64,000 nt of DNA from Hydractinia symbiolongicarpus. Lineage: Eukaryota; Cnidaria; Hydrozoa; Anthoathecata; Hydractiniidae. The first letter of the stretch is position 1, and each line of letters opens with the position of its first letter. Positions 1 to 64,000 of this stretch are shown here, piece by piece. Both the position numbers and the translations under genes were made by a program. The stretch is from the NCBI RefSeq assembly GCF_029227915.1, contig NC_079876.1, positions 17,670,001-17,734,000 of the forward strand. The letters are read 5' to 3'. The notes beneath the pieces were generated by a model that was not told where the DNA came from, made no database searches, and was given only the letters and a program-made list of their open reading frames with translations.

Positions 1-145
1 AAGATGATTAGGAGGGCAACTTATTTTTGCCAGCTAATGTTTTCAAGTTGTGCAGACACAAGGGAAATGTATATAATACGAAAGATGTCCTTACTTTGAT
101 CGCAAAAATACCTTACCTGCAATAACTCCAACAATTCTGCTGTCA

Positions 146-217
146 GCGTCGGTGGTGTAAAGGTTAGCATTTTTGCCTTCCAAGCAATAGATCCCGATTC
201 GATTCCCGGCCGACGCA
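146..217 (+). pseudogene. tRNA-Gly relic, class D
   Basis: Class D reference. Bases 49-53 read CCCGA instead of CCGGG, losing pairs 51-63 and 53-61, and the B box starts GA. Acceptor stem, D arm and UCC anticodon are kept. G27T also opens the anticodon stem here. It may still fold weakly; called a relic. Confidence 0.65.
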
Positions 218-291
218 TTTCGCTACTAGATTACAAGTTCTAGTCTATTAAATTCAGTACGTGTCGTTTCTACTTTGAAGATGATTAGGAG

Positions 292-308
292 GGCAACTTG
301 TTTTTGCC
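292..308 (+). other. Spacer hairpin with T run in the loop
   Basis: GGCAA and TTGCC pair around CTTGTTT in the common spacer haplotype. The T5 at 301-305 lies partly in the loop and partly in the 3' arm. Other haplotypes (GCAAATATTGTTTGGACAG or a long T run) lack this stem. Confidence 0.4.
301..305 (+). terminator. First T run after the tRNA ending at 217
   Basis: T5, 84 bases past the tRNA end, is the first run of four or more Ts for this unit. RNA polymerase III normally stops at T4 or longer on the non-template strand, so a long trailer is predicted. The same T5 recurs in all units with this spacer. Confidence 0.4.
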
Positions 309-429
309 AGGAAATGTTTTCAAGTGGTGAAGACACAAGGGAAATGCATATAATACGAAAGATGTCCTTACTTTGATCGCGAAAGTACCTTACCTGCAAT
401 AACTCCACCAGTTCTTCTGTCAGCGTCGG

Positions 430-440
430 TGGTGTAAAGG
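430..440 (+). promoter_or_regulatory. RNA polymerase III A box (reference copy)
   Basis: TGGTGTAAAGG covers tRNA bases 8-19 and agrees with the eukaryotic A-box consensus TRGYNNARNGG bound by TFIIIC. It is intact in consensus copies, changed at G19 in class A, at G18 in class P and at G12 in class M. Confidence 0.8.
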
Positions 441-472
441 TTAGCATTGTTGCCTTCCAAGCAATAGATCCG

Positions 473-483
473 GGTTCGATTCC
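473..483 (+). promoter_or_regulatory. RNA polymerase III B box (reference copy)
   Basis: GGTTCGATTCC matches the B-box consensus GGTTCGANTCC exactly. It is kept in consensus, A and N copies, becomes GGTTCGGTTCC in class G, GATTCGATTCC in class D, GTTTCGATTCC in class V and GGTTCACTTCC in class P. Confidence 0.85.
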
Positions 484-503
484 CGGCCGACGCATTTCGC
501 TGC

Positions 504-524
504 TAGATTACATGTTCTAGTCTA
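504..524 (+). other. Trailer hairpin with one G-T pair
   Basis: TAGATTA and TAGTCTA flank a 7-nt loop CATGTTC, starting ten bases after the tRNA. All seven positions pair if one G-T wobble is allowed. It would form in any 3' extended transcript. Function unknown. Confidence 0.5.
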
Positions 525-594
525 TTAAATTCAGTACGTGTCGTTTCTACTTTGAAGGTGATTAGCAGGGCAAATATTGTTTGGACAGTTAATG

Positions 595-598
595 TTTT
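595..598 (+). terminator. First T4 after the reference tRNA
   Basis: GTTTTC, about 100 bases past the tRNA end at 494, is the first T4 for units whose spacer contains the GCAAATATTGTTTGG block. It predicts either read-through or an unusually long trailer. Confidence 0.35.
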
Positions 599-700
599 CA
601 AGTTGTGAAGACACAAGGGAAATGCATATAATACGAAGGATGCCCTTATTTTAATCGCGAAAGTGCCTTACCTGCAATATCTCCAACAGTTCTGCTGTCA

Positions 701-772
701 GCGTCGGTGGTGTAAAAGTTATTATTTTTGTCTTCCAAGCAATAGATCCTGGTTCACTTCCCAGTTGACGCA
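701..772 (+). pseudogene. tRNA-Gly relic, class P
   Basis: Class P reference. The D arm reads GTGT-AAAAGTTA-TTAT: G18 is lost and the stem no longer closes properly. The T arm CCTGGTTCACTTCCCAG has lost A58 and only CTGG/CCAG still pairs. The 3' acceptor strand TTGACGC pairs through two G-T wobbles. Both A and B boxes are damaged, yet the loop CTTCCAA is unchanged. Confidence 0.8.
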
Positions 773-977
773 TTTGGCTGCTAGATATGATGTTCTAGTC
801 TATTAAATTATGTATGTGTGGGTTCTCCTTTGAAGATGATTAGGAGGGCAACTTGTTTTTGCCGGCTAATGTTTTCAAGTTGTGCAGACACAAGGGAAAT
901 GCATATAATACGAAAGATGTCCTTACTTTGATCGCGAAAATACCTTACCTGCAATAACTCCAACAATTCTGCTGTCA

Positions 978-1049
978 GCGTCGGTGGTGTAAAGGTTAGC
1001 ATTGTTGCCTTCCAAGCAATAGATCCCGATTCGATTCCCGGCGGACGCA
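978..1049 (+). pseudogene. tRNA-Gly relic, class D2
   Basis: Class D2 reference. T stem as class D plus C67G, which breaks pair 6-67. Anticodon UCC kept. Confidence 0.7.
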
Positions 1050-1254
1050 TTTGGCCGCTAGATTACATGTTCTAGTCTATTAAATTCCGTACGTGTGGTT
1101 TCTGCTTTGAAGGTGATTAGGAGGGTAAATTTTTTTGGACAGTTAATGTTTTCAAGTTGTGAAGACACAAAAGAAATGCATGTAATACGAAAGATGCCCT
1201 TATTTTGATCGCGAAAGTACCTTACCTGTAATAACTTCAACAAGTATCCTGTCA

Positions 1255-1326
1255 GCGTCGGTGGTGTAAAGGTTAGCATTGTTGCCTTCCAAGCAATAGA
1301 TTCGGGTTCGATTCCCGGCCGACGCA
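1255..1326 (+). tRNA. trnG(ucc): tRNA-Gly(UCC), C49T form
   Basis: Differs from consensus only at C49T, which pairs with G65 as a wobble. All other stems, both promoter boxes and the anticodon are intact. This form recurs at a fixed place in the 5-kb higher-order repeat. Confidence 0.88.
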
Positions 1327-1531
1327 TTTGGCTGCTAGACTACATGTTCTAGTCTAATAAATTCAGTACGTGTCGTTTCTACTTTGAAGGTGATTAGGAA
1401 AGCAAATTTTGTTGGACAGTTAATGTTTTCAAGTTGTGAAAACACAAGGGAAGTGCATATAATACGAAAGATGCCCTTATTTTGATCGCGAAAGTACCTT
1501 ACCTGCAATAACTCCAACAATTCTGCTGCCA

Positions 1532-1603
1532 CCGGCGGTGGTGTAAAGGTTAGTATTGTTGCCTTCCAAGCAATAGATCCGGGTTCGATTCCCGGTCGAC
1601 GCA
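1532..1603 (+). pseudogene. tRNA-Gly relic, class C
   Basis: Class C reference. The 5' strand is CCGGCGG (G1C, T4G), so pairs 1-72 and 4-69 of the acceptor stem are lost, and C23T weakens the D stem. With upstream bases it makes the perfect palindrome CCACCGGCGGTGG. T66 gives a wobble with G7. T arm, boxes and UCC anticodon are sound, so it may still be transcribed. Confidence 0.6.
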
Positions 1604-1808
1604 TTTGGCTGCTAGACTACATGTTCTAGTCTATTAAATTCAGTACGTGTCGTTTCTACTTTGAAGGTGATTAGGAGGACAATTTTTTTTTGACACTTAT
1701 TGTTTTCAAGTTATGAAGACACAAGGGAAATGCATATAATTCTAAAGATGCCCTTATTTTGATCGCGAAAGTACCTTACCTGTAATAACTCCAACAATAC
1801 TTCTGTCA

Positions 1809-1880
1809 GCGTCGGTGGTGTAAAAGTTATTATTTTTGTCTTCCAAGCAATAGATCCTGGCTCACCTCCCAGGTGACGCA
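1809..1880 (+). pseudogene. tRNA-Gly relic, class P
   Basis: T arm is CCTGG-CTCACCTC-CCAGG, an alternative 5-bp stem with an 8-nt loop and no B box. Confidence 0.8.
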
Positions 1881-2085
1881 TATGGCTGCTAGATATGATG
1901 TTCTAGTCTATTAAATCCTGTACGTGTGGGTTCTCCTTTGAAGATGATTAGGATGGCAACTTATTTTTGCCAGCTAATGTTTTCAAGTTGTGCAGACACA
2001 AGGGAAATGTATATAAAACGAAAGATGTCCTTACTTTAATCGCGAAAATACCTTACCTGCAATAACTCCAACAATTCTGCTGTCA

Positions 2086-2157
2086 GCGTCGGTGGTGAAA
2101 AGGTTAGCATTGTTGCCTTCCAAGCAATAGATCCCGATTCGATTCCCGGCCGACGCA
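2086..2157 (+). pseudogene. tRNA-Gly relic, class D
   Basis: Class D with T13A (A box TGGTGAAAAGG). Confidence 0.65.
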
Positions 2158-2362
2158 TTTCGCTACTAGATTACATGTTCTAGTCTATTAAATTCAGTAC
2201 GTGTCGTTTCTACTTTGAAGATGATTAGGAGGGCAACTTGTTTTTGCCAGAAAATGTTTTCAAGTGGTGAAGACACAAGGGAAATGCATATAATACGAAA
2301 GATGTCCTTACTTTGATCGCGAAAGTACCTTACCTGCAATAACTCCACCAATTCTTCTGTCA

Positions 2363-2434
2363 GCGTCGGTGGTGTAAAGGTTAGCATTGTTGGATTCCAA
2401 GCAATAGATCCGGGTTCGATTCCCGGCCGACGCA
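2363..2434 (+). tRNA. tRNA-Gly(UCC), GGATTCC variant
   Basis: C31G and C32A change the anticodon arm to GTTGG-ATTCCAA-GCAAT, losing pair 31-39. U33 and anticodon UCC, acceptor stem, D arm and T arm are consensus. The form recurs six times. Confidence 0.6.
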
Positions 2435-2639
2435 TTTCGCTGCTAGATTACATGTTCTAGTCTATTAAATTCAGTACGTGTGGGTTCTCCTTTGAAGATG
2501 ATTAGGAGGGCAACTTGTTTTTGCCGGCTAATGTTTTCAAGTTGTGCAGACACAAGGGAAATGCATATAATACGAAAGATGTCCTTACTTTGATCGCGAA
2601 AATACCTTACCTGCAATAACTCCAACAATTCTGCTGTCA

Positions 2640-2711
2640 GCGTCGGTGGTGTAAAGTTTAGCATTGTTGCCGTCTAAGCAATAGATCCCGATTCGATTCC
2701 CGGCGGACGCA
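2640..2711 (+). pseudogene. tRNA relic, class D2, anticodon changed to UCU
   Basis: G19T in the D loop, loop CGTCTAA: U33 becomes G and position 36 becomes T, so positions 34-36 read UCU (Arg). With the D2 T arm this is unlikely to work. Confidence 0.7.
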
Positions 2712-2916
2712 TTTGGCCGCTAGATTACATGTTCTAGTCTATTAAATTCCGTACGTGTGGTTTCTGCTTTGAAGGTGATTAGGAGGGCAAATTTTTTTGG
2801 ACAGTTAATGTTTTCAAGTTGTGAAGACACAAAAGAAATGCATGTAATACGAAAGATGCCCTTATTTTGATCGCGAAAGTATCTTACCTGTAATAACTCC
2901 AACAATTATCCTGTCA

Positions 2917-2988
2917 GCGTCGGTGGTGTAAAGGTTAGCATTGTTGCCATGCAAGCAATAGATCCGGGTTCGATTCCCGGCCGACGCA
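2917..2988 (+). tRNA. tRNA-Gly body with anticodon UGC (Ala)
   Basis: Consensus except the loop CATGCAA, where T33 is A and C35 is G, giving anticodon UGC. The rest of the cloverleaf is perfect. Loss of U33 would impair decoding; identity in the cell is uncertain. Confidence 0.65.
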
Positions 2989-3195
2989 TTTGGCTGCTAG
3001 ACTACATGTTCTAGTCTATTAAATTCAGTACGAGTTGTTTCTACTTTGAAGGTGATTAGGAAGGCAAATTTTTGTTTGGACAGTTAATGTTTTCAAGTTG
3101 TGAAAACACAAGGGAAGTGCATATAATACGAAAGATGCCCTTATTTTGATCGCGAAAGTACCTTACCTGCAATAACTCCAACAATTCTGCTGCCA

Positions 3196-3265
3196 CCGGC
3201 GGTGGTGTAAAGTTAGTATTGTTGCCTTCCAAGCAATAGATCCGGTTTCGATTCCGGTTGACCCA
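3196..3265 (+). pseudogene. tRNA-Gly relic, class C with deletions
   Basis: Reference for the C-deletion form: class C 5' end, one G lost from the D loop, a shortened T arm GGTTTCGATTCCGG and tail TTGACCCA. 70 nt. Confidence 0.8.
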
Positions 3266-3470
3266 TTTGACTGCTTGTTTTGATGCTCTAGTCTATTAAA
3301 TTGTGTACGTGTGGGTTCTCCTTTGAAGATGATTAGAAGGGCAACTTGTTTTTGCCAGAAAATATTTTCAAGTTGTGAAGACACAAGGGAAATGCATATA
3401 ATACGAAAGATGTCCTTACTTTGATCGCGAAAGTACCTTACCTGCAATAACTCCAACAATTCTGCTGCCA

Positions 3471-3542
3471 CCGGCGGTGGTGTAAAGGTTAGTATTGTTG
3501 CCTTCCAAGCAATAGATCCGGGTTCGATTCCCGGTCGACGCA
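3471..3542 (+). pseudogene. tRNA-Gly relic, class C
   Basis: Class C with C66T; duplicate of the copy at 1532. Confidence 0.6.
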
Positions 3543-3747
3543 TTTGGCTGCTAGACTACATGTTCTAGTCTATTAAATTCAGTACGTGTCGTTTCTACTT
3601 TGAAGGTGATTAGGAGGACAATTTTTTTTTGACACTTATTGTTTTCAAGTTATGAAGACACAAGGGAAATGCATATAATTCTAAAGATGCCCTTATTTTG
3701 ATCGCGAAAGTACCTTACCTGTAATAACTCCAACAATACTTCTGTCA

Positions 3748-3819
3748 GCGTCGGTGGTGTAAAAGTTATTATTTTTGTCTTCCAAGCAATAGATCCTGGC
3801 TCACCTCCCAGGTGACGCA
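3748..3819 (+). pseudogene. tRNA-Gly relic, class P
   Basis: Same CCAGG T arm as the copy at 1809, its 1,939-bp duplicate. Confidence 0.8.
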
Positions 3820-4024
3820 TATGGCTGCTAGATATGATGTTCTAGTCTATTAAATCCTGTACGTGTGGGTTCTCCTTTGAAGATGATTAGGATGGCAACT
3901 TATTTTTGCCAGCTAATGTTTTCAAGTTGTGCAGACACAAGGGAAATGTATATAAAACGAAAGATGTCCTTACTTTAATCGCGAAAATACCTTACCTGCA
4001 ATAACTCCAACAATTCTGCTGTCA

Positions 4025-4096
4025 GCGTCGGTGGTGAAAAGGTTAGCATTGTTGCCTTCCAAGCAATAGATCCCGATTCGATTCCCGGCCGACGCA
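4025..4096 (+). pseudogene. tRNA-Gly relic, class D
   Basis: Class D with T13A; duplicate of 2086. Confidence 0.65.
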
Positions 4097-4301
4097 TTTC
4101 GCTACTAGATTACATGTTCTAGTCTATTAAATTCAGTACGTGTCGTTTCTACTTTGAAGATGATTAGGAGGGCAACTTGTTTTTGCCAGAAAATGTTTTC
4201 AAGTGGTGAAGACACAAGGGAAATGCATATAATACGAAAGATGTCCTTACTTTGATCGCGAAAGTACCTTACCTGCAATAACTCCACCAATTCTTCTGTC
4301 A

Positions 4302-4373
4302 GCGTCGGTGGTGTAAAGGTTAGCATTGTTGGATTCCAAGCAATAGATCCGGGTTCGATTCCCGGCCGACGCA
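4302..4373 (+). tRNA. tRNA-Gly(UCC), GGATTCC variant
   Basis: C31G, C32A; duplicate of 2363. Confidence 0.6.
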
Positions 4374-4578
4374 TTTCGCTGCTAGATTACATGTTCTAGT
4401 CTATTAAATTCAGTACGTGTGGGTTCTCCTTTGAAGATGATTAGGAGGGCAACTTGTTTTTGCCGGCTAATGTTTTCAAGTTGTGCAGACACAAGGGAAA
4501 TGCATATAATACGAAAGATGTCCTTACTTTGATCGCGAAAATACCTTACCTGCAATAACTCCAACAATTCTGCTGTCA

Positions 4579-4650
4579 GCGTCGGTGGTGTAAAGTTTAG
4601 CATTGTTGCCGTCTAAGCAATAGATCCCGATTCGATTCCCGGCGGACGCA
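4579..4650 (+). pseudogene. tRNA relic, class D2, anticodon UCU
   Basis: G19T and loop CGTCTAA; duplicate of 2640. Confidence 0.7.
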
Positions 4651-4857
4651 TTTGGCCGCTAGATTACATGTTCTAGTCTATTAAATTCCGTACGTGTGGT
4701 TTCTGCTTTGAAGGTGATTAGGAGGGCAAATTTTTGTTTGGACAGTTAATGTTTTCAAGTTGTGAAAACACAAGGGAAGTGCATATAATACGAAAGATGC
4801 CCTTATTTTGATCGCGAAAGTACCTTACCTGCAATAACTCCAACAATTCTGCTGCCA

Positions 4858-4927
4858 CCGGCGGTGGTGTAAAGTTAGTATTGTTGCCTTCCAAGCAATA
4901 GATCCGGTTTCGATTCCGGTTGACCCA
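4858..4927 (+). pseudogene. tRNA-Gly relic, class C with deletions
   Basis: 70 nt, same deletions as 3196. Confidence 0.8.
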
Positions 4928-5132
4928 TTTGACTGCTTGTTTTGATGCTCTAGTCTATTAAATTGTGTACGTGTGGGTTCTCCTTTGAAGATGATTAGAA
5001 GGGCAACTTGTTTTTGCCAGAAAATATTTTCAAGTTGTGAAGACACAAGGGAAATGCATATAATACGAAAGATGTCCTTACTTTGATCACGAAAGTACCT
5101 TACCTGCAATAACTCCAACAATTCTGCTGTCA

Positions 5133-5204
5133 GCGTCGGTGGTGTAAAGATTAGCATTGTGGCCTTCCAAGCAATAGATCCGGGTTCGATTCCCGGCCGA
5201 CGCA
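5133..5204 (+). tRNA. tRNA-Gly(UCC), class A variant
   Basis: Class A reference. G19A removes the base that normally pairs with C56 between the D and T loops, and T29G makes a G-A mismatch with A41 in the anticodon stem (GTGGC/GCAAT). Acceptor stem, T arm, B box and UCC anticodon are consensus. A T5 follows 41 bases downstream. Confidence 0.55.
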
Positions 5205-5244
5205 TTAGGCTGTTAGAATTCATGTTCTAGTCTATTAAATTCAG

Positions 5245-5249
5245 TTTTT
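5245..5249 (+). terminator. T5 in trailer of class A units
   Basis: CAGTTTTTGTGG lies 41 bases after the tRNA ending at 5204. This block follows nearly all class A and most class N units and gives them an earlier stop than other classes. A T9 run at 5284-5292 backs it up. Confidence 0.45.
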
Positions 5250-5409
5250 GTGGTTCCTACTTAAAAGATGATTAGGAGGACAATTTTTTTTTGACACTTA
5301 TTGTTTTCAAGTTGTGAAGACACAAGGAAAATGCATATAATTCTAAAGATGCCCTTATTTTGATCGCGAAAGTACCTTACCTGTAATAACTCCAACAATA
5401 CTTCTGTCA

Positions 5410-5481
5410 GCGTCGGTGGTGTAAAGGTTAGCATTGTTGCCTTCCAAGCAATAGATCCGGGTTCGATTCCCGGCCGACGCA
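5410..5481 (+). tRNA. trnG(ucc): tRNA-Gly(UCC), consensus with TTTT stop
   Basis: All 72 bases are consensus, and the only exact-consensus copy followed directly by a T4. It is the best single candidate for a fully functional gene. Confidence 0.95.
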
Positions 5482-5485
5482 TTTT
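5482..5485 (+). terminator. TTTT directly after an intact tRNA
   Basis: GCATTTTGCT replaces the usual GCATTTCGCT, giving a canonical T4 stop immediately after discriminator A. It is one of only seven such sites in the window. Confidence 0.7.
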
Positions 5486-5687
5486 GCTGCTAGATTACAT
5501 GTTCTAGTCTATTAAATTCAGTACGTGTCGTTTCTACTTTGAAGGTGATTAGCAGGGCAAATATTGTTTGGACAGTTAATGTTTTCAAGTTGTGAAGACA
5601 CAAGGGAAATGCATATAATACGAAGGATGCCCTTATTTTAATCGCGAAAGTGCCTTACCTGCAATATCTCCAACAATTCTGCTGTCA

Positions 5688-5759
5688 GCATCGGTGGTGT
5701 AAAAGTTATTCTTTTTGTCTTCCAAGCAATAGATCCTGGTTCGATTCCCGGCGGACGCA
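5688..5759 (+). pseudogene. tRNA-Gly relic, class P2
   Basis: Class P2 reference: class P 5' half, but the T arm is CCTGG-TTCGATT-CCCGG with C67G, so the B box is restored while the D arm stays broken. C? at base 3 side: the 5' strand here reads GCATCGG (G3A). Confidence 0.75.
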
Positions 5760-5964
5760 TTTGGCCGCTAGATTACATGTTCTAGTCTATTAAATTCCGT
5801 ACGTGTGGTTTCTGCTTTGAAGGTGATTAGGAGGGCAAATTTTTTTGGACAGTTAATGTTTTCAAGTTGTGAAGACACAAAAGAAATGCATGTAATACGA
5901 AAGATGCCCTTATTTTGATCGTGAAAGTACCTTACCTGTAATAACTCCAACAATTATCCTGTCA

Positions 5965-6036
5965 GCGTCGGTGGTGTAAAGGTTAGCATTGTTGCCTTCC
6001 AAGCAATAGATTCGGGTTCGATTCCCGGCCGACGCA
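5965..6036 (+). tRNA. trnG(ucc): tRNA-Gly(UCC), C49T form
   Basis: Only C49T differs; followed by the perfect trailer hairpin. Confidence 0.88.
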
Positions 6037-6045
6037 TTTGGCTGC

Positions 6046-6066
6046 TAGACTACATGTTCTAGTCTA
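6046..6066 (+). other. Trailer hairpin, perfect 7-bp stem
   Basis: TAGACTA and TAGTCTA pair perfectly around CATGTTC, starting ten bases after the tRNA that ends at 6036. This form follows most C49T copies, many class C copies and some class G copies. The sister form at 504-524 has one wobble pair in the same stem, so pairing is kept while sequence changes. Confidence 0.55.
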
Positions 6067-6242
6067 TTAAATTCAGTACGTGTCGTTTCTTCTTTGAAGG
6101 TGATTAGGAAGGCAAATTTTGTTTGGACAGTTAATGTTTTCAAGTTGTGAAAACACAAGGGAAGTGCATATAATACGAAAGATGCCCTTATTTTGATCGC
6201 GAAAGTACCTTACCTGCAATAACTCCAACAATTCTGCTGCCA

Positions 6243-6314
6243 CCGGCGGTGGTGTGAAGGTTAGTATTGTTGCTTTCCAAGCAATAGATCCGGGTTTGAT
6301 TCCCGGCCGACGCA
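6243..6314 (+). pseudogene. tRNA-Gly relic, class C
   Basis: Class C with A14G, C32T and C56T; C66 kept. Confidence 0.65.
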
Positions 6315-6520
6315 TTTCGCTGCTAGATTACATGTTCTAGACTATTAATTTCAGTACGTGTCGTTTCTACTTTGAAGGTGATTAGCAGGGCAAATATTGT
6401 TTGGACAGTTAATGTTTTCAAGTTGTGAAGACACAAGGGAAATGCATATAATGCGAAGGATGCCCTTATTTTGATCGCGAAAGTGCCATACCTGCAATAC
6501 CTCCAACAATTCTGCTGTCA

Positions 6521-6592
6521 GCGTCGGTGGTGTAAAAGTTATTATTTTTGTCTTCCAAGCAATAGATCCTGGTTCACCTCCCAGGTGACGCA
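6521..6592 (+). pseudogene. tRNA-Gly relic, class P
   Basis: T arm CCTGG-TTCACCTC-CCAGG. Confidence 0.8.
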
Positions 6593-6797
6593 TATGGCTG
6601 CTAGATATGATGTTCTAGTCTATTAAATCCTGTACGTGTGGGTTCTCCTTTGAAGATGATTAGGAGGGCAACTTATTTTTGCCAGCTAATGTTTTCAAGT
6701 TGTGCAGACACAAGGGAAATGTATATAATACGAAAGATGTCCTTACTTTGATCGCGAAAATACCTTACCTGCAATAACTCCAACAATTCTGCTGTCA

Positions 6798-6869
6798 GCG
6801 TCGGTGGTGTAAAGGTTAGCATTTTTGCCTTCCAAGCAATAGATCCCGATTCGATTCCCGGCCGACGCA
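6798..6869 (+). pseudogene. tRNA-Gly relic, class D
   Basis: Class D with G27T. Confidence 0.65.
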
Positions 6870-7075
6870 TTTCGCTACTAGATTACAAGTTCTAGTCTAT
6901 TAAATTCAGTACGTGTCGTTTCTACTTTGAAGGTGATTAGCAGGGCAAATATTGTTTGGACAGTTAATGTTTTCAAGTTGTGAAGACACAAGGGAAATGC
7001 ATACAATACGAAGGATGCCCTTATTTTAATCGCGAAAGTGCCTAACCTGCAATATCTCCAACAGTTCTGCTGTCA

Positions 7076-7147
7076 GCGTCGGTGGTGTAAAAGTTATTAT
7101 TTTTGTCTTCCAAGCAATAGATCCTGGTTCACTTCCCAGTTGACGCA
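7076..7147 (+). pseudogene. tRNA-Gly relic, class P
   Basis: Same as the class P reference. Confidence 0.8.
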
Positions 7148-7352
7148 TTTGGCTGCTAGATATGATGTTCTAGTCTATTAAATTATGTATGTGTGGGTTC
7201 TCCTTTGAAGATGATTAGGAGGGCAACTTGTTTTTGCCGGCTAATGTTTTCAAGTTGTGCAGACACAAGGGAAATGCATATAATACGAAAGATGTCCTTA
7301 CTTTGATCGCGAAAATACCTTACCTGCAATAACTCCAACAATTCTGCTGTCA

Positions 7353-7424
7353 GCGTCGGTGGTGTAAAGGTTAGCATTGTTGCCTTCCAAGCAATAGATC
7401 CCGATTCAATTCCCGGCGGACGCA
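7353..7424 (+). pseudogene. tRNA-Gly relic, class D2
   Basis: Class D2 with G57A. Confidence 0.7.
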
Positions 7425-7629
7425 TTTGGCCGCTAGATTACATGTTCTAGTCTATTAAATTCCGTACGTGTGGTTTCTGCTTTGAAGGTGATTAGGAGGG
7501 CAAATTTTTTTGGACAGTTAATGTTTTCAAGTTGTGAAGACACAAAAGAAATGCATGTAATACGAAAGATGCCCTTATTTTGATCGCGAAAGTACCTTAC
7601 CTGTAATAACTTCAACAATTATCCTGTCA

Positions 7630-7701
7630 GCGTCGGTGGTGTAAAGGTTAGCATTGTTGCCTTCCAAGCAATAGATTCGGGTTCCATTCCCGGCCGACGC
7701 A
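7630..7701 (+). tRNA. tRNA-Gly(UCC), C49T with T-loop change
   Basis: C49T plus G57C, which alters the B box to GGTTCCATTCC. Confidence 0.65.
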
Positions 7702-7906
7702 TTTGGCTGCTAGACTACATGTTCTAGTCTAATAAATTCAGTACGTGTCGTTTCTACTTTGAAGGTGATTAGGAAGGCAAATTTTGTTGGACAGTTAATG
7801 TTTTCAAGTTGTGAAAACACAAGGGAAGTGCATATAATACGAAAGATGCCCTTATTTTGATCGCGAAAGTACCTTACCTGCAATAACTCCAACAATTCTG
7901 CTGCCA

Positions 7907-7978
7907 CCGGCGGTGGTGTAAAGGTTAGTATTGTTGCCTTCCAAGCAATAGATCCGGGTTCGATTCCCGGTCGACGCA
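7907..7978 (+). pseudogene. tRNA-Gly relic, class C
   Basis: Class C with C66T. Confidence 0.6.
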
Positions 7979-8183
7979 TTTGGCTGCTAGACTACATGTT
8001 CTAGTCTATTAAATTCAGTACGTGTCGTTTCTACTTTGAAGGTGATTAGGAGGACAATTTTTTTTTGACACTTATTGTTTTCAAGTTGTGAAGACACAAG
8101 GGAAATGCATATAATTCTAAAGATGCCCTTATTTTGATCGCGAAAGTACCTTACCTGTAATAACTCCAACAATACTTCTGTCA

Positions 8184-8255
8184 GTGTCGGTGGTGTAAAA
8201 GTTATTATTTTTGTCTTCCAAGCAATAGATCCTGGCTCACCTCCCAGGTGAAGCA
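8184..8255 (+). pseudogene. tRNA-Gly relic, class P
   Basis: C2T and C70A in the acceptor stem on top of the class P decay; CCAGG T arm. Confidence 0.8.
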
Positions 8256-8460
8256 TATGGCTGCTAGATATGATGTTCTAGTCTATTAAATCCTGTACGT
8301 GTGGGTTCTCCTTTGAAGATGATTAGGATGGCAACTTATTTTTGCCAGCTAATGTTTTCAAGTTGTGCAGACACAAGGGAAATGTGTATAAAACGAAAGA
8401 TGTCCTTACTTTAATCGCGAAAATACCTTACCTGCAATAACTCCAACAATTCTGCTGTCA

Positions 8461-8532
8461 GCGTCGGTGGTGAAAAGGTTAGCATTGTTGCCTTCCAAGC
8501 AATAGATCCCGATCCGATTTCCGGCCGACGCA
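8461..8532 (+). pseudogene. tRNA-Gly relic, class D
   Basis: T13A, T55C, C61T in addition to class D changes. Confidence 0.75.
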
Positions 8533-8737
8533 TTTCGCTACTAGATTACATGTTCTAGTCTATTAAATTCAGTACGTGTCGTTTCTACTTTGAAGATGAT
8601 TAGGAGGGCAACTTGTTTTTGCCAGAAAATGTTTTCAAGTGGTGAAGACACAAGGGAAATGCATATAATACGAAAGATGTCCTTACTTTGATCGCGAAAG
8701 TACCTTACCTGCAATAACTCCACCAATTCTTCTGTCA

Positions 8738-8809
8738 GCGTCGGTGGTGTAAAGGTTAGCATTGTTGGATTCCAAGCAATAGATCCGGGTTCGATTCCCG
8801 GTCGACGCA
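8738..8809 (+). tRNA. tRNA-Gly(UCC), GGATTCC/class C hybrid
   Basis: GGATTCC anticodon arm followed by a class C tail (T66) and class C trailer. It marks the crossover of the 831-bp duplication. Confidence 0.55.
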
Positions 8810-9014
8810 TTTGGCTGCTAGACTACATGTTCTAGTCTATTAAATTCAGTACGTGTCGTTTCTACTTTGAAGGTGATTAGGAGGACAATTTTTTTTTGAC
8901 ACTTATTGTTTTCAAGTTGTGAAGACACAAGGGAAATGCATATAATTCTAAAGATGCCCTTATTTTGATCGCGAAAGTACCTTACCTGTAATAACTCCAA
9001 CAATACTTCTGTCA

Positions 9015-9086
9015 GTGTCGGTGGTGTAAAAGTTATTATTTTTGTCTTCCAAGCAATAGATCCTGGCTCACCTCCCAGGTGAAGCA
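9015..9086 (+). pseudogene. tRNA-Gly relic, class P
   Basis: Duplicate of 8184 (C2T, C70A). Confidence 0.8.
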
Positions 9087-9291
9087 TATGGCTGCTAGAT
9101 ATGATGTTCTAGTCTATTAAATCCTGTACGTGTGGGTTCTCCTTTGAAGATGATTAGGATGGCAACTTATTTTTGCCAGCTAATGTTTTCAAGTTGTGCA
9201 GACACAAGGGAAATGTGTATAAAACGAAAGATGTCCTTACTTTAATCGCGAAAATACCTTACCTGCAATAACTCCAACAATTCTGCTGTCA

Positions 9292-9363
9292 GCGTCGGTG
9301 GTGAAAAGGTTAGCATTGTTGCCTTCCAAGCAATAGATCCCGATCCGATTTCCGGCCGACGCA
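9292..9363 (+). pseudogene. tRNA-Gly relic, class D
   Basis: Duplicate of 8461. Confidence 0.75.
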
Positions 9364-9568
9364 TTTCGCTACTAGATTACATGTTCTAGTCTATTAAATT
9401 CAGTACGTGTCGTTTCTACTTTGAAGATGATTAGGAGGGCAACTTGTTTTTGCCAGAAAATGTTTTCAAGTGGTGAAGACACAAGGGAAATGCATATAAT
9501 ACGAAAGATGTCCTTACTTTGATCGCGAAAGTACCTTACCTGCAATAACTCCACCAATTCTTCTGTCA

Positions 9569-9640
9569 GCGTCGGTGGTGTAAAGGTTAGCATTGTTGGA
9601 TTCCAAGCAATAGATCCGGGTTCGATTCCCGGCCGACGCA
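9569..9640 (+). tRNA. tRNA-Gly(UCC), GGATTCC variant
   Basis: C31G, C32A with normal tail. Confidence 0.6.
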
Positions 9641-9845
9641 TTTCGCTGCTAGATTACATGTTCTAGTCTATTAAATTCAGTACGTGTGGGTTCTCCTTTG
9701 AAGATGATTAGGAGGGCAACTTGTTTTTGCCGGCTAATGTTTTCAAGTTGTGCAGACACAAGGGAAATGCATATAATACGAAAGATGTCGTTACTTTGAT
9801 CGCGAAAATACCTTACCTGCAATAACTCCAACAATTCTGCTGTCA

Positions 9846-9917
9846 GCGTCGGTGGTGTAAAGTTTAGCATTGTTGCCTTCTAAGCAATAGATCCCGATTC
9901 GATTCCCGGCGGACGCA
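9846..9917 (+). pseudogene. tRNA relic, class D2, anticodon UCU
   Basis: G19T and C36T; loop CTTCTAA keeps U33, so the anticodon reads UCU (Arg). Confidence 0.65.
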
Positions 9918-10122
9918 TTTGGCCGCTAGATTACATGTTCTAGTCTATTAAATTCCGTACGTGTGGTTTCTGCTTTGAAGGTGATTAGGAGGGCAAATTT
10001 TTTTGGACAGTTAATGTTTTCAAGTTGTGAAGACACAAAAGAAATGCATGTAATACGAAAGATGCCCTTATTTTGATCGCGAAAGTATCTTACCTGTAAT
10101 AACTCCAACAATTATCCTGTCA

Positions 10123-10194
10123 GCGTCGGTGGTGTAAAGGTTAGCATTGTTGCCATGCAAGCAATAGATCCGGGTTCGATTCCCGGCCGACGCA
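10123..10194 (+). tRNA. tRNA-Gly body with anticodon UGC (Ala)
   Basis: Loop CATGCAA; otherwise consensus. Same as 2917. Confidence 0.65.
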
Positions 10195-10402
10195 TTTGGC
10201 TGCTAGACTACATGTTCTAGTCTATTAAATTCAGTACGAGTTGTTTCTACTTTGAAGGTGATTATGAAGGCAAATTTTTGTTTGGACAGTTATTTGTTTT
10301 CAAGTTGTGAAAACACAAGGGAAGTGCATATAATACGAAAGATGCCCTTATTTTGATCGCGAAAGTACCTTACCTGCAATAACTCCAACAATTCTGCTGC
10401 CA

Positions 10403-10472
10403 CCGGCGGTGGTGTAAAGTTAGTATTGTTGCCTTCCAAGCAATAGATCCGGTTTCGATTCAGGTTGACCCA
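10403..10472 (+). pseudogene. tRNA-Gly relic, class C with deletions
   Basis: 70 nt; T arm GGTTTCGATTCAGG is further decayed. Confidence 0.8.
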
Positions 10473-10677
10473 TTTGACTGCTTGTTTTGATGCTCTAGTC
10501 TATTAAATTGTGTACGTGTGGGTTCTCCTTTGAAGATGATTAGAAGGGCAACTTGTTTTTGCCAGAAAATATTTTCAAGTTGTGAAGACACAAGGGAAAT
10601 GCATATAATACGAAAGATGTCCTTACTTTGATCGCGAAAGTACCTTACCTGCAATAACTCCAACAATTCTGCTGTCA

Positions 10678-10749
10678 GCGTCGGTGGTGTAAAGATTAGC
10701 ATTGTGGCCTTCCAAGCAATAGATCCGGGTTCGATTCCCGGCCGACGCA
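10678..10749 (+). tRNA. tRNA-Gly(UCC), class A variant
   Basis: G19A, T29G only. Confidence 0.55.
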
Positions 10750-10953
10750 TTTGGCTGTTAGAATTCATGTTCTAGTCTATTAAATTCAGTTTTTGTGGTT
10801 CCTACTTAAAAGATGATTAGGAGGACAATTTTTTTTGACACTTATTGTTTTCAAGTTGTGAAGACACAAGGGAAATGCATATAATTCTAAAGATGCCCTT
10901 ATTTTGATCGCGAAAGTACCTTACCTGCAATAACTCCAACAATACTTCTGTCA

Positions 10954-11025
10954 GCGTCGGTGGTGTAAAGGTTAGCATTGTTGCCTTCCAAGCAATAGAT
11001 CCGGGTTCGATTCCCGGCCGACGCA
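10954..11025 (+). tRNA. trnG(ucc): tRNA-Gly(UCC), consensus
   Basis: All 72 bases consensus. Confidence 0.93.
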
Positions 11026-11231
11026 TTTCGCTACTAGATTACATGTTCTAGTCTATTAAATTCAGTACGTGTCGTTTCTACTTTGAAGATGATTAGGAAG
11101 GCAAATTTTGTTTGGACAGTTAATGTTTTCAAGTTGTGAAAACACAAGGGAAGTGCATAAATTACGAAAGATGCCCTTATTTTGATCGCGAAAGTACCTT
11201 ACCTGCAATAACTCCAACAATTCTGCTGCCA

Positions 11232-11303
11232 CTGGCGGTGGTGTAAAGGTTAGTATTGTTGCCTTCCAAGCAATAGATCCGGGTTCGATTCCCGGCCGAC
11301 GCA
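11232..11303 (+). pseudogene. tRNA-Gly relic, class C
   Basis: 5' strand CTGGCGG, so C2T opens a further acceptor pair and breaks the palindrome. Confidence 0.65.
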
Positions 11304-11509
11304 TTTGGCTGCTAGACTACATGTTCAAGTTTATTAAATTCAGTACGTGTCGTTTCTACTTTGAAGGTGATTAGGAGGACAAATTTTGTTTGGACAGTTA
11401 ATGTTTTCAAGTTGTGAAAACACAAGGGAAGTGCATATAATACGAAAGATGCCCTTATTTTGATCGCGAAAGTACCTTACCTGCAATAACTCCAACAATT
11501 CTGCTGCCA

Positions 11510-11580
11510 CCGGCGGTGGTGTAAAGGTTAGTATTGTTGCCTTCCAAGCAATAGATCTGGTTTCGATTTCGGCCGACCCA
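11510..11580 (+). pseudogene. tRNA-Gly relic, class C/V hybrid
   Basis: Class C 5' half joined to a class V tail ending GACCCA. 71 nt. Confidence 0.75.
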
Positions 11581-11785
11581 TTTGGCTGCTTGTTTTAATG
11601 TTCTAGTCTATTAAATTGTGTACGAGTGGGTTTTCCTTTGAAGATGATTGGGAGGGCAACTTGTTTTTGCCAAAAAATATTTTCAAGTTGTGAAAACACA
11701 AGGGAAGTGCATATAATACGAAAGATGACCTTATTTTGATCGCGAAAGTACCTTACCTGCAATAACTCCAACAATTCTGCTGTCA

Positions 11786-11857
11786 GCGTCGGTGGTGTAA
11801 AGGTTAGCATTGTGGCCTTCCAAGCAATAGATCCGGGTTCGATTCCCGGCCGACGCA
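11786..11857 (+). tRNA. tRNA-Gly(UCC), T29G variant
   Basis: G19 is present but T29G leaves one anticodon-stem mismatch: a class A half-form. Confidence 0.65.
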
Positions 11858-12062
11858 TTTGGTTGTTAGATTTCATGTTCTAGTCTATTAAATTCAGTTT
11901 TTGTGGTTCCTACTTAAAAGATGATTAGGAGGACAAATTTTTTTTGACAGTTATTGTTTTCAAGTTGTGAAGACACAAGGGAAATGCATATAATTCTAAA
12001 GATGCCCTTATTTTGATCGCGAAAGTACCTTACCTGTAATAACTCCAACAATACTTCTGTCA

Positions 12063-12134
12063 GCGTCGGTGGTGTAAAGGCTAGCATTTTTACCTTCAAA
12101 GCAATAGATCCGGGTTCGATTCCCGGCCGACGCA
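12063..12134 (+). tRNA. tRNA-Gly body with anticodon UCA
   Basis: T20C, G27T, G30A and C36A. The loop CTTCAAA gives anticodon UCA, which would read the UGA stop codon, but the anticodon stem has two mismatches. The duplicate at 42819 still has UCC. Confidence 0.5.
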
Positions 12135-12340
12135 TTTCGCTACTAGATTACATGTTCTAGTCTATTAAATTCAGTACGTGTCGTTTCTACTTTGAAGATG
12201 ATTAGGAAGGCAAATTTTGTTTGGACAGTTAATGTTTTCAAGTTGTGAAAACACAAGGGAAGTGCATATAATACGAAAGATGACCTTATTTTGATCGCGC
12301 AAGTACCTTACCTGCAAAAACTCCAACAATTCTGCTGCCA

Positions 12341-12412
12341 CCGGCGGTGGTGTAAAGGTTAGTATTGTTGCCTTCCAAGCAATAGATCCGGGTTCGATTC
12401 CCGGTCGACGCA
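12341..12412 (+). pseudogene. tRNA-Gly relic, class C
   Basis: Class C with C66T. Confidence 0.6.
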
Positions 12413-12617
12413 TTTGGCTGTTAGATTTCATGTTCTAGTCTATTAAATTCAGTTTTTGTGGTTCCTACTTAAAAGATGATTAGGAGGACAAATTTTTTTT
12501 GACACTTATTGTTTTCAAGTTGTGAAGACACAAGGGAAATGCATATAATTCTAAAGATGCCCTTATTTTGATCGCGAAAGTACCTTACCTGTAATAACTC
12601 CAACAATACTTTTGTCA

Positions 12618-12689
12618 GCGTCGGTGGTGTAAAGGTTAGCATTGTTGCCTTCCAAGCAATAGATCCGGGTTCGATTCCCGGCCGACGCA
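12618..12689 (+). tRNA. trnG(ucc): tRNA-Gly(UCC), consensus
   Basis: All 72 bases consensus. Confidence 0.93.
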
Positions 12690-12895
12690 TTTCGCCACTA
12701 GATTACATGATCTAGTCTATTAAATTCAGTACGTGTCGTTTCTACTTTGAAGATGATTAGGAAGGCAAATTTTGTTTGGACAGTTAATGTTTTCAAGTTG
12801 TGAAAACACAAGGGAAATGCATATAATTCTAAAGATGCCCTTATTTTGATCGCGAAAGTACCTTACCTGTAATAACCCCAACAATACTTCTGTCA

Positions 12896-12966
12896 GCGTC
12901 GGTGGTGTAAAGGTTAGTATTGTTGCCTTCCAAGCAATAGATCCGGTTTCCATTCCGGCCGACCCT
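12896..12966 (+). pseudogene. tRNA-Gly relic, class V
   Basis: Class V reference: one T-stem base is lost (CCGG-TTTCGATT-CCGG pattern), and G71C opens acceptor pair 2-71. Here G57C and C23T are added and the discriminator is T. 71 nt; units of this class are 276 bp. Confidence 0.75.
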
Positions 12967-13171
12967 TTTGGCTGCTTGTTTTGATGTTCTAGTCTATTAA
13001 ATTGTGTACGTGTGGGTTCTCCTTTGAAGATGATTAGTAGGGCAACTTGTTTTTGCCAGAAAATATTTTCTAGTTGTGAAGACACAAGGGAAATGCATAT
13101 AATACGAAAGATGTCCTTACTTTGATCGCGAAAGTACCTTACCTGCCATAACTCCAACAATTCTACTGTCA

Positions 13172-13243
13172 GCGTCGGTGGTGTAAAGGTTAGCATTGTT
13201 GCCTTCCAAGCAATAGATCCGGGTTCGATTCCCGGCCGACGCA
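13172..13243 (+). tRNA. trnG(ucc): tRNA-Gly(UCC), consensus
   Basis: All 72 bases consensus. Confidence 0.93.
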
Positions 13244-13448
13244 TTTCGCTACTAGATTACATGTTCTAGTCTATTAAATTCAGTACGTGTCGTTTCTACT
13301 TTGAAGATAATTAGGAGGGCAACTTGTTTTTTCCAGGAAATGTTTTCATGTTGTGAAGACACAAGGGAAATGCATATAATACAAAAGATGTCCTTACTTT
13401 GATCGCGAAAGTACCTTACCTGCAATAACTCCAACAATTCTGCTCTCA

Positions 13449-13520
13449 GCGTCGGTGGTGTAAAGATTAGCATTGTGGCCTTCCAAGCAATAGATCCGGG
13501 TTCGATTCCCGGCCGACGCA
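13449..13520 (+). tRNA. tRNA-Gly(UCC), class A variant
   Basis: G19A, T29G only. Confidence 0.55.
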
Positions 13521-13725
13521 TTTGGCTGTTGGATTTCATGTTCTAGTCTATTAAATTCAGTTTTTGTGGTTCCTACTTAAAAGATGATTAGGAGGACAAA
13601 TTTTTTTTGACACTTATTGTTTTCAAGTTGTGAAGACACAAGGGAAATGCATATAATTCTAAAGATGCCCTTATTTTGATCGCGAAAGTACCTTACCTGT
13701 AATAACTCCATCAATTCTTCTGTCA

Positions 13726-13797
13726 GCGTCGGTGGTGTAAAGGCTAGCATTGTTGCCTTTCAAGCAATAGATCCGGGTTCGATTCCCGGCCGACGCA
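13726..13797 (+). tRNA. tRNA-Gly body with anticodon UUC (Glu)
   Basis: T20C and C35T: loop CTTTCAA, anticodon UUC. Every stem and both boxes are otherwise consensus, making this the cleanest Gly-to-Glu anticodon switch in the window. Confidence 0.7.
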
Positions 13798-14002
13798 TTT
13801 CGCTACTGGTTTACATGTTCTAGTCTATTAAATTCAGTACGTGTCGTTTCTACTTTGAAGATGATTAGGAGGGCAACTTGTTTTTGCCAGGAAATGTTTT
13901 CAAGTTGTGAAGACACAAGGGAAATGCATATAATACAAAGGATGTCCTTACTTTGATCGCGAAAGTACCTTACCTGCAATAACTCCAACAATACTTTTGT
14001 CA

Positions 14003-14074
14003 GCGTCGGTGGTGTAAAGGTTAGCATTGTTGCCTTCCAAGCAATAGATCCGGGTTCGGTTCCCGGCCGACGCA
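14003..14074 (+). tRNA. tRNA-Gly(UCC), class G variant
   Basis: Class G reference: consensus except A58G (loop TTCGGTT). A58 forms the T54-A58 pair and is usually methylated, so stability may suffer; the B box becomes GGTTCGGTTCC. Confidence 0.65.
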
Positions 14075-14280
14075 TTTCGCTGCTAGACTACATGTTCTAG
14101 TCTATTAAATTCAGTACGTCTCGTTTCTACTTTGAAGGTGATTAGCAGGGCAAATATTGTTTGGACAGTTAATGTTTTCAAGTTATGAAGACACAAGGGA
14201 AATGCATATAATACGAAGGATGCCCTTATTTTGATCGCGAAAGTGCCTTACCTGCAATACCTCCAACAATTCTGCTGTCA

Positions 14281-14352
14281 GCGTCGGTGGTGTAAAAGTT
14301 ATTATTTTTGTCTTCCACGCAAAAGATCCTGGTTCACTTCCCAGTTGACGCA
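14281..14352 (+). pseudogene. tRNA-Gly relic, class P
   Basis: Class P with A38C and T43A. Confidence 0.8.
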
Positions 14353-14557
14353 TTTGACTGCTAGATATGATGTTCTAGTCTATTAAATTCTGTACGTGTG
14401 GGTTCTCCTTTGAAGATGATTAGGAGGGCAACTTGTTTTTGCCAGCTAATGTTTTCAAGTTGTGCAGACACAAGGGAAATGCATATAATACGAAAGATGT
14501 CCTTACTTTGATCGCGAAAGTACCTTACCTGTCATAACTCCAACAATTCTGCTGTCA

Positions 14558-14629
14558 GCGTCGGTGGTGTAAAGGTTGACATTGTTGCCTTCCAAGCAAT
14601 AGATCCGGGTTCGATTCCCGGCCGACGCA
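14558..14629 (+). tRNA. tRNA-Gly(UCC), class N variant
   Basis: Class N reference: A21G and G22A. The D stem gains a T13-A22 pair but loses the conserved A21. Everything else is consensus, anticodon UCC. Confidence 0.7.
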
Positions 14630-14834
14630 TTTGGCTGTTAGATTTCATGTTCTAGTCTATTAAATTCAGTTTTTGTGGTTCCTACTTAAAAGATGATTAG
14701 GAGGACAAATTGTTTTTGACACTTATTGTTTTCAAGTTGTGAAGACACAAGGGAATTGCATATAATACGTAATATGCCCTTATTTTGATCGCGAAAGTAC
14801 CTTACCTGCCATAACTCCAACAATTCTGCTGTTA

Positions 14835-14906
14835 GCGTCGGTGGTGTAAAGGTTAGCATTGTTGCCTTCCAAGCAATAGATCCGGGTTCGATTCCCGGCC
14901 GACGCA
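14835..14906 (+). tRNA. trnG(ucc): tRNA-Gly(UCC), consensus
   Basis: All 72 bases consensus. Confidence 0.93.
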
Positions 14907-15110
14907 TTTCGCTACTAGATTACATGTTCTAGTCTATTAAATTCAGTACGTGTAGTTTCTACTTTGAAGATGATTAGGAGGGAACTTGTTTTTGCCAGGA
15001 AATGTTTTCAAGTTGTGAAGACACAAGGGAAATGCATATAATACAAAGGATGTCCTTACTTTGATCGCGAAAGTACCTTACCTGTAATAACTCCAACAAT
15101 TCTGCTGCCA

Positions 15111-15182
15111 CCGGCGGTGGTGTAAAGGTTAGCATTGTTGCCTTCCAAGCAATAGATCCGGGTTCAATTCCCGGCCGACGCA
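15111..15182 (+). pseudogene. tRNA-Gly relic, class C
   Basis: Class C 5' strand, but C23 and C66 are consensus; G57A. Confidence 0.6.
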
Positions 15183-15387
15183 TTTCGCAACTAGATTATA
15201 AGTTCTAGTCTATTAAATTCAGTACGTGTCGTTTCTACTTTGAAGATGATTAGGAGGGCAACTTGTTTTTGCCAGGAAATGTTTTCAAGTTGTGAAGACA
15301 CAAGGGAAATGCATATAATACGAAGGATGTCCTTACTTTGATCGCGAAGGCACCTTACCTGCAAAAACTCCAACAATACTTTTGTCA

Positions 15388-15459
15388 GCGTCGGTGGTGT
15401 AAAGGTTAGCATTGTTGCCTTCCAAGCAATAGATCCGGGTTCGGTTCCCGGCCGATGCA
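15388..15459 (+). tRNA. tRNA-Gly(UCC), class G variant
   Basis: A58G and C70T (wobble with G3). Confidence 0.6.
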
Positions 15460-15665
15460 TTTCGCTGCTAGACTACATGTTCTAGTCTATTAAATTCAGT
15501 ACGTGTCGTATCTACTTTGAAGGTGATTAGCAGGGCAAATATTGTTTGGACAGTTAATGTTTTCAAGTTGTGAAGACACAAGGGAAATGCATAAAATACG
15601 AAGGATGCCCTTATTTTGATCGCGAAAGTGCCTTACCTGCAATACCTCCAACAATTCTGCTGTCA

Positions 15666-15737
15666 GCGTCGGTGGTGTAAAAGTTATTATTTTTGTCTTC
15701 CAAGCAAAAGATCCTGGTTCACTTCCCAGTTGACGCA
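15666..15737 (+). pseudogene. tRNA-Gly relic, class P
   Basis: Class P with T43A. Confidence 0.8.
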
Positions 15738-15942
15738 TTTGGCTGCTACATATGATGTTCTAGTCTATTAAATTGTGTACGTGTGGGTTCTCCTTTGAAG
15801 ATGAATAGGAGGGCAACTTGTTTTTGCCAGCTAATGTTTTCAAGTTGTGCAGACGCAAGGGAAATGCATATAACACGAAAGATGTCCTTACTTTGATCGC
15901 GAAAGTACCTTACCTGTCATAACTCCAACAATTCTGCTGTCA

Positions 15943-16014
15943 GTGTCGGTGGTGTAAATGTTGACATTGTTGCCTTTTAAGCAATAGATCCGGGTTCGAT
16001 TCCCGGCCGACGCA
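15943..16014 (+). tRNA. tRNA-Gly body, class N, anticodon UUU (Lys)
   Basis: C2T, G18T, A21G, G22A, C35T, C36T. The loop CTTTTAA gives UUU and also places a T4 inside the gene, where RNA polymerase III might stop. Confidence 0.5.
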
Positions 16015-16219
16015 TTTGGCTGTTAGATTTCATGTTCTAGTCTATTAAATTCAGTACGTGTCGTTTTTACTTTGAAGATGATTAGGAGGGCAACTTGTTT
16101 TTGCCAGAAAATGTTTTCAAGTTGTGAAGACACAAGGGAAATACATATAATACGAAGGATGTCCTTACTTTGATCGCGAAAGCACCTTACCTGCAAAAAC
16201 TCCAACAATACTTTTGTCA

Positions 16220-16290
16220 GCGTCGGTGGTGTAAAGGTTAGCATTTTTGCCTTCCAAGCAATAGATCCGGGTTCGGTTCCGGCCGATGCA
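16220..16290 (+). pseudogene. tRNA-Gly relic, class G with deletion
   Basis: A58G, G27T, C70T and one C lost from the T stem. 71 nt. Confidence 0.65.
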
Positions 16291-16496
16291 TTTCGCTGCT
16301 AGGCTACATGTTCTAGTCTATTAAATTCAGTACATGTCGTTTCTACTTTGAAGATGATTAGCAGGGCAAATATTGTTTGGACAGTTAATGTTTTCAAGTT
16401 GTGAAGACACAAGGGAAATGCATAAAATACGAAGGATGCCCTTATTTTGATCGCGAAAGTGCCTTACCTGCAATAACTCCAACAATTCTGCTGTCA

Positions 16497-16568
16497 GCGT
16501 CGGTGGTGTAAAGATTAGCATTGTGGCCTTCCAAGCAAAAGATCCGGGTTCGATTCCCGGCCGACGCA
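16497..16568 (+). tRNA. tRNA-Gly(UCC), class A variant
   Basis: G19A, T29G, T43A. Confidence 0.5.
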
Positions 16569-16773
16569 TTTGACTGTTGGATTTCATGTTCTAGTCTATT
16601 AAATTCAGTTTTTGTGGTTCCTACTTAAAAGATGATTAGGAGGACAAATTTTTTTTGACACTTATTGTTTTCAAGTTGTGAAGACACAAGGGAAATTCAT
16701 ATAATTCTAAAGATGCCCTTATTTTGATGGCGAAAGTACCTTACCTGTAATAACTCCAACAATTCTTCTGTCA

Positions 16774-16845
16774 GCGTCGGTGGTGTAAAGGTTAGCATTG
16801 TTGCCTTTCAAGCAATAGATCCAGGTTCGATTCCCGACCGACGCA
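16774..16845 (+). tRNA. tRNA-Gly body with anticodon UUC
   Basis: C35T gives UUC; G51A and G65A each open a T-stem pair. Confidence 0.5.
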
Positions 16846-17049
16846 TTTCGGAACTAGATTATATGTTCTAGTCTATTAAATTCAGTACGTGTCGTTTTTA
16901 CTTTGAAGATGATTAGAGGGCAACTTGTTTTTGCCAGAAAATGTTTTCAAGTTGTGAAGACACAAGGGAAATACATATAATACGAAGGATGTCCTTACTT
17001 TGATCGCGAAAGCACCTTACCTGCAAAAACTCCAACAATACTTTTGTCA

Positions 17050-17121
17050 GCGTCGGTGGTGTAAAGGTTAGCATTGTTGCCTTCCAAGCAATAGATCCGG
17101 GTTCGGTTCCCAGTTGACGCA
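17050..17121 (+). pseudogene. tRNA-Gly relic, G/P hybrid
   Basis: Class G up to the T loop, class P tail CCCAGTTGACGCA; the switch lies inside the T arm. Confidence 0.65.
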
Positions 17122-17326
17122 TTTGGCTGCTAGATATGATGTTCTAGTCTATTAAATTGTGTACGTGTGGGTTCTCCTTTGAAGATGATTAGGAGGGCAA
17201 CTTGTTTTTGCCAGCTAATGTTTTCAAGTTGTGGAGACACAAGGGAAATGCATATAACACGAAAGATGTCCTTACTTTGATCGCGAAAGTACCTTACCTG
17301 TCATAACTCCAACAATTCTGCTGTCA

Positions 17327-17398
17327 GCGTCGGTGGTGTAAAGGTTAGCATTGTTGCCTTCCAAGCAATAGATCCGGGTTCGATTCCCGGCCGACGCA
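17327..17398 (+). tRNA. trnG(ucc): tRNA-Gly(UCC), consensus
   Basis: All 72 bases consensus, behind a class N type leader. Its partner in the long duplication (48912) is class N, so this gene body was probably exchanged. Confidence 0.93.
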
Positions 17399-17604
17399 TT
17401 TCGCTACTAAATAACATGTTCTAGTCTGTTAAATTCAGTAAGTGTCGTTTCTACTTTGAAGGTGATTAGCAGGGCAAATATTGTTTGGACAGTTAATGTT
17501 TTCAAGTTGTGAAGACACAAGGGAAATGCATATAATACGAAGGATGCCCTTATTTTGATCGCGAAAGTGCCTTACCTGCAATACCTCCAACAAATCTGCT
17601 GTCA

Positions 17605-17676
17605 GCGTCGGTGGTCTAAAGGTTAGCATTGTTGCCTTCCAAGCAATAGATCCGGGTTCGATTCCCAGACGACGCA
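17605..17676 (+). pseudogene. tRNA-Gly relic, class M
   Basis: Class M reference: G12C breaks D-stem pair 12-23 and the A box; tail CCCAGACGACGCA has G64A and C66A. Confidence 0.65.
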
Positions 17677-17880
17677 TTTCGCTACTAGATTACATGTTCT
17701 AGTCTATTAAATTCAGTACGTGTCGTTTCTACATTGAAGATGATTAGGAGGGCAACTTGTTTTGCCAGCTAATGTTTTCAAGTTGTGCAGACACAAGGGA
17801 AATGCATATAATACGAAAGATGTCCTTACTTTGATCGCGAAAATACCTTACCTGCAATAACTATAACAATTCTGCTGTCA

Positions 17881-17952
17881 GCGTCGGTGGTGTAAAGATT
17901 AGCATTGTGGCCTTCCAAGCAATAGATCCGGGTTCGATTCCCGGCCGACGCA
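17881..17952 (+). tRNA. tRNA-Gly(UCC), class A variant
   Basis: G19A, T29G only. Confidence 0.55.
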
Positions 17953-18157
17953 TTTGGCTGTTACATTTCATGCTCTAGTCTATTAAATTCAGTTTTTGTG
18001 GTTCCTACTTAAAAGATGATTAGGAGGGCAACTTGTTTTTGCCAGAAAATGTTTTTAAGTTATGAAGACACAAGGGAAATGCATATAATACGAAGGATGC
18101 CCTTATTTTGATCGCGAAAGTGCCTTACCTGCAATACCTCCAACAATTCTGCTCTCA

Positions 18158-18228
18158 GCGTCGGTGGTGTAAAGGTTAGCTTTGTTGCCTTCCAAGCAAT
18201 AGATCCGGTTTCGATTCTGGCCGACCCA
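18158..18228 (+). pseudogene. tRNA-Gly relic, class V
   Basis: A24T and a mismatched T stem (CCGG with CTGG). Confidence 0.75.
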
Positions 18229-18434
18229 TTTGGCTGCTTGTTTTGATGTTATAGTCTATTAAATTGTGTACGTCTGGGTTCTCCTTTGAAGGTGATTAGC
18301 AGGGCAAATATTGTTTGGACAGTTAATGTTTTCAAGTTGTGAAGACACAAGGGAAATGCATATAATACGAAGGATGCCCTTATTTTAATCGCGAAAGTGT
18401 CTTACCTGCAATATCTCCAACAATTCTGCTGTCA

Positions 18435-18506
18435 GCGTCGGTGGTGTAAAAGTTATTCTTTTTGTCTTCCAAGCAATAGATCCTGGTTCGATTCCCGGCG
18501 GACGCA
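18435..18506 (+). pseudogene. tRNA-Gly relic, class P2
   Basis: Class P2 with a normal GCGTCGG 5' strand. Confidence 0.75.
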
Positions 18507-18711
18507 TTTGGCCGCTAGATTACATGTTCTAGTCTATTAAATTCCGTACGTGTGGTTTCTGCTTTGAAGGTGATTAGGAGGGCAAATTTTTTTGGACAGT
18601 TAATGTTTTCAAGTTGTGAAGACACAAAAGAAATGCATGTAATACGAAAGATGCCCTTATTTTGATCGTGAAAGTACCTTACCTGTAATAACTCCAACAA
18701 TTATCCTGTCA

Positions 18712-18783
18712 GCGTCGGTGGTGTAAAGGTTAGCATTGTTGCCTTCCAAGCAATAGATTCGGGTTCGATTCCCGGCCGACGCA
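18712..18783 (+). tRNA. trnG(ucc): tRNA-Gly(UCC), C49T form
   Basis: Only C49T differs. Confidence 0.88.
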
Positions 18784-18989
18784 TTTGGCTGCTAGACTAC
18801 ATGTTCTAGTCTATTAAATTCAGTACGTGTCGTTTCTACTTTGAAGGTGATTAGGAAGGCAAATTTTGTTTGGACAGTTAATGTTTTCAAGTTGTGAAAA
18901 CACAAGGGAAGTGCATATAATACGAAAGATGCCCTTATTTTGATCGCGAAAGTACCTTACCTGCAATAACTCCAACAATTCTGCTGCCA

Positions 18990-19061
18990 CCGGCGGTGGT
19001 GTAAAGGTTAGTATTGTTGCCTTCCAAGCAATAGATCCGGGTTTGATTCCCGGCCGACGCA
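18990..19061 (+). pseudogene. tRNA-Gly relic, class C
   Basis: Class C with C56T. Confidence 0.6.
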
Positions 19062-19267
19062 TTTCGCTGCTAGATTACATGTTCTAGACTATTAATTTCA
19101 GTACGTGTCGTTTCTACTTTGAAGGTGATTAGCAGGGCAAATATTGTTTGGACAGTTAATGTTTTCAAGTTGTGAAGACACAAGGGAAATGCATATAATG
19201 CGAAGGATGCCCTTATTTTGATCGCGAAAGTGCCATACCTGCAATACCTCCAACAATTCTGCTGTCA

Positions 19268-19339
19268 GCGTCGGTGGTGTAAAAGTTATTATTTTTGTCT
19301 TCCAAGCAATAGATCCTGGTTCACCTCCCAGGTGACGCA
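19268..19339 (+). pseudogene. tRNA-Gly relic, class P
   Basis: Same T arm as 6521. Confidence 0.8.
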
Positions 19340-19544
19340 TATGGCTGCTAGATATGATGTTCTAGTCTATTAAATCCTGTACGTGTGGGTTCTCCTTTGA
19401 AGATGATTAGGAGGGCAACTTATTTTTGCCAGCTAATGTTTTCAAGTTGTGCAGACACAAGGGAAATGTATATAATACGAAAGATGTCCTTACTTTGATC
19501 GCGAAAATACCTTACCTGCAATAACTCCAACAATTCTGCTGTCA

Positions 19545-19616
19545 GCGTCGGTGGTGTAAAGGTTAGCATTTTTGCCTTCCAAGCAATAGATCCCGATTCG
19601 ATTCCCGGCCGACGCA
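19545..19616 (+). pseudogene. tRNA-Gly relic, class D
   Basis: Class D with G27T; TTTT follows. Confidence 0.65.
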
Positions 19617-19620
19617 TTTT
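19617..19620 (+). terminator. TTTT directly after a class D relic
   Basis: T4 abuts the gene end at 19616. Confidence 0.6.
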
Positions 19621-19821
19621 GCTACTAGATTACAAGTTCTGGTCTATTAAATTCAGTACGTGTCGTTTCTACTTTGAAGATGATTAGGAAGGCAACTTGT
19701 TTTTGCCAGGAAATGTTTTCAAGTGGTGAATACACAAGGGAAATGCATGTAATACGAAAGATGCCCTTATTTTGATCGCGAAAGTACCTTACCTGTAATA
19801 ACTTCAACAATTATCCTGTCA

Positions 19822-19893
19822 GCGTCGGTGGTGTAAAGGTTAGCATTGTTGCCTTCCAAGCAATAGATTCGGGTTCGATTCCCGGCCGACGCA
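19822..19893 (+). tRNA. trnG(ucc): tRNA-Gly(UCC), C49T form
   Basis: Only C49T differs. Confidence 0.88.
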
Positions 19894-20098
19894 TTTGGCT
19901 GCTAGACTACATGTTCTAGTCTAATAAATTCAGTACGTGTCGTTTCTACTTTGAAGGTGATTAGGAAGGCAAATTTTGTTGGACAGTTAATGTTTTCAAG
20001 TTGTGAAAACACAAGGGAAGTGCATATAATACGAAAGATGCCCTTATTTTGATCGCGAAAGTACCTTACCTGCAATAACTCCAACAATTCTGCTGCCA

Positions 20099-20170
20099 CC
20101 GGCGGTGGTGTAAAGGTTAGTATTGTTGCCTTCCAAGCAATAGATCCGGGTTCGATGCCCGGCCGACGCA
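20099..20170 (+). pseudogene. tRNA-Gly relic, class C
   Basis: Class C with T60G. Confidence 0.6.
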
Positions 20171-20376
20171 TTTCGCTACTAAATAACATGTTCTAGTCTG
20201 TTAAATTCAGTAAGTGTCGTTTCTACTTTGAAGGTGATTAGCAGGGCAAATATTGTTTGGACAGTTAATGTTTTCAAGTTGTGAAGACACAAGGGAAATG
20301 CATATAATACGAAGGATGCCCTTATTTTGATCGCGAAAGTGCCTTACCTGCAATACCTCCAACAAATCTGCTGTCA

Positions 20377-20448
20377 GCGTCGGTGGTCTAAAGGTTAGCA
20401 TTGTTGCCTTCCAAGCAATAGATCCGGGTTCGATTCCCAGACGACGCA
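20377..20448 (+). pseudogene. tRNA-Gly relic, class M
   Basis: Same changes as 17605. Confidence 0.65.
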
Positions 20449-20652
20449 TTTCGCTACTAGATTACATGTTCTAGTCTATTAAATTCAGTACGTGTCGTTT
20501 CTACATTGAAGATGATTAGGAGGGCAACTTGTTTTGCCAGCTAATGTTTTCAAGTTGTGCAGACACAAGGGGAATGCATATAATACGAAAGATGTCCTTA
20601 CTTTGATCGCGAAAATACCTTACCTGCAATAACTATAACAATTCTGCTGTCA

Positions 20653-20724
20653 GCGTCGGTGGTGTAAAGATTAGCATTGTGGCCTTCCAAGCAATAGATC
20701 CGGGTTCGATTCCCGGCCGACGCA
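20653..20724 (+). tRNA. tRNA-Gly(UCC), class A variant
   Basis: G19A, T29G only. Confidence 0.55.
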
Positions 20725-20929
20725 TTTGGCTGTTACATTTCATGCTCTAGTCTATTAAATTCAGTTTTTGTGGTTCCCACTTAAAAGATGATTAGGAGGG
20801 CAACTTGTTTTTGCCAGAAAATGTTTTTAAGTTGTGAAGACACAAGGGAAATGCATATAATACGAAGGATGCCCTTATTTTGATCGCGAAAGTGCCTTAC
20901 CTGCAATACCTCCAACAATTCTGCTCTCA

Positions 20930-21000
20930 GCGTCGGTGGTGTAAAGGTTAGCTTTGTTGCCTTCCAAGCAATAGATCCGGTTTCGATTCCGGCCGACCCA
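20930..21000 (+). pseudogene. tRNA-Gly relic, class V
   Basis: A24T; T stem CCGG/CCGG. Confidence 0.75.
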
Positions 21001-21205
21001 TTTGGCTGCTTGTTTTGATGTTCTAGTCTATTAAATTGTGTACGTCTGGGTTCTCCTTTTAAGATGATTAGGAGGGCAACTTGTTTTTGCCAAAAAATAT
21101 TTTCAAGTTGTGAAGACACAAGGGAAATGCATGTAATACGAAAGATGTCCTTACTTTGATCGCGAAAGTACCTTACCTGAAATAGCTCCAACAATTTTTT
21201 TGTCA

Positions 21206-21277
21206 GCGTCGGTGGTGTAAAGGTTAGCATTGTTGCCTTCCAAGTATTAGATCCGGGTTCGATTCCCGGCCGACGCA
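21206..21277 (+). tRNA. tRNA-Gly(UCC), GTATT variant
   Basis: C40T and A42T: one wobble and one T-T mismatch in the anticodon stem. Rest consensus. Confidence 0.65.
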
Positions 21278-21483
21278 TTTCGCTACTAAATTACATGTTC
21301 TAGTCTATTAAATTCAGTACGTGTCGTTTCTACTTTGAAGGCGATTAGGAGGGCAAATTTTGTTTGGGCAGTTAATGTTTTCAAGTTGTGAAGACACAAG
21401 GGAAATGCATATAATACGTAAGATGCCCTTATTTTGATCGCGAAAGTACCTTAGCTGTAATAACTCCAACAATATTTCTGTCA

Positions 21484-21555
21484 GCGTCGGTGGTGTAAAG
21501 GTTAGCATTGTTGCCTTCCAAGCAATAGATCCGGGTTCGATTCCCGGCCGACGCA
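21484..21555 (+). tRNA. trnG(ucc): tRNA-Gly(UCC), consensus
   Basis: All 72 bases consensus. Confidence 0.93.
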
Positions 21556-21760
21556 TTTCGCTACTAAATTACATGTTCTAGTCTATTAAATTCAGTACGT
21601 GTCGTTTCTACTTTGAAGATGATTAGGAGGGCAACTTGTTTTTGCCAGGAAATGTTTTCAAGTGGTGAAGACACAAGGGAAATGCATATAATACGAAAGA
21701 TGTCCTTACTTTGATCGCGAAAGTACCTTACCTGCAATAACTCCACCAGTTCTTCTGTCA

Positions 21761-21832
21761 GCGTCGGTGGTGTAAAGGTTAGCATTGTTGCCTTCCAAGC
21801 AATAGATCCGGGTTCGATTCCCGGCCGACGCA
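21761..21832 (+). tRNA. trnG(ucc): tRNA-Gly(UCC), consensus
   Basis: All 72 bases consensus; next unit after another consensus copy. Confidence 0.93.
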
Positions 21833-22038
21833 TTTCGCTGCTAGATTAAATGTTCTAGTCTATTAAATTCAGTACGTGTCGTTTCTACTTTGAAGGTGAT
21901 TAGCAGGGCAAATATTGTTTGGACAGTTAATGTTTTCAAGTTGTGAAGACACAAGGGAAATGCATATAGTACGAAGGATGCCCTTATTTTAATCGCGAAA
22001 GTGCCTTACCTGCAATATCTCCAACAATTCTGCTGTCA

Positions 22039-22110
22039 GCGTCGGTGGTGTAAAAGTTATTATTTTTGTCTTCCAAGCAATAGATCCTGGTTCACTTCCC
22101 AGTTGACGCA
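22039..22110 (+). pseudogene. tRNA-Gly relic, class P
   Basis: Same as the class P reference. Confidence 0.8.
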
Positions 22111-22315
22111 TTTGGCTGCTAGATATGATGTTCTAGTCTATTAAATTATGTACGTGTGGGTTCTCCTTTGAAGATGATTAGGAGGGCAACTTGTTTTTGC
22201 CGGCTAATGTTTTCAAGTTGTGCAGACACAAGGGAAATGCATATAATACGAAAGATGTCCTTACTTTGATCGCGAAAATACCTTACCTGCAATAACTCCA
22301 ACAATTCTGCTGTCA

Positions 22316-22387
22316 GCGTCGGTGGTGTAAAGGTTAGCATTGTTGCCTTCCAAGCAATAGATCCCGATTCGATTCCCGGCGGACGCA
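22316..22387 (+). pseudogene. tRNA-Gly relic, class D2
   Basis: No change beyond class D2. Confidence 0.7.
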
Positions 22388-22592
22388 TTTGGCAGCTAGA
22401 TTACATGTTCTAGTCTATTAAATTCCGTACGTGTGGTTTCTGCTTTGAAGGTGATTAGGAGGGCAAATTTTTTTGGACAGTTAATGTTTTCAAGTTGTGA
22501 AGACACAAAAGAAATGCATGTAATACGAAAGATGCCCTTATTTTGATCGCGAAAGTACCTTACCTGTAATAACTTCAACAATTATCCTGTCA

Positions 22593-22664
22593 GCGTCGGT
22601 GGTGTAAAGGTTAGCATTGTTGCCTTCCAAGCAATAGATCCCGATTCGATTCCCGGCGGACGCA
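22593..22664 (+). pseudogene. tRNA-Gly relic, C49T/D2 hybrid
   Basis: Leader and 5' half belong to the C49T unit, T arm and tail to class D2. The surrounding unit (22396-22672) is repeated at 22673-22949, so this is a single-unit duplication whose crossover lies between anticodon and T arm. Confidence 0.75.
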
Positions 22665-22869
22665 TTTGGCAGCTAGATTACATGTTCTAGTCTATTAAAT
22701 TCCGTACGTGTGGTTTCTGCTTTGAAGGTGATTAGGAGGGCAAATTTTTTTGGACAGTTAATGTTTTCAAGTTGTGAAGACACAAAAGAAATGCATGTAA
22801 TACGAAAGATGCCCTTATTTTGATCGCGAAAGTACCTTACCTGTAATAACTTCAACAATTATCCTGTCA

Positions 22870-22941
22870 GCGTCGGTGGTGTAAAGGTTAGCATTGTTGC
22901 CTTCCAAGCAATAGATTCGGCTTCGATTCCCGGCCGACGCA
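22870..22941 (+). tRNA. tRNA-Gly(UCC), C49T with G53C
   Basis: G53C opens the last T-stem pair and changes the B box. Confidence 0.6.
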
Positions 22942-23146
22942 TTTGGCTGCTAGACTACATGTTCTAGTCTAATAAATTCAGTACGTGTCGTTTCTACTTT
23001 GAAGGTGATTAGGAAGGCAAATTTTGTTGGACAGTTAATGTTTTCAAGTTGTGAAAACACAAGGGAAGTGCATATAATACGAAAGTTGCCCTTATTTTGA
23101 TCGCGAAAGTACCTTACCTGCAATAACTCCAACAATTCTGCTGCCA

Positions 23147-23218
23147 CCGGCGGTGGTGTAAAGGTTAGTATTGTTGCCTTCCAAGCAATAGATTCGGGTT
23201 CGATTCCCGGCCGACGCA
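23147..23218 (+). pseudogene. tRNA-Gly relic, class C
   Basis: Class C with C49T. Confidence 0.6.
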
Positions 23219-23424
23219 TTTGGCTGCTAGACTACATGTTCTAGTCTATTAAATTCAGTACGTGTCGTTTCTACTTTGAAGGTGATTAGGAGGGCAAATT
23301 TTGTTTGGACAGTTAATGTTTTCAAGTTGTGAAAACACAAGGGAAGTGCATATAATACGAAAGATGCCCTTATTTTGATCGCGAAAGTACCTTACCTGCA
23401 TTAACTCCAACAATTCTGCTGCCA

Positions 23425-23496
23425 CCGGCGGTGGTGTAAAGATTAGCATTGTGGCCTTCCAAGCAATAGATCCGGGTTCGATTCCCGGCCGACGCA
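23425..23496 (+). pseudogene. tRNA-Gly relic, C/A hybrid
   Basis: Class C acceptor strand followed by class A D loop (G19A) and T29G; crossover within the first 20 bases. Confidence 0.65.
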
Positions 23497-23701
23497 TTTG
23501 GCTGTTACATTTCATGCTCTAGTCTATTAAATTCAGTTTTTGTGGTTCCTACTTAAAAGATGATTAGGAGGGCAATTTTTTTTTGCCAGAAAATATTTTC
23601 AAGTTGTGAAGACACAAGGGAAATGCATATAATACGAAAGATGTCCTTACTTTGATCGCGAAAGTACCTTACCTGCAATAGCTCCAACAATTTTTCTGTC
23701 A

Positions 23702-23773
23702 GCGTCGGTGGTGTAAAGGTTAGCATTGTTGCCTTCCAAGTATTAGATCCGGGTTCGATTCCCGGCCGACGCA
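23702..23773 (+). tRNA. tRNA-Gly(UCC), GTATT variant
   Basis: C40T and A42T, as at 21206. Confidence 0.65.
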
Positions 23774-23979
23774 TTTCGCTACTAAATTACATGTTCTAGT
23801 CTATTAAATTCAGTACGTGTCGTTTCTACTTTGAAGGCGATTAGGAGGGCAAATTTTGTTTGGGCAGTTAATGTTTTCAAGTTGTGAAGACACAAGGGAA
23901 ATGCATATAATACGTAAGATGCCCTTATTTTGATCGCGAAACTACTTTAGCTGTAATAACTCCAAAAATATTTCTGTCA

Positions 23980-24051
23980 GCGTCGGTGGTGTAAAGGTTA
24001 GCATTGTTGCCTTCCAAGCAATAGATCCGGGTTCGATACCCGGCCGACGCA
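23980..24051 (+). tRNA. trnG(ucc): tRNA-Gly(UCC), T60A, with TTTT stop
   Basis: Only T60A differs (B box GGTTCGATACC); a T4 follows directly. Confidence 0.85.
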
Positions 24052-24055
24052 TTTT
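24052..24055 (+). terminator. TTTT directly after a near-intact tRNA
   Basis: T4 abuts the gene end at 24051. Confidence 0.65.
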
Positions 24056-24257
24056 GCTACTAAATTACATGTTCTAGTCTATTAAATTCAGTACGTGTCG
24101 TTTCAACTTTAAAGGCGATTAGGAGGGCAAATTTTGTTTGGGCAGTTAATGTTTTCAAGTTGTGAAGACACAAGGGAAATGCATATAATACGTAAGATGC
24201 CCTTATTTTGATCGCGAAAATACCTTACCTGCAATAACTCCAACAATTCTGCTGTCA

Positions 24258-24329
24258 GCGTCGGTGGTGTCAAGATTAGCATTGTGGCCTTCCAAGCAAT
24301 AGATCCGGGTTCGATTCCCGGCCGACGCA
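24258..24329 (+). tRNA. tRNA-Gly(UCC), class A variant
   Basis: G19A, T29G and A14C, which removes the conserved A14. Confidence 0.45.
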
Positions 24330-24534
24330 TTTGGCTGTTACATTTCATGCTCTAGTCTATTAAATTCAGTTTTTGTGGTTCCTACTTAAAAGATGATTAG
24401 GAGGGCAACTTGTTTTTGCCAGAAAATGTTTTTAAGTTGTGAAGACACAAGGGAAATGCATATAATACGAAGGATGCCCTTATTTTGATCGCGAAAGTGC
24501 CTTACCTGCAATACCTCCAACAATTCTGCTCTCA

Positions 24535-24605
24535 GCGTCGGTGGTGTAAAGGTTAGCTTTGTTGCCTTCCAAGCAATAGATCCGGTTTCGATTCCGGCCG
24601 ACCCA
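24535..24605 (+). pseudogene. tRNA-Gly relic, class V
   Basis: A24T. Confidence 0.75.
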
Positions 24606-24810
24606 TTTGGCTGCTTGTTTTGATGTTATAGTCTATTAAATTGTGTACGTCTGGGTTCTCCTTTGAAGATGATTAGGAGGGCAACTTATTTTTGCCAGCT
24701 AATGTTTTCAAGTTGTGCAGACACAAGGGAAATGTATATAATACGAAAAATGTCCTTACTTTAATCGCGAAAATACCTTACCTGCAATATCTCCAACAAT
24801 TCTGCTGTCA

Positions 24811-24882
24811 GCGTCGGTGGTCTAAAGGTTAGCATTGTTGCCTTCCAAGCAATAGATCCGGGTTCGATTCCCAGCCGACGCA
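24811..24882 (+). pseudogene. tRNA-Gly relic, class M (mild)
   Basis: G12C and G64A; acceptor strand CCGACGC is normal. Confidence 0.55.
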
Positions 24883-25086
24883 TTTCGCTACTAGATTACA
24901 TGTTCTAGTCTATTAAATTCAGTACGTGTCGTTTCTACATTGAAGATGATTAGGAGGGCATCTTGTTTTGCCAGCTAATGTTTTCAATTTGTGCAGACAC
25001 AAGGGAAATGCATATAGTACGAAAGATGTCCTTACTTTGATCGCGAAAATACCTTACCTGCAATAACTCCAACAATTCTGCTGTCA

Positions 25087-25158
25087 GCGTCGGTGGTGTA
25101 AAGATTAGCATTGAGGCCTTCCAAGCAATAGATCCGGGTTCGATTCCCGGCCGACGCA
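25087..25158 (+). tRNA. tRNA-Gly(UCC), class A variant
   Basis: G19A, T28A, T29G: two anticodon-stem mismatches. Confidence 0.45.
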
Positions 25159-25363
25159 TTTGGCTGTTAGATTTCATGCTCTAGTCTATTAAATTCAGTT
25201 TTTGTGGTTCCTACTTAAATGATGATTAGGAGGGCAACTTTTTATTGCCAGAAAATGTTTTCAAGTTGTGAAGACACAAGGGAAATGCATATAATACGAA
25301 GGATGCCCTTATTTTGATTGCGAAAGTGCCTTACCTGCAATACCTCCAACAATTCTGCTGTCA

Positions 25364-25434
25364 GTGTCGGTGGTGTAAAGGTTAGCATTGTTGCCTTCCA
25401 AGCAATAGATCCGGTTTCGATTCCAGCCGACCCA
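25364..25434 (+). pseudogene. tRNA-Gly relic, class V
   Basis: C2T; T stem CCGG with CCAG. Confidence 0.75.
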
Positions 25435-25639
25435 TTTGGCTGCTTGTTGTGATGTTCTAGTCTATTAAATTGTGTACGTGTGGGTTCTCCTTTCAAGATG
25501 ATTAGGAGGGCAACTTGTTTTTGCCAGAAAATGTTTTCAAGTTGTGAAGACACAAGGGAAATGCATATAATACGAAGGATGCCCTTATTTTGATTGCGAA
25601 AGTGCCTTACCTGCAATACCTCCAACAATTCTGCTGTCA

Positions 25640-25710
25640 GTGTCGGTGGTGTAAAGGTTAGCATTGTTGCCTTCCAAGCAATAGATCCGGTTTCGATTCC
25701 AGCCGACCCA
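25640..25710 (+). pseudogene. tRNA-Gly relic, class V
   Basis: Single-unit duplicate of 25364, offset 276 bp. Confidence 0.75.
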
Positions 25711-25915
25711 TTTGGCTGCTTGTTGTGATGTTCTAGTCTATTAAATTGTGTACGTGTGGGTTCTCCTTTCAAGATGATTAGGAGGGCAACTTGTTTTTGC
25801 CAGAAAATATTTTCAAGTTGTAAAGACACAAGGGAAATGCATATAATACGAAAGATGTCCTTACTTTGATCGCGAAAGTACCTTAACTGCAATAACTCCA
25901 ACAATTCTTCTGTCA

Positions 25916-25987
25916 GCGTCGGTGGTGTAAAGGTTAGCATTGTTGCCTTCCAAGCAATAGATCCGGGTTCGATTCCCGGCCGACGCA
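25916..25987 (+). tRNA. trnG(ucc): tRNA-Gly(UCC), consensus
   Basis: All 72 bases consensus. Confidence 0.93.
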
Positions 25988-26192
25988 TTTCGCTACCAGA
26001 TTACATGTTCTAGTGTATTAAATTCAGTACGTGTCGTTTCTACTTTGAAGATGATTAGGTGGGCAACTTGTTTTTGCCAGAAAATGTTTTCAAGTTGTGA
26101 AGACACAAGGGAAATGCATATAACACGAAAGATGTCCTTACTTTGATCGCGAAAGTACCTTACCTGTAATAACTCCAACAATTATCCTGTCA

Positions 26193-26264
26193 GCGTCGGT
26201 GGTGTAAAGGTTAGCATTGTTGCCTTCCAAGCAATAGATCCGGGTTCGATACCCGGCCGACGCA
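26193..26264 (+). tRNA. trnG(ucc): tRNA-Gly(UCC), T60A
   Basis: Only T60A differs. Confidence 0.83.
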
Positions 26265-26470
26265 TTTGGCTGCTAGACTACATGTTACAGTCTATTAAAT
26301 TGAGTACGTGCCGTTTTTACTTTGAAGGTAACTAGGAGGGCAAATTTTGTTTGGACAGTTAATGTTTTCAAGTTGTGAAAACACAAGGGAAGTGCATATA
26401 ATACGAAAGATGCCCTTATTTTGTTCGCGAAAGTACCTTACCCGCAATAACTCCGACAATTCTGCTGCCA

Positions 26471-26541
26471 CCGGCGGTGGTGTAAATGTTAGTATTGTTG
26501 CCTTCCAAGCAATAGATCCGGTTTCGATTCCGGCCGACGCA
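26471..26541 (+). pseudogene. tRNA-Gly relic, class C/V hybrid
   Basis: Class C 5' half, shortened T stem, but normal tail CCGACGCA. 71 nt. Confidence 0.7.
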
Positions 26542-26746
26542 TTTCGCTACTAGATTACATGTTCTAGTCTATTAAATTCAGTACGTGTCGTTTCTACTTT
26601 GAAGATGATTAGGAGGGCAACTTGTTTTTGCCAGAAAATGTTTTCCAGTTGTGAAGACACAAGGGAAATGCATATAATACGTAAGATGCCCTTATTTTGA
26701 TCGCGAAAGTACCTTACCTGCCATAACTCCAACAATTCTGCTGTCA

Positions 26747-26818
26747 GCGTCGGTGGTGTAAAGGTTGACATTGTTGCCTTCCAAGCAATAGATCCGGGTT
26801 CCATTCCAAGCCGACGCA
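26747..26818 (+). pseudogene. tRNA-Gly relic, class N with broken T arm
   Basis: A21G, G22A, G57C, C63A, G64A. Confidence 0.65.
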
Positions 26819-27023
26819 TTTGGCTGTTAGATTTCATGTTCTAGTCTATTAAATTCAGTTTGTGTGGTTCCTACTTAAAAGATGATTAGGAGGGCAACTT
26901 GTTTTTGCCAGCTAATGTTTTCAAGTTGTGCAAACACAAGGGAAATGCATATAATACGAAAGATGTCCTTACTTTGATCGCGAAAGTACCTTACTTGCAA
27001 TAACTCCAACAATTCTGCTGTCA

Positions 27024-27095
27024 GCGTCGGTGGTGTAAATGTTAGCATTGTGGCTTTCCAAGCAATAGATCCGGGTTTGATTCCCGGCCGACGCA
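27024..27095 (+). tRNA. tRNA-Gly(UCC), G18T/T29G variant
   Basis: G18T, T29G, C32T, C56T. G19 is present but its partner C56 is lost. Confidence 0.45.
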
Positions 27096-27300
27096 TTTGG
27101 CTGTTAGATTTCATGCTCTAGTCTATTAAATTCAGTTTTTGTGGTTCCTACTTAAAAGATGATTAGGAGGACAATTTTTTTTTGACACTTATTGTTTTCA
27201 AGTTGTGAAGACACAAGGGAAATGCATATAATTCTAAAGATGCCCTTATTTTGATCGCCAAAGTACCTTACCTGTAATAACTCCAACAATACTTCTGTCA

Positions 27301-27372
27301 GCGTCGGTGGTGTAAAGGTTAGCATTGTTGCCTTCCAAGCAATAGATCCGTGTTCGATTCCCGGCCGACGCA
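27301..27372 (+). tRNA. tRNA-Gly(UCC), G52T
   Basis: G52T opens one T-stem pair. Confidence 0.65.
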
Positions 27373-27580
27373 TTTCGCTACAAAATTACATGTTCTAGTC
27401 TATTAAATTCAGTACGTGTCGTTTCTACTTTGAAGGTGATTAGGAGGGCGCTAATTTTGTTTGGGCAGTTAATGTTTTCAAGTTGTGAAGACACAAGGGA
27501 AATGCATATAATACGTAAGATGCCCTTATTTTGATTGCGAAAGTACCTTACCTGTCATAACTCCAACAATTATGCTGTCA

Positions 27581-27652
27581 GAGTCGGTGGTGTTAAGGTT
27601 GACATTGTTGCCTTCCAAGCAATAGATCCGGGTTGGATTCCCGGCCGACGCA
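27581..27652 (+). tRNA. tRNA-Gly(UCC), decayed class N
   Basis: C2A, A14T, A21G, G22A and C56G. Confidence 0.4.
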
Positions 27653-27856
27653 TTTGGCTGTTAGATTTCATGTTCTAGTCTATTAAATTCAGTTTTTGTG
27701 GTTCCTACTTAAAAGATGAATAGGAGGGCAACTAGTTTTGCCAGCTAATGTTTTCAAGTTGTACAGACACAAGGGAAATGCATTTAATACGAAAGATGTC
27801 CTTACTTTGATCGCGAAAATACCTTACCTGCAATAACTATAACAATTCTGCTGTCA

Positions 27857-27928
27857 GCGTCGGTGGTGTAAGGATTAGCATTGTGGCCTTCCAAGCAATA
27901 GATCCGGGTTCGATTCCCGGCCGACGCA
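27857..27928 (+). tRNA. tRNA-Gly(UCC), class A variant
   Basis: G19A, T29G, A16G. Confidence 0.5.
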
Positions 27929-28133
27929 TTTGGCTGTTAGATTTCATGCTCTAGTCTATTAAATTCAGTTTTTGTGGTTCCTACTTAAAAGATGATTAGG
28001 AGGGCAACTTGTTTTTGCCAGAAAATGTTTTTAAGTTGTGAAGACACAAGGGAAATGCATATAATACGAAGGATGCCCTTATTTTGATCGCGAAAGTGCC
28101 TTACCTGCAATACCTCCAACAATTCTGCTGTCA

Positions 28134-28204
28134 GCGTCGGTGGTGTAAAGGTTAGCTTTGTTGCCTTTCAAGCAATAGATCCGGTTTCGATTCCGGCCGA
28201 CCCA
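28134..28204 (+). pseudogene. tRNA relic, class V, anticodon UUC
   Basis: A24T and C35T; an independent background for the UUC change. Confidence 0.75.
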
Positions 28205-28409
28205 TTTGGCTGCTTGTTTTGATGTTCTAGTCTATTAAATTGTGTACGTGTGGGTTCTCCTTTAAAGATGATTAGGAGGGCAACTTGTTTTTGCCAGAAA
28301 ATATTTTCAAGTTGTGAAGACACAAGGGAAATGCATATAATACGAAAGATGTCCTTACTTTGATCGCGAAAGTACCTTACCTGCAATAGCTCCAACAATT
28401 CTTCTGTCA

Positions 28410-28481
28410 GCGTCGGTGGTGTAAAGGTTAGCATTGTTGCCTTCCAAGTATTAGATCCGGGTTCGATTCCCGGCCTACGCA
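28410..28481 (+). tRNA. tRNA-Gly(UCC), GTATT variant with TTTT stop
   Basis: C40T, A42T and G68T. Confidence 0.55.
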
Positions 28482-28485
28482 TTTT
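28482..28485 (+). terminator. TTTT directly after a tRNA variant
   Basis: T4 abuts the gene end at 28481. Confidence 0.6.
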
Positions 28486-28687
28486 GCTACTAAATTACAT
28501 GTTCTAGTCTATTAAATTCAGTACGTGTCGTTTCTACTTTGAAGGCAATTAGGAGGGCAAATTTTGTTTGGGCAGTTAATGTTTTCAAGTTGTGAAGACA
28601 CAAGGTAAATGCATACAATACGTAATATGCCCTTATTTTGATCGCGAAAGTACCTTAGCTGTAATAACTCCAACAATATTTCTGTCA

Positions 28688-28759
28688 GCGTCGGTGGTGT
28701 AAAGGTCAGCATTGTTGCCTTCCAAGCAATAGATCCGGGTTCGATTCCCGGCCGACGCA
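28688..28759 (+). tRNA. trnG(ucc): tRNA-Gly(UCC), near consensus
   Basis: Only T20aC in the D loop differs, at a variable position. Confidence 0.9.
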
Positions 28760-28965
28760 TTTCGCTACTAAATTACATGTTCTAGTCTATTAAATTCAGT
28801 ACGTGTCGTTTCTACTTTGAAGGCGATTAGGAGGGCAAATTTTGTTTGGGCAGTTAATGTTTTCAAGTTGTGAAGACACAAGGGAAATGCATATAATACG
28901 TAAGATGCCCTTATTTTGATCGCGAAAGTGCCTTAGCTGCAATACCTCCAACAATTCTGCTGTCA

Positions 28966-29037
28966 GCGTCGGTGGTCTAAAGGTTAGCATTGTTGCCTTC
29001 CAAGCAATAGATCCGACTTCGATTCCCAGCCGACTCA
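28966..29037 (+). pseudogene. tRNA-Gly relic, class M
   Basis: G12C, T arm CCGAC/CCCAG, tail CCGACTC. Confidence 0.7.
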
Positions 29038-29241
29038 TTTCGCTACTAAATTACATGTTCTAGTCTATTAAATTCAGTACGTGTCGTTTCTACATTGAAG
29101 ATGATTAGGAGGGCATCTTGTTTTGCCAGCTAATGTTTTCAACTTGTGCAGACACAAGGGAAATACATATAGTACGAAAGATGTCCTTACTTTGATCGCG
29201 AAAATACCTTACCTGCAATAACTCCAACAATTCTGCTGTCA

Positions 29242-29313
29242 GCGTCGGTGGTGTAAAGATTAGCATTGTGGCCTTCCAAGCAATAGATCCGGGTTCGATT
29301 CCCGGCCGACGCA
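29242..29313 (+). tRNA. tRNA-Gly(UCC), class A variant
   Basis: G19A, T29G only. Confidence 0.55.
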
Positions 29314-29518
29314 TTTGGCTGTTAGATTTCATGCTCTAGTCTATTAAATTCAGTTTTTGTGGTTCCTACTTAAATGATGATTAGGAGGGCAACTTTTTAT
29401 TGCCAGAAAATGTTTTCAAGTTGTGAAGACACAAGGGAAATGCATATAATACGAAGGATGCCCTTATTTTGATTGCGAAAGTGCCTTACCTGCAATACCT
29501 CCAACAATTCTGCTGTCA

Positions 29519-29589
29519 GCGTCGGTGGTGTAAAGGTTAGCATTGTTGCCTTCCAAGCAATAGATCCGGTTTCGATTCCAGCCGACCCA
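29519..29589 (+). pseudogene. tRNA-Gly relic, class V
   Basis: T stem CCGG with CCAG. Confidence 0.75.
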
Positions 29590-29790
29590 TTTGCCTGCTT
29601 GTTTTGATGTTCTAGTCTATTAAATTGTGTACGTGTGGGTTCTCCTTTCAAGATGATTAGGAGGGCAACTTGTTTTTGAAAATATTTTCAAGTTGTGAAG
29701 ACACAAGAGAAATGCATATAATACGAAAGATGTCCTTACTTTGATCGCGAAAGTACCTTACCTGCAATAACTCCAACAATTCTTCTGTCA

Positions 29791-29862
29791 GCGTCGGTGG
29801 TGTAAAGGTTGGCATTGTTGCATTCCAAGCAATAGATCCGGGTTCGATTCCCGGCCGACGCA
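29791..29862 (+). tRNA. tRNA-Gly(UCC), A21G/C32A with TTTT stop
   Basis: A21G and C32A; stems all intact. The upstream spacer has lost GCCA (GTTTTTGAAAAT). Confidence 0.65.
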
Positions 29863-29866
29863 TTTT
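29863..29866 (+). terminator. TTTT directly after a tRNA variant
   Basis: T4 abuts the gene end at 29862. Confidence 0.6.
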
Positions 29867-30067
29867 GCTACTAGATTACATGTTCTAGTCTATTAAATTC
29901 AGTACGTGTCGTTTCTACTTTGAAGATGATTAGGAGGGCAACTTGTTTTTGCCAGAAAATATTTTCAAGTTGTGAAGACACAAGGGAAATGCATATAATA
30001 CGAAAGATGTCCTTACTTTGATCGCGAAAGTACCTTTCCTGTAATAACTCTAACAATTCTTCTGTCA

Positions 30068-30139
30068 GCGTCGGTGGTGTAAAGGTTGGCATTGTTGCCT
30101 TCCAAGCAAAAGATCAGGGTTCGATTCCCGGCCGACGCA
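30068..30139 (+). tRNA. tRNA-Gly(UCC), A21G/T43A/C50A
   Basis: A21G, T43A and C50A; one T-stem and one anticodon-stem pair lost. Confidence 0.5.
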
Positions 30140-30344
30140 TTTCGCTACCAGATTACATGTTCTAGTGTATTAAATTCAGTACGTGTCGTTTCTACTTTGA
30201 AGATGATTAGGTGGGCAACTTGTTTTTGCCAGGAAATGTTTTAAAGTTGTGAAGACACAAGGGAAATGCATATAATACGATGGATGAACTTACTTTGATC
30301 GCGAAAGTACCTTACCTGCAATAACTCCAACAATACTTTTGTCA

Positions 30345-30416
30345 GCGTCGGTGGTGTAAAAGTTATTATTTTTATCTTCCAAGCAATAGATCCTGGTTCA
30401 CTTCCCAGTTGACGCA
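30345..30416 (+). pseudogene. tRNA-Gly relic, class P
   Basis: Class P with G30A. Confidence 0.8.
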
Positions 30417-30621
30417 TTCGGCTGCTAGATATGATGTTCTAGTCTATTAAATTCTGTACGTGTGGGTTCTCCTTTGAAAATGATTAGGAGGGCAACTTGT
30501 TTTTGCCAGTTAATGTTTTCAAGTTGTGCAGACACAAGGGAAATGCATATAACACGAAAGATGTCCTTACTTTGATCGCAAAAATACCTTACCTGCAATA
30601 ACTCCAACAATTCTGCTGTCA

Positions 30622-30693
30622 GCGTCGGTGGTGTAAAGGTTAGCATTGTTGCCTTCCAAGCAATAGATCCCGATTCGATTCCCGGCGGACGCA
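30622..30693 (+). pseudogene. tRNA-Gly relic, class D2
   Basis: No change beyond class D2. Confidence 0.7.
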
Positions 30694-30898
30694 TTTGGCC
30701 GCTAGATTACATGTTCTAGTCTATTAAATTCCGTACGTGTGGTTTCTGCTTTGAAGGTGATTAGGAGGGCAAATTTTTTTGGACAGTTAATGTTTTCAAG
30801 TTGTAAAGACACAAAAGAAATGCATGTAATACGAAAGATGCCCTTATTTTGATCGCGAAAGTACCTTACCTGTAATAACTCCAACAATTATCCTGTCA

Positions 30899-30970
30899 GC
30901 GTCGGTGGTGTAAAGGTTAGCATTGTTGCCTTCCAAGCAATAGATCCGGGTTCGATACCCGGCCGACGCA
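30899..30970 (+). tRNA. trnG(ucc): tRNA-Gly(UCC), T60A
   Basis: Only T60A differs. Confidence 0.83.
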
Positions 30971-31176
30971 TTTGGCTGCTAGACTACATGTTACAGTCTA
31001 TTAAATTGAGTACGTGCCGTTTTTACTTTGAAGGTAACTAGGAGGGCAAATTTTGTTTGGACAGTTAATGTTTTCAAGTTGTGAAAACACAAGGGAAGTG
31101 CATATAATACGAAAGATGCCCTTATTTTGTTCGCGAAAGTACCTTACCCGCAATAACTCCAACAATTCTGCTGTCA

Positions 31177-31248
31177 GCGTCGGTGGTGTAAATGTTAGCA
31201 TTGTGGCTTTCCAAGCAATAGATCCGGGTTTGATTCCCGGTCGACGCA
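31177..31248 (+). tRNA. tRNA-Gly(UCC), G18T/T29G variant
   Basis: As 27024 plus C66T. Confidence 0.45.
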
Positions 31249-31453
31249 TTTGGCTGTTAGATTTCATGCTCTAGTCTATTAAATTCAGTTTTTGTGGTTC
31301 CTACTTAAGAGATAATTAGGAGGACAAATTTTTTTTGACACTTATTGTTTTCAAGTTGTGAAGACACAAGGGAAATGCATATAATTCTAAAGATGCCCTT
31401 ATTTTGATCGCCAAAGTACCTTACCTGTAATAACTCCAACAATACTTCTGTCA

Positions 31454-31525
31454 GCGTCGGTGGTGTAAAGGTTAGCATTGTTGCCTTCCAAGCAATAGAT
31501 CCGTGTTCGATTCCCGGCTGACGCA
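31454..31525 (+). tRNA. tRNA-Gly(UCC), G52T/C67T
   Basis: G52T mismatch; C67T makes a wobble with G6. Confidence 0.6.
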
Positions 31526-31730
31526 TTTCGCTACAAAATTACATGTTCTAGTCTATTAAATCCTGTACGTGTGGGTTCTCCTTTGAAGATGATTAAGAGG
31601 GCAACTTATTTTTGCCAGCTAATGTTTTCAAGTTGTGCAGACACAAGGGAAATGTATATAACACGAAAGATGTCCTTACTTTAATCGCGAAAATACCTTA
31701 CCTGCAATAACTCCAACAATTCTGCTGTCA

Positions 31731-31802
31731 GCGTCGGTGGTGTAAAGGTTAGCATTGTTGCCTTCCAAGCAATAGATCCCGATTCGATTCCCGGCCGACG
31801 CA
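31731..31802 (+). pseudogene. tRNA-Gly relic, class D
   Basis: Class D only; D and anticodon arms are consensus. Confidence 0.6.
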
Positions 31803-32007
31803 TTTCGCTACTAGATTACAAGTTCTAGTCTATTAAATTCAGTACGTGTCGTTTCTACTTTGAAGATGATTAGGAGGGCAACTTGTTTTTGCCAGGAAAT
31901 GTTTTCAAGTGGTGAAGACACAAGGGAAATGCATATAATACGAAAGATGTCCTTTATTTGATCGCGAAAGTACCTTACCTGCAATAACTCCACCAGTTCT
32001 TCTGTCA

Positions 32008-32079
32008 GCGTCGGGGGTGTAAAGGTTAGCATTGTTGCCTTCCAAGCAATAGATCCGGGTTCGATTCCCGGCCGACGCA
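32008..32079 (+). tRNA. trnG(ucc): tRNA-Gly(UCC), T8G
   Basis: Only T8G differs; U8 is normally needed for the U8-A14 contact and opens the A box. Confidence 0.75.
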
Positions 32080-32285
32080 TTTCGCTGCTAGATTACATGT
32101 TCTAGTCTATTAAATTCAGTACGTGTCGTTTCTACTTTGAAGGTGATTAGCAGGGCAAATATTGTTTGGACAGTTAATGTTTTCAAGTTGTGAAGACACA
32201 AGGGAAATGCATATAATACGAAGGATGCCCTTATTTTAATCGCGAAAGTGCCTTACCTGCAATATCTCCAACAATTCTGCTGTCA

Positions 32286-32357
32286 GCGTCGGTGGTGTAA
32301 AAGTTTTTCTTTTTGTCTTCCAAGCAATAGATCCTGGTTCGATTCCCGGCGGACGCA
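32286..32357 (+). pseudogene. tRNA-Gly relic, class P2
   Basis: Class P2 with an extra T in place of A in the D arm (AAAAGTTT). Confidence 0.75.
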
Positions 32358-32562
32358 TTTGGCCGCTAGATTACATGTTCTAGTCTATTAAATTCCGTAC
32401 GTGTGGTTTCTGCTTTGAAGGTGATTAGGAGGGCAAATTTTTTTGGACAGTTAAAGTTTTCAAGTTGTGAAGACACAAAAGAAATGCATGTAATACGAAA
32501 GATGCCCTTATTTTGATCGTGAAAGTACCTTACCTGTAATAACTCCAACAATTATCCTGTCA

Positions 32563-32634
32563 GCGTCGGTGGTGTAAAGGTTAGCATTGTTGCCTTCCAA
32601 GCAATAGATTCGGGTTCGATTCCCGGCCGACGCA
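32563..32634 (+). tRNA. trnG(ucc): tRNA-Gly(UCC), C49T form
   Basis: Only C49T differs. Confidence 0.88.
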
Positions 32635-32840
32635 TTTGGCTGCTAGACTACATGTTCTAGTCTATTAAATTCAGTACGTGTCGTTTCTACTTTGAAGGTG
32701 ATTAGGAAGGCAAATTTTGTTTGGACAGTTAATGTTTTCAAGTTGTGAAAACACAAGGGAAGTGCATATAATACGAAAGATGCCCTTATTTTGATCGCGA
32801 AAGTACCTTACCTGCAATAACTCCAACAATTCTGCTGCCA

Positions 32841-32912
32841 CCGGCGGTGGTGTGAAGGTTAGTATTGTTGCCTTCCAAGCAATAGATCCGGGTTTGATTC
32901 CCGGCCGACGCA
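32841..32912 (+). pseudogene. tRNA-Gly relic, class C
   Basis: Class C with A14G and C56T. Confidence 0.65.
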
Positions 32913-33118
32913 TTTCGCTGCTAGATTACATGTTCTAGACTATTAATTTCAGTACGTGTCGTTTCTACTTTGAAGGTGATTAGCAGGGCAAATATTGTTT
33001 GGACAGTTAATGTTTTCAAGTTGTGAAGACACAAGGGAAATGCATATAATGCGAAGGATGCCCTTATTTTGATCGCGAAAGTGCCATACCTGCAATACCT
33101 CCAACAATTCTGCTGTCA

Positions 33119-33190
33119 GCGTCGGTGGTGTAAAAGTTATTATTTTTGTCTTCCAAGCAATAGATCCTGGTTCACCTCCCAGGTGACGCA
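33119..33190 (+). pseudogene. tRNA-Gly relic, class P
   Basis: Same T arm as 6521. Confidence 0.8.
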
Positions 33191-33395
33191 TATGGCTGCT
33201 AGATATGATGTTCTAGTCTATTAAATCCTGTACGTGTGGGTTCTCCTTTGAAGATGATTAGAAGGGCAACTTATTTTTGCCAGCTAATGTTTTCAAGTTG
33301 TGCAGACACAAGGGAAATGTATATAATACGAAAGATGTCCTTACTTTGATCGCGAAAGTACCTTACCTGAAATAACTCCACCAGTTCTTCTGTCA

Positions 33396-33467
33396 GCGTC
33401 GGTGGTGTAAAGGTTAGCATTGTTGCCTTCCAAGCAATAGATCCGGGTTCGATTCCCGGCCGACGCA
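33396..33467 (+). tRNA. trnG(ucc): tRNA-Gly(UCC), consensus, in a fused unit
   Basis: All 72 bases consensus. Its leader starts as the class D spacer (GTATATAATACG) and switches to the consensus leader near GCGAAAGTACC, so one whole unit was lost here. Confidence 0.92.
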
Positions 33468-33673
33468 TTTCGCTGCTAGATTACATGTTCTAGTCTATTA
33501 AATTCAGTACGTGTCGTTTCTACTTTGAAGGTGATTAGCAGGGCAAATATTGTTTGGACAGTTAATGTTTTCAAGTTGTGAAGACACAAGGGAAATGCAT
33601 ATAATACGAAGGATGCCCTTATTTTAATCGCGAAAGTGCCTTACCTGCAATATCTCCAACAGTTCTGCTGTCA

Positions 33674-33745
33674 GCGTCGGTGGTGTAAAAGTTATTATTT
33701 TTGTCTTCCAAGCAATAGATCCTGGTTCACTTCCCAGTTGACGCA
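33674..33745 (+). pseudogene. tRNA-Gly relic, class P
   Basis: Same as the class P reference. Confidence 0.8.
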
Positions 33746-33950
33746 TTTGGCTGCTAGATATGATGTTCTAGTCTATTAAATTATGTATGTGTGGGTTCTC
33801 CTTTGAAGATGATTAGGAGGGCAACTAGTTTTTGCCGGCTAATGTTTTCAAGTTGTGCAGACACAAGGGAAATGCATATAATACGAAAGATGTCCTTACT
33901 TTGATCGCGAAAATACCTTACCTGCAATAACTCCAACAATTCTGCTGTCA

Positions 33951-34022
33951 GCGTCGGTGGTGTAAAGGTTAGCATTGTTGCCTTCCAAGCAATAGATCCC
34001 GATTCGATTCCCGGCGGAAGCA
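33951..34022 (+). pseudogene. tRNA-Gly relic, class D2
   Basis: Class D2 with C70A. Confidence 0.75.
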
Positions 34023-34227
34023 TTTGGCCGCTAGATTACATGTTCTAGTCTATTAAATTCCGTACGTGTGGTTTCTGCTTTGAAAGTGATTAGGAGGGCA
34101 AATTTTTTTGGACAGTTAATGTTTTCAAGTTGTGAAGACACAAAAGAAATGCATGTAATACGAAAGATGCCCTTATTTTGATCGCGAAAGTACCTTACCT
34201 GTAATAACTTCAACAATTATCCTGTCA

Positions 34228-34299
34228 GCGTCGGTGGTGTAAAGGTTAGCATTGTTGCCTTCCAAGCAATAGATTCGGGTTCGATTCCCGGCCGACGCA
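34228..34299 (+). tRNA. trnG(ucc): tRNA-Gly(UCC), C49T form
   Basis: Only C49T differs. Confidence 0.88.
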
Positions 34300-34504
34300 T
34301 TTGGCTGCTAGACTACATGTTCTAGTCTAATAAATTCAGTACGTGTCGTTTCTACTTTGAAGGTGATTAGGAAGGCAAATTTTGTTGGACAGTTAATGTT
34401 TTCAAGTTGTGAAAACACAAGGGAAGTGCATATAATACGAAAGATGCCCTTATTTTAATCGCGAAAGTACCTTACCTGCAATAACTCCAACAATTCTGCT
34501 GCCA

Positions 34505-34576
34505 CCGGCGGTGGTGTAAAGGTTAGTATTGTTGCCTTCCAAGCAATAGATCCGGGTTCGATTCCCGGTCGACGCA
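34505..34576 (+). pseudogene. tRNA-Gly relic, class C
   Basis: Class C with C66T. Confidence 0.6.
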
Positions 34577-34781
34577 TTTGGCTGCTAGACTACATGTTCT
34601 AGTCTATTAAATTCAGTACGTGTCGTTTCTACTTTGAAGGTGATTAGGAGGACAATTTTTTTTTGACACTTATTGTTTTCAAGTTGTGAAGACACAAGGG
34701 AAATGCATATAATTCTAAAGATGCCCTTATTTTGATCGCGAAAGTACCTTACCTGTAATAACTCCAACAATACTTCTGTCA

Positions 34782-34853
34782 GCGTCGGTGGTGTAAAAGT
34801 TATTATTTTTGTCTTCCAAGCAATAGATCCTGGCTCACCTCCCAGGTGACGCA
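34782..34853 (+). pseudogene. tRNA-Gly relic, class P
   Basis: CCAGG T arm as at 1809. Confidence 0.8.
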
Positions 34854-35058
34854 TATGGCTGCTAGATATGATGTTCTAGTCTATTAAATCCTGTACGTGT
34901 GGGTTCTCCTTTGAAGATGATTAGGATGGCAACTTATTTTTGCCAGCTAATGTTTTCAAGTTGTGCAGACACAAGGGAAATGTATATAAAACGAAAGATG
35001 TCCTTACTTTAATCGCGAAAATACCTTACCTGCAATAACTACAACAATTCTGCTGTCA

Positions 35059-35130
35059 GCGTCGGTGGTGCAAAGGTTAGCATTGTTGCCTTCCAAGCAA
35101 TAGATCCCGATTCGATTCCCGGCCGACGCA
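35059..35130 (+). pseudogene. tRNA-Gly relic, class D
   Basis: Class D with T13C. Confidence 0.65.
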
Positions 35131-35335
35131 TTTCGCTACTAGATTACATGTTCTAGTCTATTAAATTCAGTACGTGTCGTTTCTACTTTGAAGATGATTG
35201 GGAGGGCAACTTGTTTTTGCCAGAAAATGTTTTCAAGTGGTGAAGACACAAGGGAAATGCATATAATACGAAAGATGTCCTTACTTTGATCGCGAAAGTA
35301 CCTTACCTGCAATAACTCCACCAATTCTTCTGTCA

Positions 35336-35407
35336 GCGTCGGTGGTGTAAAGGTTAGCATTGTTGGATTCCAAGCAATAGATCCGGGTTCGATTCCCGGC
35401 CGACGCA
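35336..35407 (+). tRNA. tRNA-Gly(UCC), GGATTCC variant
   Basis: C31G, C32A. Confidence 0.6.
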
Positions 35408-35612
35408 TTTCGCTGCTAGATTACATGTTCTAGTCTATTAAATTCAGTACGTGTGGGTTCTCCTTTGAAGATGATTAGGAGGGCAACTTGTTTTTGCCGG
35501 CTAATGTTTTCAAGTTGTGCAGACACAAGGGAAATGCATATAATACGAAAGATGTCCTTACTTTGATCGCGAAAATACCTTACCTGCAATAACTCCAACA
35601 ATTCTGCTGTCA

Positions 35613-35684
35613 GCGTCGGTGGTGTAAAGTTTAGCATTGTAGCCTTCTAAGCAATAGATCCCGATTCGATTCCCGGCGGACGCA
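35613..35684 (+). pseudogene. tRNA relic, class D2, anticodon UCU
   Basis: G19T, T29A, C36T; U33 kept. Confidence 0.65.
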
Positions 35685-35889
35685 TTTGGCCGCTAGATTA
35701 CATGTTCTAGTCTATTAAATTCCGTACGTGTGGTTTCTGCTTTGAAGGTGATTAGGAGGGCAAATTTTTTTGGACAGTTAATGTTTTCAAGTTGTGAAGA
35801 CACAAAAGAAATGCATGTAATACGAAAGATGCCCTTATTTTGATCGCGAAAGTATCTTACCTGTAATAACTCCAACAATTATCCTGTCA

Positions 35890-35961
35890 GCGTCGGTGGT
35901 GTAAAGGTTAGCATTGTTGCCATGCAAGCAATAGATCCGGGTTCGATTCCCGGCCGACGCA
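35890..35961 (+). tRNA. tRNA-Gly body with anticodon UGC (Ala)
   Basis: Loop CATGCAA; otherwise consensus. Confidence 0.65.
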
Positions 35962-36168
35962 TTTGGCTGCTAGACTACATGTTCTAGTCTATTAAATTCA
36001 GTACGAGTTGTTTCTACTTTGAAGGTGATTAGGAAGGCAAATTTTTGTTTGGACAGTTAATGTTTTCAAGTTGTGAAAACACAAGGGAAGTGCATATAAT
36101 ACGAAAGATGCCCTTATTTTGATCGCGAAAGTACCTTACCTGCAATAACTCCAACAATTCTGCTGCCA

Positions 36169-36237
36169 CCGGCGGTGGTGTAAAGTTAGTATTGTTGCCT
36201 TCCAAGCAATAGATCCGGTTTCGATTCCGGTTAACCA
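36169..36237 (+). pseudogene. tRNA-Gly relic, class C with deletions
   Basis: 69 nt; tail shortened to TTAACCA. Confidence 0.8.
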
Positions 36238-36442
36238 TTTGACTGCTTGTTTTGATGCTCTAGTCTATTAAATTGTGTACGTGTGGGTTCTCCTTTGAAG
36301 ATGATTAGAAGGGCAACTTGTTTTTGCCAGAAAATATTTTCAAGTTGTGAAGACACAAGGGAAATGCATATAATACGAAAGATGTCCTTACTTTGATCGC
36401 GAAAGTACCTTACCTGCAATAACTCCAACAATTCTGCTGTCA

Positions 36443-36514
36443 GCGTCGGTGGTGTAAAGATTAGCATTGTGGCCTTCCAAGCAATAGATCCGGGTTCGAT
36501 TCCCGGCCGACGCA
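36443..36514 (+). tRNA. tRNA-Gly(UCC), class A variant
   Basis: G19A, T29G only. Confidence 0.55.
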
Positions 36515-36719
36515 TTTGGCTGTTAGAATTCATGTTCTAGTCTATTAAATTCAGTTTTTGTGGTTCCTACTTAAAAGATGATTAGGAGGACAATTTTTTT
36601 TTGACACTTATTGTTTTCAAGTTGTGAAGACAGAAGGGAAATGCATATAATTCTAAAGATGCCCTTATTTTGATCGCGAAAGTACCTTACCTGTAATAAC
36701 TCCAACAATACTTCTGTCA

Positions 36720-36791
36720 GCGTCGGTGGTGTAAAGGTTAGCATTGTTGCCTTCCAAGCAATAGATCCGGGTTCGATTCCCGGCCGACGCA
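36720..36791 (+). tRNA. trnG(ucc): tRNA-Gly(UCC), consensus
   Basis: All 72 bases consensus. Confidence 0.93.
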
Positions 36792-36997
36792 TTTCGCTGC
36801 TAGATTACATGTTCTAGTCTATTAAATTCAGTACGTGTCGTTTCTACTTTGAAGGTGATTAGCAGGGCAAATATTGTTTGGACAGTTAATGTTTTCAAGT
36901 TGTGAAGACACAAGGGAAATGCATATAATACGAAGGATGCCCTTATTTTAATCGCGAAAGTGCCTTACCTGCAATATCTCCAACAATTCTGCTGTCA

Positions 36998-37069
36998 GCG
37001 TCGGTGGTGTAAAAGTTATTCTTTTTGTCTTCCAAGCAATAGATCCTGGTTCGATTCCCGGCGGACGCA
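36998..37069 (+). pseudogene. tRNA-Gly relic, class P2
   Basis: No change beyond class P2. Confidence 0.75.
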
Positions 37070-37274
37070 TTTGGCCGCTAGATTACATGTTCTAGTCTAT
37101 TAAATTCCGTACGTGTGGTTTCTGCTTTGAAGGTGATTAGGAGGGCAAATTTTTTTGGACAGTTAATGTTTTCAAGTTGTGAAGACACAAAAGAAATGCA
37201 TGTAATACGAAAGATGCCCTTATTTTGATCGTGAAAGTACCTTACCTGTAATAACTCCAACAATTATCCTGTCA

Positions 37275-37346
37275 GCGTCGGTGGTGTAAAGGTTAGCATT
37301 GTTGCCTTCCAAGCAATAGATTCAGGTTCGATTCCCGGCCGACGCA
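37275..37346 (+). tRNA. tRNA-Gly(UCC), C49T/G51A
   Basis: G51A opens one T-stem pair. Confidence 0.65.
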
Positions 37347-37552
37347 TTTGGCTGCTAGACTACATGTTCTAGTCTATTAAATTCAGTACGTGTCGTTTCT
37401 ACTTTGAAGGTGATTAGGAAGGCAAATTTTGTTTGGACAGTTAATGTTTTCAAGTTGTGAAAACACAAGGGAAGTGCATATAATACGAAAGATGCCCTTA
37501 TTTTGATCGCGAAAGTACCTTACCTGCAATAACTCCAACAATTCTGCTGCCA

Positions 37553-37624
37553 CCGGCGGTGGTGTGAAGGTTGGTATTGTTTCCTTCCAAGCAATAGATC
37601 CGGGTTTGATTCCCGGCCGACGCA
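37553..37624 (+). pseudogene. tRNA-Gly relic, class C
   Basis: Class C with A14G, A21G, G30T and C56T. Confidence 0.7.
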
Positions 37625-37830
37625 TTTCGCTGCTAGATTTCATGTTCTAGACTATTAATTTCAGTACGTGTCGTTTCTACTTTGAAGGTGATTAGCAGGG
37701 CAAATATTGTTTGGACAGTTAATGTTTTCAAGTTGTGAAGACACAAGGGAAATGCATATAATGCGAAGGATGCCCTTATTTTGATCGCGAAAGTGCCATA
37801 CCTGCAATACCTCCAACAATTCTGCTGTCA

Positions 37831-37902
37831 GCGTCGGTGGTGTAAAAGTTATTATTTTTGTCTTCCAAGCAATAGATCCTGGTTCACCTCCCAGGTGACG
37901 CA
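37831..37902 (+). pseudogene. tRNA-Gly relic, class P
   Basis: Same T arm as 6521. Confidence 0.8.
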
Positions 37903-38107
37903 TATGGCTGCTAGATATGATGTTCTAGTCTATTAAATCCTGTACGTGTGGGTTCTCCTTTGAAGATGATTAGGAGGGCAACTTATTTTTGCCAGCTAAT
38001 GTTTTCAAGTTGTGCAGACACAAGGGAAATGTATATAATACGAAAGATGTCCTTACTTTGATCGCGAAAATACCTTACCTGCAATAACTCCAACAATTCT
38101 GCTGTCA

Positions 38108-38179
38108 GCGTCGGTGGTGTAAAGGTTAGCATTTTTGCCTTCCAAGCAATAGATCCCGATTCGTTTCCCGGCCGACGCA
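38108..38179 (+). pseudogene. tRNA-Gly relic, class D
   Basis: Class D with G27T and A58T. Confidence 0.7.
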
Positions 38180-38384
38180 TTTCGCTACTAGATTACAAGT
38201 TCTAGTCTATTAAATTCAGTACGTGTCGTTTCTACTTTGAAGATGATTAGGAGGGCAACTTGTTTTTGCCAGGAAATGTTTTCAAGTGGTAAAGACACAA
38301 GGGAAATGCATATAATACGAAAGATGCCCTTACTTTGATCGCGAAAGTACCTTACCTGCAATAACTCCACCAGTTATTCTGTCA

Positions 38385-38456
38385 GCGTCGGTGGTGTAAA
38401 GGTTAGCATTGTTGCCTTCCAAGCAATAGATCCGGGTTCGATTCCCGGCCGACGCA
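38385..38456 (+). tRNA. trnG(ucc): tRNA-Gly(UCC), consensus
   Basis: All 72 bases consensus; absent from the matching place near 7.0 kb. Confidence 0.93.
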
Positions 38457-38662
38457 TTTCGCTGCTAGATTACATGTTCTAGTCTATTAAATTCAGTACG
38501 TGTCGTTTCTACTTTGAAGGTGATTAGCAGGGCAAATATTGTTTGGACAGTTAATGTTTTCAAGTTGTGAAGACACAAGGGAAATGCATATAATACGAAG
38601 GATGCCCTTATTTTAATCGCGAAAGTGCCTTACCTGCAATATCTCCAACAGTTCTGCTGTCA

Positions 38663-38734
38663 GCGTCGGTGGTGTAAAAGTTATTATTTTTGTCTTCCAA
38701 GCAATAGATCCTGGTTCACTTCCCAGTTGACGCA
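38663..38734 (+). pseudogene. tRNA-Gly relic, class P
   Basis: Same as the class P reference. Confidence 0.8.
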
Positions 38735-38939
38735 TTTGGCTGCTAGATATGATGTTCTAGTCTATTAAATTATGTATGTGTGGGTTCTCCTTTGAAGATG
38801 ATTAGGAGGGCAACTTGTTTTTGCCGGCTAATGTTTTCAAGTTGTGCAGACACAAGGGAAATGCATATAATACGAAAGATGTCCTTACTTTGATCGCAAA
38901 AATACCTTACCTGCAATAACTCCAACAATTCTGCTGTCA

Positions 38940-39011
38940 GCGTCGGTGGTGTAAAGGTTAGCATTGTTGCCTTCCAAGCAATAGATCCCGATTCGATTCC
39001 CGGCGGACGCA
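38940..39011 (+). pseudogene. tRNA-Gly relic, class D2
   Basis: No change beyond class D2. Confidence 0.7.
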
Positions 39012-39216
39012 TTTGGCCGCTAGATTACATGTTCTAGTCTATTAAATTCCGTACGTGTGGTTTCTGCTTTGAAGGTGATTAGGAGGGCAATTTTTTTTGG
39101 ACAGTTAATGTTTTCAAGTTGTGAAGACACAAAAGAAATGCATGTAATACGAAAGATGCCCTTATTTTGATCGCGAAAGTACCTTACCTGTAATAACTTC
39201 AACAATTATCCTGTCA

Positions 39217-39288
39217 GCGTCGGTGGTGTAAAGGTTAGCATTGTTGCCTTCCAAGCAATAGATTCGGGTTCGATTCCCGGCCGACGCA
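39217..39288 (+). tRNA. trnG(ucc): tRNA-Gly(UCC), C49T form
   Basis: Only C49T differs. Confidence 0.88.
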
Positions 39289-39493
39289 TTTGGCTGCTAG
39301 ACTACATGTTCTAGTCTAATAAATTCAGTACGTGTCGTTTCTACTTTGAAGGTGATTAGGAAGGCAAATTTTGTTGGACAGTTAATGTTTTCAAGTTGTG
39401 AAAACACAAGGGAAGTGCATATAATACAAAAGATGCCCTTATTTTGATCGCGAAAGTACCTTACCTGCAATAACTCCAACAATTCTGCTGCCA

Positions 39494-39565
39494 CCGGCGG
39501 TGGTGTAAAGGTTAGTATTGTTGCCTTCCAAGCAATAGATCCGGGTTCGATTCCCGGTCGACGCA
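39494..39565 (+). pseudogene. tRNA-Gly relic, class C
   Basis: Class C with C66T. Confidence 0.6.
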
Positions 39566-39770
39566 TTTGGCTGCTAGACTACATGTTCTAGTCTATTAAA
39601 TTCAGTACGTGTCGTTTCTACTTTGAAGGTGATTAGGAGGACAATTTTTTTTTGACACTTATTGTTTTCAAGTTGTGAAGACACAAGGGAAATGCATATA
39701 ATTCTAAAGATGCCCTTATTTTGATCGCGAAAGTACCTTACCTGTAATAACTCCAACAATACTTCTGTCA

Positions 39771-39842
39771 GCGTCGGTGGTGTAAAAGTTATTATTTTTG
39801 TCTTCCAAGCAATAGATCCTGGCTCACCTCCCAGGTGACGCA
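39771..39842 (+). pseudogene. tRNA-Gly relic, class P
   Basis: CCAGG T arm as at 1809. Confidence 0.8.
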
Positions 39843-40047
39843 TATGGCTGCTAGATATGATGTTCTAGTCTATTAAATCCTGTACGTGTTGGTTCTCCTT
39901 TGAAGATGATTAGGATGGCAACTTATTTTTGCCAGCTAATGTTTTCAAGTTGTGCAGACACAAGGGAAATGTATATAAAACGAAAGATGTCCTTACTTTA
40001 ATCGCGAAAATACCTTACCTGCAATAACTCCAACAATTCTGTTGTCA

Positions 40048-40119
40048 GCGTCGGTGGTGAAAAGGTTAGCATTGTTGCCTTCCAAGCAATAGATCCCGAT
40101 TCGATTCCCGGCCGACGCA
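40048..40119 (+). pseudogene. tRNA-Gly relic, class D
   Basis: Class D with T13A. Confidence 0.65.
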
Positions 40120-40324
40120 TTTCGCTACTAGATTACATGTTCTAGTCTATTAAATTCAGTACGTGTCGTTTCTACTTTGAAGATGATTAGGAGGGCAACT
40201 TGTTTTTGCCAGAAAATGTTTTCAAGTGGTGAAGACACAAGGGAAATGCATATATTACGAAAGATGTCCTTACTTTGATCGCGAAAGTACCTTACCTGCA
40301 ATAACTCCACCAATTCTTCTGTCA

Positions 40325-40396
40325 GCGTCGGTGGTGTAAAAGTTAGCATTGTTGGATTCCAAGCAATAGATCCGGGTTCGATTCCCGGCCGACGCA
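40325..40396 (+). tRNA. tRNA-Gly(UCC), GGATTCC variant
   Basis: C31G, C32A and a G18A change (AAAAGTTA). Confidence 0.5.
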
Positions 40397-40601
40397 TTTC
40401 GCTGCTAGATTACATGTTCTAGTCTATTAAATTCAGTACGTGTGGGTTCTCCTTTGAAGATGATTAGGAGGGCAACTTGTTTTTGCCGGCTAATGTTTTC
40501 AAGTTGTGCAGACACAAGGGAAATGCATATAATACGAAAGATGTCCCTACTTTGATCGCGAAAATACCTTACCTGCAATAACTCCAACAATTCTGCTGTC
40601 A

Positions 40602-40673
40602 GCGTCGGTGGTGTAAAGTTTAGCATTGTTGCCTTCTAAGCAATAGATCCCGATTCGATTCCCGGCGGACGCA
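40602..40673 (+). pseudogene. tRNA relic, class D2, anticodon UCU
   Basis: G19T, C36T; U33 kept. Confidence 0.65.
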
Positions 40674-40878
40674 TTTGGCCGCTAGATTACATGTTCTAGT
40701 CTATTAAATTCCGTACGTGTGGTTTCTGCTTTGAAGGTGATTAGGAGGGCAAATTTTTTTGGACAGTTAATGTTTTCAAGTTGTGAAGACACAAAGGAAA
40801 TGCATGTAATACGAAAGATGCCCTTATTTTGATCGCGAAAGTATCTTACCTGTAATAACTCCAACAATTATCCTGTCA

Positions 40879-40950
40879 GCGTCGGTGGTGTAAAGGTTAG
40901 CATTGTTGCCATGCAAGCAATAGATCCGGGTTCGATTCCCGGCCGACGCA
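40879..40950 (+). tRNA. tRNA-Gly body with anticodon UGC (Ala)
   Basis: Loop CATGCAA; otherwise consensus. Confidence 0.65.
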
Positions 40951-41157
40951 TTTGGCTGCTAGACTACATGTTCTAGTCTATTAAATTCAGTACGAATTGT
41001 TTCTACTTTGAAGGTGATTAGGAAGGCAAATTTTTGTTTGGACAGTTAATGTTTTCAAGTTGTGAAAACACAAGGGAAGTGCATATAATACGAAAGATGC
41101 CCTTATTTTGATCGCGAAAGTACCTTACCTGCAATAACTCCAACAATTCTGCTGCCA

Positions 41158-41227
41158 CCGGCGGTGGTGTAAAGTTAGTATTGTTGCCTTCCAAGCAATA
41201 GATCCGGTTTCGATTCCGGTTGACCCA
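41158..41227 (+). pseudogene. tRNA-Gly relic, class C with deletions
   Basis: 70 nt, as 3196. Confidence 0.8.
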
Positions 41228-41432
41228 TTTGACTGCTTGTTTTGATGCTCTAGTCTATTAAATTGTGTACGTGTGGGTTCTCCTTTGAAGATGATTAGAA
41301 GGGCAACTTGTTTTTGCCAGAAAATATTTTCAAGTTGTGAAGACACAAGGGAAATGCATATAATACGAAAGATGTCCTTACTTTGATCGCGAAAGTACCT
41401 TACCTGCAATAACTCCAACAATTCTGCTGTCA

Positions 41433-41504
41433 GCGTCGGTGGTGTAAAGATTAGCATTGTGGCGTTCCACGCAATAGATCCGGGTTCGATTCCCGGCCGA
41501 CGCA
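41433..41504 (+). tRNA. tRNA-Gly(UCC), class A variant
   Basis: G19A, T29G, C32G and A38C (loop GTTCCAC, which can form an extra G-C pair). Confidence 0.45.
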
Positions 41505-41709
41505 TTTGGCTGTTAGAATTCATGTTCTAGTCTATTAAATTCAGTTTTTGTGGTTCCTACTTAAAAGATGATTAGGAGGACAATTTTTTTTTGACACTTA
41601 TTGTTTTCAAGTTGTGAAGACACAAGGGAAATGCATATAATTCTAAAGATGCCCTTATTTTGATCGCGAAAGTACCTTACCTGTAATAACTCCAACAATA
41701 CTTCTGTCA

Positions 41710-41781
41710 GCGTCGGTGGTGTAAAGGTTAGCATTGTTGCCTTCCAAGCAATAGATCCGGGTTCGATTCCCGGCCGACGCA
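41710..41781 (+). tRNA. trnG(ucc): tRNA-Gly(UCC), consensus
   Basis: All 72 bases consensus. Confidence 0.93.
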
Positions 41782-41987
41782 TTTCGCTACTAGATTACAT
41801 GTTCTAGTCTATTAAATTCAGTACGTGTCGTTTCTACTTTGAAGATGATTAGGAAGGCAAATTTTGTTTGGACAGTTAATGTTTTCAAGTTGTGAAAACA
41901 CAAGGGAAGTGCATAAATTACGAAAGATGCCCTTATTTTGATCGCGAAAGTACCCTACCTGCAATAACTCCAACAATTCTGCTGCCA

Positions 41988-42059
41988 CTGGCGGTGGTGT
42001 AAAGGTTAGTATTGTTGCCTTCCAAGCAATAGATCCGGGTTCGATTCCCGGCCGACGCA
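41988..42059 (+). pseudogene. tRNA-Gly relic, class C
   Basis: Class C with C2T, as 11232. Confidence 0.65.
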
Positions 42060-42265
42060 TTTGGCTGCTAGACTACATGTTCAAGTTTATTAAATTCAGT
42101 ACGTGTCGTTTCTACTTTGAAGGTGATTAGGAGGGCAAATTTTGTTTGGACAGTTAATGTTTTCAAGTTGTGAAAACACAAGGGAAGTGCATATAATACG
42201 AAAGATGCCCTTATTTTGATCGCGAAAGTACCTTACCTGCAATAACTCCAACAATTCTGCTGCCA

Positions 42266-42336
42266 CCGGCGGTGGTGTAAAGGTTAGTATTGTTGCCTTC
42301 CAAGCAATAGATCCGGTTTCGATTTCGGCCGACCCA
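42266..42336 (+). pseudogene. tRNA-Gly relic, class C/V hybrid
   Basis: 71 nt, partner of 11510. Confidence 0.75.
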
Positions 42337-42541
42337 TTTGGCTGCTTGTTTTAATGTTCTAGTCTATTAAATTGTGTACGTGTGGGTTTTCCTTTGAAGA
42401 TGATTGGGAGGGCAACTTGTTTTTGCCAAAAAATATTTTCCAGTTGTGAAAACACAAGGGAAGTGCATATAATACGAAAGATGTCCTTACTTTGATCGCG
42501 AAAGTACCTTACCTGCAATAACTCCAACAATTCTGCTGTCA

Positions 42542-42613
42542 GCGTCGGTGGTGTAAAGATTAGCATTGTGGCCTTCCAAGCAATAGATCCGGGTTCGATT
42601 CCCGGCCGACGCA
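42542..42613 (+). tRNA. tRNA-Gly(UCC), class A variant
   Basis: G19A, T29G; its partner at 11786 has G19. Confidence 0.55.
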
Positions 42614-42818
42614 TTTGGCTGTTAGATTTCATGTTCTAGTCTATTAAATTCAGTTTTTGTGGTTCCTACTTAAAAGATGATTAGGAGGACAAATTTTTTT
42701 TGACACTTATTGTTTTCAAGTTGTGAAGACACAAGGGAAATGCATATAATTCTAAAGATGCCCTTATTTTGATCGCGAAAGTACCTTACCTGTAATAACT
42801 CCAACAATACTTCTGTCA

Positions 42819-42890
42819 GCGTCGGTGGTGTAAAGGCTAGCATTTTTACCTTCCAAGCAATAGATCCGGGTTCGATTCCCGGCCGACGCA
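42819..42890 (+). tRNA. tRNA-Gly(UCC), T20C/G27T/G30A
   Basis: Two anticodon-stem pairs lost; anticodon UCC, unlike its partner at 12063. Confidence 0.55.
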
Positions 42891-43096
42891 TTTCACTACT
42901 AGATTACATGTTCTAGTCTATTAAATTCAGTACGTGTCGTTTCTACTTTGAAGATGATTAGGAAGGCAAATTTTGTTTGGACAGTTAATGTTTTCAAGTT
43001 GTGAAAACACAAGGGAAGTGCATATAATACGAAAGATGACCTTATTTTGATCGCGAAAGTACCTTACCTGCAATAACTCCAACAATTCTGCTGCCA

Positions 43097-43168
43097 CCGG
43101 CGGTGGTGTAAAGGTTAGTATTGTTGCCTTCCAAGCAATAGATCCGGGTTCGATTCCCGGGCGACGCA
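43097..43168 (+). pseudogene. tRNA-Gly relic, class C
   Basis: Class C with C66G. Confidence 0.65.
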
Positions 43169-43374
43169 TTTGGCTGCTAGACTACATGTTCTAGTCTATT
43201 AAATTCAGTACGTGTCGTTTCTACTTTGAAGGTGACTAGGATGGCAAATTTTGTTTGGACAATTAATGTTTCCAAGTTGTGAAAACACAAGGGAAGTGCA
43301 TATAATACGAAAGATGCCCTTATTTTGATCGCGAAAGTAACTTACCTGCAATAACTCCAACAATTCTGCTGCCA

Positions 43375-43442
43375 CCGGCGGTGGTGTAAAGGTTAGTATT
43401 GGCTTCCCATTAATAGATCCGGTTTCGATTCCGGCCGACCCA
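43375..43442 (+). pseudogene. tRNA-Gly relic, class C/V, anticodon arm deleted
   Basis: 68 nt. The anticodon region reads ATTGGCTTCCCATTAATAG, so the anticodon stem is destroyed. Confidence 0.85.
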
Positions 43443-43647
43443 TTTGGCTGCTTGTTTTGATGTTCTAGTCAATTAAATTGTGTACGTGTGGGTTCTCCTT
43501 TGAAGATGATTAGGAGGGCAACTTGTTTTTGCCAGAAATTATTTTCAAGTTGTGAAGACACAAGGGAAATGCATATAATACGAAAGATGTCCTTACTTTG
43601 ATCGCGAAAGTACCTTACCTGCAATAACTCCAACAATTCTGCTGTCA

Positions 43648-43719
43648 GCGTCGGTGGTGTAAAGATTAGCATTGTGGCCTTCCAAGCAATAGATCCGGGT
43701 TCGATTCCCGGTCGACGCA
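43648..43719 (+). tRNA. tRNA-Gly(UCC), class A variant
   Basis: G19A, T29G, C66T. Confidence 0.5.
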
Positions 43720-43924
43720 TTTGGCTGTTAGATTTCATGTTCTAGTCTATTAAATTCAGTTTTTGTGGTTCCTACTTAAAAGATGATTAGGAGGACAAAT
43801 TTTTTTTGACACTTATTGTTTTCAAGTTGTGTAGACACAAGGGAAATGCATATAATTCTAAAGATGCCCTTATTTTGATCGCGAAAGTACCTTACCTGTA
43901 ATAACTCCAACAATACTTTTGTCA

Positions 43925-43996
43925 GCGTCGGTGGTGTAAAGGTTAGCATTGTTGCCTTCCAAGCAATAGATCCGGGTTCGATTCCCGGCCGACGCA
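43925..43996 (+). tRNA. trnG(ucc): tRNA-Gly(UCC), consensus
   Basis: All 72 bases consensus. Confidence 0.93.
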
Positions 43997-44202
43997 TTTC
44001 GCCACTAGATTACATGATCTAGTCTATTAAATTCAGTACGTGTCGTTTCTACTTTGAAGATGATTAGGAAGGCAAATTTTGTTTGGACAGTTAATGTTTT
44101 CAAGATGTGAAAACACAAGGGAAATGCATATAGTTCTAAAGATGCCCTTATTTTGATCGCGAAAGTACCTTACCTGTAATAACCCCAACAATACTTCTGT
44201 CA

Positions 44203-44273
44203 GCGTCGGTGGTGTAAAGGTTAGTATTGTTGCCTTCCAAGCAATAGATCCGGTTTCCATTCCGGCCGACCCT
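44203..44273 (+). pseudogene. tRNA-Gly relic, class V
   Basis: Partner of 12896 with G57C and discriminator T. Confidence 0.75.
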
Positions 44274-44478
44274 TTTGGCTGCTTGTTTTGATGTTCTAGT
44301 CTATTAAATTGTGTACGTGTGGGTTCTCCTTTGAAGATGATTAGTAGGGCAACTTGTTTTTGCCAGAAAATATTTTCTAGTTGTGAAGACACAAGGGAAA
44401 TGCATATAATACGAAAGATGTCCTTACTTTGATCGCGAAAGTACCTTACCTGCCATAACTCCAACAATTCTACTGTCA

Positions 44479-44550
44479 GCGTCGGTGGTGTAAAGGTTAG
44501 CATTGTTGCCTTCCAAGCAATAGATCCGGGTTCGATTTCCGGCCGACGCA
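44479..44550 (+). tRNA. trnG(ucc): tRNA-Gly(UCC), C61T
   Basis: Only C61T differs, pairing with G53 as a wobble; B box GGTTCGATTTC. Confidence 0.85.
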
Positions 44551-44755
44551 TTTCGCTACTAGATTACATGTTCTAGTCTATTAAATTCAGTACGTGTCGT
44601 TTCTACTTTGAAGATGATTAGGAGGGCAACTTGTTTTTGCCAGGAAATGTTTTCAAGTTGTGAAGACACAAGGGAAATGCATATAATACAAAGGATGTCC
44701 TTACTTTGATCGCGAAAGTACCTTACCTGCAATAACTCCAACAATAATTTTGTCA

Positions 44756-44827
44756 GCGTCGGTGGTGTAAAGGTTAGCATTGTTGCCTTCCAAGCAATAG
44801 ATCCGGGTTCGGTTCCCGGCCGACGCA
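44756..44827 (+). tRNA. tRNA-Gly(UCC), class G variant
   Basis: A58G only. Confidence 0.65.
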
Positions 44828-45033
44828 TTTCGCTGCTAGACTACATGTTCTAGTCTATTAAATTCAGTACGTGTCGTTTCTACTTTGAAGGTGATTAGCA
44901 GGGCAAATATTGTTTGTACAGTTAATGTTTTCAAGTTGTGAAGACACAAGGGAAATGCATATAATACGAAGGATGCCCTTATTTTGATCGCGAAAGTGCC
45001 TTACCTGCAATACCTCCAACAATTCTGCTGTCA

Positions 45034-45105
45034 GCGTCGGTGGTGTAAAAGTTATTATTTTTGTCTTCCACGCAAAAGATCCTGGTTCACTTCCCAGTTG
45101 ACGCA
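45034..45105 (+). pseudogene. tRNA-Gly relic, class P
   Basis: A38C, T43A, as 14281. Confidence 0.8.
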
Positions 45106-45310
45106 TTTGGCTGCTAGATATGATGTTCTAGTCTATTAAATTCTGTACGTGTGGGTTCTCCTTTGAAGATGATTAGGAGGGCAACTTGTTTTTGCCAGCT
45201 AATGTTTTCAAGTTGTGCAGACACAAGGGAAATGCATATAATACGAAAGATGTCCTTACTTTGATCGCGAAAGTACCTTACCTGTCATAACTCCAACAAT
45301 TCTGCTGTCA

Positions 45311-45382
45311 GCGTCGGTGGTGTAAAGGTTGACATTGTTGCCTTCCAAGCAATAGATCCGGGTTCGATTCCCGGCCGACGCA
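45311..45382 (+). tRNA. tRNA-Gly(UCC), class N variant
   Basis: A21G, G22A only. Confidence 0.7.
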
Positions 45383-45587
45383 TTTGGCTGTTAGATTTCA
45401 TGTTCTAGTCTATTAAATTCAGTTTTTGTGGTTCCTACTTAAAAGATGATTAGGAGGACAAATTGTTTTTGACACTTATTGTTTTCAAGTTGTGAAGACA
45501 CAAGGGAATTGCATATAATACGTAATATGCCCTTATTTTGATCGCGAAAGTACCTTACCTGCCATAACTCCAACAATTCTGCTGTTA

Positions 45588-45659
45588 GCGTCGGTGGTGT
45601 AAAGGTTAGCATTGTTGCCTTCCAAGCAATAGATCCGGGTTCGATTCCCGGCCGACGCA
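45588..45659 (+). tRNA. trnG(ucc): tRNA-Gly(UCC), consensus
   Basis: All 72 bases consensus. Confidence 0.93.
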
Positions 45660-45864
45660 TTTCGCTACTAGATTACATGTTCTAGTCTATTAAATTCAGT
45701 ACGTGTCGTTTCTACTTTGAAGATGATTAGGAGGGCAACTTGTTTTTGCCAGGAAATGTTTTCAAGTTGTGAAGACACAAGGGAAATGCATATAATACAA
45801 AGGATGTCCTTACTTTGATCGCGAAAGTACCTTACCTGCAATAACTCCAACAATTCTGCTGCCA

Positions 45865-45935
45865 CCAGCGGTGGTGTAAAGGTTAGTATTGTTGCCTTCC
45901 AAGCAATAGATCCGGTTTCGATTCTGGCCGACCCA
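45865..45935 (+). pseudogene. tRNA-Gly relic, class C/V hybrid
   Basis: 5' strand CCAGCGG, class V tail. 71 nt. Confidence 0.75.
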
Positions 45936-46140
45936 TTTGGCTGCTTGTTTTGATGTTCTAAACTATTATAATGTGTACGTGTGGGTTCTCCTTTGAAGAT
46001 GATTAGGAGGGCAACTTTTTTTTGCCAGAAAATATTTTCAAGTTGTGAAGACACAAGGGAAATGCATATGATACGAAAGATGTCCTTACTTTGATCGCGA
46101 AAGTACCTTACCTGCAATAACTCCAACAATTCTGCTGTTG

Positions 46141-46212
46141 CCGTCGGTGGTGTAAAGGTTAGCATTGTTGCCTTCCAAGCAATAGATCCGGGTTCGATTC
46201 CCGGCCGACGCA
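46141..46212 (+). tRNA. tRNA-Gly(UCC), G1C
   Basis: G1C opens the terminal acceptor pair, which is also an identity position; rest consensus. Confidence 0.65.
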
Positions 46213-46417
46213 TTTCGCTACTAGATTAGATGTTCTAGTCTATTAAATTCAGTACGTGTCGTTTCTACTTTGAAGATGATTAGGAGGGCAACTTGTTTTT
46301 GCCAGGAAATGTTTTCAAGTTGTGAAGACACAAGGGAAATGCATATAATACAAAAGATGTCCTTACTTTGATCGCGAAAGTATCTTACCTGCAATAACTC
46401 CAACAATTCTGCTGTCA

Positions 46418-46489
46418 GCGTCGGTGGTGTAAAGATTAGCATTGTGGCCTTCCAAGCAATAGATCCGGGTTCGATTCCCGGCCGACGCA
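46418..46489 (+). tRNA. tRNA-Gly(UCC), class A variant
   Basis: G19A, T29G only. Confidence 0.55.
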
Positions 46490-46694
46490 TTTGGCTGTTG
46501 GATTTCATGTTCCAGTCTATTAAATTCAGTTTTTGTGGTTCCTACTTAAAAGATGATTAGGAGGACAAATTTTTTTTGACACTTATTGTTTTCAAGATGT
46601 GAAGACACAAGGTAAATGCATATAATTCTAAAGATGCCCTTATTTTGATCGCGAAAGTACCTTACCTGTAATAACTCCAACAATTCTTCTGTCA

Positions 46695-46766
46695 GCGTCG
46701 GTGGTGTAAAGATTAGCATTGTGGCCTTCCAAGCAATAGATCCGGGTTCAATTCCCGGCCGACGCA
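46695..46766 (+). tRNA. tRNA-Gly(UCC), class A variant
   Basis: G19A, T29G, G57A. Confidence 0.5.
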
Positions 46767-46971
46767 TTTCGCAACTAGATTATAAGTTCTAGTCTATTAA
46801 ATTCAGTACGTGTCGTTTCTACTTTGAAGATGATTAGGAGGGCAACTTGTTTTTGCCAGGAAATGTTTTCAAGTTGTGAAGACACAAGGGAAATGCATAT
46901 AATACGAAGGATGTCCTTACTTTGATCGCAAAGGCACCTTACCTGCAAAAACTCCAACAATACTTTTGTCA

Positions 46972-47043
46972 GCGTCGGTGGTGTAAAGGTTAGCATTGTT
47001 GCCTTCCAAGCAATAGATCCGGGTTCGGTTCCCGGCCGAAGCA
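46972..47043 (+). tRNA. tRNA-Gly(UCC), class G variant
   Basis: A58G and C70A (mismatch with G3). Confidence 0.55.
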
Positions 47044-47249
47044 TTTCGCTGCTAGACTACATGTTCTAGTCTATTAAATTCAGTACGTGTCGTATCTACT
47101 TTGAAGGTGATTAGCAGGGCAAATATTGTTTGGACAGTTAATGTTTTCAAGTTGTGAAGACACAAGGGAAATGCATAAAATACGAAGGATGCCCTTATTT
47201 TGATCGCGAAAGTGCCTTACCTGCAATACCTCCAACAATTCTGCTGTCA

Positions 47250-47321
47250 GCGTCGGTGGTGTAAAAGTTATTATTTTTGCCTTCCAAGCAAAAGATCCTG
47301 GTTCACTTCCCAATTGACGCA
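47250..47321 (+). pseudogene. tRNA-Gly relic, class P
   Basis: C31 restored, T43A, tail CAATTGACGCA. Confidence 0.8.
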
Positions 47322-47526
47322 TTTGGCTGCTAGATATGATGTTCTAGTCTATTAAATTGTGTACGTGTGGGTTCTCCTTTGAAGATGATTAGGAGGGCAA
47401 CTTGTTTTTGCCAGCTAATGTTTTCAAGTTGTGCAGACACAAGGGAAATGCATATAACACGAAAGATGTCCTTACTTTGATCGCGAAAGTACCTTACCTG
47501 TCATAACTCCAACAATTCTGCTGTCA

Positions 47527-47598
47527 GCGTCGGTGGTGTAAATGTTGACATTGTTGCCTTTTAAGCAATAGATCCGGGTTCGATTCCCGGCCGACGCA
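47527..47598 (+). tRNA. tRNA-Gly body, class N, anticodon UUU (Lys)
   Basis: As 15943 but with normal C2; internal T4 in the anticodon loop. Confidence 0.5.
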
Positions 47599-47803
47599 TT
47601 TGGCTGTTAGATTTCATGTTCTAGTCTATTAAATTCAGTACGTGTCGTTTTTACTTTGAAGATGATTAGGAGGGCAACTTGTTTTTGCCAGAAAATGTTT
47701 TCAAGTTGTGAAGACACAAGGGAAATACATATAATACGAAGGATGTCCTTACTTTGATCGCGAAAGCACCTTACCTGCAAAAACTCCAACAATACTTTTG
47801 TCA

Positions 47804-47875
47804 GCGTCGGTGGTGTAAAGGTTAGCATTGTTGCCTTCCAAGCAATAGATCCGGGTTCGGTTCCCGGCCGATGCA
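47804..47875 (+). tRNA. tRNA-Gly(UCC), class G variant
   Basis: A58G, C70T. Confidence 0.6.
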
Positions 47876-48081
47876 TTTCGCTGCTAGACTACATGTTCTA
47901 GTCTATTAAATTCAGTACATGTCGTTTCTACTTTGAAGATGATTAGCAGGGCAAATATTGTTTGGACAGTTAATGTTTTCAAGTTGTGAAGACACAAGGG
48001 AAATGCATAAAATACGAAGGATGCCCTTATTTTGATCGCGAAAGTGCCTTACCTGCAATAACTCCAACAATTCTGCTGTCA

Positions 48082-48153
48082 GCGTCGGTGGTGTAAAGAT
48101 TAGCATTGTGGCCTTCCAAGCAAAAGATCCGGGTTCGATTCCCGGCCGACGCA
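48082..48153 (+). tRNA. tRNA-Gly(UCC), class A variant
   Basis: G19A, T29G, T43A. Confidence 0.5.
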
Positions 48154-48358
48154 TTTGACTGTTGGATTTCATGTTCTAGTCTATTAAATTCAGTTTTTGT
48201 GGTTCCTACTTAAAAGATGATTAGGAGGACAAATTTTTTTTGACACTTATTGTTTTCAAGTTGTGAAGACACAAGGGAAATTCATATAATTCTAAAGATG
48301 CCCTTATTTTGATCGCGAAAGTACCTTACCTGTAATAACTCCAACAATTCTTCTGTCA

Positions 48359-48430
48359 GCGTCGGTGGTGTAAAGGTTAGCATTGTTGCCTTCCAAGCAA
48401 TAGATCCGGGTTCGATTCCCGACCGACGCA
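48359..48430 (+). tRNA. tRNA-Gly(UCC), G65A
   Basis: G65A opens pair 49-65; rest consensus. Confidence 0.7.
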
Positions 48431-48634
48431 TTTCGCAACTAGATTATATGTTCTAGTCTATTAAATTCAGTACGTGTCGTTTTTACTTTGAAGATGATTA
48501 GAGGGCAACTTGTTTTTGCCAGAAAATGTTTTCAAGTTGTGAAGACACAAGGGAAATACATATAATACGAAGGATGTCCTTACTTTGATCGCGAAAGCAC
48601 CTTACCTGCAAAAACTCCAACAATACTTTTGTCA

Positions 48635-48706
48635 GCGTCGGTGGTGTAAAGGTTAGCATTGTTGCCTTCCAAGCAATAGATCCGGGTTCGGTTCCCAGTT
48701 GACGCA
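48635..48706 (+). pseudogene. tRNA-Gly relic, G/P hybrid
   Basis: Same T-arm junction as 17050. Confidence 0.65.
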
Positions 48707-48911
48707 TTTGGCTGCTAGATATGATGTTCTAGTCTATTAAATTGTGTACGTGTGGGTTCTCCTTTGAAGATGATTAGGAGGGCAACTTGTTTTTGCCAGC
48801 TAATGTTTTCAAGTTGTGGAGACACAAGGGAAATGCATATAACACGAAAGATGTCCTTACTTTGATCGCCAAAGTACCTTACCTGTCATAACTCCAACAA
48901 TTCTGCTGTCA

Positions 48912-48983
48912 GCGTCGGTGGTGTAAAGGTTGACATTGTTCCCTTTCAAGCAATAGATCCGGGTTCGATTCCCGGCCGACGCA
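48912..48983 (+). tRNA. tRNA-Gly body, class N, anticodon UUC (Glu)
   Basis: A21G, G22A, G30C, C35T; one anticodon-stem mismatch. Confidence 0.5.
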
Positions 48984-49188
48984 TTTGGCTGTTAGATTTC
49001 ATGTTCTAGTCTATTAAATTCAGTTTTTGTGGTTCCTACTTAAAAGATGATTAGGAGGACAAATTTTTTTTGACACTTATTGTTTTCAAGTTGTGAAGAC
49101 ACAAGGGAAATTCATATAATTCTAAAGATGCCCTTATTTTGATCGCGAAAGTACCTTACCTGCAATACCTCCAACAAATCTGCTGTCA

Positions 49189-49260
49189 GCGTCGGTGGTG
49201 TAAAAGTTATTATTTTTGTCTTCCAAGCAAAATATCCTGGTTCACTTCCCAGTTGACGCA
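49189..49260 (+). pseudogene. tRNA-Gly relic, class P
   Basis: Variable region CAAAATATCC. Confidence 0.8.
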
Positions 49261-49364
49261 TTTGGCTGCTAGATATGATGTTCTAGTCTAATAAATTCAG
49301 TACGTGTCGTTTCTACTTTGAAGATGATTAGGAAGGCAAATTTTGTTTGGACAGTTAATGTTTT

Positions 49365-49401
49365 CAAGCAATAGATCCGGGTTCGATTCCCGGCCGACGC
49401 A
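49365..49401 (+). pseudogene. 3' half of a tRNA-Gly
   Basis: Only the anticodon 3' arm, T arm and acceptor 3' strand remain (37 nt). The spacer word TTTTCAAG runs straight into CAAGCAATAG; the shared CAAG points to deletion between short homologies. Confidence 0.85.
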
Positions 49402-49785
49402 TTTGGCTGTTAGATTTCATGTTCTAGTCTATTAAATTCAGTTTTTGTGGTTCCTACTTAAAAGATGATTAGGAGGACAAATTTTTTTTGACACTTATTG
49501 TTTTCAAGTTGTGAAGACACAAGGGAAATTCATATAATTCTAAAGATGCCCTTATTTTGATCGCGAAAGTACCTTACCTGCAATACCTCCAACAAATCTG
49601 CTGTCAGCGTCGGTGGTGTAAAAGTTATTATTTTTGTCTTCCAAGCAAAATATCCTGGTTCACTTCCCAGTTGACGCATTTGGCTGCTAGATATGATGTT
49701 CTAGTCTAATAAATTCAGTACGTGTCGTTTCTACTTTGAAGATGATTAGGAAGGCAAATTTTGTTTGGACAGTTAATGTTTTCAA
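49402..49785 (+). repeat. 418-bp duplication, copy 2
   Basis: Same sequence as copy 1 up to TTTTCAAG, where it continues into normal spacer instead of the truncated tRNA. Confidence 0.8.
49607..49678 (+). pseudogene. tRNA-Gly relic, class P
   Basis: 418-bp duplicate of 49189. Confidence 0.8.
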
Positions 49786-49884
49786 GTTGTGAAAACACAA
49801 GGGAAATGCATATAATACGAAAGATGTCCTTACCTTGATCGCGAAAGTACCTTACCTGCAATAACTCCAACAATTCTGCTGTCA

Positions 49885-49956
49885 GCGTCGGTGGTGTAAA
49901 GATTAGCATTGTGGCCTTCCAAGCAATAGATCCGGGTTCGATTCCCGGCCGACGCA
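49885..49956 (+). tRNA. tRNA-Gly(UCC), class A variant
   Basis: G19A, T29G only. Confidence 0.55.
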
Positions 49957-50161
49957 TTTGACAGTTAGATTTCATGTTCTAGTCTATTAAATTCAGTTTT
50001 TGTGGTTCCTACTTAAAAGATGATTAGGAGGACAAATTTTTTTTGACACTTATTGTTTTCAAGTTGTGAATACACAAGGGAAATGCATATAATTCTAAAG
50101 ATGCCCTTATTTTGATCGCGAAAGTACCTTACCTGTAATAACTCCAACAATACTTCTGTCA

Positions 50162-50233
50162 GCGTCGGTGGTGCAAAGGTTAGCATTGTTGCTTTCCAAG
50201 CAATAGATCCGGGTTCGATTCCCGGCCGACGCA
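50162..50233 (+). tRNA. trnG(ucc): tRNA-Gly(UCC), T13C/C32T
   Basis: T13C gives a C13-G22 pair, so the D stem is strengthened; C32T is tolerated. Fold intact. Confidence 0.85.
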
Positions 50234-50439
50234 TTTCGCTACTAGACTACATGTTCTAGTCTATTAAATTCAGTACGTGTCGTTTCTACTTTGAAGATGA
50301 TTAGGACGGGAAATTTTGTTTGGACAGTTAATGTTTTCAAGTTGTGAAAACACAAGGGAAATGCATATAATTCTAAAGATGCCCTTATTTTGATCGCGAA
50401 AGTACCTTGCCTGTAATAACCCCAACAATACTTCTGTCA

Positions 50440-50510
50440 GCGTCGGTGATGTAAAGGTTAGTATTGTTGCCTTCCAAGCAATAGATCCGGTTTCGATTCC
50501 GGCCGACCCA
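50440..50510 (+). pseudogene. tRNA-Gly relic, class V
   Basis: G10A and C23T; 71 nt. Confidence 0.75.
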
Positions 50511-50715
50511 TTTGGCTGCTTGTTTTGATGTTCTAGTCTATTAAATTGTGTACGTGTGGGTTCTCCTTTGAAGATGATTAGGAGGGCAACTTGTTTTTGC
50601 CAGAAAATATTTTCAAGTTGTGAAGACACAAGGGAAATGCATATAATACGAAAGATGTCCTTACTTTGATCGCGAAAGTACCTTACCTGCCATAACTCCA
50701 ACAATTCTTCTGTCA

Positions 50716-50787
50716 GCGTCGGTGGTGTAAAGGTTAGCATTGTTGCCTTCCAAGCAATAGATCCGGGTTCGATTCCCGGCCGACGCA
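50716..50787 (+). tRNA. trnG(ucc): tRNA-Gly(UCC), consensus
   Basis: All 72 bases consensus. Confidence 0.93.
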
Positions 50788-50992
50788 TTTCGCTACTAGA
50801 TTACATGTTCTAGTCTATTAAATTCAGAACGTGTCGTTTCTACTTTGAAAATGATTAGGAGGGCAACTTGTTTTTGCCAGGAAATGTTTTCAAGTTGTGA
50901 AGACACAAGGTAAATGCATATAATACAAAAGATGTCCTTACTTTGATCGCGAAAGTACCTTACCTGCAATAACTCCAACAATTCTGCTGTCA

Positions 50993-51064
50993 GCGTCGGT
51001 GGTGTAAAGATTAGCATTGTGGCCTTCCAAGCAATAGATCCGGGTTTGATTCCCGGCCGACGCA
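50993..51064 (+). tRNA. tRNA-Gly(UCC), class A variant
   Basis: G19A, T29G, C56T. Confidence 0.5.
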
Positions 51065-51268
51065 TTTGGCTGTTGGATTTCATGTTCTAGTCTATTAAAT
51101 TCAGTTTTTGTGGTTCCTACTTAAAAGATGATTAGGAGGACAAATTTTTTTTACACTTATTGTTTTCAAGTTGTGAAGACACAAGGGAAATGCATATAAT
51201 TCTAAAGATGCCCTTATTTTGATCGCGAAAGTACCTTACCTGCCATAACTCCAAGAATTCTTCTGTCA

Positions 51269-51340
51269 GCGTCGGTGGTGTAAAGGTTAGCATTGTTGCC
51301 TTCCAAGCAATAGATCCGGGTTCGATTTCCGGCCGACGCA
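51269..51340 (+). tRNA. trnG(ucc): tRNA-Gly(UCC), C61T
   Basis: Only C61T differs. Confidence 0.85.
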
Positions 51341-51545
51341 TTTCGCTACTAGATTACATGTTCTAGTCTATTAAATTCAGTTTTTGTGGTTCCTACTTAC
51401 AAGATGATAAGGAGGACAAATTTTTTTTGACACTTATTGTTTTCAAGTTGTGAAGACACAAGGGAAATGCATATAATTCTAAAGATGCCCTTATTTTGAT
51501 CGCGAAAGTACATTACCTGTAATAACTCCAACAATTCTTCTGTCA

Positions 51546-51617
51546 GCGTCGGTGGTGTAAAGGTTAGCATTGTTGCCTTCCAAGCAATAGATCCGGGTTC
51601 GATTCCCGGCCGACGCA
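51546..51617 (+). tRNA. trnG(ucc): tRNA-Gly(UCC), consensus
   Basis: All 72 bases consensus. Confidence 0.93.
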
Positions 51618-51822
51618 TTTCGCTACTAGATTACATGTTCTAGTCTATTAAATTCAGTAAGTGTCGTTTCTACTTTGAAGATGATTAGGAGGGCAACTTG
51701 TTTTTGCCAGGAAATGTTTTCAAGTTGTGAAGACACAAGGGAAATGCATATAATACGAAGGATGTCCTTACTTTGATCGCGAAAGTACCTTACCTGCAAT
51801 AACTCCAACAATACTTTTGTCA

Positions 51823-51894
51823 GCGTCGGTGGTGTAAAGGTTAGCATTGTTGCCTTCCAAGCAATAGATCCGAGTTCGGTTCCCGGCCGACGCA
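51823..51894 (+). tRNA. tRNA-Gly(UCC), class G variant
   Basis: A58G and G52A. Confidence 0.55.
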
Positions 51895-52100
51895 TTTCGC
51901 TGCTAGACTACATGTTCTAGTCTATTAAATTCAGTACGTGTCGTTTCTACTTTGAAGGTGATTAGCAGGGCAAATATTGTTTGGACAGTTAATGTTTTCA
52001 AGTTTTGAAGACACAAGGGAAATGCATATAATACGAAGGATGCCCTTATTTTGATCGCGAAAGTGCCTTACCTGCAATACCTCCAACAATTCTGCTGTCA

Positions 52101-52172
52101 GCGACGGTGGTGTAAAAGTTATTATTTTTGTCTTCCAAGTAAAAGATCCTGGTTCACTTCCCAGTTGACGCA
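52101..52172 (+). pseudogene. tRNA-Gly relic, class P
   Basis: T4A and CAAGTAAAAG in place of CAAGCAATAG. Confidence 0.8.
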
Positions 52173-52377
52173 TTTGGCTGCTAGATATGATGTTCTAGTC
52201 TATTAAATTCTGTACGTGTGGGTTCTCCTTTGAAGATGATTAGGAGGGCAACTTGTTTTTGCCAGCTAATGTTTTCAAGTTGTGCAGACGCAAGGCAAAT
52301 GCATATAACACGAAAGATGTCCTTACTTTGATCGCGAAAGTACCTTACCTGTCATAACTCCAACAATTCTGCTGTCA

Positions 52378-52449
52378 GCGTCGGTGGTGTAAAGGTTGAC
52401 ATTGTTGCCTTTCAAGAAATAGATCCGGGTTCGATTCCCGGCCGACGCA
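52378..52449 (+). tRNA. tRNA-Gly body, class N, anticodon UUC
   Basis: A21G, G22A, C35T, C40A. Confidence 0.5.
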
Positions 52450-52654
52450 TTTGGCTGTTAGATTTCATGTTCTAGTCTATTAAATTCAGTTTTTGTGGTT
52501 CCTACTTAAAAGATGATTAGGAGGACAAATTTTTTTTGACACTTATTGTTTTCAAGTTGTGAAGACACAAGAGAAATGCATATAATACGAAAGATGTCCT
52601 TACTTTGATCGCGAAAGTACCTTACCTGCAATAACTCCAACAATTCTGCTGTCA

Positions 52655-52726
52655 GCGTCGGTGGTGTAAAGATTAGCATTGTGGCCTTCCAAGCAATAGA
52701 TCCGGGTTCGATTCCCAGCCGACGCA
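52655..52726 (+). tRNA. tRNA-Gly(UCC), class A variant
   Basis: G19A, T29G, G64A. Confidence 0.5.
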
Positions 52727-52931
52727 TTTGGCTGTTAGATTTCATGTTCTAGTCTATTAAATTCAGTTTTTGTGGTTCCTACTTAAAAGATGATTAGGAG
52801 GACAAATTTTTTTTGACACTTATTGTTTTCAAGTTGTGAAGACACAAGGGAAATGCATATAATTCTAAAGATGCCCTTATTTTGATCGCGAAAGTACCTT
52901 ACCTGTAATAACTCCAACAATTCTTCTGTCA

Positions 52932-53003
52932 GCGTCGGTGGTGTAAAGGTTAGCATTGTTGCCTTCCAAGCAATAGATCCGGGTTCGATTCCTGGCCGAT
53001 GCA
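52932..53003 (+). tRNA. trnG(ucc): tRNA-Gly(UCC), C63T/C70T
   Basis: Both changes make G-T wobbles with G51 and G3; all stems stay paired. Confidence 0.82.
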
Positions 53004-53209
53004 TTTCGGTGCTAGACTACATGTTCTAGTCTATTAAATTCAGTACGTGTAGTTTCTACTTTGAAGGTGATTAGCAGGGCAAATATTGTTTGGATAGTTA
53101 ATGTTTTCAAGTTGTGAAGACACAAGGGAAATGCATAAAATACGAAGGATGCCCTTATTTTGATCGCGAAAGTGCCTTACCTGCAATACCTCCAACAATT
53201 CTGCTGTCA

Positions 53210-53281
53210 GCGTCGGTGGTGTAAAAGTTATTATTTTTGTCTTCCAAGTAAAAGATCCTGGTTCACTTCCCAGTTGACGCA
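53210..53281 (+). pseudogene. tRNA-Gly relic, class P
   Basis: CAAGTAAAAG form. Confidence 0.8.
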
Positions 53282-53485
53282 TTTGGCTGCTAGATATGAT
53301 GTTCTAGTCTATTAAATTCTGTACGTGTGGGTTTTCCTTTGAAGATGATTAGGAGGGCAACTTGTTTTTGCCAGCTAATGTTTTCAAGTTGTGCAGACAC
53401 AAGGGAAATGCATATAACACGAAAGATGTCCTTACTTTGATCGCGAAAGTACCTACCTGTCATAACTCCAACAATTCTGCTGTCA

Positions 53486-53557
53486 GCGTCGGTGGTGTAA
53501 AGGTTGACATTGTTGCCTTTCAAGCAATAGATCCGGGTTCGATTCCCGGCCGACGCA
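53486..53557 (+). tRNA. tRNA-Gly body, class N, anticodon UUC
   Basis: A21G, G22A, C35T; all stems paired. Confidence 0.6.
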
Positions 53558-53762
53558 TTTGGCTGTTAGATTTCATGTTCTAGTCTATTAAATTCAGTTT
53601 TTGTGGTTCCTACTTAAAAGATGATTAGGAGGACAAATTTTTTTTGACACTTATTGTTTTCAAGTTGTGAAGACACAAGGGAAATGCATATAATACGAAG
53701 GATGTCCTTACTTTGATCGCGAAAGTACCTCACCTGCAATAACTCCAACAATACTTTTGTCA

Positions 53763-53834
53763 GCGTCGGTGGTGTAAAGGTTAGCATTGTTGCCTTCCAA
53801 GCAATAGATCCGGGTTCGGTTCCCGGCCGACGCA
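53763..53834 (+). tRNA. tRNA-Gly(UCC), class G variant
   Basis: A58G only. Confidence 0.65.
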
Positions 53835-54040
53835 TTTCGCTGATAGACTACATGTTCTAGTCTATTAAATTCAGTACGTGTCGTTTCTACTTTGAAGGTG
53901 ATTAGCAGGGCAAATATTGTTTGGGCAGTTAATGTTTTCAAGTTTTGAAGACACAAGGGAAATGCATATAATACGAAGGATGCCCTTATTTTGATCGCGA
54001 AAGTGCCTTACCTGCAATACCTCCAACAATTCTGCTGTCA

Positions 54041-54112
54041 GCGTCGGTGGTGTAAAAGTTATTATTTTTGTCTTCCAAGCAAAAGATCCTGGTTCACTTC
54101 CCAGTTGACGCA
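54041..54112 (+). pseudogene. tRNA-Gly relic, class P
   Basis: Class P with T43A. Confidence 0.8.
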
Positions 54113-54317
54113 TTTGGCTGCTAGATATGATGTTCTAGTCTATTAAATTCTGTACGTGTGGGTTCTCCTTTGAAGATGATTAGGAGGGCAACTTGTTTTT
54201 GCCAGCTAATGTTTTCAAGTTGTGCAGACGCAAGGGAAATGCATATAACACGAAAGATGTCCTTACTTTGATCGCGAAAGTACCTTACCTGTCATAACTC
54301 CAACAATTCTGCTGTCA

Positions 54318-54389
54318 GCGTCGGTGGTGTAAAGGTTGACATTGTTGCCTTTCAAGCAATAGATCCGGGTTCGATTCCCGGCTGACGCA
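54318..54389 (+). tRNA. tRNA-Gly body, class N, anticodon UUC
   Basis: A21G, G22A, C35T, C67T (wobble with G6). Confidence 0.58.
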
Positions 54390-54594
54390 TTTGGCTGTTA
54401 GATTTCATGTTTTAGTCTATTAAACTCAGTTTTTGTGGTTCCTACTTAAAAGATGATTAGGAGGACAAATTTTTTTTGACACTTATTGTTTTCAAGTTGT
54501 GAAGACACAAGGGAAATGCATATAATACGAAAGATGTCCTTACTTTGATCGCGAAAGTACCTTACCTGCAATAACTCCAACAATTCTGCTGTCA

Positions 54595-54666
54595 GCGTCG
54601 GTGGTGTAAAGATTAGCATTGTGGCCTTCCAAGCAATAGATCCGGGTTCGATTCCCGGCCGACGCA
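54595..54666 (+). tRNA. tRNA-Gly(UCC), class A variant
   Basis: G19A, T29G only. Confidence 0.55.
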
Positions 54667-54871
54667 TTTGGCTGTTAGATTTCATGTTCTAGTCTATTAA
54701 ATTCAGTTTTTGTGGTTCCTACTTAAAAGATGATTAGGAGGACAAATTTTTTTTGACACTTATTGTTTTCAAGTTGTGAAGACACAAGGGAAATGCATAT
54801 AATACGAAGGATGTCCTTACTTTGATCGCGAAAGTACCTTACCTGCAATAACTCCAACAATACTTTTGTCA

Positions 54872-54943
54872 GCGTCGGTGGTGTAAAGGTTAGCATTGTT
54901 GCCTTCCAAGCAATAGATCCGGGTTCGGTTCCCGGCCGACGCA
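54872..54943 (+). tRNA. tRNA-Gly(UCC), class G variant
   Basis: A58G only. Confidence 0.65.
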
Positions 54944-55149
54944 TTTCGCTGCTAGACTACATGTTCTAGTCTATTAAATTCAGTACGTGTCGTTTCTACT
55001 TTGAAGGTGATTAGCAGGGCAAATATTGTTTGGACAGTTAATGTTTTCAAGTTTTGAAGACACAAGGGAAATGCATATAATACGAAGGATGCCCTTATTT
55101 TGATCGCGAAAGTGCCTTACCTGCAATACCTCCAACAATTCTGCTGTCA

Positions 55150-55221
55150 GCGTCGGTGGTGTAAAAGTTATTATTTTTGTCTTCCAAGCAAAAGATCCTG
55201 GTTCACTTCCCAGTTGACGCA
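55150..55221 (+). pseudogene. tRNA-Gly relic, class P
   Basis: Class P with T43A. Confidence 0.8.
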
Positions 55222-55426
55222 TTTGGCTGCTAGATATGATGTTCTAGTCTATTAAATTCTGTACGTGTGGGTTCTCCTTTGAAGATGATTAGGAGGGCAA
55301 CTTGTTTTTGCCAGCTAATGTTTTCAAGTTGTGCAGACGCAAGGGAAATGCATATAACACGAAAGATGTCCTTACTTTGATCGCGAAAGTACCTTACCTG
55401 TCATAACTCCAACAATTCTGCTGTCA

Positions 55427-55498
55427 GCGTCGGTGGTGTAAAGGTTGACATTGTTGCCTTTCAAGCAATAGATCCGGGTTCGATTCCCGGCTGACGCA
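55427..55498 (+). tRNA. tRNA-Gly body, class N, anticodon UUC
   Basis: Same as 54318, one 4-unit repeat later. Confidence 0.58.
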
Positions 55499-55703
55499 TT
55501 TGGCTGTTAGATTTCATGTTCTAGTCTATTAAACTCAGTTTTTGTGGTTCCTACTTAAAAGATGATTAGGAGGACAAATTTTTTTTGACACTTATTGTTT
55601 TCAAGTTGTGAAGACACAAGGGAAATGCATATAATACGAAAGATGTCCTTACTTTGATCGCGAAAGTACCTTACCTGCAATAACTCCAACAATTCTGCTG
55701 TCA

Positions 55704-55775
55704 GCGTCGGTGGTGTAAAGATTAGCATTGTGGCCTTCCAAGCAATAGATCCGGGTTCGATTCCCGGCCGACGCA
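55704..55775 (+). tRNA. tRNA-Gly(UCC), class A variant
   Basis: G19A, T29G only. Confidence 0.55.
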
Positions 55776-55980
55776 TTTGGCTGTTAGATTTCATGTTCTA
55801 GTCTATTAAATTCAGTTTTTGTGGTTCCTACTTAAAAGATGATTAGGAGGACAAATTTTTTTGGACACTTATTGTTTTCAAGTTGTGAAGACACAAGGGA
55901 AATGCATATAATTCTAAAGATGCCCTTATTTTGATCGCGAAAGTACCTTAACTGTAATAACTCCAACAATTCTTCTGTCA

Positions 55981-56052
55981 GCGTCGGTGGTGTAAAGGTT
56001 AGCATTGTTGCCTTCCAAGCAATAGATCCGGGTTCGATTCCTGGCCGATGCA
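55981..56052 (+). tRNA. trnG(ucc): tRNA-Gly(UCC), C63T/C70T
   Basis: As 52932; all stems paired. Confidence 0.82.
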
Positions 56053-56258
56053 TTTCGCTGCTAGACTACATGTTCTAGTCTATTAAATTCATTACGTGTC
56101 GTTTCTACTTTGAAGGTGATTAGCAGGGCAAATATTGATTGGATAGTTAATGTTTTCAAGTTGTGAAGACACAAGGGAAATGCATAAAATACGAAGGATG
56201 CCCTTATTTTGATCGCGAAAGTGCCTTACCTGCAATACCTCCAACAATTCTGCTGTCA

Positions 56259-56329
56259 GCGTCGGTGGTGTAAATGTTATTATTTTTGTCTTCCAAGCAA
56301 AAATCCTGGTTCACTTCCCAGTTGACGCA
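56259..56329 (+). pseudogene. tRNA-Gly relic, class P with deletion
   Basis: AAATGTTATT in the D arm and one base lost before the T arm. 71 nt. Confidence 0.85.
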
Positions 56330-56534
56330 TTTGGCTGCTAGATATGATGTTCTAGTCTATTAAATTCTGTACGTGTGGGTTTTCCTTTGAAGATGATTAG
56401 GAGGGCAACTTGTTTTTGCCAGCTAATGTTTTCAAGTTGTGCAGACACAAGGGAAATGCATATAACACGAAAGATGTCCTTACTTTGATCGCGAAAGTAC
56501 CTTACCTGTCATAACTCCAACAATTCTGCTGTCA

Positions 56535-56606
56535 GCGTCGGTGGTGTAAAGGTTGACATTGTTGCCTTTCAACCAATAGATCCGGGTTCGATTCCCGGCC
56601 GACGCA
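56535..56606 (+). tRNA. tRNA-Gly body, class N, anticodon UUC
   Basis: A21G, G22A, C35T, G39C (pair 31-39 lost). Confidence 0.5.
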
Positions 56607-56811
56607 TTTGGCTGTTAGATTTCATGTTCTAGTCTATTAAATTCAGTTTTTGTGGTTCCTACTTAAAAGATGATTAGGAGGACAAATTTTTTTTGACACT
56701 TATTGTTTTCAAGTTGTGAAGACACAAGGGAAATGCATATAATACGAAAGAGGTCCTTACTTTGATCGCGAAAGTACCTTACCTGCAATAACTCCAACAA
56801 TTCTGCTGTCA

Positions 56812-56883
56812 GCGTCGGTGGTGTAAAGATTAGCATTGTGGCCTTCCAAGCAATAGATCCGGGTTCGATTCCCGGCCGACGCA
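56812..56883 (+). tRNA. tRNA-Gly(UCC), class A variant
   Basis: G19A, T29G only. Confidence 0.55.
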
Positions 56884-57088
56884 TTTGGCTGTTAGATTTC
56901 ATGTTCTAGTCTATTAAATTCAGTTTTTGTGGTTCCTACTTAAAAGATGATTAGGCGGACAAATTTTTTTTGACTATTATTGCTTTCAAGTTGTGAAGAC
57001 ACAAGGGAAATGCATATAATTCTAAAGATGCCCTTATTTTGATCGCGAAAGTACCTTACCTGTAATAACTCCAACAATTCTTCTGTCA

Positions 57089-57160
57089 GCGTCGGTGGTG
57101 TAAAGGTTAGCATTTTTGCCTTCCAAGCAATAGATCCGGGTTCAATTCCCGGCCGACGCA
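57089..57160 (+). tRNA. tRNA-Gly(UCC), G27T/G57A
   Basis: One anticodon-stem pair lost; B box GGTTCAATTCC. Confidence 0.6.
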
Positions 57161-57364
57161 TTTCGCAACTAGATTATATGTTCTAGTCTATTAAATTCAG
57201 TACGTGTCGTTTCTACTTTGAAGATGATTAGGAGGGCAACTTGTTTTTGCCAGGAAATGTTTTCAAGTTGTGAAGACACAAGGAAATGCATATAATACGA
57301 AGGATGTCCTTACTTTGATCGCGAAAGTACCTTACCTGCAAAAACTCCAACAATACTTTTGTCA

Positions 57365-57436
57365 GCGTCGGTGGTGTAAAGGTTAGCATTGTTGCCTTCC
57401 AAGCAATAGATCCGGGTTCGGTTCCTGGCCGATGCA
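57365..57436 (+). tRNA. tRNA-Gly(UCC), class G variant
   Basis: A58G, C63T, C70T. Confidence 0.58.
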
Positions 57437-57642
57437 TTTCGCTGCTAGACTACATGTTCTAGTCTATTAAATTCAGTACGTGTCGTTTCTACTTTGAAGG
57501 TGATTAGCAGGGCAAGTATTGTTTGGACAGTTAATGTTTTCAAGTTGTGAAGACACAAGGGAAATGCATAAAATACGAAGGATGCCCTTATTTTGATCGC
57601 GAAAGTACCTTACCTGCAATAACTCCAACAATTCTGCTGTCA

Positions 57643-57714
57643 GCGTCGGTGGTGTAAAGATTAGCTTTGTGGCCTTCCAAGCAATAGATCCGGGTTCGAT
57701 TCCCGGCCGACGCA
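57643..57714 (+). tRNA. tRNA-Gly(UCC), class A variant
   Basis: G19A, A24T, T29G. Confidence 0.45.
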
Positions 57715-57919
57715 TTTGGCTGTTACATTTCATGTTCTAGTCTATTAAATTCAGTTTTTGTGGTTCCTACTTAAAAGATGATTAGGAGGACAAATTTTTT
57801 TTGACACTTATTGTTTTCAAGTTGTGAAGACACAAGGGAAATGCATATAATACGTAAGATGCCCTTATTTTGATCGCAAAAGTACCTTACCTGCAATAAC
57901 TCCAACAATTCTGCTGTCA

Positions 57920-57991
57920 GCGTCGGTGGTGTAAAGATTAGCTTTGTGGCCTTCCAAGCAATAGATCCAGGTTCGATTCCCGGCCGACGCA
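57920..57991 (+). tRNA. tRNA-Gly(UCC), class A variant
   Basis: G19A, A24T, T29G, G51A. Confidence 0.4.
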
Positions 57992-58195
57992 TTTGGCTGT
58001 TAGATTTCATGTTCTAGTCTATTAAATTCAGTTTTTGTGGTTCCTACTTAAAAGATGATTAGGAGGACAATTTTTTTTGACACTTATTGTTTTCAAGTTG
58101 TGAAGACACAAGGGAAATGCATATAATTCTAAAGATGCCCTTATTTTGATCGCGAAAGTACCTTACCTGTAATAACTCCAACAATACTTCTGTCA

Positions 58196-58267
58196 GCGTC
58201 GGTGGTGTAAAGGCTAGCATTGTTGCCTTCCAAGCAATAGATCCGGGTTCGTATCCCGGCCGACGCA
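58196..58267 (+). tRNA. tRNA-Gly(UCC), T20C/A58T
   Basis: T loop TTCGTAT loses A58; rest intact. Confidence 0.6.
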
Positions 58268-58350
58268 TTTGGCTACTAGATTACATGTTCTAGTCTATTA
58301 AATTCAGTACGTGTCGTTTCTACTTTGAAGATGATTAGGAAGGCAAATTT

Positions 58351-58440
58351 TGTTTGGACAGTTAATGGACAGTTAATGTTTTCTACTTTGAAGGTGATTA
58401 GGAGGACAAATTTTGTTTGGACAGTTAATGTTTTCAAGTT
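58351..58440 (+). repeat. Scrambled spacer
   Basis: GGACAGTTAAT is present twice back to back. The spacer then jumps from AATGTTTTC to TACTTTGAAGG and restarts, so part of the spacer is repeated. A short slippage plus a junction at shared TTTC explains it. Confidence 0.7.
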
Positions 58441-58536
58441 GTGAAAACACAAGGGAAGTGCATATAATACGAAAGATGCCCTTATTTTGATCGCGAAAGT
58501 ACCTTACCTGCAATAACTCCAACAATTCTGCTGCCA

Positions 58537-58607
58537 CCGGCGGTGGTGTAAAGGTTAGTATTGTTGCCTTCCAAGCAATAGATCCGGTTTCGATTCCGGC
58601 CGACTCA
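58537..58607 (+). pseudogene. tRNA-Gly relic, class C/V hybrid
   Basis: Tail CCGACTCA. 71 nt. Lies just after the scrambled spacer. Confidence 0.75.
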
Positions 58608-58813
58608 TTTGGCTGCTTGTTTTGATGTTCTAGTCTATTAAATTGTGTACGTGTGGGTTCTCCTTTGAAGATGATTAGGAAGGCAAATTTTGTTTGGACA
58701 GTTAATGTTTTCAAGTTGTGAAAACACAAGGGAAATGCATATAATTCTAAAGATGCCCTTATTTTGATCGCGAAAGTATCTTGCCTGTAATAACCCCAAC
58801 AATACTTCTGTCG

Positions 58814-58885
58814 GCGTCGGTGGTGTAAAGGTTAGTATTGTTGCCTTCCAAGCAATAGATCCGGTTTCAATTCCAGGCCGACCCA
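58814..58885 (+). pseudogene. tRNA-Gly relic, class V
   Basis: T arm GGTTTCAATTCCAGG; length back to 72 nt by an extra base. Confidence 0.75.
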
Positions 58886-59090
58886 TTTGGCTGCTTGTTT
58901 TGATGTTCTAGTCTATTAAATTGTGTACGTGTGGGTTCTCCTTTGAAGATGATTAGGTGGGCAACTTGTTTTTGCCAGAAAATATTTTCAAGTTGTGAAG
59001 ACACAAGGGAAATGCATATAATACGAAAGATGTCCTTACTTTGATCGCGAAAGTACCTTACCTGCCATAACTCCAACAATTCTTCTGTCA

Positions 59091-59162
59091 GCGTCCGTGG
59101 TGTAAAGGTTAGCATTGTTGCCTTCCAAGCAATAGATCCGGGTTCGATTCCCGGCCGACGCA
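59091..59162 (+). tRNA. tRNA-Gly(UCC), G6C
   Basis: G6C opens one acceptor pair; rest consensus. Confidence 0.7.
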
Positions 59163-59367
59163 TTTCGCTACTAGATTACATGTTCTAGTCTATTAAATTC
59201 AGAACGTGTCGTTTCTACTTTGAAGATGATTAGGAGGGCAACTTGTTTTTGCCAGGAAATGTTTTCAAGTTGTGAAGACACAAGGGAAATGCATATAATA
59301 CAAAAGATGTCCTTACTTTGATTGCGAAAGTACCTTACCTGCAATAACTCCAACAATTCTGCTGCCA

Positions 59368-59439
59368 GCGTCGGTGGTGTAAAGATTAGCATTGTGGCCT
59401 TCCAAGCAATAGATCCGGGTTCGATTCCTGGCCGACGCA
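59368..59439 (+). tRNA. tRNA-Gly(UCC), class A variant
   Basis: G19A, T29G, C63T. Confidence 0.52.
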
Positions 59440-59644
59440 TTTGGCTGTTGGATTTCATGTTCTAGTCTATTAAAATCAGTTTTTGTGGTTCCAACTTAAA
59501 AGATGATTAGGAGGACAAATTTTTTTTGACACTTATTGTTTTCAAGTTGTGAAGACACAAGGGAAATGCATATAATACGAAGGATGTCCTTACTTTGATC
59601 GCGAAAGTACCTTACCTGCAATAACTCTAAAAATACTTTTGTCA

Positions 59645-59716
59645 GCGTCGGTGGTGTAAAGGTTAGCATTTTTGCCTTCCAAGCAATAGATCCGGGTTCG
59701 GTTCCCGGCCGACGCA
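59645..59716 (+). tRNA. tRNA-Gly(UCC), class G variant
   Basis: A58G, G27T. Confidence 0.58.
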
Positions 59717-59922
59717 TTTCGCTGCTAGACTACATGTTCTAGTCTATTAAATTCAGTACGTGTCGTTTCTACTTTGAAGGTGATTAGCAGGGCAAATATT
59801 GTTTGGACAGTTAATGTTTTCAAGTTTTGAGGACACAAGGGAAATGCATATAATACGAAGGATGCCCTTATTTTGATCGCGAAAGTGCCTTACCTGCAAT
59901 ACCTCCAACAATTCTGCTGTCA

Positions 59923-59994
59923 GCGTCGGTGGTGTAAAAGTTATTATTTTTGTCTTCCAAGCAAAAGATCCTGGTTCACTTCCCAGTTGACGCA
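59923..59994 (+). pseudogene. tRNA-Gly relic, class P
   Basis: Class P with T43A. Confidence 0.8.
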
Positions 59995-60199
59995 TTTGGC
60001 TGCTAGATATGATGTTCTAGTCTATTAAATTCTGTACGTGTGGGTTCTCCTTTGAAGATGATTAGGAGGGCAACTTGTTTTTGCCAGCTAATGTTTTCAA
60101 GCTGTGCAGACGCAAGGGAAATGCATATAACACGAAAGATGTCCTTACTTTGATCGCGAAAGTACCTTACCTGTCATAACTCCAACAATTCTGCTGTCA

Positions 60200-60271
60200 G
60201 CGTCGGTGGTGTAAAGGTTGACATTGTTGCCTTTCAAGTAATAGATCCGGGTTCGATTCCCGGCCGACGCA
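60200..60271 (+). tRNA. tRNA-Gly body, class N, anticodon UUC
   Basis: A21G, G22A, C35T, C40T (wobble). Confidence 0.55.
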
Positions 60272-60476
60272 TTTGGCTGTTAGATTTCATGTTCTAGTCT
60301 ATTAAATTCAGTTTTTGTGGTTCCTACTTAAAAGATGATTAGGAGGACAAATTTTTTTTGACACTTATTGTTTTCAAGTTGTGAAGACACAAGGGAAATG
60401 CATATAATACGAAAGATGTCCTTACTTTGATCGCGAAAGTACCCTACCTGCAATAACTCCAACAATTCTGCTGTCA

Positions 60477-60548
60477 GCGTCGGTGGTGTAAAGATTAGCA
60501 TTGTGGCCTTCCAAGCAATAGATCCGGGTTCGATTCCCGGCCGACGCA
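60477..60548 (+). tRNA. tRNA-Gly(UCC), class A variant
   Basis: G19A, T29G only. Confidence 0.55.
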
Positions 60549-60753
60549 TTTGGCTGTTAGATTTCATGTTCTAGTCTATTAAATTCAGTTTTTGTGGTTC
60601 CTACTTAAAAGATGACTAGGAGGACAAATTTTTTTTGACACTTATTGTTTTCAAGTTGTGAAGACACAAGGGAAATGCATATAATTCTAAAGATGCCCTT
60701 ATTTTGATCGCGAAAGTACCTTACCTGTAATAACTCCAACAATTCTTCTGTCA

Positions 60754-60825
60754 GCGTCGGTGGTGTAAAGGTTAGCATTGTTGCCTTTCAAGCAATAGAT
60801 CCGGGTTCGATTCCTGGCCGATGCA
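60754..60825 (+). tRNA. tRNA-Gly body with anticodon UUC (Glu)
   Basis: C35T, C63T, C70T; all stems stay paired and A21 is present, so UUC here is not tied to class N. Confidence 0.62.
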
Positions 60826-61031
60826 TTTCGCTGCTAGACTACATGTTCTAGTCTATTAAATTCATTACGTGTCGTTTCTACTTTGAAGGTGATTAGCAGG
60901 GCAAATATTGTTTGGATAGTTAATGTTTTCAAGTTGTGAAGACACAAGGGAAATGCATAAAATACGAAGGATGCCCTTATTTTGATCGCGAAAGTGCCTT
61001 ACCTGCAATACCTCCAACAATTCTGCTGTCA

Positions 61032-61102
61032 GCGTCGGTGGTGTAAAGGTTAGCATTGTTGCCTTCCCAGCAATAGATCCGGTTTCGATTCCAGCCGACC
61101 CA
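61032..61102 (+). pseudogene. tRNA-Gly relic, class V
   Basis: A37C (loop CTTCCCA). 71 nt. Confidence 0.75.
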
Positions 61103-61307
61103 TTTGGCTGCTTGTTTTGATGTTCTAGTCTATTAAATTGTGTACGTGTGGGTTCTCCTTTGAAGATGATTAGGAGGGCAACTTGTTTTTGCCAGAAAAT
61201 ATTTTCAAGTTGTGAAGACACAAGGGAAATGCATATAATACGAAAGATGTCCTTACTTTGATTGCGAAAGTACCTTACCCGCAATAACTCCAACAATTCT
61301 TCTGTCA

Positions 61308-61379
61308 GCGTCGGTGGTGTAAAGGTTAGCATTGTTGCCTTCCAAGCAATAGATCCGGGTTCGATTCCCGGCCGACGCA
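61308..61379 (+). tRNA. trnG(ucc): tRNA-Gly(UCC), consensus
   Basis: All 72 bases consensus. Confidence 0.93.
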
Positions 61380-61584
61380 TTTCGCTACTAGATTACATCT
61401 TCTAGTCTATTAAATTCAGAACGTGTCGTTTCTACTTTGAAGATGATTAGGAGGGCAACTTGTTTTTGCCAGGAAATGTTTTCAAGTTGTGAAGACACAA
61501 GGGAAATGCATATAATACAAAAGATGTCCTTACTTTGATCGCGAAAGTACCTTACCTGCAATAACTCCAACAATTCTGCTGTCA

Positions 61585-61652
61585 GCGTCGGTGGTGTAAA
61601 GATTAGCATTGTGGCCAGGCAATAGATCCGTGTTTGATTCCCGGCCGACGCA
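61585..61652 (+). pseudogene. tRNA-Gly relic, class A with anticodon deleted
   Basis: 68 nt: GTGGCCAGGCAATAG, four bases including the anticodon are gone; G52T and C56T. Confidence 0.85.
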
Positions 61653-61858
61653 TTTGGCTGTTGGATTTCATGTTCTAGTCTATTAAATTCAGTTTTTGTG
61701 GTTCCTACTTAAAAGATGATTAGGAGGACAAATTTTTTTTTGACACTTATTGTTTTCAAGTTGTGAAGACACAAGGGAAATGCATATAATTCTAAAGATG
61801 CCCTTATTTTGATCGCGAAAGTACCTTTCCTGTAATAACACCAACAATTCTTCTGTCA

Positions 61859-61930
61859 GCGTCGGTGGTGTAAAGGTTAGCATTGTTGCCTTCCAAGCAA
61901 TAGATCCGGGTTCGATTCCCGGCCGACGCA
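61859..61930 (+). tRNA. trnG(ucc): tRNA-Gly(UCC), consensus
   Basis: All 72 bases consensus. Confidence 0.93.
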
Positions 61931-62135
61931 TTTCGCTACTAGATTACATGTTCTAGTCTATTAAATTCAGTAAGTGTCGTTTCTACTTTGAAGATGATTA
62001 GGAGGGCAACTTGTTTTTGCCAGGAAATGTTTTCAAGTTGTGAAGACACAAGGGAAATGCATATAATACGAAGGATGTCCTTACTTTGATCGCGAAAGTA
62101 CCTTACCTGCAATAACTCCAACAATACTTTTGTCA

Positions 62136-62207
62136 GCGTCGGTGGTGTAAAGGTTAGCATTGTTGCCTTCCAAGCAATAGATCCGGGTTCGGTTCCCGGC
62201 CGACGCA
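62136..62207 (+). tRNA. tRNA-Gly(UCC), class G variant
   Basis: A58G only. Confidence 0.65.
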
Positions 62208-62413
62208 TTTCGCTGCTAGACTACATGTTCTAGTCTATTAAATTCAGTACGTGTCGTTTCTACTTTGAAGGTGATTAGCAGGGCAAATATTGTTTGGACA
62301 GTTAATGTTTTCAAGTTTTGAAGACACAAGGGAAATGCATATAATACGAAGGATGCCCTTATTTTGATCGCGAAAGTGCCTTACCTGCAATACCTCCAAC
62401 AATTCTGCTGTCA

Positions 62414-62485
62414 GGGTCGGTGGTGTAAAAGTTATTATTTTTGTCTTCCAAGCAAAAGATCCTGGTTCACTTCCCAGTTGACGCA
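62414..62485 (+). pseudogene. tRNA-Gly relic, class P
   Basis: Class P with C2G and T43A. Confidence 0.8.
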
Positions 62486-62690
62486 TTTGGCTGCTAGATA
62501 TGATGTTCTAGTCTATTAAATTCTGTACGTGTTGGTTCTCCTTTGAAGATGATTAGGAGGGCAACTTGTTTTTGCCAGCTAATGTTTTCAAGTTGTGCAG
62601 ACACAAGGGAAATGCATATAATACGAAAGATGTCCTTACTTTGATCGCGAAATTACCTTACCTGTCATAACTCCAACAATTCTGCTGTCA

Positions 62691-62762
62691 GCGTCGGTGG
62701 TGTAAAGGTTGACATTGTTGCCTTCCAAGCAATAGATCCGGGTTCGATTCCCGGCCGACGCA
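62691..62762 (+). tRNA. tRNA-Gly(UCC), class N variant
   Basis: A21G, G22A; anticodon UCC, unlike class N copies at 48.9-60.3 kb. Confidence 0.7.
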
Positions 62763-62967
62763 TTTGGCTGTTAGATTTCATGTTCTAGTCTATTAAATTC
62801 AGTTTTTGTGGTTCCTACTTAAAAGATGATTAGGAGGACAAATTGTTTTTGACACTTATTGTTTTCAAGTTGTGAAGACACTAGGGAAATGCATATAATA
62901 CGTAATATGCCCTTATTTTGATCGTGAAAGTACCTTACCTGCCATAACTCCAACTATTCTGCTGTCA

Positions 62968-63039
62968 GCGTCGGTGGTGTAAAGGTTAGCATTGCTGCCT
63001 TCCAAGCAATAGATCCGGGTTCGATTCCCGGCCGACGCA
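62968..63039 (+). tRNA. tRNA-Gly(UCC), T28C, with TTTT stop
   Basis: T28C opens one anticodon-stem pair; rest consensus. Confidence 0.7.
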
Positions 63040-63043
63040 TTTT
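63040..63043 (+). terminator. TTTT directly after a tRNA variant
   Basis: T4 abuts the gene end at 63039; duplicated at 63486. Confidence 0.6.
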
Positions 63044-63181
63044 GCTACTAGATTACATGTTCTAGTCTATTAAATTCAGTACGTGTCGTTTCTACTTTAA
63101 AGATGATTAGGAGGGCAACTTGTTTTTGCCAGGATTGTTTTCAAGTTGTGAAGACACAAGGGAAATGCATATAATACGAAA

Positions 63182-63208
63182 ATCCGGGTTCGATTCCCGG
63201 CCGACGCA
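63182..63208 (+). pseudogene. 3' fragment of a tRNA-Gly
   Basis: Only the T arm and acceptor 3' strand remain (27 nt), fused to spacer AATACGAAA. Confidence 0.85.
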
Positions 63209-63413
63209 TTTGGCTGTTAGATTTCATGTTCTAGTCTATTAAATTCAGTTTTTGTGGTTCCTACTTAAAAGATGATTAGGAGGACAAATTGTTTTTGACA
63301 CTTATTGTTTTCAAGTTGTGAAGACACTAGGGAAATGCATATAATACGTAATATGCCCTTATTTTGATCGTGAAAGTACCTTACCTGCCATAACTCCAAC
63401 AATTCTGCTGTCA

Positions 63414-63485
63414 GCGTCGGTGGTGTAAAGGTTAGCATTGCTGCCTTCCAAGCAATAGATCCGGGTTCGATTCCCGGCCGACGCA
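63414..63485 (+). tRNA. tRNA-Gly(UCC), T28C, with TTTT stop
   Basis: 446-bp duplicate of 62968. Confidence 0.7.
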
Positions 63486-63489
63486 TTTT
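63486..63489 (+). terminator. TTTT directly after a tRNA variant
   Basis: T4 abuts the gene end at 63485; copy of the site at 63040. Confidence 0.6.
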
Positions 63490-63689
63490 GCTACTAGATT
63501 ACATGTTCTAGTCTATTAAATTCAGTACGTGTCGTTTCTACTTTAAAGATGATTAGGAGGGCAACTTGTTTTTGCCAGGATTGTTTTCAAGTTGTGAAGA
63601 CACAAGGGAAATGCATATAATACGAAAAATGTCCTTACTTTGATCGCGAAAGTACCTTACCTGCAATAACTCCAACAATTCTGCTGCCA

Positions 63690-63761
63690 CCGGCGGTGGT
63701 GTAAAGGTTAGTATTGTTGCCTTCCAAGCAATAGATCCGGGTTCGATTCCCGGCCGACGCA
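63690..63761 (+). pseudogene. tRNA-Gly relic, class C
   Basis: Class C acceptor strand and C23T; T arm and tail consensus. Confidence 0.6.
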
Positions 63762-63966
63762 TTTCGCTACTAGATTACATGTTCTAGTCTATTAAATTCA
63801 GTACGTGTCGTTTCTACTTTTAAGATGATTAGGAGGGCAACTTGTTTTTGCCAGGAAATGTTTTCAAGTTGTGAAGACACAAGGGAAATGCATATAATAC
63901 AAAAGATGTCCTTACTTTGATCGCGAAAGTACCTTACCTGCAATAACTCCAACAATTCTGCTGCCA

Positions 63967-64000
63967 CCGGCGGTGGTGTAAAGGTTAGTATTGTTGCCTT
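63967..64000 (+). pseudogene. tRNA-Gly relic, class C, cut by window end
   Basis: First 34 bases of a class C copy (CCGGCGG start, C23T). Confidence 0.6.

Follow-up and report, generated by a model that had tools for sequence, protein, structure and literature searches.

The array and its repeat unit

The window, i.e. the whole 64,000-nucleotide stretch of Hydractinia symbiolongicarpus DNA analyzed here (C2:17670001-17734000), covers part of a roughly 405-kb array that lies near the middle of C2 (C2:17438289-17843129) in an assembly of 480,894,487 bases and 76 contigs. Both ends of the array are beyond the window, as originally predicted. Tandem Repeats Finder (TRF), nhmmer and an alignment of the units also bear out the predicted uninterrupted arrangement, with the window forming one head-to-tail run of 277-bp units (Table 1). 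The TRF run returned four main rows, with a period of 277 or 276, that jointly span positions 1-64000 except for 58368-58379. A nhmmer search with one unit as query recovered 233 matches including partial ones, all on the + strand and separated from their neighbors by gaps of at most 12 bases, with the final 36 bases of the window lacking a unit match; no reverse-strand self match was found within the window. About 232 units had been claimed, and we define 228, namely 225 of 272-280 bp on the + strand and three irregular ones, of which that of 418 bp is a probable scar of unequal recombination. The 225 full-size units show a mean pairwise identity of 88.7%, and with 202 of the 225 aligned units being distinct the earlier description of the array as near-uniform was too strong. 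The longest exact repeat within the window is 1316 bp, the string of unit classes recurs across tens of kilobases, and exact repeats of 404-596 bp are present at offsets of 30.8-33.0 kb. Thus, the array displays both the block duplication of units and the long head-to-tail reiteration of a short unit that are expected of a satellite.

Table 1. Features of the window, in positions of the 64,000-nucleotide stretch
Feature	Position	Strand	Basis
Part of the tRNA-Gly(UCC) array inside the window, 225 full-size 277-bp units	1..64000	+	TRF, nhmmer, unit alignment
Reference unit (tRNA part 423-494, spacer 495-699)	423..699	+	nhmmer seed; RF00005 66.6 bits at 423-494
Exact copy of the consensus tRNA-Gly(UCC) 72-mer	423..494	+	RF00005 66.6 bits; 72-mer in 20/225 aligned units
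Relic with a low score (31.8 bits), of class C; A57C and two T-stem pairs mismatched	701..772	+	RF00005, unit classes
Anticodon-shifted copy, TCA	12063..12134	+	ARAGORN
Anticodon-shifted copy, TTC (1 of 11 in the window)	13726..13797	+	ARAGORN
Irregular unit, 418 bp	49189..49606	+	TRF, unit alignment
Irregular unit, 341 bp	58196..58536	+	unit alignment
Irregular unit, 446 bp	62968..63413	+	TRF, unit alignment

In the parts that were read, the array runs on the + strand up to 17738934 with a single insert at 17480454-17483208, and beyond this point it comprises inverted blocks and several inserts. Its middle (17500001-17670000) is represented by eight samples (22 kb), all of them array and all on the + strand, and one 3277-bp locus, about 145 kb being inferred; the total is probably about 1,350 units, that is more than a thousand copies. 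Averaged over 8-kb bins, units are 85-87% identical at the left end and 88-89% identical in the window; the mean drops to 81% close to the right edge and peaks at 93.5% in the bin starting at 17484 kb. Inserts in the array carry reverse-transcriptase domains: one such frame, aligned over 72% of its length, shares 93% identity with a Hydractinia symbiolongicarpus protein, and over 80% it shares 96% identity with another protein. Three 3867-bp inserts at C2:17759965-17780443 are about 99.9% identical to one another. A potassium-channel-like gene (Pfam Ion_trans) is found in the left flank, a putative 7TM-like frame, judged by eye, is seen in the right flank, and Rfam had no match over ten flank loci (56 kb).

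Decay and constraint in the tRNA part

The original prediction held that the consensus 72-mer would score as a tRNA in a covariance search, and it indeed reaches 66.6 bits with RF00005 against a cut-off of 29. In the window 205 copies (103+102) pass this cut-off with scores up to 67.3 bits and hence conform to the cloverleaf model; no other Rfam family rises above its cut-off in the window, with the unit showing only weak matches below it. ARAGORN reported 189 tRNAs, all on the + strand, comprising 169 Gly(TCC) and 20 anticodon mutants (11 TTC, 4 TGC, 2 TCT, 2 TTT and 1 TCA). Hence, the claim that each unit holds a tRNA-Gly(UCC) gene or relic stands for the tRNA-derived part as such, but not every unit is a tRNA-Gly. 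Across 740 units from about 235 kb, read as two contiguous stretches, the anticodons are 655 TCC, 52 TTC, 13 TCT, 7 TCG and 7 TGC, with others being fewer.

Under our strict definition an intact copy keeps each of the 21 stem pairs together with 15 fixed bases, the latter being positions taken as invariant in tRNAs. Only 35 of the 225 window units satisfy this definition, and in this respect most of them do not match a functional tRNA-Gly(UCC) gene. In the two contiguous stretches the corresponding figure is 94 of 740, about one in eight, rising to 180 if one stem mismatch is allowed; it is 14 of 76 for the samples from the middle, one of 133 at the right end (17793320-17844000) and 24 of 60 in 17483000-17500000. 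Judged by our own A- and B-box patterns, both boxes are kept in 289 of 767 units, with the B box exact in 373. These totals (740, 76, 767 and, below, 793) differ because units lacking a full tRNA part or a near full length were excluded. Since stems are disrupted or fixed bases missing in most copies that were read, the array copies do not appear to be individually kept functional.

Recent changes were estimated from 195 disjoint nearest pairs of the 767 units (776 substitutions). The non-CpG rate is 2.86 per tRNA site versus 2.55 per spacer site, and in each of the two parts CpG sites evolve more quickly. At the deep scale non-CpG diversity is 0.102 in the tRNA part versus 0.130 in the spacer, a difference to be read against the 43 of 277 rotations of the unit that are equally low. 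Pairing is preserved in 966 of 2352 single stem changes (41%), versus 19% under uniform substitution; we did not count this as constraint, because transition bias may account for it. Together the recent rates and the deep-scale diversities suggest that there is no detectable per-copy constraint on the tRNA part. Unit positions 97-108 were also considered as a conserved element: they showed 3 of 523 differences at first and an unremarkable 26 of 776 with disjoint pairs and more units, and the initial signal is put down to an effect of overlapping pairs.

Dispersed tRNA-Gly(UCC) genes

A pattern search of the genome yielded 636 matches (586 forward, 50 reverse), and among the matches listed at least 23 copies are outside the array, on C1, C2, C3, C11 and C13; 17 of these constitute the dispersed set used here. 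Fourteen of the 17 share an identical 72-nucleotide sequence that is found exactly in none of 793 array units, none of the 17 is accompanied by a match to the array spacer, and a run of four or more T (T4+) starts 3-19 nucleotides behind the tRNA in 17 of 17. As the search string favors like sequences, the same exact 34-base string was demanded of the array copies. In this matched control T4+ occurs within 20 nucleotides in 16 of 17 dispersed versus 4 of 147 array copies; the latter, accordingly, typically lack the close terminator of a functional tRNA gene. All 17 dispersed copies have T at position 66, as opposed to one of the 147 array copies, of which 127 have C, and the remaining 38 tRNA bases have their commonest form in 15 of 17 versus 56 of 147. 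Strictly intact array copies are no better equipped, with T4+ within 20 nucleotides in 3 of 108. When all 793 array units are taken in any state, with position 72 as the assumed end of the tRNA (which indels move slightly), 69 have T4+ within 20 nucleotides and 150 have T66, so that T66 alone is no mark of a dispersed gene. In 213 of the 225 window units the tRNA is followed by TTT, with longer T runs being found further downstream; given these, read-through transcripts of the array might still be trimmed to tRNA. By these sequence features the array resembles a lineage of its own that lacks the usual terminator, and the dispersed genes are the most likely source of the cell's Gly(UCC) tRNA.

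Origin of the array and its relation to known tRNA arrays

The original prediction left two possibilities open, namely a genuine gene family of high copy number and a satellite into which a tRNA gene had been captured. The latter is the better supported, because strictly intact copies are few, recent changes reveal no constraint, T4+ runs are scarce and nearly uniform Gly(UCC) genes exist separately. We therefore conclude with good confidence that the array is a satellite that arose from a tRNA-Gly(UCC) gene and spread on chromosome 2, that its copies are not functionally kept and that its host obtains the tRNA from dispersed genes. The founder would have been a single tRNA-Gly(UCC) gene along with about 205 bp of flank, from which unequal exchange and block duplication could have generated the roughly 405 kb on chromosome 2, and the copies probably have no major role in translation. 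Several observations count against this reading, namely that about one in eight copies is strictly intact, that 205 window copies exceed the Rfam cut-off and that 289 of 767 units have both boxes. So do the slightly lower deep-scale diversity of the tRNA part and the preservation of stem pairs above the level of uniform substitution.

That the locus is instead a working high-copy array kept for Gly(UCC) dosage, with the decayed copies as by-products, is unlikely: it would accommodate the 94 of 740 strictly intact copies with their concentration in 17483000-17500000 (24 of 60), the units with both box patterns and the Rfam scores of up to 67.3 bits, but the substitution rate of the tRNA part is not lowered, T4+ follows within 20 nucleotides in just 3 of 108 intact copies and nearly uniform dispersed genes are present. 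TFIIIC binds at B boxes. One could also picture the array as being kept as a chromatin element, in which B boxes bind TFIIIC to form a boundary or compaction block in mid-chromosome 2, with Pol III transcription being unproductive because terminators are missing; we regard this as a rather improbable role. Derivation from a tRNA-derived SINE, i.e. a tRNA head with an unrelated body that was retrotransposed and then tandemly amplified, would explain why a tRNA-like head precedes about 205 bp of unrelated sequence. It is nevertheless very unlikely, since all places among the 219 full-unit matches listed, in a search that scores the best candidates only, belong to the C2 array, the spacer matches at none of the 17 dispersed tRNA-Gly copies and the consensus unit has no A-rich or simple tail. 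A false expansion or collapse in assembly, for which the nearly identical 3867-bp inserts could conceal a copy-number error, is extremely unlikely, gross artefact being argued against by a longest exact repeat of 1316 bp versus a HiFi read N50 of 13.2 kb in the HSymV2.0 report (66x, contig N50 28.8 Mb, 482.9 Mb in 84 sequences; PMC10411563), and by tRNA arrays that section 14 of PMC11067881 also describes in the differently made H. echinata assembly.

The proposed tRNA-born satellite has to be seen against tandem tRNA arrays that are already published for the genus: according to section 14 of Schnitzler et al. (2024, PMC11067881), both Hydractinia genomes contain such arrays of tRNAs for all 20 amino acids, whose significance the authors consider unclear and which they argue are not artefacts. 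The present array shares their roughly even spacing, similar tRNA copies and similar spacers and joins this known kind, which weakens the earlier emphasis on the rarity of a one-isoacceptor satellite. There is no mention in that section of this particular locus, nor of its size, decay or lack of terminators; we found no literature on this particular array, which the supplementary tables of PMC11067881 may list. The contrast in decay and terminators is absent from that section and from the passages on Nematostella and fish clusters in Bermudez-Santana et al. (2010, PMC2888827). According to these passages Nematostella has more than 17,000 tRNA genes and pseudogenes, 89% of them clustered, but its neighbor pairs are mostly heterogeneous, whereas the present array consists of one isoacceptor and its anticodon mutants.

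Among more distant systems, the Entamoeba arrays in the relevant part of Tawari et al. (PMC2652664) likewise consist of tandem units holding tRNA genes. However, those units contain up to five tRNA genes and are mostly uniform, with nearly all tRNA genes arrayed, whereas here such unit uniformity is absent, decay affects most copies and the nearly uniform genes are found at other loci. The human 1q23.3 tRNA VNTR, as outlined in Darrow and Chadwick (2014, PMC4041453), is also a tandem unit with tRNA genes, but one of 7.3 kb, GC-rich, with five tRNA genes, 98% identity, 9-43 copies and CTCF binding. One-isotype duplicates are also described for plants in the sections of PMC12652284 on tandem genes, e.g. 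27 tRNA-Pro in Arabidopsis; their copies number in the tens (2 to 110 per cluster where the genes are non-identical), as against hundreds to a thousand here. In Acropora a 5S/snRNA array is on record, as noted in a passage of PMC8167085.

These findings suggest that a satellite of about 400 kb can arise from a tRNA gene while nearly uniform genes are retained at other loci. They also suggest that, in such a genome, raw tRNA counts give too high a number of functional genes. Base 66, C in the array versus T in the dispersed genes, offers a marker for which of the two sets is expressed, provided that it is read along with the rest of the gene.

Inserts and anticodon variants within the array

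The array is broken by several inserts (see table), three of which, each 3867 bp long, share 99.87-99.92% mutual identity, with the copy in L021 containing reverse-transcriptase and endonuclease domains. This near-identity may reflect either a recent duplication of the block or a problem of copy number in the assembly. Among the other inserts, those in L027 and L028 are 98.5% identical, and that in L019 is 95.8% identical to the insert in L026. Units with a TTC anticodon are enriched at the left end of the array (C2:17438000-17481000), accounting for 37 of 148 there versus 11 of 230 in the window, and just 2 of 51 units with TTC have a tRNA that is intact apart from its anticodon.

Array inserts and grouped Gly(UCC) copies on contig C2 (L numbers: separately read C2 stretches in the array region)
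Feature	Position	Remark
3867-bp insert, copy 1	L021:5965-9831	within C2:17759965-17780443
3867-bp insert, copy 2	L022:3994-7860	within C2:17759965-17780443
3867-bp insert, copy 3	L023:2577-6443	within C2:17759965-17780443
Insert	L017:454-3208	reverse-transcriptase domain
Insert	L019:4935-5770	at orientation switch
Insert	L026	
Insert	L027:520-3603	
Insert	L028:4969-8371	reverse-transcriptase domain
Four-copy group	C2:5940294-5945135	
Four-copy group	C2:10741341-10746199	
Four-copy group	C2:11461664-11466505	

tRNA-like sequence beyond the array

Among the matches listed, the three groups of four Gly(UCC) copies share almost the same set of spacings (894, 2319-2339 and 1592-1595 bases) and are probably duplicated blocks. 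A further tRNA array, with a period of ~1.3 kb and many copies of equal score, lies at C3:8380323-8446286. A loose first pass with the Rfam tRNA family RF00005 over the whole assembly gave 49,105 tRNA-like candidates, only 63 of them scored, which suggests that the Hydractinia symbiolongicarpus genome may be very rich in such sequence.
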